Shown here: piece by piece, positions 1 through 51,820 of the stretch
How positions within the stretch are numbered: the stretch's first letter is position 1
How the letters are laid out: each line of letters starts with the position of its first letter
Assembly: GCA_944321765.1 (NCBI GenBank)
Contig: CALUMQ010000037.1
Span: forward strand, 1-51,820
Reading direction: 5' to 3'
Origin: an uncultured Alistipes sp.
GTDB lineage: Bacteria; Bacteroidota; Bacteroidia; Bacteroidales; Rikenellaceae
DNA length: 51,820 bases
Made by a program: the position numbers and the translations under genes
Notes under the pieces: model-generated
Told to the model about the DNA's origin: nothing
Databases searched by the model: none
What the model saw: only the letters and a program-made list of their open reading frames with translations

Positions 1-481
1 AGGGAAAAGAACCGCCCAAAATCGGACTCCGAACCCGAGTTTTACATTTTTCCGAGAATATCGGACACATGAAATGAAGCGTCAAACAAGGTTTTGCCGC
101 CTCTTTACAGTGCGTCTTTTTGTGGCATCGGCTAACGCCGTAACTAACAGAAAATTAACGAGTTACAACGCTTTTCTGCATCGAAAAGTAATGACCGGAG
201 AATAGCCGTAACAGAGTATAGTTCTCAATATCTAAATGTATGTATATCTGAAACTTGCATCTCACCAACATGTTCCATCCTATTAAATTTCAACCAATTG
301 TTACTATTATTTTCCTGCAGGATAAATAATTAAGCAATATTCTCATTCAAAATAATCGCATCGAATAACCCCAAAAATCGAGATCCAGTATATTGCATGA
401 GGGACACGGCAAAACAACCACCCGAAACGCCGAAGTGAAACTTTACACCTGCGCAGCCATGCAAACTTCGCACAAAAACAC
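1..481. other. Non-coding left edge, upstream of purC
   Basis: No credible gene is visible here. The open frame on the minus strand at 330-839 is a shadow of purC. The first bases contain an imperfect inverted repeat (18-25 against 35-43, one bulge) followed by a short T run, which could be the terminator of a + strand gene left of the window; this is weak. The stretch from about 190 to 340 is AT-rich compared with the rest of the window. Confidence 0.5.
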
Positions 482-489
482 TATCTTTG
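482..489 (+). promoter_or_regulatory. purC promoter, -7 element TATCTTTG
   Basis: TATCTTTG matches the Bacteroidetes -7 consensus TAnnTTTG exactly and is followed by C. It lies 26 bases before the ATG at 516. It also falls inside the longest open frame that begins at 393, which argues that the longer frame is not the translated form. Confidence 0.75.
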
Positions 490-515
490 CAGACAGTAAA
501 AAAACTGCAAACACG

Positions 516-1475
516 ATGAACGCTATCACTCACACCGATTTCTCCTTCGAAGGCCAGAAAAGCAAGTATACCGGAAAGGTCCGCGACGTCTACGACATCA
601 ACGACGAATACCTTGTCATGGTCGTCACCGACCGTATCTCCGCATTCGACGTGGTCCTTCCCGAAGGTATCCCCTACAAGGGTCAGGTCCTCAACCAGAT
701 TGCCGCCAAGTTCCTCGATGCCACGACCGACATCCTTCCGAACTGGAAACTCGCCGTACCGGATCCCATGGTCACCGTAGGCCGCAAATGCGAGCCCTTC
801 AAGGTGGAGATGGTCATCCGCGGATACCTCTCGGGACACGCATGGCGCGAGTACAAGGCCGGAAAGCGAACCATCTGCGGCGTCGAGATGCCTGAGGGGA
901 TGGTGGAGAATCAGAAGTTCCCCGAGCCGATCATCACCCCGACCTCAAAGGCCGCCGAAGGACACGATGAGGATATTTCGAAAGAGGAGATCATCGCTTC
1001 GGGACTCGTGAGCCGCGAGGAGTACGAGCAACTCGAACGATACACCCGGGCGATCTACCGTCGCGGCAGTGAGATCGCCGCAAAGATGGGGCTGATCCTC
1101 GTCGACACCAAGTATGAGTTCGGGAAAAAGGATGGCGTCATCTACCTCATGGACGAGATCCATACACCCGATTCGTCGCGCTACTTCTATGCCGAGGGGT
1201 ACGAAGAGCGTCTGGCAAAGGGTGAGCGGCAGCGGCAGCTCTCGAAGGAGTTCGTCCGCGAATGGCTTATGGCCAACGGCTTCCAGGGTCAGCAGGGACA
1301 GAAGGTGCCCGAGATGACGCCCGAGATCGTCGCCGGCATTACCGACCGCTACATCGAGCTCTACGAGCAGATCACCGGCGAGAAGTTTGTCAAGGCCGAG
1401 GCGGCCGACACACAGGCTATCCTGCAACGTATCGGGAAGAACGTCTCCGAGTGTCTGAAGCACCTCGGGAAATAA
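516..1475 (+). CDS. purC: Phosphoribosylaminoimidazole-succinocarboxamide synthase (SAICAR synthase)
   Basis: The enzyme joins CAIR and aspartate with ATP to make SAICAR in cytoplasmic purine synthesis. The 319-residue product begins [13 protein letters not shown] and carries the family signatures [16 protein letters not shown] and [10 protein letters not shown]. The open frame extends upstream to 393, but that extension contains the -7 promoter element at 482-489 and looks non-coding, so the ATG at 516 is chosen. The length suits the longer, roughly 300-residue SAICAR synthases found in many bacteria. It is a single-gene unit, closed by the hairpin at 1499-1520, and is oriented away from the glycan and peptidase locus that follows. 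Confidence 0.96.
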
Positions 1476-1491
1476 AGGCTCTCGTTTACAC

Positions 1492-1526
1492 AAAAAAGGC
1501 GGCAAATTGATATTTGCCGCTTTTTT
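1492..1526. terminator. Bidirectional intrinsic terminator between purC and the beta-helix gene
   Basis: A perfect 9-bp stem (GCGGCAAAT, 1499-1507, with ATTTGCCGC, 1512-1520) closes a TGAT loop. Six T residues follow on the + strand and six A residues precede it, so it can end transcripts of purC (+) and of the beta-helix gene (-), whose stop is at 1565. Confidence 0.9.
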
Positions 1527-1564
1527 ATAAAAAACCTCTCGTGTGCATGGAGGCTACCCGGAGT

Positions 1565-3262
1565 CTACTCCTCCAGCCATCCGTCGACATCCCGGGCCTG
1601 GACTGCCGTGCGGCATCCTTCGATCCGGTTGTTGCGCAACCGGACATTGCGCGCATTCCGCACAACAATGCCGCACTCATTCTCCAAGGTTCCCCGGATG
1701 GTGTTGTCCTCGATCCGGATCCCGTCGTGCAGCAACGTATGCTCCGTATCGGGAGCTCCGATCACCACGGCAATGCCCGAAGCTCCATATTGGCACCCCG
1801 CGCCCAGGCCGCAGGCAACAATCACATTGCGTGCAACGATCACATCCCGGCCGTGAGAGCCCTCCTTCCAGTCCGATTCCGCACCCACATGAATCGCCGT
1901 GCCGGTGCATCCGCGAAAGATATTGTCCTCGATGCACACGCCGCGGGTCTTGGACAGCACTCCCCGTGCCAGGTTGCCCCAAACGACCGATCGGCGAAAC
2001 TCCAGACGCGGAAGTTTTGTAACATTGAACAGGCAGTAGTCTTCAAAATTCTCCGGCAGCGCACCCTGCACACGAACCCTCACATCGAGCGACCCCTCCC
2101 GATGAAAGACCTCCGTCACCTCAACCTCTCCTTCGGGAATGAGCGTCGACGTACGCACGATCTCCATGCGGTCTCCCACACGCGGGACATCGGGAATCTG
2201 GGCATGGGTGAAGGTCGGAGCATTCAACACCAGGGTCACGGTATCCCCTTTGACTGCCGCCATATCGTGATAATAGCCATGCACGTTGGTGGCATCATCT
2301 CCCTGACCGCGGAACAGACACCCGTCGAAGGAGACCGTTCCCTCGCAGCAGGCGAAATGCGTAGCATCCGTGTTGGTCGAGAAGCCATATCCGTCGGCCG
2401 GGACGACCGACAGCCGAAGAATCGACACATCGCGGCTGTCAAACCCTACGATGCCCATGCCGGGCTGCGAATGGATCGTGACGCCCTCGAGCCGTGTTCG
2501 CTCACTGCGCAGAATCAGAATCGCCGGCCGGAAATGAAACGAATGAGGGGCGGCAACGGCAGCTCCCGCCATACGCTCCGGCAGATGTCCTTTGAAACGT
2601 ACCAGGTTATCGCCCAGAAGCGTTCGCTCGGGAAAATAGAACGGATCGCGGTATATGCCACCAATCGCATCGTCCCACAACATCAGACGCGGAAAAGGCA
2701 TCGCCGCCGTAATCGTGCGTTCCGGACGGAACCGTACGGTGAACGACTCCTCGTCGACCTGCGTCACGACGCCCTCGGAGAAGGGTTTGCGCAGATAATC
2801 GATCGTCAGCCCCCGCAGGGTGAAATCCCGGCAATCGGCCAACGTGACCGGCTCCATCCACCCCTCGCACAGCAGCACGGCACCCCGGGCTTCGACGGTG
2901 ATGTCCTCGGAACCGGAGAAGTCGAGACCGCTCACATAGGGGTAATAGGGTTTGAAGATTACCGACTCGGGATTCTCGCCCATCTTTCCACAAAGCACCT
3001 CCTCCTCGAGACGTTCGGCTTCGGCATCCCGCAAACGGTAGACGCCCGCCGGGATCACAAGTGTCGTCCCGGCATGCGTGCGACAATACTCGGCAGCGCG
3101 GCGCAGGGCGCGGGTATCATCCTTTCCGTCATCGGGCCGCGCGCCAAAATCCGTTACCGACACAACATGCCCCGCAGGGAAGTCTGCACGAATGGCAGCC
3201 AACGACGTCTCCGCGAAGATCAGAGTCGCCGCACCAAAGACCCATTTGAATAGATTTGTCAT
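1565..3262 (-). CDS. Secreted right-handed beta-helix protein, probably GH110 alpha-galactosidase
   Basis: The 565-residue product has a signal peptide (about 1-23). It then has a pectate-lyase-3 type start (VSVTDFGARPDDGKDDT, about 34-50) and repeated beta-helix coils such as GVCIEDNIFRGCTGTAIHVG. The motifs NTDATHF (Asp299) and GQGDDATNVHG (Asp322-Asp323) place three acidic residues 23-24 apart. From memory this matches the catalytic aspartates of GH110 exo-alpha-1,3-galactosidases, which remove terminal alpha-galactose such as that of blood group B. The family assignment rests on motif recall, not a search; another polysaccharide-active beta-helix hydrolase is possible. The gene follows the C25 operon on the same strand, but a strong terminator (3361-3395) separates them, so it is probably its own unit. 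No clear -7 box was found upstream. Confidence 0.68.
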   Translation of the reverse strand: MTNLFKWVFGAATLIFAETSLAAIRADFPAGHVVSVTDFGARPDDGKDDTRALRRAAEYCRTHAGTTLVIPAGVYRLRDAEAERLEEEVLCGKMGENPESVIFKPYYPYVSGLDFSGSEDITVEARGAVLLCEGWMEPVTLADCRDFTLRGLTIDYLRKPFSEGVVTQVDEESFTVRFRPERTITAAMPFPRLMLWDDAIGGIYRDPFYFPERTLLGDNLVRFKGHLPERMAGAAVAAPHSFHFRPAILILRSERTRLEGVTIHSQPGMGIVGFDSRDVSILRLSVVPADGYGFSTNTDATHFACCEGTVSFDGCLFRGQGDDATNVHGYYHDMAAVKGDTVTLVLNAPTFTHAQIPDVPRVGDRMEIVRTSTLIPEGEVEVTEVFHREGSLDVRVRVQGALPENFEDYCLFNVTKLPRLEFRRSVVWGNLARGVLSKTRGVCIEDNIFRGCTGTAIHVGAESDWKEGSHGRDVIVARNVIVACGLGAGCQYGASGIAVVIGAPDTEHTLLHDGIRIEDNTIRGTLENECGIVVRNARNVRLRNNRIEGCRTAVQARDVDGWLEE

Positions 3263-3360
3263 ACTGAATTGAGATGTAATGTAAAATTATAAAATTTCTA
3301 CCAAAACGTGGAGAATCCGCTGAAGAGTTTTACTCCGGGCCGATTGAAGTCACCCGGCGA

Positions 3361-3395
3361 AAAGAAGCGCAGCCCTTTTTGGGGCTGCGCTTCTC
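3361..3395 (-). terminator. Intrinsic terminator of the C25 peptidase operon
   Basis: A perfect 13-bp stem (3364-3376 with 3383-3395) has a six-base loop. Reading on the minus strand, a short T run follows. It lies 23 bases beyond the stop of the last C25 peptidase gene and ends the unit that starts at the TonB receptor. Confidence 0.88.
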
Positions 3396-3417
3396 TCAGA
3401 TCGGAAACAGGGGTGAA

Positions 3418-5607
3418 TCAATAACTCTTCAGACGGTTCTGCGTCTTCAGAGCCTCTTTCCGAAGCGCTTCGGGCTGATCGGAGGAGAGGATCCGGGAAC
3501 ACATCGCCTCGATGGCCGGGCGCTGCCACGAAATCGTGAACCAGCCCAGCGCCTCGACAGCCGCAACCCGCAGTTCGGGATCGAACGAAGGATCCTCGGC
3601 CAGAGCTATCAAGCGCGGAACCTCGTCGTGATGCGGATAGTTGCGGAAATAGTTGATCTCGCTCTTGCGGCGTGAGAACTTCTTCGTCGTATCGACAATG
3701 TAGGCAAACGTCTCCTCAAGGCGGGATTCCACCGCCCCGGCCCGACGCAACAGCACGGCAAGACGCTTGTCACCCTCATAGAGGTAGGGTTTCGCCGCAA
3801 AGCCCGCCTTCAGGGCTGCCGAGAGTTTCTCGGAATTGAAGAAACTCAGCGAGTTCTCCAGCTGGAAACGCACGCGCGCCGACAGATCGTCGTCGGTAAG
3901 CGCCTCCACGGCAATCGGAATCAGTCGCTCGTCACCGCAATCGCCCATCAGCATCGCCGCCATACGGCGAACCAGTTCATAGGAGTCGTTCGAGGCCATG
4001 CGCAGCGCCTCGATAAAGCGCGGGTCGTGCTTGCTCGAGAGCAGCGTCAGCGCCTCCAGGCGGACGCTTCCGTAGGGAGAGTTGCTAAGCCGGTCGTAAA
4101 GCAGGTCGCAGATCGCCGGATAGCCGTTCTCGCTCAGGCGCCGCAGCGCAATGGCCTCGACATCGGCCGGCATGTCGTGATCGACCAGACGCAGCCAGAA
4201 CCTGTTGTCCGCACGTCGCGTCGTGAGAGCCGCACCGAGGTCCAGCGACGGCAGCGCACGGTTCACGAACCGATAGGTCGGATCGCCGATCAGATGCGTC
4301 TCGAGGTAGTGCGTGTGGCAGGCCCACTGTCCGACGCGCACCCCGCAGTCGAGCAGCCCGATATAGCGGTCGGGCCACTTGTCCTGAAGGGCATTGACCG
4401 TATTGCCCTGGGTCACGACCGTCTGGCCCGGGCTGAAGATGTAGCTCGTAGCAATGCAGTCGTCCTCGTAGAAGGATCCGTTGAAGCAGGCGTCGAACAT
4501 CACGAAGCGCGGATTCAGTGCACGGTCGTAGAGATCCTCGACATGAATGTCCATCATGTGGTTGAAGATCGAATCGGCGACAAGCAGCGAATCGTTGACC
4601 TCGCACCACGCCTCCGGAACACCGTACTGCTCGACGAAATACTTCGTTCGCTCCGCGGGGTTCTTGTGCCCGGCGATCTTGCTGCGCAGGAAGAGACGGA
4701 TATTCTCGATCGACGTATTGATGTCCGAACCGTTGCGATAGCCCGTGATGTACTGCATGGTCGGAGCCCCGTGGTGGTGGCACAGCGCCACGTCGACATC
4801 GGGCTGCTCCATCTTCTCCAGCAGGTAGGGCTTCATCGGCCAGCGGCTTTGGAAGTCGTAGAAACGTACCTTGTTTCCCGGAGCAAAGAGTCCCGGCAAC
4901 TGCTCGCGCAGCGATATCTGCTCGCCCGACCACGCTTCGAGAGCCTCGGAGTTGTAGCCGTGGCCGCGGAAGACGAAAAGGTTGTCCAGGGCATTCGCCT
5001 CGCGGTGCGCTGAAACGACCTTGCGCAGGTAAGCACGAAGCAGTTCATCGGAATCGACGCCTTCACGCTTCGGAGGGCGGATGCGTGCCGAATAGATTGG
5101 CGAAGCGATGTACTGCGGCGACTCGGGCGCAAGCGAATAGTAGAAGAAAAGCGGGTTCTTCTCGTCCCGGCGCAGGAATTCGAACTGCAGCGCCGGATCG
5201 TCGTAATAGCGGTCCGAGGGAACCGATGAAGAGCTCCACTCCCCGCGGTCCTGGCTCGCCTTGAACGCCGACGTGAGATGCTGTGCATCGCGGATCATCG
5301 GGATGGGAATCTCCCCGATGAATACCACTCCTTCGAGCGGCGCACGGTCGGCAATCATCCGGACGATCTCGGCCCGAATGGGTTCGGGAGAGGCCCACTC
5401 GTCAACCAACAGATAGGTCCCCAACCCCTCCGATTCAAGAACGGCCCGGTAGTCATCGATCTCCTGCGCCGCCGCGGCATAGCTGCGGCTGTCGACAAAG
5501 ATGGCAAAGGTCGTGGGACTCTTTACCCCCGGGCAGGTGATGCGCGGAGCGGCTTCCGCCAACCACGGAAGAAGCACCGCCAACAATAAGATGCTGAATC
5601 TCTTCAT
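3418..5607 (-). CDS. C25 (gingipain-type) cysteine peptidase with HEAT-like repeats, copy A
   Basis: The 729-residue protein begins with a signal peptide (about 1-19, ending AEA) without a lipobox. The central domain has the clan CD arrangement: a hydrophobic strand before His279-Gly280 (CHHHGAP), and VMFDACFNGSF with Cys374, close to the FDVAC-VNGDF block I recall for gingipain R. HLIGDPTYRF (about 438-447) is another C25-type motif. About 90 residues separate His and Cys, more than in gingipains, so there is an insertion. From about 490 to the end are HEAT/ARM-like helical repeats. No type IX secretion C-terminal domain is visible, so a periplasmic location is more likely than surface display. 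The start is one base from the stop of copy B, indicating translational coupling. Substrate specificity cannot be read from the sequence. Confidence 0.8.
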   Translation of the reverse strand: MKRFSILLLAVLLPWLAEAAPRITCPGVKSPTTFAIFVDSRSYAAAAQEIDDYRAVLESEGLGTYLLVDEWASPEPIRAEIVRMIADRAPLEGVVFIGEIPIPMIRDAQHLTSAFKASQDRGEWSSSSVPSDRYYDDPALQFEFLRRDEKNPLFFYYSLAPESPQYIASPIYSARIRPPKREGVDSDELLRAYLRKVVSAHREANALDNLFVFRGHGYNSEALEAWSGEQISLREQLPGLFAPGNKVRFYDFQSRWPMKPYLLEKMEQPDVDVALCHHHGAPTMQYITGYRNGSDINTSIENIRLFLRSKIAGHKNPAERTKYFVEQYGVPEAWCEVNDSLLVADSIFNHMMDIHVEDLYDRALNPRFVMFDACFNGSFYEDDCIATSYIFSPGQTVVTQGNTVNALQDKWPDRYIGLLDCGVRVGQWACHTHYLETHLIGDPTYRFVNRALPSLDLGAALTTRRADNRFWLRLVDHDMPADVEAIALRRLSENGYPAICDLLYDRLSNSPYGSVRLEALTLLSSKHDPRFIEALRMASNDSYELVRRMAAMLMGDCGDERLIPIAVEALTDDDLSARVRFQLENSLSFFNSEKLSAALKAGFAAKPYLYEGDKRLAVLLRRAGAVESRLEETFAYIVDTTKKFSRRKSEINYFRNYPHHDEVPRLIALAEDPSFDPELRVAAVEALGWFTISWQRPAIEAMCSRILSSDQPEALRKEALKTQNRLKSY

Positions 5608-5608
5608 A

Positions 5609-7861
5609 TCACTTGTTTTGGTTTGTGGTGTTCGGAACGGAAACGGTGCTTTCGAGGCGCAGCGCCGTCTGCATCAGTTCGCCCTTCAGCGACGGTTCAG
5701 CGGTCTCGCCGGCCAGTCGGCGGCACGTGTCGATGATCTCGGCGCGCCGGGGCGTATGCACAAACCATCCGAGGCATTCGGCCACGTTGACTCGCAGTTC
5801 GAGAGGTTCCGACGGCGTGGCAAGGAGCTGCAGCAGTTCCGGAACGTACTCATGATAGGTATTGTTGCGCATGGAGCGCACGGCCGAGATCCGTGCGGCG
5901 AGCGTCTTTCCGCTGCGCAGCTGCTGCAGGTCGCGATCCTTCATCCGGAAATCCCGGCCGAGGGATTCGCGGAGCTGTGTCAGCACGGAATCGCGGTCCG
6001 CCACCGTCGAGGCGGCAACAACCGCCTGCAGCACCGAATCGGCCGACGCCTCGGGCGAGAGCTGGAGCCCCTTCCGGGCGATGTAGCAGACACGCTGCGA
6101 CTCGTCGTCGTCGACAAGCGTCTTCACCAACGCGGGCAGCAGCGCCGGACGTCCCAACTGCCAGGCATAGGTGGCCGCATTGCGGCGCAGCAGCTCGTAG
6201 CGGTCGCCCAATCCCAGCAGAACGCCCTGCTCGAAGGCATCCTCGTCACCGAAGCGTCCGAGCAGCTTGAGCGCCTCCATGCGCGTGGTGGCGCACGGCT
6301 CTCCGCGCATCACCGCCAGCAGCGCATCGGGAGTCATTGCCCCCATATCGGTGAGCATGCGCAGCGAAAGGCTCTTCAGATCGGCATAGGGCGTGCTGTC
6401 GAGCAGCGCCTGCCAGTAGGCGGCGTCACGGCGGTGCAGGGTCATGGCCTGCGAGACGTCGTTCGTCTCCACCGGACGGAAGCAGAATGCCGGGTCGCCC
6501 AGGATATGTCCCTCGAGCGTGGCGATCAGCCGGTTGTACTGCCCCACGCGAACGCCGTGCGAAAGCAGCCCCACCATCTCGTAGGTCCATCGGTCCTGCA
6601 GCACATTGACCGTATTGCCCTGCGCGGCGGCCGTCCGGCCCGGACCGAAGAGGTAGTATCCCGAGATGTTGCCCGGCTTGTGGAACGACCCGTTGTAGCA
6701 GGCGTTGAACATCACGAAGCGCGGCTGGACGGGAAGATCCGTCAGATCCTCCAGCTCGATGTCGCGCGGAAGCGTCCCCTCGGGTTCCGAGGCTGCGGAC
6801 TCCTCGCGCTCCAGCGCCTCGAAGAAGGCATCCGTAAGGTGGTACTCCTTCTTGAAGGACTCCCGGAGTCCCTCCAGGTCGGCCTTCTCGCCCTTGCGTT
6901 TCTCCATGAACTCGGCCCAGCCATAGGCCCCGCGGAGCTGCTCGTACATGGCATCAAACGTATCGGGTTCGGGCGTATAGGAGCCGACGTGCTGGGCATC
7001 GGGCGATCCGTGTTCGTTGAAGAGGATGGCATCCACCTCCGGGCGCTCCAGTTCGTCGAAGAGGCGGTATTTCATGTAGGGATCCATCCGGAAGTTCAGC
7101 TGGCGCAGGCGGGCCGCCTCACGCGTATTGGTAAGCGGGAAGTTCTCGTCCATGGCGATGCGCTCGTCCATCCAGCAGATCAGGCAGTCGGAGTTGTAGC
7201 CGTCCCCGGCATAGGTCACCACGTGGTCCAGCTGATCGACCCGCTGCCGCTCGGCAACGACCTTCTCCAGATAACGGGCAATGCCCGCATACTTGTCGCC
7301 TCCCAGCTGCTCGGGGTAACGGATACGTCCCGAATAGAACGCCGGATCGAGACGCTGCGGAGAGGTCGTGGAGAGGTTGTAGTAGAACCACAACCGGTCG
7401 ACCGTGTCCTGCGCCACGCGCTCGAACTCCAGATCCGGACAGTCATAATAGCGGTCCGAAGCCACCGACGACTCGTTCATCGGGAACTTGATCTCGTCCA
7501 TCTTGAAGGCCGTGGTCATGTGCTGGGCGTTGCGCACCAGCACGATCGGAATGTCCCCGACAAAGACGGCGCCCTCGAGCGGAGCCCGCCTGGAGGTTTT
7601 GCGCATCAGTCCGTACAGCTCCGCACGAACCTCCTCGGGCGTCTGCCAGTCGTCGCAGAGAATGTAGGCCGCCAGTCCGTCGGCCTCCAGCGCATCGCGG
7701 TAGGCGCGCAGCTGCGGCAGGGTTTTCTCATAGGTCGTGCGGTCCACGACAATCGCAAAGGAGGTCGGATGCCGCTGCTGAGGCTTCTCGACAAGCGGCT
7801 TCGCCCCAACGAAGCCCGGCAGCAGCAGTGCTGCAAGAATGAGGTATTTGAGTGTTTTCAT
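5609..7861 (-). CDS. C25 (gingipain-type) cysteine peptidase with HEAT-like repeats, copy B
   Basis: This 750-residue paralogue sits in the middle of three tandem copies. It has a signal peptide (about 1-20), the proposed catalytic His284-Gly285 (FNEHGSP), Cys388 (VMFNACYNGSF), and HILGDPAF as the C25-type GDP motif. Aligned landmarks shared with its neighbours include SDRYYD and FYSGRIRYP. A second upstream HG seen in copies A (RGHGYNS) and C (TGHGSYS) is DG here (AGDGYNS), so that earlier His is unlikely to be the catalytic one. The His-Cys insertion is longest here and is rich in charged residues (about 300-375). The C-terminal third is helical-repeat like. Only six bases separate it from copy C and one from copy A. 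Confidence 0.79.
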   Translation of the reverse strand: MKTLKYLILAALLLPGFVGAKPLVEKPQQRHPTSFAIVVDRTTYEKTLPQLRAYRDALEADGLAAYILCDDWQTPEEVRAELYGLMRKTSRRAPLEGAVFVGDIPIVLVRNAQHMTTAFKMDEIKFPMNESSVASDRYYDCPDLEFERVAQDTVDRLWFYYNLSTTSPQRLDPAFYSGRIRYPEQLGGDKYAGIARYLEKVVAERQRVDQLDHVVTYAGDGYNSDCLICWMDERIAMDENFPLTNTREAARLRQLNFRMDPYMKYRLFDELERPEVDAILFNEHGSPDAQHVGSYTPEPDTFDAMYEQLRGAYGWAEFMEKRKGEKADLEGLRESFKKEYHLTDAFFEALEREESAASEPEGTLPRDIELEDLTDLPVQPRFVMFNACYNGSFHKPGNISGYYLFGPGRTAAAQGNTVNVLQDRWTYEMVGLLSHGVRVGQYNRLIATLEGHILGDPAFCFRPVETNDVSQAMTLHRRDAAYWQALLDSTPYADLKSLSLRMLTDMGAMTPDALLAVMRGEPCATTRMEALKLLGRFGDEDAFEQGVLLGLGDRYELLRRNAATYAWQLGRPALLPALVKTLVDDDESQRVCYIARKGLQLSPEASADSVLQAVVAASTVADRDSVLTQLRESLGRDFRMKDRDLQQLRSGKTLAARISAVRSMRNNTYHEYVPELLQLLATPSEPLELRVNVAECLGWFVHTPRRAEIIDTCRRLAGETAEPSLKGELMQTALRLESTVSVPNTTNQNK

Positions 7862-7867
7862 GGCGAA

Positions 7868-10060
7868 TTATTTTTTCGATTTCAACCGGTTGACCATGCG
7901 CACGAGCTCCTTGCGGAAAGTCGGCGAAAGATCCTCCTGCGACAGCAGCTCGCGGCCCGCGCGGGCAATCTGCTCCTTGTGCACCGAGAGGTTGAACCAC
8001 GCCAGCGACTCGGCAAGGCGCGTACGCAGCGTCTCGGACTGGGTCGCGTCGTTGAGCAGCGCGAGCAGTTCGTCGGTCATCTGGTTGTAGGGACGGTTCT
8101 TCAGGAACGAGATGCTCATGAGTTTCATGCGCTCCGAGGTCTTCGGATCGCGCAGTTCGGCAAGCGTCTCCTCGGCCTGCGACAGTCCATCGGCATTCTC
8201 GATCTTCCGCAGCAGCTCCTGCTTCAGCGAATCGGCGTGGAAGTAGTGCTTGTCGGCGAAATAGCTTTCGATGGCCTGCTTCGTCTTCACGCGGTCGAAG
8301 CACTGGATCGACTCGCCGATGTTGAACACGATGCGTGCGGCGTTGCGGTCCTGGGCATAGACGTCGATCAGGATGGGAATGAACCGCTCATCCCCGACAC
8401 GCCCCATACGGGTGACGGCCACCCGGCGCAGGAACTCGAACCGGTCGTAGGCCGCCAGGCACAACGCCTCGCGGTAGACCTCTCCGCCAAGCGACTCCAG
8501 CAGCCGGAAGGCGTTGTAACGCACGACGGCATAGGGCGACTGCTTCATCTTGTCGAGCAAAAGATCAGACAGGTCCGGGCAATCGCTCTCCCAGAGGCGG
8601 ATCATGGCGAGATTCTGCACGTCGGGAATCTCGTGGTTCAGCTGTGCGAGCCAGAACTCCGCGTCGCGGTTCGCCGCCATGGCGTTGATATCCAGTCCGG
8701 GATGTGCGGCGACAAAGCGATAGGTCGGGTCACCGATGACGTGCGACTCCAGGATGTGGATGTTCTGCGCCCAGGCGCCGATCCGGAGCCCTTCGCCAAG
8801 CAGCCCCAGCAGGTCGAAGGCCGATTTGTCCTGAAGCACGTTCACGCTGTTGGCAAAGGTCGTCACGCAGCGTCCGTCGGAGAAGATGTAGTGTCCGGCG
8901 ATGAAGTTGTCCTCGCGGTAGTCGCCGTTGTAGCAGGCGTCGAAGATCACGAAGCGCGCATTGGGGGCAATGGCGGGAATCTCCTCAAGAATGATTCCCG
9001 TCCGGAGATCGGCCAGCGAATCCATACGCAGCTGTCCGGCGGTGTCGGGAGCGCAGTACCACGTCGAGTCAAGCCCCAGTTCGGCGGCCTGACGCAGCGC
9101 CGAGGAGCGGCTCGAGGCCGAACGGCGCGCACGCTCGCGCAGCATGAAGCCCATCTCGAAGCAGGCATCCTCCGGTGTGGAGACATACGGCGTGCCGGAG
9201 AGGTACTGCCGGTCGGCCAGGCCGTGCTCGTGGAAGACCATCATGTCGAGATCGTCGCGCCGCACCTCGCGGATCACCGTGCTCTTCATGAAGGGCTGCA
9301 TCGAGTAGCGCAGGAACTTGGCGCCCTGCGCATGGCGGAACGTATCGCCGAACTGTTCGTCGAGCAGCATCTGCTCGTCACGCCACGCCACCAGCGAGTT
9401 GGAGTAGGAGCCGTGGCCCGTGTAGGAGACGAAGCGGTCGAAGCGGGTGGCCGCGCGGTGTTCGCGGACAGCCTTCTCCAGATAGCGCGCGATCTGCGCG
9501 TAGGGGTCACCGAAAGCCTTCTGCGCCTTGATGCGCCCCGAATAGATGTCGCAGCTGATGTACTGCGGCGAATCGGGAGCCAGTTCGTAATAGTGGAACA
9601 GCCCGCGCGCCGGAGCTCCCTGAGGGATGAACTTCAGGTCGAAATCGTCGTAGAAGCGGTCCGAGGGAACGGAGACTTCGTGAATGTCGTATTCATACTC
9701 GTTCATCTTGAAGGCCGAAGTAAGGTGCTGCGCCTTGGTAATCATGGCGATCGGAATGTCGCCCACAAAGACACATCCTTCGAGTCCCCGGCGGGCGTGA
9801 AGATCGACGAGGACTTCGCGGACCTCCTCGGGAGCGCTCCAGCGGTCCGAGACCACAAAGACGGGCAGACCCTCCTCCTCAAGAACCTTCCGGTAGGCAT
9901 CGACCTGCGGCCGACAGCGCTCCAGCGTGACATCGTCGATCACAACGGCGAACGTCCGCGGCCCCTCAATGGTCGGGGCTTCGATCGTCTGCGAACGGCC
10001 CGGCACAGCGAGCAGCAGCAGGACAACCGTCCCCCAAAAACGATTTAGCGATTTGTGCAT
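7868..10060 (-). CDS. C25 (gingipain-type) cysteine peptidase with HEAT-like repeats, copy C
   Basis: The first of the three tandem C25 paralogues in transcription order is 730 residues long if it starts at the ATG at 10060 (MHKSLNRFWG), where a signal peptide begins. The open frame continues upstream to a TTG at 10144, but that extension has no signal-peptide character. Proposed catalytic residues are His279 (FHEHGLAD) and Cys376 (VIFDACYNGDY), the latter block very close to gingipain. HVIGDPTYRF follows, then HEAT-like repeats to the C terminus. A 100-base gap without a recognisable promoter separates it from the DUF6850 gene, so it is probably read from the TonB-receptor promoter. No type IX sorting domain is present. 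Confidence 0.8.
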   Translation of the reverse strand: MHKSLNRFWGTVVLLLLAVPGRSQTIEAPTIEGPRTFAVVIDDVTLERCRPQVDAYRKVLEEEGLPVFVVSDRWSAPEEVREVLVDLHARRGLEGCVFVGDIPIAMITKAQHLTSAFKMNEYEYDIHEVSVPSDRFYDDFDLKFIPQGAPARGLFHYYELAPDSPQYISCDIYSGRIKAQKAFGDPYAQIARYLEKAVREHRAATRFDRFVSYTGHGSYSNSLVAWRDEQMLLDEQFGDTFRHAQGAKFLRYSMQPFMKSTVIREVRRDDLDMMVFHEHGLADRQYLSGTPYVSTPEDACFEMGFMLRERARRSASSRSSALRQAAELGLDSTWYCAPDTAGQLRMDSLADLRTGIILEEIPAIAPNARFVIFDACYNGDYREDNFIAGHYIFSDGRCVTTFANSVNVLQDKSAFDLLGLLGEGLRIGAWAQNIHILESHVIGDPTYRFVAAHPGLDINAMAANRDAEFWLAQLNHEIPDVQNLAMIRLWESDCPDLSDLLLDKMKQSPYAVVRYNAFRLLESLGGEVYREALCLAAYDRFEFLRRVAVTRMGRVGDERFIPILIDVYAQDRNAARIVFNIGESIQCFDRVKTKQAIESYFADKHYFHADSLKQELLRKIENADGLSQAEETLAELRDPKTSERMKLMSISFLKNRPYNQMTDELLALLNDATQSETLRTRLAESLAWFNLSVHKEQIARAGRELLSQEDLSPTFRKELVRMVNRLKSKK

Positions 10061-10160
10061 ATCAATGAATTTTATCCATGGATGAAAACAGCATCGGAGA
10101 AGAGCCCCTCCGGGCCCCTCTCCTCTCGCTGCATACTTTGGCAATGTATGGTCGGATCCA

Positions 10161-11798
10161 TCAGAAAAGCAATCCCACCTTGAAGCTGGCCAGCAGCCGG
10201 TCCTTGAACAGATCCTGGTGATCCTGGGCCTTGAAATAGTCGGCCGCCGCCGAGACGAAGAGCGCCCCGCGCGATCCGAAGAGTCCCGAAAGCGAATAGG
10301 TCACCTCGCCGCCGCAGGAGGTATATCCCGTGCCGAGGCTGTAGAAGTCCCGCAGCGTGAAGTCCCGGTAGCACTCCGTATCGGCCTTGTAGCCGTTGTA
10401 GTCGATCGCATTGTCGCTGTTCGTCTTCAGCGCCCCGCGCACACCGGCCAGAATCGCATGACGCGACCCGATGCGGAAGTTCTTCTTCGCAAAGAGGTTC
10501 ATCGTGATGTTGTCGATGTTCTGCGTGCTGTGCGGGAAGTAGTAGATGTTGTCGAGCTGCTCCGACTCCATTCCCATGCCAATGGTCCAGTCATAGCCGC
10601 CGTCATCGGTCGTGCGCATGTACTGCATCGATCCCCGCAGGTAGGCCGACGAGGCATTCGACCGGATGTTCTTGGCCTTGATGATCCACTTGGCCACCTC
10701 GAACGAGTTATCATACTCCTGCACGTACTGGATGCCATCGATGCTGCGGTGGTCGTACGACAGATTGAAGAGGAGCGCATTGGCGCGCGAAAGCGTGAAG
10801 CGTGCGTTCAACGCCACGGAGTAGCGCTCGTCGATCGTCGTGCCGACCATCTTCGGGATGGAGTAGCTGTCGGTCACATCCTCCACCTCCTGCGAATAGT
10901 TGCCCGACAGCAGCAGGTGCACGCCCTTCGAACGGAAGGTGTACTCCCCACCCACGCCCATGCAGTTGGCGTTGTAGATACGCTGGTTGTCGGCATTCAG
11001 CGACCCGATCTCGGCGTTGATGAAGAAGCCCGGGAAGTTCATGACGTAGGCCGTCTGGTTGACCAGCGTCACGGAGTTCGTGGCGGCTCCGTCCTCACGA
11101 CGCGAATAGTAGTGGTAATGGGCGCCCAGGGCATGTTTCGACCCGAGCAGCACCGTCACGCCGGGATTGATCTCGAACTTCGACAGCGAGGTCAGCGGCC
11201 GCGGGTCGAGCTGCTTGGCGGCCTGACCGTTCTGATAGCCGAGGTCCACGCCGATGACCACATGGCGCCACAGAACGGGCGATGCAGCCTTCACCTCCAT
11301 ATCGAAGAGCTGGTTGATCCACTTGCTCTTGTTGGGATCGGCAAGGTAGAACGGCGTACCCCGCAGCGGATCGAAGAGCGTCGCGTTGTACTCCGCATCC
11401 CGAAGATTCTCCCGCGTATAGGAGAAGCGGCCCCAGACATACGTATTGCGCAATCCGGCGATGCGTCCGCCACCGTCCGTGGAGAAGCTGTACGCCGTGT
11501 TGTTGGCGCCCTCCTGCACCCGTTTGAGCGATCCCTTCTCACGGTCGAGGCCCAGAGCCACCTGGCTGTAATAGCCGATCGAGTCGAGCTGGATCCCCGA
11601 GGCGTTTTTCGAATGGGTGAAATGCAGGTTCTCGAGCTTCAACCGCTCGATGGAGGCCGGAGTGTTGGCCCGGGCAACGACGTACCCGGCGGTATCGTCC
11701 GGGAGCGCGGTCTCCGCCTGCTGTGCCGACGCCCCGAGCGTTACGCAGGCGGCCATCAGCAAACTTCCAGTCAATCTGAAGTAGTTGTATGTTGTCAT
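10161..11798 (-). CDS. DUF6850-type outer-membrane beta-barrel protein
   Basis: The 545-residue protein has a Sec signal peptide (about 1-26, ending ASAQ). It has alternating hydrophobic/polar strands with many aromatic girdle residues and a C-terminal phenylalanine (KVGLLF), all typical of an outer-membrane barrel folded by Bam. I recognise it as resembling DUF6850, whose members often sit with a DUF4876 lipoprotein and a TonB-dependent receptor, exactly the order here. The barrel may form a second channel or a partner of the receptor; its substrate is unknown. It lies 19 bases after the DUF4876 stop and 100 bases before the first C25 peptidase. Confidence 0.75.
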   Translation of the reverse strand: MTTYNYFRLTGSLLMAACVTLGASAQQAETALPDDTAGYVVARANTPASIERLKLENLHFTHSKNASGIQLDSIGYYSQVALGLDREKGSLKRVQEGANNTAYSFSTDGGGRIAGLRNTYVWGRFSYTRENLRDAEYNATLFDPLRGTPFYLADPNKSKWINQLFDMEVKAASPVLWRHVVIGVDLGYQNGQAAKQLDPRPLTSLSKFEINPGVTVLLGSKHALGAHYHYYSRREDGAATNSVTLVNQTAYVMNFPGFFINAEIGSLNADNQRIYNANCMGVGGEYTFRSKGVHLLLSGNYSQEVEDVTDSYSIPKMVGTTIDERYSVALNARFTLSRANALLFNLSYDHRSIDGIQYVQEYDNSFEVAKWIIKAKNIRSNASSAYLRGSMQYMRTTDDGGYDWTIGMGMESEQLDNIYYFPHSTQNIDNITMNLFAKKNFRIGSRHAILAGVRGALKTNSDNAIDYNGYKADTECYRDFTLRDFYSLGTGYTSCGGEVTYSLSGLFGSRGALFVSAAADYFKAQDHQDLFKDRLLASFKVGLLF

Positions 11799-11817
11799 AG
11801 CACGTGTCGTCTTTGGG

Positions 11818-13125
11818 TTATTGATTCAGTGACCAGCTCCAGGCAGGCTGTTTCTCTCCGTTGCGGCGGTGCATCGGAGGCGTCATCACCTCGAAATCGG
11901 CCGAGGAGTCGTTCGTATCCTGGTAGATCGGAGTCCCGTCGGCACGGTGGCCGATCACCTTCCGGCACACGCTCTTGTTGACGTACGCGGCCTCCACCGA
12001 GGCGGCCCCGGCATCCACAAAGCCCGGAATACGCTTCATGTTCAGCGCCGTCGAGGTGGGAATCAGCTCCACGCCGTCGAGAATCTGGTCGGCCGGAATA
12101 CGGGCGTATTCGGTCGAGCTGCCGACGGGGTGCTGCGTCGTTTCGCCGAGCTTCCAGTAGCTCGTATCCTCGTAGGTAAGCTCTCGACCCGGCTGGTAGA
12201 GGCAGAAGGCCGATCCGAAGACCGAGGTCAGCCACTGAAGCGTGTTCACGCTGCCCGACCAGTAGACATACGTCAGATTCGGAACGTCCGGATTGTTGCG
12301 CTGCGCATTGCCCGACCACGCCTCGAACTCCACCTTCGAGTTGTCCATCAGGGCATATTCGCCCGTACCTCCCTGGTTCTTCGTGTGGTCGGCGGCCTCC
12401 TGGGCCACGATGACCGACTCGCCCGGATAGAGCGGATAGTCCTGACCCGTACCCGGGAACTGCCATACGACCATGCCGTAGACGTAGTTGTTCTGTCCGT
12501 CCTCGGCCGGCCACTCCGGAAGCGTCGCCGTGGCGACATTCGGGTGCAGCTGTGCAAAGCAGAGGTGATCCAGGTAGTAGACCTCGTCACCGTTGTTGTA
12601 GATCTCGTAGAACTGGTTGCGGAAATAGTACCCCGGGCTGCCGCAGTAGAAGATCTCGCGGAAGCAGAGACTCCCCACCTGCGCCGGACGGATCGACATC
12701 GAGTAGTCCTGCGATGCCGCAGCCTCCTCGGGGCTGATGTCATGCATCAGCGCCTTGTTCTGCAGCGATCCGTTGAGGTAATAGGTCGCACCCTCGAACT
12801 CGACGTTGCCCGTCACCGAGATCGTGTAGTTGCCCGGCGTGACGTCCGCGACGGCGATACCGTTCTCGTCGGTCGTCGTCTCGATGATGGCATCCTCGTC
12901 GTAATTGACGAAACGGACGTTCAGTCCCGCAGGTTTGAAATTCGGATCCGCCTCGCCGTTTCCGTCCGAATCGACGAAGCCCGTAACGGCGCTGACCTTG
13001 ATGGCGACGCTGATCGGATCGACGATCGACGCGTCATGAGCGCTCTCCATCATGTCGATGCACGAACTCATTCCGAGAGTCGCTCCTAACAGGGTCACAA
13101 GGCTGAATATGGTTCTCTTTTTCAT
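11818..13125 (-). CDS. DUF4876-type surface lipoprotein
   Basis: The 435-residue protein has a lipoprotein signal peptide ending LGMSSC, with Cys22 as the lipid-anchored residue. After it comes a region like a transthyretin/carboxypeptidase-regulatory fold (about 40-110: GLNVRFVNYDEDA, TTDENGIAVADVTPGNYTISV). A larger domain follows with REIFYCGSPGYYFRNQFYEIYNNGDEV in two blocks, resembling lamin-tail-like folds. It matches DUF4876 by overall layout and by its place between a TonB receptor (18 bases upstream) and a DUF6850 barrel. A ligand-capture role for the receptor, as SusD does for SusC, is a reasonable inference but not shown. Confidence 0.75.
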   Translation of the reverse strand: MKKRTIFSLVTLLGATLGMSSCIDMMESAHDASIVDPISVAIKVSAVTGFVDSDGNGEADPNFKPAGLNVRFVNYDEDAIIETTTDENGIAVADVTPGNYTISVTGNVEFEGATYYLNGSLQNKALMHDISPEEAAASQDYSMSIRPAQVGSLCFREIFYCGSPGYYFRNQFYEIYNNGDEVYYLDHLCFAQLHPNVATATLPEWPAEDGQNNYVYGMVVWQFPGTGQDYPLYPGESVIVAQEAADHTKNQGGTGEYALMDNSKVEFEAWSGNAQRNNPDVPNLTYVYWSGSVNTLQWLTSVFGSAFCLYQPGRELTYEDTSYWKLGETTQHPVGSSTEYARIPADQILDGVELIPTSTALNMKRIPGFVDAGAASVEAAYVNKSVCRKVIGHRADGTPIYQDTNDSSADFEVMTPPMHRRNGEKQPAWSWSLNQ

Positions 13126-13143
13126 GATATGGCTCTTTTGGGG

Positions 13144-15990
13144 TTATTTTATCTTGATCGACAGGGCCGCTCCGAAGAAGAACGTACTGGCATTGCGCCG
13201 GGTGTAGCTGCCCGGATTCTTCTTGCTCTCCCAGATCGGCGTGCTGCGGAACATGTTGTTGGCAAAGAACGAGATGCGCATGAAGTCGCGGATCTCCTTC
13301 GTCACGTTGATGTTCATGCAGAGGATCGGCGGCATCGACCCCTCGAGCACGAGGCGGTGCGTATCGAGCGACGGACGCATGTCGATGCGCTGGAACTCCG
13401 GCTCCTCGATCCGCGACGGATCGAAATCGTAAACCTGCCCGTCGAGGCGCGAGATGTACTTCACGGGGATCGAGTCGTTGCCGTAGGTCGTGTAGTTGCG
13501 CTCGTGCCACGTGATGCTGGCCGTCAGCGTCACGACGAATCCGATGCGCGGGATGTTGTGCGTAGCACGCAGGTTGGTCGTCGTGCGCGTCGAGTGGCTG
13601 ACCGTATTGCCCGGTTCGAAGACTCCCATGTGCGGGTACATGTCCTCGACCGTGCTGCCGCCCGGACGGTTGTCGAACGTATAGTAGTTCTTCCACGACT
13701 TGTATTTCGTCCACGACCCGTTGAGTCCGAACGACGTGCGGATGGCGTCGATACGTCCGAAGTCAATATCCAGCTCGACACCCTCGGTCTCGTAGGCCGA
13801 GAAGTTCGTCGGAATGCGGTAGCTCAGCAGGATCTTGTCCGACGACGCAACGCTCAGCACCGGCAGATCGGTCTCGTTCGCGGGCTTCGCAGCCTCATAC
13901 TGGATGTAGTCGACGCACTTGAAGGTATCGAACGTCTGGCTCAGCATGTAGCCGTTGTTGCTACGGTCGCGGAAGTAGGTGACCGATCCGCGGACCTGAC
14001 CGATGCGGAAGTCGGTGCCCACCTCCCACTTGGAGGTCTTCGAGAGCTCCAGGTCGGGATTCTCGGCCGAGTAGACGTGCGTCGTGGCGATCTGGAACTT
14101 CTGCGCATCGGAGAAGCCGCTCTGGGCGCTGTTGTCGAAGTTCAGGATGTCGAAATAGGCGTTGTCGGGATAGAGGTACCCCAGCGAGGGGGCCTTGTAG
14201 GTGATACCGTATCCGCCGCGGATGCTCCAGTGGTCGGGAATCAGCTCGTACGAGGCATTCAGACGCGGGGCAAGACCGCCCTTCTTCATGTCGAAGACCT
14301 TGTCGTAGCGGACGCCGGCCGAGATGTCGAGACGCCGCGAGAGGATATCCATCGAGAAGTTCTCCTCGAGGAACAGGCCCACGTGGTTCATGAACGGAAC
14401 GTCGCGGAAGGCGCGTTCACGCTGTGTGGCGAAGTTCTCGCCCAACGTGCGGTAGGGAGGGAACTCCGGATCGAAGACCTTGCCGCGTCCGAGGTTGCCC
14501 GACGAACGGAAGTCGGCACCGACGGTCAGCGAGTGGCGCGTGGGGCCCAGATCGCCCGAGAAGAGTGCCGACAACTGCGCATAGGTCGTCAGCTCCTTGC
14601 CGTAGAGGTTGTACATCTCCGTATAGCTCGAAGGCAGACGCCACGCCTTGCCGTCGGCATCGGCCGCAGGGATGTTGGTGATCTTCGTCCCGTCGTCGAG
14701 GTAGATGTCACGGCCCGGGAAGCTCGAAAGGATCGCTCCGTCGGTCTTCGACGTGGAGTAGGTCCAGTCGGCATTCGAGCGCATGTCCTCGAAATAGGTC
14801 TTCTTGTTGGTATAGTCCACCGATACGGCGTACTTCACGGCCTTGAACCAGCCGTTGTTGAAGTTCAGGCTTCCGTTGGTGTTGAACCGCAGTCCCAGGT
14901 CGCGCTGGTTCGTCGTGCGAAGGTCGTTCTCGTCGTCGGGGTTCGGCTCGCCCTTGTCCTTCGTGTAGAAGAAGTTCAACGACGTATTGGTCGACCACTT
15001 CCCGATGAGGTTCGAGTAGGCCAGGCGCCCCGTCGCACGGTTGTAGGTATCATACCCTTCGGTCAGATCCTTCTGCGAGAAGGTGTAGTCCACGCCGTAG
15101 TTCAGCACGCCGCCCCGCGCACCGAGTCCCACACCGTGGGAGATGGAGGCCATGTAGACATTGGGGTTCAGGTCCATCTGGATCGACAGCGGCGAACGTC
15201 CCGCCTTGCTGTTGACGATCACGGCTCCCGAGGAGATGTCGCCGTAGCGTGCCGAAGCGATACCCCGGATCACCTCCACGGACTCGATGTTGCTCGTCGT
15301 GATCGTACGCATGTCGATACCCGAGTTGGGCGTTGCGATGCTCGTGGCCGCCGCCGACCCCAACGCTACCGACATCGTCTGCATGTTGGCGTTGTTCGAG
15401 ATCGGGGCTCCGTCCATGATGACCGCCGTACCGAAGCTCGAACCGTTGCGCACGGCGAACGTACTGGCATTCTGAAGCGTGATTTCCGAGGAGGTGCGGG
15501 TCTCGGCGCCCGGAAGCAGCGACATGACGTCGGCCAGCGAGGTGGCCTGGATATGGTCCATTGCCGATTTGGAGATCTTCGAGGCCGTCGATGCGCCGGT
15601 CTTGGTCGATTCGGCCGAGACGACAACGTTCTTCAGATAGAAGGAGGTAGCCTCCAGGGTGAATTCGAAATCCTTCGCGGCGGGAAGGGTCACCGTCTGC
15701 GAAAGGGTCTCATAACCCAGCGAGGAGATCTCGACCTGGTAGGATCCGGCATCGATCGACTTGATTTCGTACTGGCCGTTTGCGTCGGTTGCCGTAGCCA
15801 GTCCGATCTCCGGAAGCGAAACCACGGCATACGCCAAAGGAACCTTGTCAGATTTCCCCCCCCCGGTAGACTCTATCGAATAAATAGTGCCGCGGAAGGT
15901 TGTCTTAGCCCGGTTCTGAGCCGACACGGAGGCCGCACAGCAGAGTAGCAACAGAAACGATACGACTCTCAATGGCAAAAAATCCTTCAT
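13144..15990 (-). CDS. TonB-dependent outer-membrane receptor (non-SusC type)
   Basis: The 948-residue receptor, counted from the ATG at 15990, has a signal peptide ending ASVSAQ, then a carboxypeptidase-regulatory-like domain. A plug follows (SIESVEVIRGIASARYGDISSGAVIV), then a 22-strand type barrel to the C terminus. The open frame reaches 16023, but the longer N terminus is not signal-like. It differs from the SusC at 30329 in lacking the SusC layout and in being paired with DUF4876 and DUF6850 genes. Three consecutive GGG codons form a nine-base G tract (15856-15864) inside the N-terminal domain, a possible slippage site. It is the first gene of a probable six-gene unit ending with the C25 peptidases. 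The imported ligand is unknown; peptide or metal are options. Confidence 0.9.
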   Translation of the reverse strand: MKDFLPLRVVSFLLLLCCAASVSAQNRAKTTFRGTIYSIESTGGGKSDKVPLAYAVVSLPEIGLATATDANGQYEIKSIDAGSYQVEISSLGYETLSQTVTLPAAKDFEFTLEATSFYLKNVVVSAESTKTGASTASKISKSAMDHIQATSLADVMSLLPGAETRTSSEITLQNASTFAVRNGSSFGTAVIMDGAPISNNANMQTMSVALGSAAATSIATPNSGIDMRTITTSNIESVEVIRGIASARYGDISSGAVIVNSKAGRSPLSIQMDLNPNVYMASISHGVGLGARGGVLNYGVDYTFSQKDLTEGYDTYNRATGRLAYSNLIGKWSTNTSLNFFYTKDKGEPNPDDENDLRTTNQRDLGLRFNTNGSLNFNNGWFKAVKYAVSVDYTNKKTYFEDMRSNADWTYSTSKTDGAILSSFPGRDIYLDDGTKITNIPAADADGKAWRLPSSYTEMYNLYGKELTTYAQLSALFSGDLGPTRHSLTVGADFRSSGNLGRGKVFDPEFPPYRTLGENFATQRERAFRDVPFMNHVGLFLEENFSMDILSRRLDISAGVRYDKVFDMKKGGLAPRLNASYELIPDHWSIRGGYGITYKAPSLGYLYPDNAYFDILNFDNSAQSGFSDAQKFQIATTHVYSAENPDLELSKTSKWEVGTDFRIGQVRGSVTYFRDRSNNGYMLSQTFDTFKCVDYIQYEAAKPANETDLPVLSVASSDKILLSYRIPTNFSAYETEGVELDIDFGRIDAIRTSFGLNGSWTKYKSWKNYYTFDNRPGGSTVEDMYPHMGVFEPGNTVSHSTRTTTNLRATHNIPRIGFVVTLTASITWHERNYTTYGNDSIPVKYISRLDGQVYDFDPSRIEEPEFQRIDMRPSLDTHRLVLEGSMPPILCMNINVTKEIRDFMRISFFANNMFRSTPIWESKKNPGSYTRRNASTFFFGAALSIKIK
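15856..15864 (-). repeat. In-frame G9 homopolymer tract in the TonB receptor
   Basis: Nine consecutive C on the + strand read as GGG GGG GGG (Gly-Gly-Gly) in the receptor, around codons 43-45 of the protein. Only one other run of this length is present in the window. Gain or loss of one base would shift the frame before the plug domain. Confidence 0.9.
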
Positions 15991-16361
15991 AAGCGGAATG
16001 TTTTGGGTTAAACAAATATTCATTTACACATCTTGAGGAGTCGTTCTGCGATTCGGCCGAACTCCGGTGCGGCAGGGCTGCACCCGCAAAACGACGGCGC
16101 AAGATAAGAAGATCTCTACGGAAAAGAACCGGCTCAGCATCAATTTACCTACTTCTGGGTATCGGGCGCGGGTTCTCGGTTCCACGAGCGATATACCCTT
16201 GACGAAGCTCTTGTTGCATACCGACAACAAGCGATGTTTTGCATCCTAAAAACTTCCTGTTGCTTACGAAAAGCAATTCGTTTTATAACAAACCGTAATC
16301 AACAGAGCCTTACGAAAGATCTGAAACCTCCTTGAGAACGGCTGTTTGACGGATGAATGCT
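15991..16361 (-). promoter_or_regulatory. Structured leader of the TonB-receptor operon
   Basis: If transcription starts just after the -7 box at 16368-16375, the receptor message has a leader of about 370 bases. It contains at least four stem-loops: TTGCTT/AAGCAA (16260-16265 with 16271-16276), GATG/CATC (16233-16236 with 16242-16245), CTTGTTG/CAACAAG (16210-16216 with 16225-16231), and GGGTAT/ATACCC (16157-16162 with 16193-16198) enclosing a CTCG/CGAG hairpin. I see no cobalamin, TPP or other riboswitch consensus. A regulatory RNA is possible but unproven. Confidence 0.4.
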
Positions 16362-16367
16362 CGTTCA

Positions 16368-16396
16368 CAAATATAGTAAATTTTTCTATGTTGCAA
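16368..16396 (-). promoter_or_regulatory. Promoter of the TonB-receptor/DUF4876/DUF6850/C25 unit
   Basis: On the minus strand TATATTTG (16375-16368) fits TAnnTTTG, and TTG (16396-16394) stands 18 bases upstream, close to the usual -33/-7 spacing. The surrounding 16360-16490 is the most AT-rich part of this intergenic region. Confidence 0.65.
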
Positions 16397-16620
16397 CTAT
16401 TATGGCATAAAAAGACCAAAATAGTACGATATAATATCGTAAAAATAAGTAATTTACATTTATAAAAAATTTTTTTATCGTTCGTTGCACGACCATTTGA
16501 TGTCTGGTGTCTTTCGATCCGTCTCTTTACGAATAAAAATGAAACTTTTTCACACGCCGGAGTTTCGCAGAACACGCAAACGGCATCCCGTCGGACAGAG
16601 ATCGCCGGGTGATGCAAAAC
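16397..16620. other. AT-rich intergenic stretch upstream of the TonB-receptor promoter
   Basis: Together with the leader and promoter this completes the gap between the receptor and the C2 peptidase gene. Frames such as that at 16264-16617 on the minus strand overlap the promoter and show no protein-like features, so no gene is called. No repeat or RNA gene was recognised. Confidence 0.5.
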
Positions 16621-16655
16621 AAAAAATCCGAAGAGAGTCTCCTCTCTTCGGATTT
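16621..16655 (-). terminator. Intrinsic terminator of the GH29-GH38-C2 unit
   Basis: A perfect 14-bp stem (16624-16637 with 16642-16655) has a four-base loop and, on the minus strand, six T residues. It follows the stop of the calpain-like gene by 28 bases and separates that unit from the TonB-receptor promoter. Confidence 0.9.
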
Positions 16656-16683
16656 ACGGATCCGTCGGCAAAAGACGGATGGA

Positions 16684-18258
16684 CTAACGGCCCGAAAGCA
16701 TCAATTCCGGAGCGACACGCATCAGCATGGTCCCGGGAGCGAACACCGGTGGAATGTACGGTTCGGTAACACCCGTTTCGTAGTCGGTAGCCTTGCCCGG
16801 TTCGACAATGCGCAGATCGATCAGCGGCGGGACATCCAGGTTGTCGGGAATGTTGATCACGCCATCGGCGCTTCCGTCGACATTCGGATTGCCGCCCCAC
16901 GGATTGCGCATGGCGAACAAAGCATCCGGATCGGCCGAATGCATCAGCGTATAGGCATGGCCCGAAACCGTCTCGGTCCCGTCGACGGGAACCCCTCCGG
17001 GATTGAACCCGCCCACGACGATCTTGCCCAATTGCAGGCAGACACTCACGGCCCGCGCCAGCTGATCGTTCTCCAGCACGCCGCGGTCGAACGCGAAGCT
17101 GCTGCCGTTACCCGTGAAGAGCGGCGCCACCAGCTCGGTGCCGATTCCGTTGATATCGGGATTCACCTGATAGATGGCATTCCACTTCATGACGGCCTTT
17201 TCGAGAATCGTCGACCAGCAGGCTACGTTGTTCTTGCCGCTTGCCGCCTGGATCGTGCCGCCGGCATCGGCCAGGAACTTCGAACTGACGGCCACATCCA
17301 CCGGCTTTCCCTGGGGATCGAACATCGCCACCGTATAGGTCTTGTCACCGTTGTCGGTGATGAGTGACTTCACGAATCCCGGATGCACATAGGCAAACGA
17401 CGCAAATACAGCCACGGCACAGCAGTCGCCGATACCGTGCTGATTGACATCCGCCGGGCTGGGAACTCCCGCCGTGGGATAAAGCGTCACGCTGAACTCC
17501 TTCCAGTCGAGGTTTTCACGGTTCGTTGCCGGAACTTCGGGTTCGTTCGACGCATCGGCAAGCCAGGCGCGCTGTTCGTCGGTCGTTGCATCGTGGCCCG
17601 TATAATGCGATCCCATGGGCGTCGTGTTGCTGTCGGTAAAGCTGTAGGCGTACTCCATCAGATCGTCGATGTTCAGCCGCACCTCGGAGATGCTCAACTC
17701 CGCAATACGCGTTGCCGTGCCCGAGTTGTTCGATTCGATATCGAGCCGCAGATAACGATACGACCGCGTATTCACAAAGTCATACTTGACGGTCTGCTTG
17801 CGCCCCCCGAAGGTCTGGTTCTCACGACGGTCGAGCAGGATCCACGTCTTGCTGTCCGCCGAGCCGAACAAAGACCACGACTTCGGATCATTCGCGGCAT
17901 CCTGGGCAGACGACGTGAGCGAATAGGTGTTCACCGCAACAGCCTCGTTGCCGTTCCAAAGTATCGAGAAGGAGGTCTGCGGGGTGGCGAAGTCCGTATT
18001 GACGTTGTTGTCGACAAGCTGCGCGATGCCGCACCCCGACAGCGCGTCGGTAACCTCCGTAGAGAGCGTACCGCCCGAAGGCATGCGGGTATTCGACGAC
18101 AGCAGGCGTACCGAGGTGGGTTCGGGAGTCGGATCGGGTCCCTCCTCCGATGAATCGTCGGAGCAGGATATCGACAGGCTCAACGGCAGAAGCAGTGCGA
18201 AACTCAGAATGCCCTTCGCAAGCCACGGAAAAAGATCGGAGATCTGAATTTTTTTCAT
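16684..18258 (-). CDS. Lipoprotein with F5/8-type domain and calpain-like (C2) cysteine peptidase domain
   Basis: The 524-residue protein has a lipoprotein signal (lipid cysteine Cys32 in SLSISC) and an acidic Pro-rich linker. A discoidin/F5-8-type-C-like domain follows (about 50-195: DPKSWSLFGSADSKTWILL, RYLRLDIESN in two blocks). The C-terminal part reads as a papain-like calpain core: NQHGIGDCC with Cys279, SGHAYTL with His434, and MRNPWG with Asn452. These correspond to the QxxxGDCW, GHAY and RNPWG blocks of calpains, with 155 and 18 residues between them, near the family spacing. The usual Trp after the catalytic Cys is Cys280. A surface-anchored, ligand-binding peptidase is the likely role. 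It follows GH38 with a strong GC hairpin in the 91-base gap. Confidence 0.78.
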   Translation of the reverse strand: MKKIQISDLFPWLAKGILSFALLLPLSLSISCSDDSSEEGPDPTPEPTSVRLLSSNTRMPSGGTLSTEVTDALSGCGIAQLVDNNVNTDFATPQTSFSILWNGNEAVAVNTYSLTSSAQDAANDPKSWSLFGSADSKTWILLDRRENQTFGGRKQTVKYDFVNTRSYRYLRLDIESNNSGTATRIAELSISEVRLNIDDLMEYAYSFTDSNTTPMGSHYTGHDATTDEQRAWLADASNEPEVPATNRENLDWKEFSVTLYPTAGVPSPADVNQHGIGDCCAVAVFASFAYVHPGFVKSLITDNGDKTYTVAMFDPQGKPVDVAVSSKFLADAGGTIQAASGKNNVACWSTILEKAVMKWNAIYQVNPDINGIGTELVAPLFTGNGSSFAFDRGVLENDQLARAVSVCLQLGKIVVGGFNPGGVPVDGTETVSGHAYTLMHSADPDALFAMRNPWGGNPNVDGSADGVINIPDNLDVPPLIDLRIVEPGKATDYETGVTEPYIPPVFAPGTMLMRVAPELMLSGR

Positions 18259-18316
18259 GTCCTTGTGTTTTAGGTTCGTGGGTTCGGGGAACTACCCCAT
18301 TCGGTCCGGACGGACT

Positions 18317-18342
18317 CCGGTCCCGGATTGATCCGGGACCGG
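18317..18342 (-). other. GC-rich intercistronic hairpin between GH38 and C2 peptidase genes
   Basis: A perfect 12-bp palindrome (CCGGTCCCGGAT with ATCCGGGACCGG) has only two bases in the centre and no T run. It lies just after the GH38 stop. It is more likely an RNA-stability or partial-termination element than a full intrinsic terminator, because the C2 gene has no visible promoter of its own. Confidence 0.6.
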
Positions 18343-18349
18343 GCCCCCG

Positions 18350-21300
18350 TTAATAGACCGAAAATTCGTAAATGCGCACGGTGTTGCCCTCGCTCTGGTC
18401 GGGCTTCGTGACAAGCAGCCGTACGTAACGCGCCTGGACAGGCTCCGAAAGCAGGCGGTCGGTCTCCAGCTCCTTGTTGTCGAAGACCGTGTCGACCGTC
18501 TTCCACTCCTCGTCGGGCGTCATACGCACCTGGAGACTATACTCCTTGGTCGTGTAGTCGAGCGACTCCAGACCGGCGTGCATCACCGTCCAGCCGTGAA
18601 CGGTCTGTTCGGAACCCAGGTCCACCGTGATGAACTTGGGACGCGCTCCGCTGACGTCGCACCACTTCGTCTCGATATTGTCGTCCAGCGCCAGCTCGGC
18701 ACGCTCCGAACGGTTCACCTCGCCCGAACGCTCGGTCACCGGTTTCCCGAAGACGAGATTCTTGGTGAAAAGCGCCCCTTCGTCGGCACCCGTAATCGGG
18801 AGCGATACACGCAGCAGATCCTGCGCCGGAGTAATCGTATTCGTATGATCCTCGGCGGCCGTTACCGCGAAGACCACGATGCGCTGGTCGTCGGGAAGAA
18901 CCAGTTCGCGCGCACCGGCAGGAATGTCGATCGCCGTGCAGAACATGTAGGTGAACTCGTAGGGAACGTCCTCGTTACGGATCATATCGTGCGTGTGCGT
19001 GCCGCAGAAGAGGACATCGGCACCCTTGAGGTAGCCCTCCGTATGGTCCGTATGTCCCCACTGGCCGATGAAACCGCCGTAGTAGGGAACCAGTACGGGA
19101 TACTCCTTGCCGTCGACCGTGAAGGCGACCTCGTTGTCATGACGCGTCGAGGCGGCCACGATATAGAGCTTGTTGTAGTTACCCTCGGGCAGTGCGATGG
19201 TATCGCGACGGCACTTCACGCCGTTCTCGGCCTCCGGAGATCCGAACTCGAAGCGAACGCCCTTGAACTCGAGCGTCGTGGGGAAGAGTTCGGCGGCATA
19301 GGAGTTGCCCTTTCCGTCGAAGTTGGCGTCCGAACGGTAGGGGTTGTAGGAGGCGGTCTTCATGTTGAAGGGCAGCTCCACCGGAGCGCTTACGATCGGC
19401 GCAGCCTTCTGCTCCGGAGCCGCCAGACGAACCTTGAAGGTCTTCATCGCGAAGGGCTTGATCGTAAAGGTGAGGCGGTTGCCCGAGAACTTCACGTCGC
19501 CGATCTCATCCTCGATACCGTTGAGCTCCTTGGCCGAAACGATGTTGCCCGCGAAGGTCACCGTAGCCTCCTGAGCCTCCTTCCCCGAGGTCTCGTAGAA
19601 ACGAACCACATAGTCGTCCGACTTCTCGGCCTGCTTCAACGCACGCATGGCCACGTTCTCGTTCTGCGTCGAGGCGAACGAGAAGCTGCGGCCCAGCGCA
19701 CCCTTGTGCTTCTCGGCAACGAAGGCCGTCAGCGGCTGGTTGAGCACCTCGGCCTTCGAAACCGTGCGCCCGTTGCGGTAGTCGCCCTCATGCCCTACGA
19801 TCGAGTAGGTGAAGGTGTGGTGTCCGAAATCCTGATGATCCTGGTACGTGTAACCGCCCTGCGTCTTCGGCGTGTGGAGCAGCGTCAGACGGATCGTATG
19901 ATCGTTGGGCTTGTCCCAGCCGTACTTGCTGTCGTTGAGCACCGAAACGCCGTATGAGCCGTCCGTATCGGTCAGATCGGCCCACTGCTGTGCATAGACC
20001 TCATAGGCCGTCTCGGTATTGTTGCCGCGGGCCACGGAACCGACACCCAGGTCGTAGGTAGCCTTCGGGTTCGAGACGCTCAGCGGGAATTCGGCCTTCA
20101 GCAGCGCGTTGGTCGAGGCCCAGTCAACCTCGTTGCGGATGTCGATGCGGTCGTCCTGGCCCCCGTTGGTCAGCGTGACGTACTGGCGGAAGGTCGATTC
20201 GCCGTAGGTGCGCTCCACGCATACCGATGCACGGACCGGACCCTGCTCAACGACCGAGATCTTCACGTCGCCGGTTACCGAAACCGGCTCGGCGTCGACG
20301 GTCTTCTTCAGAATCTCCCAGGCCGGCCAGCTGAACGACTCGTTCTCGGTGAAGAGTGCCAGGCGGATGGCCTTGCCCTCGCGAACCAGCTCGCGGCCGT
20401 TGCGCTTGTCGACGATCGAACGGATGTCGCCGTTGGCGTCGAACGACACCTTGTAGATGCCGTTCTCAAGCGACGTCTCGCTGGCCTTCAGCGCCGAAGC
20501 GGCCTTCTGGCTGCCGCCCTGACGCACCTCGTAAACGGCATAACCCGTTGCGGGAACCGTAGCGCTGAAGAGCACGCGGAGCGAACCGTTCTCGAAGCCC
20601 AGCACCTGATGGGGAACCCGGGCGCCCTTGTCGTCATAGACGCTCACACGCTCGTTGCGGGCCGGAATCGTGGCCTCGACAACCTCCGTGACGGGGAAGC
20701 CCGCCGCGTTGTAGATCACCAGCGGCGTACCCTTCACATTGGTGTTCAGCGCACGCGACACGCCGCCGACCGACGTCGTCAGCACGTTGGCAAACTCCTG
20801 CAGCGACAGCAGCTCGTCGTTCCACGAAAATTCATAGGCGCGCGGAATGCTCGTACCCGTCAGGTCATCGTGGAACTGGTGCCAGATGAAGCGTTTCCAC
20901 GCCTCGGTCAGCGTCTGACGCGGATAGGCCACGGCACCCAGCCAGTCGGCAGCCACCGCACTGCGCTCGGCAGCATCGGCCATCTGCTCGTTGCGACGGT
21001 TGTAGTACTTCATCGCAGCCTGCGACGTATAGCAGCCCGTAGCGTGAACATCCATCAGCAGCTCGTCGTTCCAGACCGGAAGTTCGGGATGCTTGTCGAA
21101 GGGAAGATAATCCTTGTAGAGCTGGTCGCTCGTGGCGCTGATGATCTCCAGCGGTCCGTTGCCGTTGATGCCGGCCTCCACCGCACGCACCGACTCGATC
21201 GTCGGAGCGCCGCCCGTATCACCCGTGCCGTAATAGTGGTAGACGGTCTTGATCGGGCTGGCGGAAACCATGTTGATCAGAGACTTGTTCTTGCTCAGAT

Positions 21301-21967
21301 CCTCATAGCGCCATTTGGTCGTATAGTTGTGGGCATCCATCACCGCCATGATGCGCGATCCGTCGACGCCCTGCCACAGACCGATTTCGAAGGGAATCTT
21401 GCTGCCGTTGTCGTAGAACGGACGGTGACGCCACATCAGCTTCTGCGTCGAGAAACCGATCAGTCCGCAGTGCGAGGCGATCGTGGGGAGCGTCCACCCG
21501 AAGCCGAAGCAGTCGGGAAGGAAGATGTCCGTACCCTCGACACCGAACTCGTCCCGATAGAACAGCTGTCCGTAGAGGATGTTGCGCGTGAACGACTCCG
21601 CCGAAGGGATGTTCGGGTCGGTGGCGTCCCACGTGCTGCCGGTGATGTGCCAGCGCCCCTCGCGGATGTACTGCTTGATGAGCTCGTACTGATGAGGATA
21701 ATACTCCTTCATCCACTGGTACTTGATACCGCCCTCGAAGTTGAAGATGTAGTCGGGGTACATCGACAGCAGAAGCAGGTTCTGGTTCAGCGTCTTGGGG
21801 ATGTACTCCGAGATCGAACGCTGCACGTCCCAGTTCCACTGCGAATCGAAGTGGGCGTCGGAGACCATGTAAACCTTACCGGCCTTGCCGGAGGTCTGGT
21901 CCTGGGCCACGACCGCACCGCCGAAGGCGAACAGCGCCAGGCCCAACAAAAGGGTTCTTTTTTTCAT
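18350..21967 (-). CDS. Secreted GH38 alpha-mannosidase with C-terminal F5/8-type domain
   Basis: The 1205-residue enzyme has a signal peptide ending VVAQ. The GH38 N-terminal domain shows the zinc ligands His39 and Asp41 in SDAHFDSQWNWD, the proposed nucleophile Asp152 in LPDCFGFGWTLP, and HQFHDDLTGTS in the central helical bundle. The large C-terminal beta domains follow, and the last about 150 residues (LALDDNIETKWCDVSG, VDLGSEQTVHGW) form a discoidin-like carbohydrate-binding module. GH38 enzymes remove alpha-mannose from N-glycan-type structures. It is 41 bases downstream of the GH29 gene in the same unit and pairs functionally with the GH92 mannosidase nearby. Confidence 0.93.
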   Translation of the reverse strand: MKKRTLLLGLALFAFGGAVVAQDQTSGKAGKVYMVSDAHFDSQWNWDVQRSISEYIPKTLNQNLLLLSMYPDYIFNFEGGIKYQWMKEYYPHQYELIKQYIREGRWHITGSTWDATDPNIPSAESFTRNILYGQLFYRDEFGVEGTDIFLPDCFGFGWTLPTIASHCGLIGFSTQKLMWRHRPFYDNGSKIPFEIGLWQGVDGSRIMAVMDAHNYTTKWRYEDLSKNKSLINMVSASPIKTVYHYYGTGDTGGAPTIESVRAVEAGINGNGPLEIISATSDQLYKDYLPFDKHPELPVWNDELLMDVHATGCYTSQAAMKYYNRRNEQMADAAERSAVAADWLGAVAYPRQTLTEAWKRFIWHQFHDDLTGTSIPRAYEFSWNDELLSLQEFANVLTTSVGGVSRALNTNVKGTPLVIYNAAGFPVTEVVEATIPARNERVSVYDDKGARVPHQVLGFENGSLRVLFSATVPATGYAVYEVRQGGSQKAASALKASETSLENGIYKVSFDANGDIRSIVDKRNGRELVREGKAIRLALFTENESFSWPAWEILKKTVDAEPVSVTGDVKISVVEQGPVRASVCVERTYGESTFRQYVTLTNGGQDDRIDIRNEVDWASTNALLKAEFPLSVSNPKATYDLGVGSVARGNNTETAYEVYAQQWADLTDTDGSYGVSVLNDSKYGWDKPNDHTIRLTLLHTPKTQGGYTYQDHQDFGHHTFTYSIVGHEGDYRNGRTVSKAEVLNQPLTAFVAEKHKGALGRSFSFASTQNENVAMRALKQAEKSDDYVVRFYETSGKEAQEATVTFAGNIVSAKELNGIEDEIGDVKFSGNRLTFTIKPFAMKTFKVRLAAPEQKAAPIVSAPVELPFNMKTASYNPYRSDANFDGKGNSYAAELFPTTLEFKGVRFEFGSPEAENGVKCRRDTIALPEGNYNKLYIVAASTRHDNEVAFTVDGKEYPVLVPYYGGFIGQWGHTDHTEGYLKGADVLFCGTHTHDMIRNEDVPYEFTYMFCTAIDIPAGARELVLPDDQRIVVFAVTAAEDHTNTITPAQDLLRVSLPITGADEGALFTKNLVFGKPVTERSGEVNRSERAELALDDNIETKWCDVSGARPKFITVDLGSEQTVHGWTVMHAGLESLDYTTKEYSLQVRMTPDEEWKTVDTVFDNKELETDRLLSEPVQARYVRLLVTKPDQSEGNTVRIYEFSVY

Positions 21968-22008
21968 TCTTCAGATTATTTAGGTTCAAAGTCTGATTTG
22001 CGTATCAT

Positions 22009-23391
22009 TCATCGCCGCTCCAGATAGACCCCCAGTTCATCCACAAGGGGTGTATCGGAGGATTTCTCGATCGTCAGCCGCACGGCATCGCCCCACACCG
22101 TATCGAAACGGTGGATCTTGACCCGTCCGGAGCGGACCGGCACATCGATCGGATGCCACTCTCCGCAGAGACGGTACTCGAGGCGGTACGACTCGATGCG
22201 GCGCCCGCCGCCCTCGGTAAGAACGATCGTGTTCAGCGGCTGCTCCCCGTCGAGGTAGACCGTCAGCCAGGGAGTCTCCACCTCGGGATTCGAGACCCAC
22301 GACGAATCGAAGTCGTCATCGGTGGCGAGATCCATGATGGACATATCGTAGCTCCAGCTGCCATCCGCCGGACGGTGTTTGGCGAGGTTCGGGGAGATGA
22401 TGGGAGCCTCCGTCTCGGGAAGGTCGGCCACATGCCCGGGATTCTTCCACAGACGACCGATCTCCTTCAATGCTTCAAGCGCATTGTCATCGATACGCCC
22501 CTCGCGGTTCGGCGCCACGTTGAGCAGGAACGTGCAGTAGACGTCGCCCATCGGAACGATGTTCTCCGTAACCAGCTGCTCGGGCGACTTGACAGGCGTC
22601 GTCGGGAAGCTCTCCTTCCAGAACCAGTTGGCCTGAAGCGGCAGGCACGAAAGTGCCGGGAGGCGGTTCGACTCCTTCGAGATGTGTTGTCCGGCTCCCT
22701 GCTCGTAGGACTTGATGTCGGTGTAGAAGAGCCCCTCGGCAGGATATTTCGCCGCATTGAGATCCATGACCAGGCACTCGGGCTGCAGCGACTTGATCAG
22801 CCGGTAGATCTCCTCGAAGGGAATTTCGTCGTAGGAGATCCGCGACCACGGCGCGTCCCATCCGTCGATGATGAGCGCCTGGATCGGGCCGTAGTTCGTC
22901 AACAGCTCGCGCAGCTGCGCCTTGACAAGCTCCACATGCTCCCGAGTGATCCATCCCGGACGCAGGCGGTGGTGCGTGTCGAGAATCGAGTAGTAGAGCG
23001 CCACCCCGAGCCCCTCGGCACGGAAGGCATCGACATATTCGCGGACGACATCCCGTTTGCAGGGGCTGTTCATCACGTTGTAGGGCGTGGTTTCGGTCGC
23101 CCAGATGCAGAAACCGCTGTGGTGCTTGGTCGTCAGGCATCCGTAGGTCATGCCTGCCGAGCGGGCCGCCGCAGCCCACTGCCGGCAATCGAGGGCCGTG
23201 GGATTGAACAACTCCGGCGATGCATCGGGATCGGGCCAGTCCTGGTTCACATAGGTCGGCATGTTGAAATGAATGAACATACCGAACCGCGTATCGACAA
23301 ACTCCTGCTGCAGCTCATGAAGCGACCGTGGCCCGGCAGCCGTCAGATGTCCGGCAATCAGGCACGAAAAGATGCACAGCAGAGATCTCAT
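22009..23391 (-). CDS. Secreted GH29 alpha-L-fucosidase
   Basis: The product is 460 residues from the ATG at 23391, which starts a clean signal peptide (MRSLLCIFSCLIAGHLTAAG). Upstream ATGs at 23403 and 23406 are possible, but a TTG at 23424 lies inside the promoter -7 box and is excluded. GH29 motifs are TRFGMFIHFNM (His41), TTKHHSGFCIW (about 87-97) and the proposed nucleophile Asp176 in ALIIDGWDAPW, where many members have WFDG. A discoidin-like beta domain occupies about 330-460. The enzyme would remove alpha-fucose from glycans such as fucosylated N- or O-glycans. It is first in the GH29-GH38-C2 unit. Confidence 0.9.
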   Translation of the reverse strand: MRSLLCIFSCLIAGHLTAAGPRSLHELQQEFVDTRFGMFIHFNMPTYVNQDWPDPDASPELFNPTALDCRQWAAAARSAGMTYGCLTTKHHSGFCIWATETTPYNVMNSPCKRDVVREYVDAFRAEGLGVALYYSILDTHHRLRPGWITREHVELVKAQLRELLTNYGPIQALIIDGWDAPWSRISYDEIPFEEIYRLIKSLQPECLVMDLNAAKYPAEGLFYTDIKSYEQGAGQHISKESNRLPALSCLPLQANWFWKESFPTTPVKSPEQLVTENIVPMGDVYCTFLLNVAPNREGRIDDNALEALKEIGRLWKNPGHVADLPETEAPIISPNLAKHRPADGSWSYDMSIMDLATDDDFDSSWVSNPEVETPWLTVYLDGEQPLNTIVLTEGGGRRIESYRLEYRLCGEWHPIDVPVRSGRVKIHRFDTVWGDAVRLTIEKSSDTPLVDELGVYLERR

Positions 23392-23421
23392 CAAACTCTT
23401 CATCATGTTCAAATGTTCGGA

Positions 23422-23453
23422 CAAATATAACTATATTTTTTTAATAATACCAA
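23422..23453 (-). promoter_or_regulatory. Promoter of the GH29-GH38-C2 unit
   Basis: On the minus strand TATATTTG (23429-23422) fits TAnnTTTG, and TTG at 23453-23451 lies 21 bases upstream. The expected RNA start is about 20-30 bases before the candidate ATGs at 23391-23406. Confidence 0.6.
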
Positions 23454-23483
23454 TTCCCTACGTCGGGGCATCCTCGGACCGGG

Positions 23484-24263
23484 CTATTGGGCGATGTCGC
23501 CCACGGCGATCTGGTACTCCCGCCACAGCGAATCGATATCGTACTCCTCGCCCAGAATGTGTTTGATGGCGCCGTTGAACGACCACGGAATCACCTCCCG
23601 CGTACTGCGGTTGAACTTGCGCAAAAACTCCGGATCCTTGTTGTCGCGCAGCCACACGAAGAAATAGCCCGCCGTACGGTATCCGTCCATGTAGTTTCCG
23701 CCTTTGGGTCGAGCCCCGGGACCGAAACCTCCGTTGGCAACACGCACCGCATCGGCCATGCCCTCGATGAAGGCCCAGACCACCCGGCTCGTACCGTACG
23801 ATCCGATACCCTGCGGTTCGAGCTGATAGGCATGCGTCAGTTCATGAAGCAGCACGCCGCGGGTTTCGAAAAGGACCTTGTCCCGGTCGCCGTCGCGGAA
23901 CGAATTCTCGACATGACGCGTGCTGTAGAAGATATCGACATAGCCGTTTCCGCCACCCTTGGCCGAGATGCCCTCGACATCCTCCAGTGTGTAGTGAATG
24001 CGCCGTACGGTCGTGATGCTGTCCTCGGGAGAGTCATACAGCGTGGCCAGCACCGTGCGCGCCTGCTCGGCGATGTACGCCTCGGGATCGGAGATGATGC
24101 TGTGGTAAATCTCCGAACCGCGCGTCCCCGCAGCCTTGTCCTCGAAGACGATTTTTCCGACATTGTAGTTCGACCAGTCGGCTTCGGCCGACTGGGGTTT
24201 CATGGAACAGGCCGCAAGGCCCGCCAAAAAGAACAGGACGTAATAGAAGTAACTCTTTTTCAT
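23484..24263 (-). CDS. Basic-secretory-protein family zinc metallopeptidase, lipoprotein
   Basis: The 259-residue protein has a lipoprotein signal (Cys19 in GLAACS). Its core carries LLHELTHAYQ (His140, Glu141, His144) and, 22 residues later, FIEGMADAVRV (Glu167, Asp171). This is the arrangement of the plant and bacterial basic secretory protein peptidases (PF04450), in which HExxH binds zinc. Location at the cell surface or the periplasmic face follows from the lipobox. It starts 22 bases after the GH92 stop and so is co-transcribed with it. In this locus it would trim the polypeptide of a glycoprotein. Confidence 0.88.
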   Translation of the reverse strand: MKKSYFYYVLFFLAGLAACSMKPQSAEADWSNYNVGKIVFEDKAAGTRGSEIYHSIISDPEAYIAEQARTVLATLYDSPEDSITTVRRIHYTLEDVEGISAKGGGNGYVDIFYSTRHVENSFRDGDRDKVLFETRGVLLHELTHAYQLEPQGIGSYGTSRVVWAFIEGMADAVRVANGGFGPGARPKGGNYMDGYRTAGYFFVWLRDNKDPEFLRKFNRSTREVIPWSFNGAIKHILGEEYDIDSLWREYQIAVGDIAQ

Positions 24264-24285
24264 GAATGGTAGTTTTGAATCGTTG

Positions 24286-26610
24286 TCATAAGGTCGTCAT
24301 CGACGAGGGTTTCGCCTCCGGAGCCGTGCCCCGGCGCCGGTCGGGCGTAGCGCCCATCCGGAACTCCAGCACCCCGCCCTGCATCAGTTCGTCGTGCGTG
24401 AGGTACATTCGCGTAACCGGCCGGCCGTTGAGCTTCACCGAGCGGACGTAGCGGTTGCGCGCGCTGACCTCCGGCGCCTTGATCTCCAGCGTGCGGCCGT
24501 TTTCGAGGTGCAGCACGACATGAGGCAGATAGGGAGCTCCCAGCACATACTCATCAGAACCCGGACATACGGGATAGAAGCCCATGGCACTGAAGATATA
24601 CCAGGCCGACATCTGTCCGCAGTCGTCGTTGCCGCAAAGCCCGTCGATCGAATCGACGTACATCCGGTCCATGATCTCGCGCAGCCAGTACTGCGACTTC
24701 CAAGGCTGTGAACTCCAGGCGTAGAGGTAGGCGACATGGTGGCTCGGCTCGTTACCGTGGACGTAGTTGCCGATCAGTCCGTCACGCGTGATATCCTCGG
24801 TCTTCTCGAAGAAGGCGTCGGGAAGGTGCATCGTAAAGAGCGAATCGAGCCGCTCGACGAAGCGTCGGTCGCCGCCCATGGCTTCGATCAGCCCCTGCAC
24901 GTCGTGCGGCACATAGAACGAATAGTTCCACGAATTGCCCTCGATGAAGCCCTGGTCATGGGTCTCCATCAGATCGAACGGCGTCTTCCATGATCCGTCG
25001 CGCAGACGCGGACGCACGAAGCCCAGCGAGGGATCGAACAACCGCCGGTAGTTCATGGCCCGCTGGCCGTAGAGCGCCGCCAGCGAATCGGCTCCGGCAC
25101 GTGCGGCCGTGCGGCTGATCGTCCAGTCGTCGTAGGCGTATTCGAGCGTCATCGACGCCCCGCTGCCGCTCCGCTCATAGGGAACGTAACCCAGTGTACG
25201 GTATTCGTCGATCCCGTCGTAATAGGAGAGATTCGAACTGCTCACCATCGCCTCCAGCGCTTCACCGGCATCGATCGGAAGGCCCTTGGTGATGGCATCG
25301 GCCAGCGTCGACACGGCGTGGTAGCCGATCATGCACCAGTTTTCGTTGCCCATGTGCGACCAGACGGGAAGCGCCTTGTGGACGCTCTGCCGGTAATGGG
25401 CCAGCATCGAGTGCATCATGTCGGTGTTACGCGCCCGGTTCATGAGGTTGAACAACGGATGCAGCGCCCGGTAGGTGTCCCACAGCGAGAAGACCGTATA
25501 GTTGACAAAGCCCTCGGCCTGGTGGATGTTGTGGTCCACGCCGCGGTAGCGGCCGTCGACATCCATATAGACTGACGGGTTGATCATCGTGTGGTAGAGC
25601 GACGTGTAGAACATCGTCTTCTGATCCGGGGTACCCTCCACCTCGAACTTGCCCAGGGCGTCGTTCCACTTCCGGAACGCTTCGGCGCGAATCGCATCGA
25701 AACTCTTGCCGGAGGTCTCCGCCTCGAGATTCCGCAGGGCCCCCTCGGTGCTTACGGCCGAAAGCGCCACACGGACCTCCAGCTGCTCTCCGTCCGAAGG
25801 GTCGAACTCAAACCAGGCGACCACCTTCCGGCCCGAGATCTCGGGAAAATCGTGCGTCATGTCGAACTTGCGCCAGAAACCCGTATAGAGCGGCTTCTGA
25901 CGATCCTCGTATCCATAATGAGCGATGGGTTTCGAGAACGTGGCGGCAAAATAGGTGTAGTTCTCCCGCGACCAGCCGTTCGTCAGGCGGTAACCCGTAA
26001 TCAGCGTATCGTTTTCCACACGGATCCCCGCCCAGAGCGTCTTCCCGTCGTAGTTGTAGATGCCGTGCTCCAGGTCGACGATCACCCGTTGGAGCGAATC
26101 CGCCGGATAGGTATAGCGGTGAAGTCCCGTACGTTCGGTGGCCGTGAGCTCGGCGCGCACGCCCGAATCCTCGAGCCGCACCTCGTAATAGCCCGGAACG
26201 GCATGCTCCGAAGAGGCATCCTTTCGCGAGCGGTAGCCCGAACGGGGCCGGTCGGCATCCCCCGGTTCGAGACGCCGCTCCCCCGTCGTGGGCATGAGCA
26301 GCACGTCGCCCAGATCGGAGTGTCCCGTTCCGCTCAGATGCGTGTGGCTGAAGCCCACGATGGTGGGATCATCCCACTGATATCCGGCACAATAGCGGTA
26401 CACTTCGGGTTGATAGACCCCGTTGATGTTCTGGGGGACAGTCGAGGTGTCAGGACTCAATTGCACACCTCCAAAAGGCACACAGGCTCCGGGGAACGTA
26501 TGCCCCATGCGAATGGTTCCGATAAAGGGATTGACCCACGATGCCGGCTCCTGGGCATACGACGGAACGACAGAGGCCACACATACGGCCGCAATAGCAA
26601 AGATTCTCAT
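24286..26610 (-). CDS. Secreted GH92 alpha-1,2/1,3/1,4/1,6-mannosidase
   Basis: The 774-residue exo-mannosidase has a signal peptide ending PSYAQ. It then shows the GH92 hallmarks WVNPFIGT (25-32), GHTFPGACVPFGGVQLSPD (36-54), GNEPSHH (619-625) and GNDDCGQMSAWYIFSAMGFYPV (660-681, in two blocks). The family is calcium-dependent and acts by inversion on alpha-mannosides, often host or fungal N-glycans. Exact linkage cannot be predicted. A promoter-like element lies 35 bases upstream, and the BSP metallopeptidase follows in the same unit. Confidence 0.95.
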   Translation of the reverse strand: MRIFAIAAVCVASVVPSYAQEPASWVNPFIGTIRMGHTFPGACVPFGGVQLSPDTSTVPQNINGVYQPEVYRYCAGYQWDDPTIVGFSHTHLSGTGHSDLGDVLLMPTTGERRLEPGDADRPRSGYRSRKDASSEHAVPGYYEVRLEDSGVRAELTATERTGLHRYTYPADSLQRVIVDLEHGIYNYDGKTLWAGIRVENDTLITGYRLTNGWSRENYTYFAATFSKPIAHYGYEDRQKPLYTGFWRKFDMTHDFPEISGRKVVAWFEFDPSDGEQLEVRVALSAVSTEGALRNLEAETSGKSFDAIRAEAFRKWNDALGKFEVEGTPDQKTMFYTSLYHTMINPSVYMDVDGRYRGVDHNIHQAEGFVNYTVFSLWDTYRALHPLFNLMNRARNTDMMHSMLAHYRQSVHKALPVWSHMGNENWCMIGYHAVSTLADAITKGLPIDAGEALEAMVSSSNLSYYDGIDEYRTLGYVPYERSGSGASMTLEYAYDDWTISRTAARAGADSLAALYGQRAMNYRRLFDPSLGFVRPRLRDGSWKTPFDLMETHDQGFIEGNSWNYSFYVPHDVQGLIEAMGGDRRFVERLDSLFTMHLPDAFFEKTEDITRDGLIGNYVHGNEPSHHVAYLYAWSSQPWKSQYWLREIMDRMYVDSIDGLCGNDDCGQMSAWYIFSAMGFYPVCPGSDEYVLGAPYLPHVVLHLENGRTLEIKAPEVSARNRYVRSVKLNGRPVTRMYLTHDELMQGGVLEFRMGATPDRRRGTAPEAKPSSMTTL

Positions 26611-26644
26611 ATTATTTAAGGCAGGCTAAATGGATATGTCCTGA

Positions 26645-26652
26645 CAAAGGTA
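26645..26652 (-). promoter_or_regulatory. GH92-BSP promoter, -7 element TACCTTTG
   Basis: TACCTTTG on the minus strand fits TAnnTTTG and lies 34 bases before the GH92 ATG. No convincing -33 TTG is visible at the usual distance, partly because the terminator hairpin of the upstream unit occupies that position. Confidence 0.5.
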
Positions 26653-26663
26653 ACAATATTCTG

Positions 26664-26698
26664 AAAAAGTAGGACCGGAAAACGTATTCCGGCCCTAC
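26664..26698 (-). terminator. Terminator of the susC-susD-lipoprotein unit
   Basis: A 12-bp stem with one mismatch (26669-26680 with 26687-26698) has a six-base loop and five T residues on the minus strand. It lies 41 bases after the stop of the surface lipoprotein gene and just before the GH92 promoter. Confidence 0.8.
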
Positions 26699-26739
26699 CC
26701 GACATCTGTTTACGGTCGCTTGGGCGGTTGTCCCAACGG

Positions 26740-28221
26740 CTATTTACCGTTGGCCCGCAAATACCACATGACCCACTTCTCTCCTGTCGATGAGATCATG
26801 TAGTAATAAAAGTCCCCGTCGGTGGGAGTTGCAGTGTTGATCGTTGCCTTGACGATAATCAGACCGTCGGCATCGTACAGGAAATCGGTCAAAGGCTTCA
26901 TTCCATCCTCGGTCTGCGCCACCTCGTCATCGCTCAGGCTGCCCCCGTAGGGATAGGTGTACTCCCCGAACGAGAAGACGGCAACCTCCTTGGTAACAGG
27001 GATAATCGGCTTGCCGGTATTGTCCGTCTTGTTCTTGAACAGGAAGTAAGCCTTGCTGAAGGGCGCTGTGATAAGGCCTCCCGTACTGCCGCTGTACTCC
27101 AAGGTCATTCCGGCTGCGTCGAAGATCGATTCGGGTATCGACGGATGGAGATTTCCGCGTTTCAACTCGGATACACGGTCAATGCCGCCGTAGCTCTTCG
27201 GGACAAAGATGCTGTAGATATCGCTCTCGGACATCGGAGCCTGCAACTGCATGCCCTCCGCACCGAGGGGATAGAGATTGAACGTAGCACCGTCGAGCCC
27301 AATGCCCGAGAACTCTACGTCGCCGTTGACAACGGCCGACCACTCCAGCTTCGAGAAGTCGTCGTTGTAGGCCATCGGCACGGTCACATGCTTGGCATCC
27401 TTGCTCTCCGATGCCTCGATATAGGTTACCGTCACCTGCATGGCATCCAGATCGAGATCGTAATGCATGGCAAAGGAGCTGTTCCGATAGACCGATCCAT
27501 AGGTCAGGTTCAGCGCCTCAAGACGATCGACGAACAGCTGCTGCAGCTGAGCGGCCGTCAGCGTCGTCACCGAGGTCTGCTCGCCGTAAACCGTCGTGTT
27601 CTCCACTCCGTCGTTGTAGACAACATAGGGACGAAGATAATAAACCGTACCCTCGTTCAGGCCGTTGATCGTCACCGAGAAGTTGCCGAAATCGGGAGTC
27701 GAGGCGGCAACCTTGCTGCCGCTGACCGTCGGATTGGCCGCCGTGCCATAGGCCACGCCGCAATCACTGACTGCCCAGCCTTCGGCACCGCCGGCTACCG
27801 TAAATTCGGCCACGATGTAATTCATGGAGGCCGTTGCCGAGGAGATCGTCGCAGTCAGCTCGTCATAGGTCGTGAAATCAAACTGCGAACTGTAGTATAT
27901 GTCCGCACCTGCAATGGCATAAGCCCGGACATAGTAGGTCGTCGAGGGCTCCAGCCCCGTGAGCTGGGCCGTAAAGGGGCCGGCACCCGTTCCGGGATCC
28001 TTCACCGAGAAATCCTCGGGGGTGGGATTCTCCTCCTCCGCCCAGCAGATTCCACGCTCGGTAACGCCGTTGCCATAGATCTCGGCATCGAACACGGCCG
28101 TGGTAACTCCTACCGAGTACAACTCGACTGCCGTCGCGTGCACCTCGCCGGAGTGATCTATTTCGTCCTCGCACGCCGCGGCAAACAGTAACGGCAGGCA
28201 AGCAAATATCCATTTTTTCAT
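26740..28221 (-). CDS. Surface glycan-binding-type lipoprotein with two Fn3-like domains (SusE/F position)
   Basis: The 493-residue lipoprotein (Cys17 in FAAACEDE) has two repeated Fn3-like units. The first has RGICWAEEENPTPE and LEPSTTYYVRAYAI. The second has CGVAYGTAANPTVSG and LNEGTVYYLRPYVV. The C-terminal half (about 225-493) is a unique mainly beta domain ending in WVMWYLRANGK. No enzyme motif is visible. Its place directly after SusD fits a surface glycan-binding protein that helps SusCD capture substrate. Such proteins are too divergent for family-level naming here. A GC-rich hairpin in the gap after susD may lower its expression relative to SusCD. Confidence 0.75.
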   Translation of the reverse strand: MKKWIFACLPLLFAAACEDEIDHSGEVHATAVELYSVGVTTAVFDAEIYGNGVTERGICWAEEENPTPEDFSVKDPGTGAGPFTAQLTGLEPSTTYYVRAYAIAGADIYYSSQFDFTTYDELTATISSATASMNYIVAEFTVAGGAEGWAVSDCGVAYGTAANPTVSGSKVAASTPDFGNFSVTINGLNEGTVYYLRPYVVYNDGVENTTVYGEQTSVTTLTAAQLQQLFVDRLEALNLTYGSVYRNSSFAMHYDLDLDAMQVTVTYIEASESKDAKHVTVPMAYNDDFSKLEWSAVVNGDVEFSGIGLDGATFNLYPLGAEGMQLQAPMSESDIYSIFVPKSYGGIDRVSELKRGNLHPSIPESIFDAAGMTLEYSGSTGGLITAPFSKAYFLFKNKTDNTGKPIIPVTKEVAVFSFGEYTYPYGGSLSDDEVAQTEDGMKPLTDFLYDADGLIIVKATINTATPTDGDFYYYMISSTGEKWVMWYLRANGK

Positions 28222-28275
28222 ATTGAATTTTCTTTATTGGCGGTTTGTTTTCATCTTTTCAGCCCCGGCGGATCT

Positions 28276-28307
28276 CCGGACCGCACCCTTCGATCGGAAC
28301 GGTCCGG
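28276..28307 (-). other. GC-rich intercistronic hairpin after susD
   Basis: An 8-bp stem CCGGACCG/CGGTCCGG (28276-28283 with 28300-28307) sits in the 113-base gap between susD and the lipoprotein gene, without a T run. It resembles the GH38-C2 hairpin in composition and could stabilise the upstream susCD message. Confidence 0.45.
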
Positions 28308-28334
28308 GCCGCGGGTTACTCTTGGCAAGCCTCG

Positions 28335-30305
28335 CTACTCTTCGGCTGTCCAGTCATAGTTCTGAACCATCAGCGGGTTACGACGAACCTCGGCATCGGG
28401 AATCGGCATCAGGTAGTGACGGGGTTCGAAAACGCGCGTCTGCATCACGACCTTCTGGAAGAACTGGGGAGGATCCGAACGATAATCCAGTCCGTGGAGG
28501 TCGCCGCCCTCACCACCGGTGTGGTAGGTCGGGTAGACCCAACCGTCGCCCTGGCCGTTCACATCCGACTCTCCGTTGGCAATCTTCCAGCGACGCACGT
28601 CGAAGAAGCGGGCCGACTCGAAGCACAGCTCGACCAGACGCTCGCGGCGGATGCGGTTGTCCACATCGGTACGGTTGGCAGGATAGGGAATGCGGGTATA
28701 GCCGTTGTCGTCGACACCCTCGCCGTACTCCGGAATACCGGCACGCGAACGGATCAGGTTCACATAGTTCATCGCTTCCGAATAGTTACCCAGAGCGCTC
28801 AGCACCTCGGCATAACTCAGGTACATCTCGCCCAGACGAAGGTTGCATGAGAAGTGGTTGTCGCGCCCGGCCTCCTTGCTCGAACGGGCCGTCTTGCGCA
28901 TGCCGTAACCCGTATAGGGACAGTCATGGCTGGCAATGGCGTTACCCGAGTTACCGTTGTAGTAGAGCTCGGTGGTCACCTCTCCGGCATTGGTGTCGGT
29001 ATTGAGCCACGTCGATCCGTTGTAGGTCACGCAGACATAGAAGCGAGGCTCGCGGTGCTCCCACTGCTTGAGGGTCAGGTTTTCGTTCTTCTTGAAGTAG
29101 TTGCGTGTCGGAACAACGGGGTCGTTGTAATCCTCATCCGATCCGTAGTACTCGGCCGAAGGCGTCGTGTTCAGTCCGTAGTCCTTGTAGTCGGGATCGT
29201 CGTCGATGCGAAGGCCCTTGTCGGTAAAGAAGAGGTCGACCATCTCCTGGCTCGTACCGAGGCCCAGACCGCCGTCGATGCCGTAGCCGTTGCGGTAGCC
29301 GTTGTGGTACGGCGTGATAGCGTAGTTCAGCTCGCCGTGCCATACCTCGCGGATGAAGATGTTCTCCGGGCTGGTAAGCTCGCATCCGTCGGTTACCTGG
29401 CGGTACGACTCATAGGGATCCAGCTTGCCGTCAACATACACCTTGTGCAGCGAATAGTTGCTGCCGTAGGTCTCAAAGAAGTCGTCGAAGGCATCCTTGG
29501 CCGTCTGCCACTTCGTCTCGTCGTACGTCTGCGGGAAGAGGTTCGTGCCGTCGGTATTCTTGACGCTGGCCAGATCCGTATTGCCATTGTAGAAGGGGCT
29601 GGCGGCATAGAGCAGAATCTTCGCCTTGTAGGCCTTGCAGGCGCCGGCATCGATACGTCCGTAGTTGGCTCCCGTGTAACGTGCGGGAAGATCCGCGGCT
29701 GCCATGTCGAACTGTTCGGTCATGAACTTCACGCACTCATCCACCGTATTGCGGGCCTTGAGCAGCGATCCCAGCTCGGCACCCGTGTCGACGGGATCCT
29801 CGCCCAGAATCACGATCGGGCCATACAAACGGAAGAGGTGGAAGTAGTAGAGGGCACGCATGCCGCGGGCCTGCGCCTTCCAGACCCGCTTCTCGGTATC
29901 CGACAGCTCGGGGTTGCCGTCAACGCGCTGAATGAAGATCGACGCCTTGTTGATGCCCTGATAGAAGTGGTCGTACCAGAAGGTGACGTAATCCGACGAT
30001 GCGGAGGTCTGACTCAGGTTCCACTTGTGGGTGTTGTGCCAGTCCCAGCTCCAGTTCGCCTCGATCGATCCGGCCATCCAGATGCCGCCGTAACGGTCCG
30101 CATAGCTCGTATAGAATCGCTCGCCCGTGTTGTCGTCGGCGGCATAGGAGTAGATGTTGTTGAGGAACTGTTCGGTCTTGGAATAATTCGTGAACGTGTC
30201 GTCCAGGTCGAACTGAACGCCCGGCATCTCCTCGAAGAAGTCGCATCCGACCATGCCGACGCTCAACGCCAAAGCCAATATACTCGATTTAATGATCTTT
30301 TTCAT
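28335..30305 (-). CDS. SusD/RagB family starch-binding-like surface lipoprotein
   Basis: The 656-residue lipoprotein (Cys21 in GMVGCDFFEE) shows the RagB/SusD layout. This comprises the TPR-like helical core with WKAQARGMRALYYFHLFRLYG, and the C-terminal region with MYLSYAEVLSALGNYSEAMNYVNLIRSRAG (in two blocks) and RRERLVELCFESARFFDVRRWK. It acts as the lid and ligand-binding partner of the SusC channel. Start and stop are clear; it follows susC by 23 bases. The neighbouring GH92, GH38, GH29 and GH2 enzymes suggest a mannose- and fucose-containing glycan as ligand. Confidence 0.95.
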   Translation of the reverse strand: MKKIIKSSILALALSVGMVGCDFFEEMPGVQFDLDDTFTNYSKTEQFLNNIYSYAADDNTGERFYTSYADRYGGIWMAGSIEANWSWDWHNTHKWNLSQTSASSDYVTFWYDHFYQGINKASIFIQRVDGNPELSDTEKRVWKAQARGMRALYYFHLFRLYGPIVILGEDPVDTGAELGSLLKARNTVDECVKFMTEQFDMAAADLPARYTGANYGRIDAGACKAYKAKILLYAASPFYNGNTDLASVKNTDGTNLFPQTYDETKWQTAKDAFDDFFETYGSNYSLHKVYVDGKLDPYESYRQVTDGCELTSPENIFIREVWHGELNYAITPYHNGYRNGYGIDGGLGLGTSQEMVDLFFTDKGLRIDDDPDYKDYGLNTTPSAEYYGSDEDYNDPVVPTRNYFKKNENLTLKQWEHREPRFYVCVTYNGSTWLNTDTNAGEVTTELYYNGNSGNAIASHDCPYTGYGMRKTARSSKEAGRDNHFSCNLRLGEMYLSYAEVLSALGNYSEAMNYVNLIRSRAGIPEYGEGVDDNGYTRIPYPANRTDVDNRIRRERLVELCFESARFFDVRRWKIANGESDVNGQGDGWVYPTYHTGGEGGDLHGLDYRSDPPQFFQKVVMQTRVFEPRHYLMPIPDAEVRRNPLMVQNYDWTAEE

Positions 30306-30328
30306 GGATTTTTCGGGTTTATGATTTT

Positions 30329-33300
30329 TTAGAAGCTGAACCGTACTCCGATCGAATAGCTCGACGTATTGGGATATGCCGTACCGTTATTCGTGTTGAG
30401 CTCCGGATCCCAGAGTTTGAACTTCGACAGCGTGAAGAGGTTCGTTCCCATCATGTAGATGGAGGCATCCTTCAGGAAGCACTTGTTCATCCAGCGCTGC
30501 GGCAGACGGTAGGAGATCGTCAGCTGCTTCAGACGCAGGAAGCTGACATCCTTCTGCCACCAGGTGCTGGTCTGCGTATTGTTGGTGTTCGACTCTCCGG
30601 TGTAGGTCAGGCGGGGGTAGAAGACATCCTGGTTGGTAGGATCTTTCGGATCCCAGCGATCGCCGATATTGGCATAGAGGTTGTCCAGACCGTTCTGTCC
30701 CGAGAAGGGGTGAATCGACCGTCCCGAAAGGCAGCGGTCCGCCTTGGCGATGCCCTGGAAGAGTGCTCCGATCGAGAAGTTGTGAATCTGCAGGTCGAAC
30801 CCGAAACCGTAGTAGATCTGCGGAACGTCGCCCTGGCCTATAAGCGTACGGTCGTTTTCATCGATACGTCCGTCTCCGTTCAGATCCTTGTACTTGATGT
30901 CGCCCGGATAGAGCGTTCCGAACTGTGTGGCGTGGTTGTCGATCTCCTCCTGGCTCGTGAACAGGCCCTCGGCGATATAACCCCAACGACCGTTGACATT
31001 CGTACCGCGTGTCTCAAGCCACGGATAGGCCGGAGCCGGCGAGTCATCCTCGATGATCTTGTCCTTGTTCCAGGCAAAGTTTCCGCGGACGGTCAGGAAG
31101 ATGTTCTGCCCGAACGGCTGCGTGTACTCGAGCTGAGCCTCGATACCCTTGTTCTCGACAATACCCAGGTTGGCGTAGGGATTCTCCACGAATCCGGCAT
31201 ACTCGGGAATCACCTGACGACGCAGGAAGATCTTGTCACGATACTCGTGGAACAGATCCACGGTCAGCGACAGGCGGTCCTTGAAGAAGTTGACGTCGAT
31301 ACCGACATCCTGCTTGCGCGAACGCGACCAGCTTACATCCACACCATACTTGAGGATGCTCCAGCCGCTGGTCAGTCCGTACGACTCGCCGAAGCGGTTG
31401 CCGTAGATGCCGTCGGAGCCCATCACGCCCTGATACATGAATCGGCGGTCGGTGGTCGTGTCGCTACCTACCCATCCGATCGTGTAACGAAGCTTCAGGT
31501 AGGAGATCCACGAAGGAGTGCCCCAGAACGACTCGTTCGAGACAACCCAGCCCAGACCGAATGCCGGGAAGACACCGTAGCGGTTCTCCGGAGAGAAGTT
31601 CTCCGAACCGTTGATACCGATATTGGCCTCGATCAGGTAGCGGTCGTCGTACGAATAGGTCAGACGTCCGGCATAACCCTTGTTCTTGTAGGGAAGCGAC
31701 CCGGTCATGTCCGAGGCTGTCAGATCGCGATAAACCTTCTGGTTGTAGAGCAACAGTCCGCCGACACGGTGCTTGCCGAAGGCGCGGTCGTAGTTGAGCG
31801 ACGCCTCGAAGTAGGTCGTGCGGTTCGAACCGGAACTCTGTGCAAACTCGAGCTGCTGGTTGCCCTGACGAATGCGGGTCATGTTGTAGTTGCCCTCCTC
31901 GTCGAAGACCGTATCTTCGATCCAGAGTCCCGTGTTGGGATCCTTCTGGGCATCGAAATAGTACATGTCGTCCCAGCGGTTGTAGTTCAGCGTACGCGAG
32001 TTGTAGGCATCGAAGGCCACCAGCGCCGAGATGTTGAAGCCCTTGCTCCACTCCGTGAAGCCGAGATCCTGCGTCACACGGATGTTCGAGTTGATCGTAT
32101 TCTTGAACTCCTGGTAGTAACCGCGCTTGGCAAGGTCCATGTAGGGGTTGCGCAGGTCACCGTTGGCCGAGATTCCCGACAGCGATCCGTCGGGCATCGT
32201 CTTCGGAAGGTAAACCGGGTTGATCTCCATCGACGAGGAGAAGAGCGTCGCAGCGCTCTGCTGCGGATAGTGGCCAGCCGAAAGATAGCCCGAAACGCCG
32301 ACATCCACCGTCGTGGTAGCCGTAGGTTTCAGATTCACGTTCGTGGTATAGTTGTAACGGTCGAAGGTCATCGCCGTATTGTAGTTCTCCAGTTCGAAGT
32401 TCTTCGTCATACCCGTCTCGTTGTAGTAGCTCAACGACACGTAGTAGTTCGCGCTGGGAAGACCTCCGCGGACATTCACGTTCGCACGGCGGTTATGGCC
32501 CCACTTGTTGAAGATCTCGTCCATCCAGTTCACGGCCGGATAGAGATATTCGTTATACATGCGGGGATTGTCGTTGGGAAGAATGCCATGGGCCTTCTTC
32601 GTGGCGACGATATACTCCGGAGAGTAAAGCGGACGCGCATCCGGATAGGCGTTGGCATAGGCCTCGTTGGCAACCGCCATATAAGTATAGGCATCGGCCA
32701 TTTCCGGAACCTTCGTCATGCGCGTGAAGCTCTCGTAGTAGTCGAAACTGATCTGGGGCTTGCCCACCTTACCGGGCTTGGTCTTGATGATGATGACACC
32801 GTTGGCACCGCGCACACCGTAAACGGCCGTTGCCGAGGCATCCTTCAGCACGGTGAACGACTCGATGTCTTCCGGATCGATGTTGTTGAAGCTGCGCTCC
32901 ACACCGTCGACCAGGATCAGCGGCGACGAACTCTGACCCGTGAAGGTCGAGATACCGCGGATCCAGATGTCGGAATCGTCGTGTCCGGGCTCGCCGCTGC
33001 GCTGCACGGAAACCACACCGGCGATACGGCCCGAGATGGCCGACGAAAGGTTACCCGTGGGGACCTTGATGTCGGCAGCACGCATTGTCGACTGGGCGCC
33101 GACCACCGAGACCTTACGCTGACGGCCGTAGCCGACAACGACGAGTTCATCGAGTTCCGAGACATCCTCGACAAGTACGACGTCGATCACGCGACGGGCG
33201 CCGACACGCTCCTCCTGCGGCTTGTAGCCCAGGAAGGAGAACTCGAGAATGGGATCATCCGTCTTCAGACGGAGGGTATACTGACCGTTAAGGTCCGTAA

Positions 33301-33484
33301 CTGCAGCGTTCTGGGTTCCTTTTTCCACGACCGTGGCACCGCTCATCAGCTCGCCCTTCTCATTGGTGACACGTCCCGTCACGGAGGCGTCTTGAGCGTA
33401 CACGGCAGGAACTCCGACCTGCAAGACAGCTATTAAACACAATGCTTTTGCATAATGTCTAACCTTTTCATACCATTTCCTCAT
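30329..33484 (-). CDS. SusC/RagA family TonB-linked outer-membrane channel
   Basis: The 1051-residue protein has a signal peptide ending PAVYAQ. A carboxypeptidase-regulatory-like domain follows (SVTGRVTNEKGELMSGATVV, DLNGQYTLRL). The SusC-specific plug region comes next (VVVGYGRQRKVSVVGA, RGISTFTGQSSSPLILVDGV, GVRGANGVIIIKTK) and then a long barrel ending in YSIGVRFSF. It imports oligosaccharides bound by SusD, using TonB energy. It lies immediately downstream of the HTCS-type regulator on the same strand, a common arrangement in polysaccharide utilization loci. Confidence 0.96.
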   Translation of the reverse strand: MRKWYEKVRHYAKALCLIAVLQVGVPAVYAQDASVTGRVTNEKGELMSGATVVEKGTQNAAVTDLNGQYTLRLKTDDPILEFSFLGYKPQEERVGARRVIDVVLVEDVSELDELVVVGYGRQRKVSVVGAQSTMRAADIKVPTGNLSSAISGRIAGVVSVQRSGEPGHDDSDIWIRGISTFTGQSSSPLILVDGVERSFNNIDPEDIESFTVLKDASATAVYGVRGANGVIIIKTKPGKVGKPQISFDYYESFTRMTKVPEMADAYTYMAVANEAYANAYPDARPLYSPEYIVATKKAHGILPNDNPRMYNEYLYPAVNWMDEIFNKWGHNRRANVNVRGGLPSANYYVSLSYYNETGMTKNFELENYNTAMTFDRYNYTTNVNLKPTATTTVDVGVSGYLSAGHYPQQSAATLFSSSMEINPVYLPKTMPDGSLSGISANGDLRNPYMDLAKRGYYQEFKNTINSNIRVTQDLGFTEWSKGFNISALVAFDAYNSRTLNYNRWDDMYYFDAQKDPNTGLWIEDTVFDEEGNYNMTRIRQGNQQLEFAQSSGSNRTTYFEASLNYDRAFGKHRVGGLLLYNQKVYRDLTASDMTGSLPYKNKGYAGRLTYSYDDRYLIEANIGINGSENFSPENRYGVFPAFGLGWVVSNESFWGTPSWISYLKLRYTIGWVGSDTTTDRRFMYQGVMGSDGIYGNRFGESYGLTSGWSILKYGVDVSWSRSRKQDVGIDVNFFKDRLSLTVDLFHEYRDKIFLRRQVIPEYAGFVENPYANLGIVENKGIEAQLEYTQPFGQNIFLTVRGNFAWNKDKIIEDDSPAPAYPWLETRGTNVNGRWGYIAEGLFTSQEEIDNHATQFGTLYPGDIKYKDLNGDGRIDENDRTLIGQGDVPQIYYGFGFDLQIHNFSIGALFQGIAKADRCLSGRSIHPFSGQNGLDNLYANIGDRWDPKDPTNQDVFYPRLTYTGESNTNNTQTSTWWQKDVSFLRLKQLTISYRLPQRWMNKCFLKDASIYMMGTNLFTLSKFKLWDPELNTNNGTAYPNTSSYSIGVRFSF

Positions 33485-34001
33485 AAGCTTGATAATTTTA
33501 GGTTACATTACAAATTACGGCAAAAAAATACGCTTCGAGGTTCCCACCCGTGCCAAAATATCCGCCGAATTCAGAACAGGCATCAAGGAGACATATGCGT
33601 CAACGAGAGCACATCATAACTCAATGATAAACAGAAATATATACACAACAATGATCAAGCAGGGCACAATCGTGCGTCCAAATGGAGCACAACACGGATA
33701 TTTTCACGATGCGATTCGGGGCCTTCGGAAACAGGGGAAGGCCCGGCATTTTTACAATGACAGCTTCACCAGCGGATTGGGATACCAGATTCGGACTTTT
33801 CAGGCAGAATATCGAACTCCACGGCAAAACGGGTTCACCTCTTTCCCGAGACGAAAAGAGGTTAAGAGGCAAGAGTGAAGAGGAAGATCCGCTCTAAAGA
33901 GATTCTTCGAGGAGTGCTGGACAAGAAGGGGATGGTCCGGCAGAAGCATCCGGGTAAAAGCACCGGCCGGGGAACGGACCCCGTACAACTCGGTCCGGCG
34001 G
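33485..34001 (-). other. Intergenic region between the HTCS-type regulator and susC
   Basis: The 517 bases hold no convincing gene; the + strand frame at 33489-33878 has no protein-like character. The susC promoter must lie here on the minus strand, yet I find no exact TAnnTTTG near the start. The nearest candidate is a TA followed by seven T and a G (33521-33530), with TAATTTG just downstream. An activator-dependent promoter would fit such a weak element. A 6-bp GC stem (33975-33980 with 33992-33997) just after the regulator stop has no T run. Confidence 0.5.
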
Positions 34002-37000
34002 CTATCGCTCCGGTTCCGGCCCGCCGTTGTGCAGGTTCCGATAGTCACTGGGGGTCATGCCATAACGGGCGGTGAACTCCCGATAGAAATAGGAGCGACT
34101 CGTAATGCCGATCTCCGCAATTACCTCCTTGATGGGCAGGTTGCCGAGCAGAAGCAGCGCCGCCTTCTCCAGACGGTAATTCTTGATGAACTCCGCCGGG
34201 GAGTAGTCCGACACCTCCTTGAACTTCCGGTAGAACTGCCGAGAACTCATGGCCAGGCGGTCGGCGATGAACGAAGAGCCCAGGTTCTCCCGGTCGATGT
34301 TGTCCTCGATAATGGCGACCATCTTGCGGATAAACTCCACCTGCTCGCTGGTCGTACAGGAGAGCATGTTCGCCACGGGCTCCGGAAGCCCCTCTACCCG
34401 CACCTGTCTGATTCCCGTACGGCCATAGATCGCATGGTGAAGAATCTCCCCGAGATAAACAATATCGTAAGGCAGCATCACAAAGGCATCGGCGCGCAGA
34501 ATCAACTCCCGACGTACGGCCGAGAAGCCCCGCCACGGCAGCAACAGCACGAAAGCCACCTTCGCCAACAATCCTCCGTTGCGATTGACAAACTCCAGGA
34601 AGGTCTCCTCCGACTCGGAGTAGATCATCAGATCGACGAGAAATACCGCCGGGGATCCGCTCTGCATGTACTCGACGGCCTGCTGGATGCTGCGCACCTG
34701 ATAAACGACATATTCGTTGCAAAGCATGTCGTCAAGCAGCCAGTACATGTCGTCATGATCCTCGAGCAGCAGCACGATCTTACGATCCGCCGAGGGGACA
34801 GGACGGGACTCCTCGGCCGGTCGGAACGACAGGGTCAACACGCCATCCTCCTCCGAGAAGGTCACAAGAGGATCAACCTGGACCATCAATACCCGGACCT
34901 GCCGATGCAGAAAGTCCAGCACGACATCGCCCGACGACTCGTCTGCGGACACATCGTTCTCGGTAAGACGCTCGCGGAGGTGCCTCAACAGCGTCCGGGA
35001 AGAACGGAACGTGACGTTCATCCGCCCCTCCGACTCCGAGACCGACATCACGAAACGCCGCGGACCTGCCGCATAGAGGTAGATATAACTGAAGAAGAGT
35101 TTGAGCGCGTTCTTGTAGACCGGAAAGGCAAACCCTTCGGGAATCTGCGTCTCGATGTTGCCCAACTCGGGGCTTTGCCGCATGGCAAAGCGCATGGCTT
35201 CGTCACTGAGTTCCTTGATATTGGCACGGCCGTACACGGAGTATCGCTTCAGATCGGGCATATACGGCAACTCCTTCTCTCCGGGATGAGCCCCGGTCAT
35301 CAGCAGCGACATGACGGTCTCCTGAATGGTATCGGCAGCAGATCCGCGCCCGCCGGGATCCGCCGGAATCCGGCCACTGGCCCGGTAGATCGCCGTCAGG
35401 CCCGCGGCCACGGTGCGGTTGCCGCCTGGCGGCAGCGCTCCCGACGTCTTTCCGCTCTCGAGGCGCAGCAGTTCGTCGATCACGCGCTTGTGCCGCGCGG
35501 CTCCGCGCAGCAGCACGAAGAGGAAGAGGCACACTGCGATTGTCAGCAGGACAAAAAGCATCCGCACCCAGGTCCTCTGATACCATAACGGAAGAATCCG
35601 CAGCGGGACTGCGAGGCTCTTGGCCTGGGAATCGAAGACATCCTTGCGATAGCGCACATGGAAGACGTACTCCCCGGGAGGAATGTCCGAGTAGGTGGCC
35701 TTGTGAAGTGCCCGGAACGGCGACCACTTCTTGTCATACCCCTCGAGCATCCAGGAGTACTCGACATCCGATCCGGAGATGAAGTCCGGGACCACGAACG
35801 ACAACGTGAAATCGTGATCCGGAGACCTGAACCGCAGTCCCCGCACCGGATCATAGTAATCGCAAAGGCTCTCCTGCCGGTTACCGAACGCAAGCCCCCG
35901 CAGCAGAATATCGGGATAATAACCCGTATTCTCCGAGCCCCATTTGTCGAGATAGAGGAGTCCGTCCATGCCGCCGAAGAAGAGTCGTCCCGTATAGGGA
36001 CATTCGTAATAGGCGTCGTCGCTGAACTCGCCGATCTGTACGCCTCCGCTGTAATAGAACGAATGGAACGAATCGTCGCGGGGATTGTACTTGACAAGTC
36101 CCTTGTTGGTGCTCAGCCAGAAGAATCCGTCGGCATCTTCGAGAATGCCGTGGATCATGTCGTTGATGAGCCCCTGTTCCCGGCCCAGGTAGTGGGGCTC
36201 GATCTTTCGGCCCTCGAAGTGCAGGCGCACCAGACCGGCCGAGGTTCCCACCAGCAGATCACCGTCCCGGGCCCAGCGCAGGCACAGCACATCGTCCACC
36301 GGGCGTCCGGTCAGTTCACGCAGCGAGTGGATCCAGTAATTGCCGGTCGTCAGGTCGAAGCGCACGAGACCCCGGTCGCGGCTTCCCAGCCAAAGAACCG
36401 AGTCGCCCTGGTTGACCATCGAATAGAAGGTCGAAAGCTCCTGCTGTTCGTGGAAAAAACGGTAACGACGAACGTTGTGAGCCACGATGTCTTCACCCGA
36501 TTTTTGCAGAATCAGCCGATAAAAACCCTCCCGCGTCGCAACGTACAGCGTCGTATCATTGGGTTCGTAGACCTGGTGCACCTCTTCGAGATGCCGGTTT
36601 TCGGGCAGATCCACATGGCGCAGGCGTGTATCCCCAAAGCGGTAATAGAAGAGTCCCGCGGGGCCCGAGCCTACCCAGAATCCATCCATGAAACGGCTCG
36701 CCCGGAGTGAATAGACCGGGAACTCGATGTCGTCGCGCGAATACGAATTCACGGATTGCTGCTTCGCGGGGAAGAAGACATCCGCCTTCTCGGCGCTCAC
36801 CCCCTCGGCATAATCGCGGATGCGGACCAGTCCGTCGCCCTTCGTCCCGAACCAAAGCGAGCCGTCGCGGTCGGTCAGAATCGACCGCACCTGCCGCGTG
36901 AAGTTCTGCGAGAGATCCCGCGTCATGAGATTCGTCGCAATGGAGTGGCGTTTGGTATACATCATGGCACCCTTGCCGTCGACACCGATCCACAGAATCC

Positions 37001-38069
37001 CCTGCTCCGAGTCCTTGTAGAGGCAGAAGATGCGCAGATTGCGATCGATGATCTCCTCGCGGTAGGATTCGATGGCCCGGAGCTGCATCAGTCCGTTGGT
37101 GCGGAAGGCGATCATCAAATCGTCGTAGAAGGGGACGATACCCACGATGGGACCGTATTTGGCCACCAGCGACGAGAGGTTGCGGATATAGACCTTCGTC
37201 TGTCGCCACACGTCATATATGTAGAGGTCCTTGTTCGAGTCGATGAAGCAGAAGGACTTGTCATCCTGACAGAAGAGCGTCTCGACACGAAGGGGATGGA
37301 ATTCGCTGGTCGAGAGGCCCGCCATGGTATCGGTCGAGGCGTCGTCAAAGGAGGCTACCGAAATGCGGCACACCTCGCCCGTCCGCGTGGAGTCGGGAAA
37401 GAGCCACAGCTCGCCCGACCCGGTGACGAACGAACGGTGACCCGGATCGCTCACCCTCACGGGAAGATCCTCGATACGGACGAACCGCTCCAGCGTCGGG
37501 TTGTAATAGGAGATGCTGTCGGGAGCCACGAGCCAGGTTGCACCATTCGAGTTCGAACACAGATACGTTCCGGAAGTTATCGGGTAATTGGCCTCCACGC
37601 ACCGGTGCTCCCGCGAAAAACGGTTCACGCCGCTCTGGGTGGTAATCCAGAGACAATTGCCGTCGGCGCGGCTGATTCCGAAAATCACGTTGTTGTCCAG
37701 CGTTTGCGGCTCGGAGAAGTCCGAACGGAAAACCTCCATCTCCTCGCCGTCGAAGCAGTTCACTCCGTCGTAGGTCCCGAACCACATCAGCTCGTCCTGA
37801 TCCTTGTAGATGCAGATCACCGAACTGTGCGACAGACTCTGCTGATGGCCGATCTCACTAAATATATAGGTGTTATTGTCATCCTCCGGCGAGGCATGCA
37901 GGGGGGGGGAAATGACGAGGCACAGCGCAGCAACGACAAAGTATACGATCCACTTCCTACCGAAAGATGTCGTGGGGCCACAATACGTCGGGCGAGAATC
38001 GGGATTCGATTCCGCTCCGTTTCGCCAGGTATCGTCAAATTCGTTGGGGACGACGTCTTGCCCCGGCAT
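34002..38069 (-). CDS. HTCS-type regulator: beta-propeller sensor, Y_Y_Y domain, degenerate kinase and receiver, AraC DNA-binding domain
   Basis: Counted from the ATG at 38069 the protein has 1355 residues. It has an N-terminal signal anchor (about 37-59), two-component-regulator propeller repeats (about 65-730), a Y_Y_Y domain (VEYSWMLEGYDKKWSPF, GEYVFHVRYR), a membrane segment (about 830-852), a kinase-like region (about 860-1085), a receiver-like region (about 1093-1210) and an AraC-type HTH at the C terminus. The kinase region lacks an SHELRTP H-box and the N and G boxes. The receiver keeps Asp in FLVDLMI, but the usual Ser/Thr and Lys positions read LLPW and MLPYD. The open frame extends to 38690, across the GH2 promoter and start, so that extension is not real. 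A nine-base C tract lies at codons 54-57. It probably controls the adjacent susCD unit and the divergent GH2 gene. Confidence 0.85.
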   Translation of the reverse strand: MPGQDVVPNEFDDTWRNGAESNPDSRPTYCGPTTSFGRKWIVYFVVAALCLVISPPLHASPEDDNNTYIFSEIGHQQSLSHSSVICIYKDQDELMWFGTYDGVNCFDGEEMEVFRSDFSEPQTLDNNVIFGISRADGNCLWITTQSGVNRFSREHRCVEANYPITSGTYLCSNSNGATWLVAPDSISYYNPTLERFVRIEDLPVRVSDPGHRSFVTGSGELWLFPDSTRTGEVCRISVASFDDASTDTMAGLSTSEFHPLRVETLFCQDDKSFCFIDSNKDLYIYDVWRQTKVYIRNLSSLVAKYGPIVGIVPFYDDLMIAFRTNGLMQLRAIESYREEIIDRNLRIFCLYKDSEQGILWIGVDGKGAMMYTKRHSIATNLMTRDLSQNFTRQVRSILTDRDGSLWFGTKGDGLVRIRDYAEGVSAEKADVFFPAKQQSVNSYSRDDIEFPVYSLRASRFMDGFWVGSGPAGLFYYRFGDTRLRHVDLPENRHLEEVHQVYEPNDTTLYVATREGFYRLILQKSGEDIVAHNVRRYRFFHEQQELSTFYSMVNQGDSVLWLGSRDRGLVRFDLTTGNYWIHSLRELTGRPVDDVLCLRWARDGDLLVGTSAGLVRLHFEGRKIEPHYLGREQGLINDMIHGILEDADGFFWLSTNKGLVKYNPRDDSFHSFYYSGGVQIGEFSDDAYYECPYTGRLFFGGMDGLLYLDKWGSENTGYYPDILLRGLAFGNRQESLCDYYDPVRGLRFRSPDHDFTLSFVVPDFISGSDVEYSWMLEGYDKKWSPFRALHKATYSDIPPGEYVFHVRYRKDVFDSQAKSLAVPLRILPLWYQRTWVRMLFVLLTIAVCLFLFVLLRGAARHKRVIDELLRLESGKTSGALPPGGNRTVAAGLTAIYRASGRIPADPGGRGSAADTIQETVMSLLMTGAHPGEKELPYMPDLKRYSVYGRANIKELSDEAMRFAMRQSPELGNIETQIPEGFAFPVYKNALKLFFSYIYLYAAGPRRFVMSVSESEGRMNVTFRSSRTLLRHLRERLTENDVSADESSGDVVLDFLHRQVRVLMVQVDPLVTFSEEDGVLTLSFRPAEESRPVPSADRKIVLLLEDHDDMYWLLDDMLCNEYVVYQVRSIQQAVEYMQSGSPAVFLVDLMIYSESEETFLEFVNRNGGLLAKVAFVLLLPWRGFSAVRRELILRADAFVMLPYDIVYLGEILHHAIYGRTGIRQVRVEGLPEPVANMLSCTTSEQVEFIRKMVAIIEDNIDRENLGSSFIADRLAMSSRQFYRKFKEVSDYSPAEFIKNYRLEKAALLLLGNLPIKEVIAEIGITSRSYFYREFTARYGMTPSDYRNLHNGGPEPER
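37901..37909 (-). repeat. In-frame C9 homopolymer tract at the end of the regulator signal anchor
   Basis: Nine G on the + strand read as TCC CCC CCC C in the regulator (Ser-Pro-Pro-Leu), at the end of the hydrophobic N-terminal segment. The present length keeps the signal segment in frame with the propeller; one base more or fewer would truncate the protein. Confidence 0.9.
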
Positions 38070-38338
38070 CCGCCCGAGGCTACAGGTCCACGCCGACACG
38101 TGTACAAATTTATTTCCCCCCATGAATGGATTCATCGACGATAAAAATACATCTTTTTTGTCATTCGGCAAATGATTTCCCCGAGATTTTATCCACATCG
38201 AGCCCTTCCATAGGGTCTGATCTGTCAAAAGTGAAACAAAAAAAGTCATTTGAGAACAGCTCTCCGAACAACGGGCCGATCCTCGCCGGAACCTCCGACA
38301 GGAACCAGAAAGGAGGCAAAAAGCAGCTTTTCGACCGT
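38070..38338. other. Divergent intergenic region between the regulator and GH2
   Basis: The space between the regulator ATG and the GH2 ATG is 379 bases in all and carries both divergent promoters. No gene is seen. Between about 38140 and 38330 there is AT-rich sequence without a clear repeat or operator that I could identify by eye. Confidence 0.5.
38105..38112 (-). promoter_or_regulatory. Candidate regulator promoter, -7 element TAAATTTG
   Basis: TAAATTTG on the minus strand fits TAnnTTTG and stands 35 bases before the ATG at 38069, which supports that start over the ATGs at 38123 and 38135. No good -33 TTG is seen. Confidence 0.4.
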
Positions 38339-38373
38339 TTTGTACCGAAAATCCGGGAATTATTTTAACTTTG
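38339..38373 (+). promoter_or_regulatory. GH2 beta-galactosidase promoter
   Basis: TAACTTTG (38366-38373) fits TAnnTTTG; TTTG at 38339-38342 lies 23 bases upstream, a slightly long spacer. The ATG at 38449 follows after about 70 bases. The open frame upstream of that ATG begins inside this element and is therefore not coding. Confidence 0.6.
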
Positions 38374-38448
38374 CATAAAATTGTCTCGGCCGATTTACGA
38401 GGCAATTGCACACGCCAACACCAAAACAACCAAATACCCTGTAGAACT

Positions 38449-41400
38449 ATGAAGAAAATCTTTCTCTGCGGACTGGCCTCGCTCCTCGCCTGGACTGCCG
38501 GTGCGCAATCGAACGAATGGCAGGACGCCACCGTCAATGCGGTCAACCGCATGCCGATGCATGCCTCCTTCTTCGCCTTCGAAACGCCCGAAGCCGCCCT
38601 CGGCGGAGACCGCACCCGCTCGGACCGTTTCCTGACGCTCAACGGATTCTGGAATTTCGACTGGGTTTGCGATGCCGACCAACGGCCCACGGACTTCTAC
38701 CGCACCGACTACAACGACAAAGGCTGGGGCAAGATGCCCGTCCCGGGAATCTGGGAGATGAACGGATACGGAGACCCGATGTACCTCAACGTTGGCTACG
38801 CCTGGAGAGGATGGTACAAGAACAATCCGCCCTATGTACCCGTCAAGCAGAACCACGTGGGATCCTACCGCCGCACGATCGACATTCCCTCCGGCTGGGA
38901 CGGCAAGCAGATCGTCGCACACTTCGGATCCGTCACCTCGAACATCTACCTCTGGGTCAACGGCCGTTATGTGGGTTACAGCGAAGACAGCAAGCTCGAA
39001 GCCGAATTCGACATCACCCCCTACGTGAAGCCCGGCGCCAACCTTATCGCCTTCCAGGTCTTCCGCTGGTGCGACGGATCCTATCTCGAGGACCAGGACT
39101 TCTTCCGTCTCTCGGGCGTCGGCCGTGACTGCTACCTCTATGCCCGCGACAAACGGCAGGTGGAAAACATCCGCGTCAACGCAGCGCCCTCGGCCGACTT
39201 CACCTCCGGAACGGTGACCGTCGAGGCCGCGCTCTCGAAGGCCGCGCGCGGATGCACACTCGACCTGCAGCTGACCGGTCCCGACGGCAAGCAGATCGTG
39301 GCCCAGCAGCAGAAGATCAGCGGGACGACACTCTCCTGTACGCTTGACGCCGGAAAGGTGGCGCTGTGGAGCGCCGAGACCCCCGTGCTCTACACCCTGA
39401 CGGCAACGCTCAAAACCGCAGCCGGACAGGTTATCGAAGTCATTCCGCTGAAAACCGGATTCCGCAGCGTGGAGATCCGCGACGGACAGCTGCTGGTCAA
39501 CGGTCAGCCCGTGCTCATCAAGGGTGCCAACCGTCACGAAATGGATCCCGACTACGGATACTACATCTCCGAAGAGCGCATGCTTCAGGATCTCCGCATC
39601 ATGAAGGAGTACAACCTCAACGCCGTACGTACGTGCCACTACCCCGACAACAACCGCTGGTATGAACTCTGCGACCAGTACGGCATCTACGTCGTTGCCG
39701 AGGCCAACATCGAGTCCCACGGCATGGGATACGGCGAGAAGACCCTTGCGGCAAACCCCATCTACGCCAAGGCTCACATGGAGCGCAACACGCGCAACGT
39801 GATGCGTTCGATCAATCACCCCTCGGTCATCGTGTGGTCGCTGGGCAACGAGGCCGGCGACGGTCCCAACTTCGACGCCTGCTACGACTGGATCAAAAAG
39901 TACGATTCCACGCGTCCGATCCAGCATGAACGTGGCATCGACCGTCAGAACGGCCGCAACACCGACATCGTATGCCCGATGTACTGGCCCTATGATCTGT
40001 GCGAGAAATACCTCGCCGGAAACCCCTCCAAGCCCCTCATTCAGTGCGAGTACGCCCACGCCATGGGCAACTCCATGGGAGGCTTCCGCGAATACTGGGA
40101 TCTGATCCGCCGCGAGCCGAAATATCAGGGCGGATTCATCTGGGACTTCGTCGATCAGTCGCTCCACAAGAAGGGTCGCAACGGCGTCCTGATCTATGGT
40201 TACGGCGGTGACTGGAACCCCTATGATCCCTCGGATCTGAACTTCTGCGACAACGGGCTGATCAGCCCCGACCGCCGTCCCAATCCCCACATGAAGGAGG
40301 TCGGCTACTTCTACCAGTCGATCTGGACCTCGTGGGCCGGCGAGAAGGCCGGAAATACGGTGGACGTGCTGAACGAGAACTTCTTCAAGGATCTCGCGAA
40401 CTACGACCTCCACTGGGAGGTGCTGTGCGACGGAAAGCCCGTCTGCCGCGGCGTCATCAACGACCTGAAGATCGCTCCGCAGCAGCATGCACAGATCGCG
40501 CTGCCCTACGATCCCGCAGCGCTGCCCGCCCGGGGAGAGTTGATGCTCAATGTCGCCTACCGGCTCAAGAACGCCGACGGACTGCTGCCCGCAGGTCACG
40601 TTGCGGCACGCGGCCAGCTCCCGATCCGCGACTATGAGTTCACGGCACCGACGGTGAACACGAATCTCGAGGAGGAGCCGATCACCCTTGCCGACAACCA
40701 CGACAACTTCCTGATCATCGAAGGAAACGGTCTGCATATCGACTTCAACCGTCAGACGGGATTCATTACCCGCTACGAGTTCCGCGGGCAGAACTTCCTG
40801 GCCGACGGAGCGTACATCCGTCCGAACTTCTGGCGCGCCCCGACCGACAACGACTTCGGCGCAGGGCTGCAGAACCGCTATGCCGTCTGGAAGAACCCCA
40901 CGCTGAAGCTCACCTCGCTGACGCATGACGAGGCCGAGGGCATCATAACCGTAAAGGCCTCCTACGACATGCCGGAGGTCAAGGGCAGCATGCAGATCGC
41001 ATACTCGATCGACAACACGGGCGCCATCCTCATCGACCAGACGTTCGACGCCTCGGAAGGGGTCGAGATGCCCGACATGTTCCGCTTCGGCGTGCGCTTC
41101 GCCATGCCCGAGGGCTTCGAGCACCTCCAATACTACGGACGCGGTCCGGGCGAGAACTATGCCGACCGCAAGTGGGCCGACTTCATCGGGCTCTATACGC
41201 AGAGTGTCGACGAGCAGTTCTATCCCTACATCCGTCCGCAGGAGACCGGCACGAAGAGCGATCTGCGCTGGTGGCACCTCGCAGATATCGGCGGCCGCGG
41301 TCTGATGGTCACCTCCGTGGCACCCTTCTCCGCTTCGGCCCTCCATTACTCGCAGGAGTCGCTCGACGAGGGTCCCGTAAAGCGTCAGGGACATTCCCCC

Positions 41401-41562
41401 GAGGTGGAGCGTCAGGACGAGGTTTCGGTATGCATCGACAAGGTTCAGTACGGACTCGGATGCATCGATTCGTGGGGACGGCTTCCGTTGCCCGAATACC
41501 GCGTACCGTATGCCGACTACAACTTCCAGGTGAAGATCGCTCCGGAAAGACACCTCCGGTAA
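38449..41562 (+). CDS. Secreted GH2 beta-galactosidase (LacZ type)
   Basis: The 1037-residue enzyme starts at MKKIFLCGLASLLAWTAGAQ, a signal peptide. The GH2 sugar-binding, immunoglobulin-like and TIM-barrel domains follow. The proposed acid/base is Glu468 in WSLGNEAGDGP and the nucleophile Glu534 in IQCEYAHAMGNS. A C-terminal beta-galactosidase small-chain domain is present (GLHIDFNRQTGFITRYEF, YYGRGPGENYADR). The export signal means it works on periplasmic or surface oligosaccharides, not as a cytoplasmic LacZ. It is divergent from the regulator gene and most likely part of the same glycan locus, exposing residues under terminal galactose. Confidence 0.95.
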   Translation: MKKIFLCGLASLLAWTAGAQSNEWQDATVNAVNRMPMHASFFAFETPEAALGGDRTRSDRFLTLNGFWNFDWVCDADQRPTDFYRTDYNDKGWGKMPVPGIWEMNGYGDPMYLNVGYAWRGWYKNNPPYVPVKQNHVGSYRRTIDIPSGWDGKQIVAHFGSVTSNIYLWVNGRYVGYSEDSKLEAEFDITPYVKPGANLIAFQVFRWCDGSYLEDQDFFRLSGVGRDCYLYARDKRQVENIRVNAAPSADFTSGTVTVEAALSKAARGCTLDLQLTGPDGKQIVAQQQKISGTTLSCTLDAGKVALWSAETPVLYTLTATLKTAAGQVIEVIPLKTGFRSVEIRDGQLLVNGQPVLIKGANRHEMDPDYGYYISEERMLQDLRIMKEYNLNAVRTCHYPDNNRWYELCDQYGIYVVAEANIESHGMGYGEKTLAANPIYAKAHMERNTRNVMRSINHPSVIVWSLGNEAGDGPNFDACYDWIKKYDSTRPIQHERGIDRQNGRNTDIVCPMYWPYDLCEKYLAGNPSKPLIQCEYAHAMGNSMGGFREYWDLIRREPKYQGGFIWDFVDQSLHKKGRNGVLIYGYGGDWNPYDPSDLNFCDNGLISPDRRPNPHMKEVGYFYQSIWTSWAGEKAGNTVDVLNENFFKDLANYDLHWEVLCDGKPVCRGVINDLKIAPQQHAQIALPYDPAALPARGELMLNVAYRLKNADGLLPAGHVAARGQLPIRDYEFTAPTVNTNLEEEPITLADNHDNFLIIEGNGLHIDFNRQTGFITRYEFRGQNFLADGAYIRPNFWRAPTDNDFGAGLQNRYAVWKNPTLKLTSLTHDEAEGIITVKASYDMPEVKGSMQIAYSIDNTGAILIDQTFDASEGVEMPDMFRFGVRFAMPEGFEHLQYYGRGPGENYADRKWADFIGLYTQSVDEQFYPYIRPQETGTKSDLRWWHLADIGGRGLMVTSVAPFSASALHYSQESLDEGPVKRQGHSPEVERQDEVSVCIDKVQYGLGCIDSWGRLPLPEYRVPYADYNFQVKIAPERHLR

Positions 41563-41587
41563 GTATCCTCACGACAGAATCACACAG

Positions 41588-41618
41588 AGAGGGAGTCCCG
41601 ATGGGGACTCCCTCTTTT
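41588..41618 (+). terminator. Intrinsic terminator after GH2
   Basis: A perfect 12-bp stem (41588-41599 with 41604-41615) closes a GATG loop and continues into TTTT. It lies 26 bases after the GH2 stop. Confidence 0.88.
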
Positions 41619-41631
41619 GGTTGCTGCCGGC

Positions 41632-41663
41632 TTGACGGAAAGCGGAAAAAATATGTATCTTTG
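41632..41663 (+). promoter_or_regulatory. Promoter of the yqaA-like/GNAT pair
   Basis: TATCTTTG (41656-41663) matches TAnnTTTG, with TTG at 41632-41634 about 21 bases upstream. The ATG at 41716 follows. Confidence 0.65.
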
Positions 41664-41715
41664 TCCTCAGCTTCCACCCTTTCGCAGGGCCGGATGATCA
41701 ACCGCCACACAACGC

Positions 41716-42177
41716 ATGATGGAGACCTTCACGCAATTCTGTATCGACTGGGGCTACTGGGGCCTCTTTCTCTCGGCATTCATCGCCGGGAGCATTCTGC
41801 CGTTCAGCTCCGAAGCCGTCATGGTCATTCTCGTTCGCATGGGGCTCAACCCCGTGGGATGCGTCGCGGCCGCGGCACTCGGGAACACCCTCGGCGGCAT
41901 GACCTGCTACTGGATCGGATCGCTCGGACGCACGGAGTGGATCACCCGGCTGGGCGTCTCGACGCGCCAGCTGGCCCGAGCCCGGAAATTCCTTTCGGGG
42001 CGCGGCGCCATGATGGCCTTCTTTGCCTTTCTGCCCACGATCGGCGAAGCGATCGCCATCGTCCTGGGGCTGATGCGCAGCAACGTCTGGCTGACGGGCA
42101 TCTCGATGCTCATTGGCAAAACACTGCGTTACATCGTCGTACTGGCTTCGTTCGAAGGAGTCCTCTCACTGTTCTGA
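41716..42177 (+). CDS. YqaA/DedA-related small inner-membrane protein
   Basis: The 153-residue hydrophobic protein has about four membrane segments. It shows the SNARE-associated/DedA-like pattern: GYWGLFLSAFIAGSILPFSSEAVMV, written here across a helix pair, a GNTLGGMTCYWIG glycine-rich segment, and FFAFLPTIGEAIAIVLGLMR with the conserved Pro and Gly. YqaA-type proteins are single-domain relatives of DedA flippase-like proteins; the transported substrate is unknown. A second ATG immediately follows the first. The stop codon TGA abuts the ATG of the acetyltransferase gene, so the two are co-translated. Confidence 0.85.
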   Translation: MMETFTQFCIDWGYWGLFLSAFIAGSILPFSSEAVMVILVRMGLNPVGCVAAAALGNTLGGMTCYWIGSLGRTEWITRLGVSTRQLARARKFLSGRGAMMAFFAFLPTIGEAIAIVLGLMRSNVWLTGISMLIGKTLRYIVVLASFEGVLSLF

Positions 42178-42651
42178 ATGACCGTCATGGAGATCCGCCC
42201 GACCAATACCCCCTCGCGCGAACTGCTCCTGCTGGCCGATGAATCAGAAGCCTCCGTTGCCGACTACGTCGGACGGAGCCGGTGCTATGCAGCCTTCGAA
42301 GAGGAGCATATCATCGGGCAGTACCTGTTGCTGCACACGCGCCCCTTTACGGCCGAGATCGTGAACATCGCCGTCCGGCCAGACCGTCAACGGCAGGGAA
42401 TAGGGACACAACTGCTGCATCACGCCATCCGAACCGCCCGGGGAGACGGGTTCCGCCTGCTCGAAATCGGCACGGGCGACTCCGGCACGGGGCAGATCGC
42501 CCTGTACGAACGCTGCGGATTCATCCGCTGCGGCATCGACATCGACTATTTCCGCAAGCACTACCCTGCCGCGATTTTCGAAAACGGCATCGAATGCCGC
42601 CACATGGTGCGCCTGCGCATGGAACTCTTCCCGCAGGCCTCATCCCGGTAG
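42178..42651 (+). CDS. GNAT family N-acetyltransferase
   Basis: The 157-residue protein has the GNAT fold. The acetyl-CoA-binding motif A is VRPDRQRQGIGTQLL (about 67-81), and motif B is ALYERCGFIRCGIDIDYF. The acceptor substrate cannot be inferred. It starts directly at the yqaA-like stop codon, so the two genes form a pair; an ATG three codons later could be the real start. Confidence 0.88.
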   Translation: MTVMEIRPTNTPSRELLLLADESEASVADYVGRSRCYAAFEEEHIIGQYLLLHTRPFTAEIVNIAVRPDRQRQGIGTQLLHHAIRTARGDGFRLLEIGTGDSGTGQIALYERCGFIRCGIDIDYFRKHYPAAIFENGIECRHMVRLRMELFPQASSR

Positions 42652-42665
42652 TCGCCCCCCAAGGC

Positions 42666-42697
42666 AAAAAAAGACCGGTCTCCCGACGGAAGACCGG
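42666..42697 (-). terminator. Ferritin gene terminator
   Basis: CCGGTCT (42675-42681) pairs with AGACCGG (42691-42697), and on the minus strand seven T residues follow. It lies 30 bases after the ferritin stop; it could also slow + strand transcription leaving the GNAT gene. Confidence 0.82.
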
Positions 42698-42726
42698 AAC
42701 TCACATGACAAGCACCGCCGTACCGG

Positions 42727-43251
42727 CTATTCGGCCGATGCGCCCAGCGGCGAAGCCTGCGTATAGGTACGCGCCGCCAGCTCCTTGTCGAGCATGTAAA
42801 GCCCGAACTTGTTGCCGTCGACAGCCTCGCAGGCGGTGATCATCTCGCGGGCCGACTCCTCCTCCTCGACCTGCTCGTCGATGAACCACACAAGCATGTT
42901 CGACGAGGCGTAATCCTTGTCTGCGGCGGCAATCGACGCCAGGTTGTTGAACATCTCCGTCACCTCCTGCTCATGCTTGAGCGTGTCCTGGAACATCTCC
43001 AGCGGCGACGCCCAGCGTGTGCGCACTTCGGCAATAGGCTGGAGCGTAACCTCCGCATTGCGCGAAAGGATGTAGTTCATCAGGATGCGGGCATGGTCCT
43101 GTTCCTCGCGGAACTGTACGTAGAACCAGTTGGCAAAGCCCTTGAGCCCTTTGGCCTCGGCATCCATCGACATCGAAAGGTAAAGATAGGCCGACCACAT
43201 CTCGGCATTGATCTGCGCATTGAGCGCTTCGTGCAGTTTTTTACTCAGCAT
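42727..43251 (-). CDS. ftnA: Bacterial non-haem ferritin
   Basis: The product is 174 residues from the ATG at 43251; the upstream extension to 43317 runs through the promoter. The di-iron ferroxidase ligands line up with E. coli FtnA numbering: Glu17, Glu50, His53 (FREEQDHA), Glu94 and Gln127. A four-helix bundle and the usual length are evident. The protein stores iron in 24-subunit shells in the cytoplasm and protects against oxidative damage. The gene is monocistronic, bounded by its own promoter and terminator. Confidence 0.93.
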   Translation of the reverse strand: MLSKKLHEALNAQINAEMWSAYLYLSMSMDAEAKGLKGFANWFYVQFREEQDHARILMNYILSRNAEVTLQPIAEVRTRWASPLEMFQDTLKHEQEVTEMFNNLASIAAADKDYASSNMLVWFIDEQVEEEESAREMITACEAVDGNKFGLYMLDKELAARTYTQASPLGASAE

Positions 43252-43284
43252 AATTACGTGTTTTTTAGGTTGTGTGTTCTTACG

Positions 43285-43317
43285 CAAAGATAGATTGTTT
43301 TGCGTGATTTTACACAA
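43285..43317 (-). promoter_or_regulatory. Ferritin promoter
   Basis: On the minus strand TATCTTTG (43292-43285) fits TAnnTTTG, with TTG at 43317-43315 about 22 bases upstream. It fixes the ferritin start downstream at 43251. Confidence 0.65.
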
Positions 43318-43370
43318 AAACCCGATCGTATTATCTTATATGCAAATAGGCTGCCGTTATCGACACAACA

Positions 43371-43399
43371 CGCCCCGGGTATGCAGGATATCCGGGGCG
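43371..43399 (-). terminator. Possible terminator hairpin after the PepSY-like gene
   Basis: CGCCCCGG (43371-43378) pairs with CCGGGGCG (43392-43399). The stem is GC-rich but has no T run, so it may be an RNA 3' end structure and not a true intrinsic terminator. Confidence 0.35.
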
Positions 43400-43421
43400 C
43401 AGGGAGAGATACTGAAGCCGT

Positions 43422-43886
43422 TCAGTCGTCAAGATCGACCAGGCGGAACGCCTTGTCGAAGGAGACCTCGACACGGTTGTCGAGCTTCAGCTCATATCCG
43501 CGTCGGTCGCGCTCGATGGCAGTGACCCCGCATTCGCCGAACAACTCCTGCACGCGGGCGAGAACCGGCTGCGGAACAAGTGTCGAGGGCACCTGTGCAT
43601 ATTTGCACTCGATCTGCTTCCACTCGCCACGGCGGTCGAACTCAACCTTCGAGCCGTCGACAAAGACCACCTTGTACTCCTTTTCGAACCAGTCGTTGGA
43701 GACCTTGGCGTAGGCTACGCGGCTCTCGGGAAAGGCCTGCCGCAACAGCTGCTGCGAGGCGGCGGGAAGCTCCTGCACGGTGAGCGGACGGTCGGAGTCC
43801 GCCAAAGCGGGATAAGAGATCAGAAGGGCCGCCAGAACAAGTACGACGGCAGCAAGGATCGAGAAGCGTTTCACGGTTTTCTTCAT
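43422..43886 (-). CDS. PepSY-like (PF11396 type) periplasmic protein
   Basis: The 154-residue protein has an N-terminal signal peptide or anchor (about 1-29, ending PALADS). Two PepSY-like halves follow: LPAASQQLLRQAFPE, AYAKVSNDWFEKEYKVVFVDGSKVEFD (two blocks), then RVQELFGECGVTAIERDRRGYELKLD and VEVSFDKAFRLVDLDD. Proteins of this type are secreted and of unknown function, often beside two-component systems; a role in sensing or inhibition at the envelope is only an inference. Its promoter carries the same 11-bp tandem repeat as the response-regulator operon, so it is a probable regulon member. Confidence 0.82.
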   Translation of the reverse strand: MKKTVKRFSILAAVVLVLAALLISYPALADSDRPLTVQELPAASQQLLRQAFPESRVAYAKVSNDWFEKEYKVVFVDGSKVEFDRRGEWKQIECKYAQVPSTLVPQPVLARVQELFGECGVTAIERDRRGYELKLDNRVEVSFDKAFRLVDLDD

Positions 43887-43961
43887 GGATGGAAGGTATT
43901 TTCAAGTGGATGGTTCAAGGGGGGAACCTCGGCGGAAGGTTCTCTTCCGGAGTTCCCACTG

Positions 43962-43996
43962 CAAAGATGGCCCCTGAATCTGAAACAAACCTGAAA
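43962..43996 (-). promoter_or_regulatory. Promoter and putative response-regulator operator of the PepSY-like gene
   Basis: On the minus strand TTTCAGGTTTG and TTTCAGATTCA stand in tandem (43996-43975), followed after five bases by CATCTTTG (43969-43962), a one-mismatch -7 box. The arrangement matches that upstream of the response-regulator gene (46039-46073), with the same 11-bp period and the same five-base gap. Confidence 0.62.
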
Positions 43997-44018
43997 AATC
44001 CACGAGAAAGGCAAAAAA

Positions 44019-45305
44019 TCAGCTCTCCGCAGGGAAATCCACCGCAAAGCAATGGCGTCCGTCGACGTACGCATAATTTATATGCAGCCCGTACAGCCGG
44101 CAAACCGACTCGACGATCGCAAGGCCCAGGCCCGAAGAGCCCGCCTTCTCGGTGGCGCGGTAGAAGCGGTCGAAAATCCGCGTCCCGTCGAGCGGACCCG
44201 CCGCACCGTCGTTCGTCACCTCAAGCCGCCGCCGGGTGATCAGCACCTCGACCGTTCCGTCGGCATCCCCGTGCACGAAGGCATTCTTCAGCAGGTTGGC
44301 CACCAGACTCTCGGCCAGCGAGGGATTCATCCGCACGGTGAGCGGAGCCTCGTCACGAACCGTCAGCCGCATGCCGCGATAGGCGTAGATGTCGTACATC
44401 TCCTCGGCCGTGCGGCGCACGAGCGACGTCATGTCGACCTCCGCCACCTCGGGAAACTGCCCGTTATCGATCTTCGAAAGCAGCAGCAGCGTCCGGTTCA
44501 GGCGCACGAGGCGTCCCAGAGTCTGCTGTACGGCGGCAATTTCGGACAACTGCTCGGGGGTCAGCGTCCGGGCATCGTCGACCAGCATCTCCAGGCGGTT
44601 GCGGCACACGGCCAGCGGCGTCTGCATCTCGTGCGAGGCATTGCCGATGAACTGTTTCTGCCGCTCGAACGACGCCTCGGCACGCTCGGCGAACCGCTCC
44701 ACGGCATCGTTCAGCCGCCGGAACTCCACCACCGGCGTCGGAATCGCCAGCGCGGCGTTGTCTCCTCCGACCCGGTAGGCATCCAGCCAGCGCAGCAGGG
44801 CGTACAACGGGCGCATCATGCGGTGCAGCAGCAGCGCCGCAACCAGCAGAATCGACACCAGCAGCAGCAGGTACAGCCACACACACCACCAGAGAATGGC
44901 CTCCTGCAGATCGCCCTTCTCAATGGTCGGCGTCATCACCGTCAGCTCGAACCACCGGCCTGTCCGGTCGCGGAACAACTGACGCAGCACACGCGCAGGC
45001 TCCTCGTCGTCGCGTTCCGGGATGTAGAGCTCCTCGTCGCTGTAACGCTCGTGAGCGTATGTCCGGGCATACTCCTCGGTCACCTCGGTCAGGTAGTAGT
45101 CATGTCCCCCTTCGGGCCGGGTCGCCGAGATCTCGCCCCCGGCCAACACCCGTTTGACAACCGCTTCGGCCCGATCCTCCAGCATGTCGTCGGTCTCGTC
45201 GGCGATCTCGTCGCTCAGCGTCATGTAGAACAACAGCGCCCAGGCCGCCAACAGCAGCGACAGAACCCACCACAGGTGGAAAAGCATGCGGTAGACCAGT
45301 CTCAC
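44019..45305 (-). CDS. Sensor histidine kinase of a PhoB/OmpR-type two-component system
   Basis: The 428-residue protein has two membrane segments (about 9-29 and 137-160) that enclose a periplasmic sensor of about 105 acidic residues. A HAMP-like linker follows. The HisKA domain has ASHEMQTPLA with the phospho-accepting His225. The ATPase domain has an N box (LVANLLKNAFVHG) and a G box (SSGLGLAIV). It overlaps the response-regulator stop by four bases, so the two are translationally coupled. The signal is unknown; the PepSY-like protein encoded next may be an accessory or target. Confidence 0.94.
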   Translation of the reverse strand: MRLVYRMLFHLWWVLSLLLAAWALLFYMTLSDEIADETDDMLEDRAEAVVKRVLAGGEISATRPEGGHDYYLTEVTEEYARTYAHERYSDEELYIPERDDEEPARVLRQLFRDRTGRWFELTVMTPTIEKGDLQEAILWWCVWLYLLLLVSILLVAALLLHRMMRPLYALLRWLDAYRVGGDNAALAIPTPVVEFRRLNDAVERFAERAEASFERQKQFIGNASHEMQTPLAVCRNRLEMLVDDARTLTPEQLSEIAAVQQTLGRLVRLNRTLLLLSKIDNGQFPEVAEVDMTSLVRRTAEEMYDIYAYRGMRLTVRDEAPLTVRMNPSLAESLVANLLKNAFVHGDADGTVEVLITRRRLEVTNDGAAGPLDGTRIFDRFYRATEKAGSSGLGLAIVESVCRLYGLHINYAYVDGRHCFAVDFPAES

Positions 45306-45979
45306 GGCTGTACGAGTTTATATCCAAAACCATAGACCGCCCGAAGCTCGATGTCGGCTCCGGCGTCGGCAAGTTTTCTGCGCAGATTCTTCATCTGCGC
45401 ATAGACGAAGTCAAAATTGTCCACCTGGTCGATGTGGTCGCCCCAGACCCCTTCGGCCAGCGCCGCCTTGTCGATGGTGTGGTTCGGACGGCACATGAAG
45501 TAGTGGAGAATGTCATACTCCTTGCGCAGCAGCTCCACCGGACGCCCCGCCACCTCGACCCGGCGGCTGTCGGGCCACAACCGCACATTTCCGGCCGTGA
45601 GATACTCCTCGCCACCCTGCTGATGACGCCGCATGACGCTCCGGATCCGGGCACTCAGCTCGGCCAGATGAAACGGCTTGGGAAGGTAGTCGTCGGCCCC
45701 CAGCTCCAGCCCCTCGACCTTGTCGTCGAGCGAGTCGCGCGCCGAGATGATAATCACTCCTGCGTGGTTGCGGCGAGCCTTCAGCTCGCGGAGCAGCTGC
45801 AGTCCGCTGCCGCCCGGGAGCATGATATCCAGCAGGATACAGTCGTAATCATAGGCGGAGAGTTTCTCCGAGGCCGAGGCGTAGTCGGCAGCCTGCTCGA
45901 CGACGTATTGCTCGCGCTGCAGCGTGCGGGTCATGATCTCCCGCAGCGAGGGTTCGTCTTCAACAATGAGTATCTTCAT
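45302..45979 (-). CDS. OmpR/PhoB-family response regulator
   Basis: The 225-residue regulator has a receiver domain with the acidic pair in VEDEP, phospho-accepting Asp51 (LLDIMLPGG) and Lys101 (YLPKPF). A winged-helix DNA-binding domain follows (about 128-222: LLRKEYDILHYFMCRPNHTIDK, in two blocks, VDNFDFVYAQMKNLRRKL). All key residues are present. Its own promoter carries a tandem 11-bp repeat of the kind such regulators bind, implying autoregulation. Confidence 0.95.
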   Translation of the reverse strand: MKILIVEDEPSLREIMTRTLQREQYVVEQAADYASASEKLSAYDYDCILLDIMLPGGSGLQLLRELKARRNHAGVIIISARDSLDDKVEGLELGADDYLPKPFHLAELSARIRSVMRRHQQGGEEYLTAGNVRLWPDSRRVEVAGRPVELLRKEYDILHYFMCRPNHTIDKAALAEGVWGDHIDQVDNFDFVYAQMKNLRRKLADAGADIELRAVYGFGYKLVQP

Positions 45980-46038
45980 AGCAAGGTATTTTCACAAAAC
46001 AACACCCACAGCAGCCCTGCCGCGGTGCAGATCCGGCG

Positions 46039-46073
46039 TAAAGGTAGGCCGGGAATCCGAAAGGAATCTGAAA
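46039..46073 (-). promoter_or_regulatory. Promoter and putative autoregulatory operator of the two-component operon
   Basis: On the minus strand TTTCAGATTCC and TTTCGGATTCC stand in tandem (46073-46052). Five bases later comes TACCTTTA (46046-46039), a one-mismatch -7 box. The response-regulator ATG is 59 bases on. Compare the element upstream of the PepSY-like gene. Confidence 0.62.
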
Positions 46074-46096
46074 TGGCGCCCCGGAAACGGAACCCC

Positions 46097-47077
46097 CTAC
46101 GGCAACTGTCCCGTGCGTTCGAAATAGCGCTGCAGGACCAGCAGCGAGATGAGCTTCTCGCGCCGCCGGTCGCGGAACTGCGCGATGTATTCGTGGGCAT
46201 GGGCGATGATTGCCTCGGCCTCCTCGGGATGCTCGATGTAGTAGCGCATGCGCTCCTCGAGATCCGAATAGTCCGGCTTGATCTCCACGTAGTGATAGTT
46301 CGGACGCAGCGTCCCCTCCATGAACCACGTCTCGTAGGTCGGACGCGGCATCACGGCCAGCGAGTTCGACGACATGATCCACTTGAGATTCGTCGCCACA
46401 TCGAAGCCCTCGATTGCCAGGATGAACTTGTACTTCAAATGATCGTACATCGCAATGTGGGGCTTGACCCACTCGGCGGGATACGACGGATCGGCATCCG
46501 AAACTCCGGCGTCGCAGCACGTTGAGCCGTAATACATCCGCATAAACCGTTCGCGGTGGGGCCGGAGACGGATGGCCAGGCGGAAAATCGCCCGGTCCTC
46601 CTTCGCCCGGAACGGGATGTCGTCCTTCAGAAAGATAAAGTGGCGGATCTTGTCCAGGTTCAGCAGCACGGAGTTGGCATTGTCGCCATGAATCGGGCGG
46701 CTCTTGACCACCGACGGTACGGGCGGCACCGTCGTCACGTCGCCCGTAACGGTATTCCACAGCAGGCGATCGTCGAACCAGCGCGTATATTCGTACGTAT
46801 CGAAGAAGTAGGCCGAACGAACGCCCTTGCGGAACTTGTGCTCCGACAACGGCCACAACCCCTCACGGGTCACGGAGGCCTTCGCGGGATCGAGCCGGTT
46901 GTAGTAGTCCGCCCGGCGGCTGATATACTCCCAGTCGGGACGCTGCCGCGCCTCTTCAAGGAGGCGTTTCAGACGTCTCTGCAGCAGAAACTTCGGCATC
47001 ACGTAGCGCACGAAACTCGCCACGAACCACAACGCCTTGACTGGCTTGTTGTGAAAGAGTCGGTTCAATCGGTTCAT
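46097..47077 (-). CDS. GT90/CAP10-type glycosyltransferase (LPS-modifying family)
   Basis: The 326-residue cytoplasmic protein, counted from the ATG at 47077, belongs to the lipopolysaccharide-modifying glycosyltransferase 90 family. Visible landmarks are PSVVKSRPIHGDNANSVLLNL (two blocks), the acceptor/donor region KPHIAMYDHLKYKFILAIEGFDVATNLKWIMSSNSLAVM (two blocks) and ETWFMEGTLRPNYHYVEIKPDYSDL. Members add xylose, glucose or similar sugars to surface polysaccharides; the exact sugar is not predictable. The ATG at 47098 lies inside the -7 box, so it is not the start. The gene stands alone between the two-component operon and fabH. Confidence 0.88.
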   Translation of the reverse strand: MNRLNRLFHNKPVKALWFVASFVRYVMPKFLLQRRLKRLLEEARQRPDWEYISRRADYYNRLDPAKASVTREGLWPLSEHKFRKGVRSAYFFDTYEYTRWFDDRLLWNTVTGDVTTVPPVPSVVKSRPIHGDNANSVLLNLDKIRHFIFLKDDIPFRAKEDRAIFRLAIRLRPHRERFMRMYYGSTCCDAGVSDADPSYPAEWVKPHIAMYDHLKYKFILAIEGFDVATNLKWIMSSNSLAVMPRPTYETWFMEGTLRPNYHYVEIKPDYSDLEERMRYYIEHPEEAEAIIAHAHEYIAQFRDRRREKLISLLVLQRYFERTGQLP

Positions 47078-47095
47078 CGCAGGGCTGGGTTTATG

Positions 47096-47128
47096 CAAAG
47101 ATAGGCATTATCCGCGGATACGGTACAA
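47096..47128 (-). promoter_or_regulatory. GT90 gene promoter
   Basis: TATCTTTG on the minus strand (47103-47096) fits TAnnTTTG. The TTG at 47128-47126 is formed by the end of the T run of the fabH terminator, so the terminator tail and the -33 element share bases. Confidence 0.6.
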
Positions 47129-47156
47129 AAAAAGGCGGAAACTTGTCGTTCCCGCC
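47127..47156 (-). terminator. fabH operon terminator
   Basis: An 8-bp stem with one G-U pair (47134-47141 with 47149-47156) is followed on the minus strand by seven T residues, 23 bases after the fabH stop. Confidence 0.85.
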
Positions 47157-47179
47157 CGAGAGTTCGTCGTAGCGAAGTG

Positions 47180-48184
47180 CTAGGCCTTCGAACCGTCGTA
47201 GGCCCATTTCACATACATTGCACCCCACGTATATCCGCCGCCGAAGGCCGCAAGAATCAGATTGTCGCCCTTGCGCAGCTCCTTCTCGTAGTCAAACAGA
47301 CACGTCGGAATCGTAGCCGCCGTGGTGTTTCCGTTACGGTCGATGTTGATCATGCACTTGTCATGCGTGATGCCCATACGGCGCGCCGTAGCGTCGATGA
47401 TGCGCAGGTTGGCCTGGTGAGGAACCAGATAACGGATATCGTCGCCCGTCAGGTGGTGACGCTCCATCATCTCCACCGAGACGTCGGACATCTTCGACAC
47501 GGCAGCCTTGAAGACCGCATGCCCGTCCCACATGATCGTATGCCAGTTGTTCTGAACCGTCTCGATCGACGCAGGATAACGCGATCCTCCGGCCTTCATG
47601 TAGAGCTGAAGCTCACCCGAGCCGTCGGAACGCAGGATGGAGTCGATAATACCGTATCCTTCGGTATTGGGCTCAAGCAGCACGGCAGCGGCGGCATCTC
47701 CGAAGAGCGGGCAGGTCGAACGGTCCGTATAGTCGACGATCGACGACATCTTGTCGGCTCCCACGACAATCACACGCTTGCACGACCCGGCCTCGATGAA
47801 CTTCGCTCCGGTGGTCAGCGCAAAGAGAAAACCGCTGCACGCCGCCGAAACATCATAGGCAAAGGCATTCTTGCAGCCTGCCTGATCGGCAATCAGGTTA
47901 CCCGTCGAGGGGAAGAACATGTCGGGAGTCACCGTGGCACAGATGACTGCATCGATCGACATCGGATCGACACCCGTTTTGTCAAGCAGGTTGATGACGG
48001 CTCGTGCTCCCATGTAGGAGCTTCCCACACCTTCGCCCTTGAGAATATGACGGGTCTTGATGCCCGTATGCGACATGATCCATTCGTCGTTCGTGTCGAC
48101 CATGTGGCTCAACTCGTCGTTCGTAAGGATATAATCGGGCAGGTATTCACCCACACCCGTTATCGCTGCTGTGATTTTTCCCAT
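47180..48184 (-). CDS. fabH: Beta-ketoacyl-ACP synthase III
   Basis: The 334-residue enzyme starts fatty-acid synthesis by condensing acetyl-CoA with malonyl-ACP. The triad is complete: Cys116 in SAACSGF, His256 in VPHQANLRI and Asn286 in NGNTTAA. The His-Asn distance of 30 equals that of E. coli FabH. It is the last gene of the DUF177-rpmF-plsX-fabH operon, 21 bases after plsX, and is followed by a terminator. Confidence 0.97.
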
Positions 48185-48205
48185 TCCTTAGATCTTTTTG
48201 CTTGG

Positions 48206-49153
48206 TTAATGTTGAAACGCCTGCCGCAACTTCGTCGTCAGGCCGGCCTTGATGACCTGTTCCGTCGAAAGAATCATGCTCTTGATGGCCAGCGGGGAGG
48301 AACATCCGTGCCCGATGATGACCGGAGCATTGACACCCAGCACGGGTGTTCCTCCGACATTCTCGTAATTCATGGCGCTCCAGAACGGATTCTTAACCCC
48401 CAGAGCCATATTGATCCGGTAGAGACCCTCGGCCATCTTCAAAACCGTGTTGCCGACAAATCCGTCGCAGACGATCACATCGGCCACCTTGCCCGAGAAG
48501 AGGTGCGACGCCTCGATGTTGCCGACAAAGCGGATCCGCGGCTCACTCTTGAGCAACTCGTGAGCGGCCTTCGTCTGGGCATTGCCCTTGGTCTCCTCCT
48601 CACCGATGTTGAGCACCGCAACGCGGGGGTTCTCAATGCCCAGCACCGCCTCGGCATAGATCGAACCGATCACGCCATATTGGGCCAATACCTCCGGCTT
48701 GCAATCGACGTTGAGTCCTACGTCGAGCAGCAGGGCCGGACGCCCCGTCACCGTGGGAACGGTCGACGAAATCGTCGGACGGATGATTCCTTCGATCGGT
48801 TTGACGGCATACATCGAGCCGACCATCATGGCTCCCGTGGATCCGGCGCTGGCAAATCCGTCGATGGCGCCCTTGGCCAGATAGCCGAAGCCCACCGTTA
48901 TGCTCGAATTGCTCTTCGTCTGGAACGCTTTGGCCGGATGGTCGCCCATCTCGATCACCTCCGTGGTCGCCACGATATCGAACCGGTCGGAAGGGCAGCC
49001 CTCCGCCTCCAGCAGACTGCGGATGCGTCCCTCATCGCCGAACAGCACGATGCGGCTCTGCGCATCGAGCGCTTCAAGCGACATGACGGCACCTTTGACC
49101 GCGGCTTCGGGAGCGTAGTCGCCTCCCATAGCATCTATACCAATCCTTGTCAT
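48206..49153 (-). CDS. plsX: Phosphate acyltransferase PlsX
   Basis: The product is 315 residues from the ATG at 49153 (MTRIGIDAMGGDYAPEA), which gives the canonical PlsX N terminus; the upstream extension to 49234 is not family-like. Motifs include GIDAMGGDYAP, GASTGAMM-type (SAGSTGAMMVGSM) and PVLGVNAPVIIGHG. The enzyme makes acyl-phosphate from acyl-ACP for phospholipid synthesis. It lies between rpmF and fabH, the usual order. Confidence 0.97.
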   Translation of the reverse strand: MTRIGIDAMGGDYAPEAAVKGAVMSLEALDAQSRIVLFGDEGRIRSLLEAEGCPSDRFDIVATTEVIEMGDHPAKAFQTKSNSSITVGFGYLAKGAIDGFASAGSTGAMMVGSMYAVKPIEGIIRPTISSTVPTVTGRPALLLDVGLNVDCKPEVLAQYGVIGSIYAEAVLGIENPRVAVLNIGEEETKGNAQTKAAHELLKSEPRIRFVGNIEASHLFSGKVADVIVCDGFVGNTVLKMAEGLYRINMALGVKNPFWSAMNYENVGGTPVLGVNAPVIIGHGCSSPLAIKSMILSTEQVIKAGLTTKLRQAFQH

Positions 49154-49271
49154 CTTGCGGTAAGGTTCTTTTCTCGGGTCCCGACACCGTCCCGCACATG
49201 CGCCCTTTTCAGCATAACGGCCCACGTCCTGCACGGCTGCAGAGACCTTTCAGACAGTAAAACCTGGTATT

Positions 49272-49306
49272 AAAAAAAGAGGGCATTCCGTCGGGGATGC
49301 ACACTC
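49272..49306 (-). terminator. Attenuator-like hairpin between rpmF and plsX
   Basis: In the 167-base gap after rpmF, GCAT/ATGC with flanking GAG/CTC pairs (49279-49286 with 49297-49306, imperfect) precedes seven T residues on the minus strand. It may release part of the ribosomal-protein transcripts before the lipid genes. Confidence 0.5.
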
Positions 49307-49320
49307 TTGGTATGCCGAAT

Positions 49321-49506
49321 CTATTCGGCGGCCTTCTTCTCGATGGCGAGCTTTCCGCGGTAGTACCCGCACTCGGGGCATACTCGGTGATACAGAACGG
49401 CTGCACCGCAGTTCGAGCAGGTTACAACCGTCGGAACAGTTGCCTTGTAGTGGGTTCTGCGCTTATCGCGTCGCGTCGACGAGATTTTGTGTTTAGGATG
49501 TGCCAT
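49321..49506 (-). CDS. rpmF: 50S ribosomal protein bL32
   Basis: The 61-residue protein has [17 protein letters not shown] at the start and a zinc ribbon with Cys30, Cys33, Cys43 and Cys46 (CSNC, CPEC). This is the zinc-binding form of bL32. It follows the DUF177 gene by 21 bases. Confidence 0.97.
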
Positions 49507-49527
49507 TTTACTATTGTTGTTATAAGT

Positions 49528-50145
49528 TTAACGTATCTTCTCGTTCTTTCGTATCTCTTCTGCGGCCCCTGCCCCGGCAGAAGGCTCCTCTGCGGACTCC
49601 TGCGCCATGCGGTCGCGCAGCGCCGCGAGCTTCGACCACTCTCCCCGGGCGGGAGCCGCCTTGCCGGCATCCGCCTCAAGCGACTCGAACTCGTCCTGCG
49701 AGACAATGCGGAAACGCCGGAGCATGTCCGGATCGCACTCGCCCTCGGGATGCACCCGCTGGTAGGGAAGCGACAGCACGATGCTCTCGTAAATGTACTG
49801 CGACAGATCGACGGTCGTCTCTCCCGGAAAGAGCCACAACACTTCGCCGTCGTACTCATGCTCCTCGTCGGAGAAGCGCACCTCAAGACGCCCCTCGAAA
49901 TGAATCGGGACGTTGCAATCCTCCAGGCAGCGATCGCATGGCACGACCACGTGTCCCATGATGCGGATATCGAGCAGCATGAGGGTCTCCGTGCGCTCCA
50001 GCTCCACGATCACCTCGCACTTCCCGTCCTTGATCTCCGAGCTTCCGAACTCCTCGAAGAGGGACTTGCCCACCTCGAAACGAAATTCGTGACGTCCGGT
50101 CGAAAGGCCCTGAAAAACGATCGAATAACTCTGAGCTTCCACCAC
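49528..50145 (-). CDS. DUF177/YceD family protein
   Basis: The family is linked to 23S rRNA maturation and to bL32. CDRCLEDC (the C-x-R-C-L type motif) and VSQDEFESLEADA support it, with a charged tail at the C terminus. The promoter -7 box at 50164-50171 excludes the ATG far upstream (50208). After it the first possible starts are the adjacent GTG codons at 50145 and 50142, giving about 205 residues and the sequence VVEAQSYSIVFQGL. A GTG start is therefore proposed. It heads the rpmF-plsX-fabH operon, the arrangement found across bacteria. Confidence 0.85.
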   Translation of the reverse strand: MVEAQSYSIVFQGLSTGRHEFRFEVGKSLFEEFGSSEIKDGKCEVIVELERTETLMLLDIRIMGHVVVPCDRCLEDCNVPIHFEGRLEVRFSDEEHEYDGEVLWLFPGETTVDLSQYIYESIVLSLPYQRVHPEGECDPDMLRRFRIVSQDEFESLEADAGKAAPARGEWSKLAALRDRMAQESAEEPSAGAGAAEEIRKNEKIR

Positions 50146-50163
50146 TTGAACACGTTTAGTGCG

Positions 50164-50194
50164 CAAAGTTACTAAAAAATAAGACAATTGCAAA
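50164..50194 (-). promoter_or_regulatory. Promoter of the DUF177-rpmF-plsX-fabH operon
   Basis: On the minus strand TAACTTTG (50171-50164) fits TAnnTTTG, and TTTG (50194-50191) lies exactly 19 bases upstream. This is the best-formed promoter in the window. Confidence 0.78.
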
Positions 50195-50241
50195 GAAAAC
50201 GCATACATTTAGCATCCGGAGCCCGGCCGGGAAGAAATAAA

Positions 50242-50273
50242 TTTGGCCGGATGAACAGGCTGTGCTATCTTTG
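50242..50273 (+). promoter_or_regulatory. Promoter of the 131-residue unknown gene
   Basis: TTTG (50242-50245) and TATCTTTG (50266-50273) are separated by 20 bases and fit the -33/-7 pattern. The ATG at 50339 follows after 65 bases, which supports this small gene as real. Confidence 0.72.
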
Positions 50274-50338
50274 TACGAAGCCCGCGGGACGGGGTTCCGA
50301 CACCGCTCTCCGGCCGGATCAAACGAGGCACGAACAAC

Positions 50339-50734
50339 ATGGAAAAGGGATTCAGGATCGAGGTCAAATGCCACTACGACGCCTGGTGGCGCTATAACGT
50401 TGCAATGATGTGCGGATGCTTCGACGCCGACGACCGCCGCACGGATTTCGTATCGACGGCATCGGATGTCGCCGACGTGGGGGCCAACCTCACCGTCAGG
50501 CCCGACGGGATCCCCGACCGCAGCCGCATCACACTCGAAACTCCCCCATGCGACCATGCCCTGCTCTACGTCTATATCATTCCGCATACGCTCCCCACGG
50601 ACAACGACATCGACAACACGCGTCCCTTCGATATCGAGATCCGCATCTTCAGCGAAGGGCACCTGCTGCACAGCGAGAAGCGCAAGATCAACCAGTGGTC
50701 GGGAGCATCCATCGAGCTGAAGATCAAGAAGTGA
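50339..50734 (+). CDS. Small conserved-looking protein of unknown function
   Basis: The 131-residue product is not recognised. It has no signal peptide or membrane segment, so it is probably cytoplasmic. Its N-terminal part has paired aromatic residues (CHYDAWWRYNVAMMCGCF). The middle has hydrophobic strands (HALLYVYIIPHTLP), and the C terminus is lysine-rich (SIELKIKK). A mainly beta fold is likely. A good promoter and a shared terminator flank it, and the coding bias resembles the neighbours. It has no operon partners, so context gives no function. Confidence 0.75.
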   Translation: MEKGFRIEVKCHYDAWWRYNVAMMCGCFDADDRRTDFVSTASDVADVGANLTVRPDGIPDRSRITLETPPCDHALLYVYIIPHTLPTDNDIDNTRPFDIEIRIFSEGHLLHSEKRKINQWSGASIELKIKK

Positions 50735-50841
50735 TACACATACGCACATTCGCCCGCTGCGGTCGCACCCGCAACGCATGACCGCAACCCGGCCACAATT
50801 CAGTCACAACCCGGACCGCACCCCGTATTGCATCCGGTCAC

Positions 50842-50877
50842 AAAAAAAGAGGGAACCCCTCGCGGGATTCCCTCTTT
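50842..50877. terminator. Bidirectional terminator between the unknown gene and gap
   Basis: A 10-bp stem (50846-50855 with 50868-50877), with additional CCC/GGG pairing inside, is flanked by A residues on the left, giving a T run on the minus strand after the gap stop at 50894. On the + strand only three T residues follow. The bases 50735-50840 before it hold nothing recognisable. Confidence 0.82.
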
Positions 50878-50893
50878 CTCTGTAGGCTTACGA

Positions 50894-51820
<927 letters not shown>

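Follow-up and report, generated by a model that had tools for sequence, protein, structure and literature searches.

A probable glycoprotein-type PUL adjoins a putative protease-assisted, probably iron-linked uptake operon in an uncultured Alistipes

The window, a stretch of 51,820 nucleotides from an uncultured Alistipes sp., carries 16 minus-strand genes within 1565..41562 together with a divergent GH2 gene. This gene content had been put forward in the original prediction and was borne out when it was re-read with Pfam. Searches of the window with Rfam and for tRNAs returned no matches, and neither did a PHROGs search with three flanking proteins. From the highest coordinate downwards, the region comprises a glycan part (unit A, 16684-41562), a peptidase-bearing part of six genes (unit B, 3418-16023) and a GH110-like gene beyond it, with the following features:

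38449..41562 (ORF to 38371), plus strand: GH2 beta-galactosidase type enzyme (five GH2/LacZ Pfam domains)
34002..38690 (true start inside the ORF), minus strand: regulator with Reg_prop, Y_Y_Y, membrane segment and AraC-type HTH (Pfam)
30329..33484, minus strand: SusC-like TonB receptor (Pfam; 94% in G066)
28335..30305, minus strand: SusD-like lipoprotein (PF07980, E 1e-49)
26740..28221, minus strand: fn3-like lipoprotein, presumed surface glycan-binding protein (N-terminus CEDEID; weak matches)
24286..26610, minus strand: GH92 alpha-mannosidase (6f91, E 2.5e-208)
23484..24263, minus strand: PF04450 HExxH metallopeptidase lipoprotein (Pfam, E 2e-51)
22009..23424, minus strand: GH29 alpha-L-fucosidase with F5/8-type domain (6gn6, E 1e-41)
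18350..21967, minus strand: GH38 alpha-mannosidase with F5/8 domain (Ams1-containing 7vqo, E 8e-83)
16684..18258, minus strand: calpain-type (C2) peptidase lipoprotein with F5/8-type domain (PF00648, E 3e-8; calpain-8, E 1e-4)
16624..16655, minus strand: predicted intrinsic terminator after the calpain gene (14-bp stem; -23.9 kcal/mol)
16368..16396, minus strand: promoter-like TTG-n-TATATTTG site ahead of the TonB receptor (pattern match)
13144..16023 (start may be 15990), minus strand: TonB-dependent receptor without SusD (Pfam barrel, plug, CarbopepD_reg_2)
11818..13125, minus strand: DUF4876 lipoprotein, BT_1938 homologue
10161..11798, minus strand: DUF6850 protein (PF21012, Pfam E 6e-82), presumed outer-membrane barrel
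7868..10060 (ORF to 10144 with TTG start), minus strand: C25c, gingipain-fold plus HEAT protein, position 1 (HEAT_2; H and C retained in an alignment with C25a; same-position clade)
5609..7861, minus strand: C25b, gingipain-fold plus HEAT protein, position 2 (HEAT_2; H and C retained in an alignment with C25a; same-position clade)
3418..5607, minus strand: C25a, gingipain-fold plus HEAT protein, position 3
3363..3394, minus strand: terminator-like hairpin following C25a (stem of 13 bp, loop of 6, short T run)
1565..3262, minus strand: GH110-like right-handed beta-helix alpha-galactosidase candidate (Pfam PF12708/PF13229; signal peptide by eye)

Unit A, in which the SusD (PF07980) and SusC-like genes are adjacent and 23 bp apart, is probably a Sus-type locus for mannose-rich glycoproteins. 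Four further genomes, from two families and three genera, have both of its peptidases together with SusCD; GH38, GH92 or GH29 accompany SusCD in G066, G172, G538 and G547, in subsets that vary. The catalytic Q, C, H and N of the calpain-type protein are kept in the window and in all ten aligned ORFs (two of which are one gene), and the HELTH motif of the PF04450 lipoprotein is kept in 4/4 orthologues. A search for solved relatives of the latter gave none that was convincing (best E 0.031), and Pfam detected no endoglycosidase or hexosaminidase in unit A. A glycoprotein target, as in the original prediction, is plausible because this mannosidase PUL has two conserved peptidases among its own genes. 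On this reading, the calpain-type lipoprotein at the cell surface and the PF04450 peptidase would cut the protein, SusCD would bring the glycan or glycopeptide into the cell, and mannose, fucose and galactose would be removed by GH92, GH38, GH29, GH2 and GH110. A fungal or plant mannoprotein is a possible but less favored target: the side chains of alpha-mannan can be substrates of GH92 and GH38, nine GH92 matches are present in the genome, and GH38, GH92 and GH29 vary among the relatives while SusCD and the peptidases are constant. However, GH110, GH29 and GH2 suit the galactose- and fucose-capped glycans of animals, and no GH76 was found in the locus by Pfam.

The regulator of unit A gave no HisKA or HATPase_c match at E 1e-3 over the whole ORF, and none even at E 10 in its C-terminal 531 aa (HMMER filters on in both cases). 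A control regulator from the same genome matched HATPase_c at 1.8e-16 and HisKA at 3e-4, the latter below the curated cut-off. The receiver domain is degenerate, and in the orthologues the kinase domains are likewise not detectable and the receiver is degenerate.

Unit B has a promoter-like site, and hairpins are present at both of its borders. On the calpain side, the predicted terminator (z -5.0; 0/200 shuffles as stable) is the strongest of the four sites found by a terminator scan, as compared to 2.6 in shuffles; the hairpin 3363..3394 was read by eye and is absent from the automatic scan lists. Transcription would stop at these hairpins. The promoter-like site resembles the promoter consensus, and its TATATTTG element was also found in G067 and G166. 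The upstream stretches of 54 TonB genes, with starts picked by script, yielded no common word or palindrome above A/T-rich words (TAnnTTTG is present in 28/54), and an alignment of five 5' leaders showed little conservation beyond the two closest relatives.

The original prediction treated 1.6-41.6 kb as one region with one task, and named as what would overturn it expression or conservation data in which the peptidase and glycan parts behave as unrelated neighbours. Genomes were compared, and by conservation the parts do behave in this way. Unit B is present in G067 (74-87%), where A is absent, and A is present in G066 (66-94%) with no B beside it. The glycan part also lacks an adjoining B in G172, G538 and G547, the last two examined over some 40 kb surrounding the calpain gene. 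Conversely, G067 and 12 other genomes of the genus have the TonB/DUF4876/DUF6850 unit apart from the glycan genes (DUF4876 48-77% identical), and the peptidase genes are kept in all of these except G039. Relatives of GH38 (49-56%) occur away from an A-type PUL in G002, G039, G045, G053, G067 and G077, and in all of these but G002 they lie on a contig other than that of the DUF6850 locus. G067, G086, G089 and G166 have distant SusC matches (25-31%) no more than about 30 kb from B, and such matches also occur in 4/80 of the named loci described below.

A single integrated super-locus for taking apart whole glycoproteins, in which sugars would enter via SusCD, peptides or a cofactor via the second TonB receptor, and all five peptidases would take part, would explain why A and B are contiguous, on one strand and similar in GC (B 0.609, A 0.586; no sharp break), and why the GH110 gene lies beyond the peptidase unit, embedding B within an apparent A gene set. 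Due to the separation of A and B in the other genomes examined, and to the terminator and promoter-like site between them, this reading is very unlikely and, as far as sequence comparison goes, largely refuted by conservation. The 'five-peptidase set' was likewise rejected as a unit because A's two peptidases and B's three proteins have separate histories. The GH110-like protein, which matches the characterized GH110 structures 7jw4 (E 6e-29) and 8pvs (E 6e-27) by phmmer, more likely goes with A, since G066 has a 64-aa GH110 remnant beside the PUL (73%; matching residues 33-93) and no GH110 match lies beside unit B in G067. We consider it highly probable that two independent systems, A (probably with GH110) and B, lie side by side and work broadly as proposed here. 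The analysis shows the gene content, the fold of one peptidase, His/Cys conservation, separation elsewhere, the sequence borders and BT_1938 homology, whereas substrates, localization, activity and the order of events are inferred. The best reading is a glycoprotein-type PUL adjoining a protease-assisted, probably iron-linked uptake operon.

Of the three tandem proteins of unit B, C25a was assigned by structure, and C25b and C25c were aligned with it. The PF01364 (peptidase family C25) profile has no match among the window proteins and none in the whole genome, and Pfam and PDB sequence searches revealed no gingipain domain. Profile comparisons of the N-terminal domain were weak against both C25 (1/79 column shuffles as good) and C11 (0/79 as good, with the DAC motif driving the score), and the positive control, C25 against C11, failed as well. 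The assignment was therefore decided by a fold search, in which the one protein of the three that was modelled showed the gingipain fold. A His/Cys pair is conserved, with H279 in 151/151 and C374 in 149/151 sequences; in the model H279 follows strand 273-277 and C374 follows strand 368-372, the adjacent active-site loops (279-293 and 375-378) being poorly predicted, with low confidence. The gingipain-fold/HEAT proteins are candidate peptidases. Their genes number one to four per locus and fall into three old positional paralogue classes (sequences with at least 30% gaps dropped), and records of relatives include Ignavibacteria and Chitinophagaceae.

Among 80 named loci fetched by peptidase (the best 80 of 430 relatives, each with no more than 10 kb flanking it), a TonB receptor and DUF4876 gene are present in 74, while the other six (L070, L085, L092, L095, L127 and L133) are cut by contig ends, the contig starting just upstream of the first peptidase. 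None of the 80 contains A's mannosidases or peptidases. Since they were fetched by peptidase, these loci show TonB genes beside the peptidase and not the reverse. Indeed, only 8/24 DUF6850 loci searched in the genus have a peptidase; two of the 16 without one (L034 and L053) are on contigs ending within about 1 kb. The peptidase is likewise missing from a distant DUF4876/TonB locus (26-27%) that G066 has on a different contig. The link between DUF6850 and the peptidase is one-way, and the peptidase is no obligate part.

The usual accounts of how gut and oral Bacteroidota acquire iron and haem centre on Hmu and xenosiderophore systems. In unit B, the lipoprotein adjoining the TonB receptor is of the BT_1938 type, being 41% identical to BT_1938 (PDB 4q1z). 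In the published table, BT1933-39 of Bacteroides thetaiotaomicron, whose HEAT-repeat, DUF4876 and TonB receptor genes are given as in the paper's annotation, is up 3.5-7.4-fold under iron depletion, a modest induction in a row that includes an IS256 transposase; PG1019-22 of Porphyromonas gingivalis, with DUF4876 and a TonB receptor, is listed as strongly up (PMC10434189). A reported haemin comparison has a P. gingivalis DUF4876 gene moving with HmuY (LFC -5.42 and -6.11; PMC10470040). By analogy, unit B is probably iron-linked, and the proposal that the second TonB receptor serves as the route for a bound cofactor fits this iron-linked homologue. Secreted gingipain-fold/HEAT peptidases would cleave a carrier protein and so release a ligand, which may contain iron or haem; the BT_1938-type lipoprotein would capture this ligand, and the TonB receptor would import it with the DUF6850 protein as an accessory. 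It is possible, albeit less probable, that unit B takes up peptides or protein nitrogen instead, with peptidase-made oligopeptides imported by DUF4876 and the TonB receptor much like a peptide SusCD: one to four peptidase genes in old positional classes suggest different cleavage specificities, and its records include Ignavibacteria and Chitinophagaceae. The listed responses of both loci to iron depletion (PMC10434189), as well as the shared direction of the DUF4876 gene and HmuY (PMC10470040), speak against it.

Unit B might also be a PorU-like processing system that matures the cell's own outer-membrane proteins, with the TonB receptor as partner or sensor. PorU matures T9SS cargo and shares the C25 fold with gingipains, HEAT repeats often hold protein partners, and the receptor-lipoprotein-DUF6850 trio is found without a peptidase too. 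Uptake is nevertheless favored and processing improbable, because all 74 uncut peptidase-fetched loci have the TonB receptor and DUF4876 gene and because the iron response tabulated for the homologous locus points to uptake.

A broader reading, which we hold tentatively, combines both units. The TonB receptor-DUF4876-DUF6850 genes with one to four gingipain-fold/HEAT peptidases would form a phylum-wide class of protease-coupled uptake systems, as that branch of a larger receptor family which carries the peptidase. Peptidases of three old paralogue classes, each locked to its position, would break open a carrier protein and pass an iron-bearing ligand or tagged peptide directly to the lipoprotein-receptor pair. 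PUL A would be a second new variant, where two peptidases rather than the glycosidases are constant and the one-protein sensor has lost its kinase but is conserved in two families. If true, a conserved TonB operon with gingipain-fold proteins, in records from Alistipes to Ignavibacteria, would link protein breakdown to nutrient capture outside known pathogens; the constant peptidase pair suggests that some PULs serve protein as well as glycan, and the kinase-less regulator raises the question of how such sensors signal.

In the open-access literature searched, nothing was found on kinase-less hybrid two-component regulators (HTCS), on DUF6850 or BT1939, or on HEAT repeats with C25 and a TonB-dependent receptor in Bacteroides. 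The regulator of A shares the Reg_prop sensor, Y_Y_Y, membrane segment and AraC-type HTH with HTCS, but HisKA and HATPase_c are not detectable in it. Bacteroides PULs for high-mannose N-glycans combine SusCD with mannosidases, as does A, which differs by two constant peptidases, by GH38, GH29 and GH2, by a regulator without recognizable kinase and in that no endoglycosidase was seen. In contrast to the gingipains RgpB and Kgp, the unit B proteins have no Pfam C25 match, carry a HEAT domain at the C-terminus and are 12-16% identical to them; their His and Cys are 95 residues apart, as opposed to about 33 in RgpB. PG1019-22 shares DUF4876 plus a TonB receptor with unit B as far as the published listing goes. 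By the annotation published there, unit B also resembles BT1933-39, which has the DUF4876 lipoprotein together with HEAT-repeat and TonB receptor genes, one of them named in the published table only as 'HEAT repeat domain-containing protein' (PMC10434189), whereas the window has three tandem peptidase paralogues and adjoins an unrelated PUL.

Sixteen genes run along the minus strand of the window from 38.7 to 1.6 kb and the GH2 gene diverges near 38.4 kb, which confirms the gene set listed in the original prediction. The protein families named there were recovered by Pfam, NCBIfam and PDB sequence searches, except for the gingipain type, which these searches did not return. The proposal that the whole region forms a single super-locus serving one task fares less well, since relatives carry the glycan utilization locus (A, 16.7–41.6 kb) without the six-gene TonB unit adjoining it (B, 3.4–16.0 kb), or B without A. 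The earlier interpretation was half right: what looked like a super-locus is most probably two neighbours, PUL A and TonB operon B, brought together by chance or at a recent date.

In the Alistipes genome G066, the closest relative, A is present in order at 66–94% identity (GH2-regulator-SusC-SusD-lipoprotein-GH92-PF04450-GH29-GH38-calpain). Its calpain gene is followed not by B but by one unclassified gene plus sequence that matches residues 33–93 of GH110; a distant DUF4876/TonB locus (26–27%) without the peptidase lies on contig C31. The window's left flank (467–1467) is found on G066's PUL contig some 25 kb beyond the calpain gene, so the stretch downstream of this gene differs between the two genomes. 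Encoded in this variable stretch beside the G066 PUL (C38, about 65.3–90 kb; L054) are large lipoproteins in which leucine-rich-like repeats can be made out by eye, together with a 557-aa protein that is unclassified and the remnant of a GH110. Conversely, G067 keeps B's six genes in order from TonB receptor to C25a at 74–87% identity, and within the 45.9 kb fetched around them A's glycosidases, A's peptidases and GH110 were unmatched, the only SusC/SusD pair being distant (26–31%). Upstream of B's TonB receptor in G067, an opposite-strand gene (L056:332-1300) reads by eye like an ECF-type sigma factor. Across 180 genus genomes, the calpain protein was matched in four and DUF4876 in 32 (E <= 1e-20), 14 of the latter at >=48% identity, own genome counted; only the window's own genome holds both on one contig, and G036 (71% complete assembly) has them on different contigs.

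Signs in the sequence likewise suggest that B and A are separate transcription units. The calpain stop is followed by a 14-bp hairpin and T run (16655–16624; -23.9 kcal/mol, z -5.0, equalled by none of 200 shuffles) and next by a promoter-like pattern, TTG...TATATTTG at 16396–16368, with a leader of about 345 bases. C25a, too, is followed by a hairpin (3394–3363; 13-bp stem, shorter T run), one that is absent from the automatic terminator scans. Gaps within SusC to calpain and TonB receptor to C25a are 1–129 bp; those at B's two borders are 660 and 155 bp.

Among 80 named loci, the top-scoring of 430 retrieved with the peptidase alignment, those nearest to C25a are Alistipes records, in line with the genus given in the original prediction. 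Within these 80, TonB receptor and DUF4876 occur in 74 and DUF6850 in 73, a contig end cutting off the remaining six. GH38, GH92, GH29, GH110, calpain and PF04450 were found in none of the 80 at the thresholds used, in flanks of <=10 kb beyond which partners would escape; GH2 occurs in two and SusC in four. However, of the 24 DUF6850-matching loci of the genus that were searched with the window's proteins, only eight carry the gingipain/HEAT gene, so that the peptidase predicts the TonB genes and not the reverse. The 16 loci without it (including those of G039 and G066) are mostly distant, with DUF4876 at 21–28% where detected, and in two (L034, L053) the contig ends less than about 1 kb from the unit. 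In G039 (46–49% identity) the peptidase is missing within 5.4 kb downstream; six more close loci (G086, G089, G166, G096, G097, G112) all have it. The peptidase is thus an optional part of a wider DUF4876/DUF6850/TonB receptor family. One of 151 gingipain/HEAT paralogues (L105:5790-7718) has Gly for the conserved Cys and is possibly inactive.

As to the peptidases of A, Q, C, H and N are intact in every aligned homologue of the calpain-type protein (nine distinct among ten ORFs). The window protein carries a lipobox, and its acidic N-terminus resembles a surface-export signal. HELTH is likewise invariant in the PF04450 protein of the window and its four orthologues. Both peptidases accompany SusCD and regulator in G066 and G172 (same genus), G538 (other genus, same family) and G547 (other family), while GH92, GH38 and GH29 vary. 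No A-type PUL lies beside the calpain homologues of G239 and G451, the latter adjoining a SusCD pair at 30–36%; that of G036 sits on a contig of only 5.6 kb and has an in-frame stop. The gene is rare: in a sample of 393 genomes from across the order, only five, own genome counted, gave a match at E <= 1e-30. A second, distant calpain-type gene (35–40% identity, same catalytic motifs) lies on C38 of the window's genome (10622–12547), where its sole companions are a distant SusCD pair and regulator; it has a counterpart in G066 (C1:2516-4437).

The regulator of A is as follows:

34002–38690, minus strand, PUL regulator with sensor repeats, Y_Y_Y, membrane segment and AraC-type HTH

A profile scan found neither HisKA nor HATPase_c in it, and of a receiver no more than a trace; as control, another regulator of this genome gave HATPase_c, receiver and weak HisKA. 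The architecture recurs in G538, G547 and G172 (receiver E 0.048, 0.22 and 0.00097), and the G066 regulator aligns through the same stretch. Its ends are thus HTCS-like, but kinase domains are undetectable and the receiver degenerate, a pattern kept across two families. In G172 and G547 it is split at differing points into sensor and DNA-binding ORFs (L068:3338-7385, L199:6983-10922), which may reflect a frameshift error in the assembly or a real split.

The source assembly (2.31 Mb, 40 contigs, 88.6% complete; the window is contig C37) has GH92 matches in nine places, two each on C12, C15 and C24, and the bacterium is therefore rich in alpha-mannosidases outside the window. The right flank (VTT, GNAT, ferritin-like, PepSY-like, two-component pair, GT90-like, GAPDH) looks housekeeping-like. 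The natural reading of A's target is a glycoprotein, which could be animal, plant or fungal. On the favoured reading A is a rare PUL of glycoprotein type, and B a widespread protease-coupled TonB operon, probably iron-linked, which is the part worth following.
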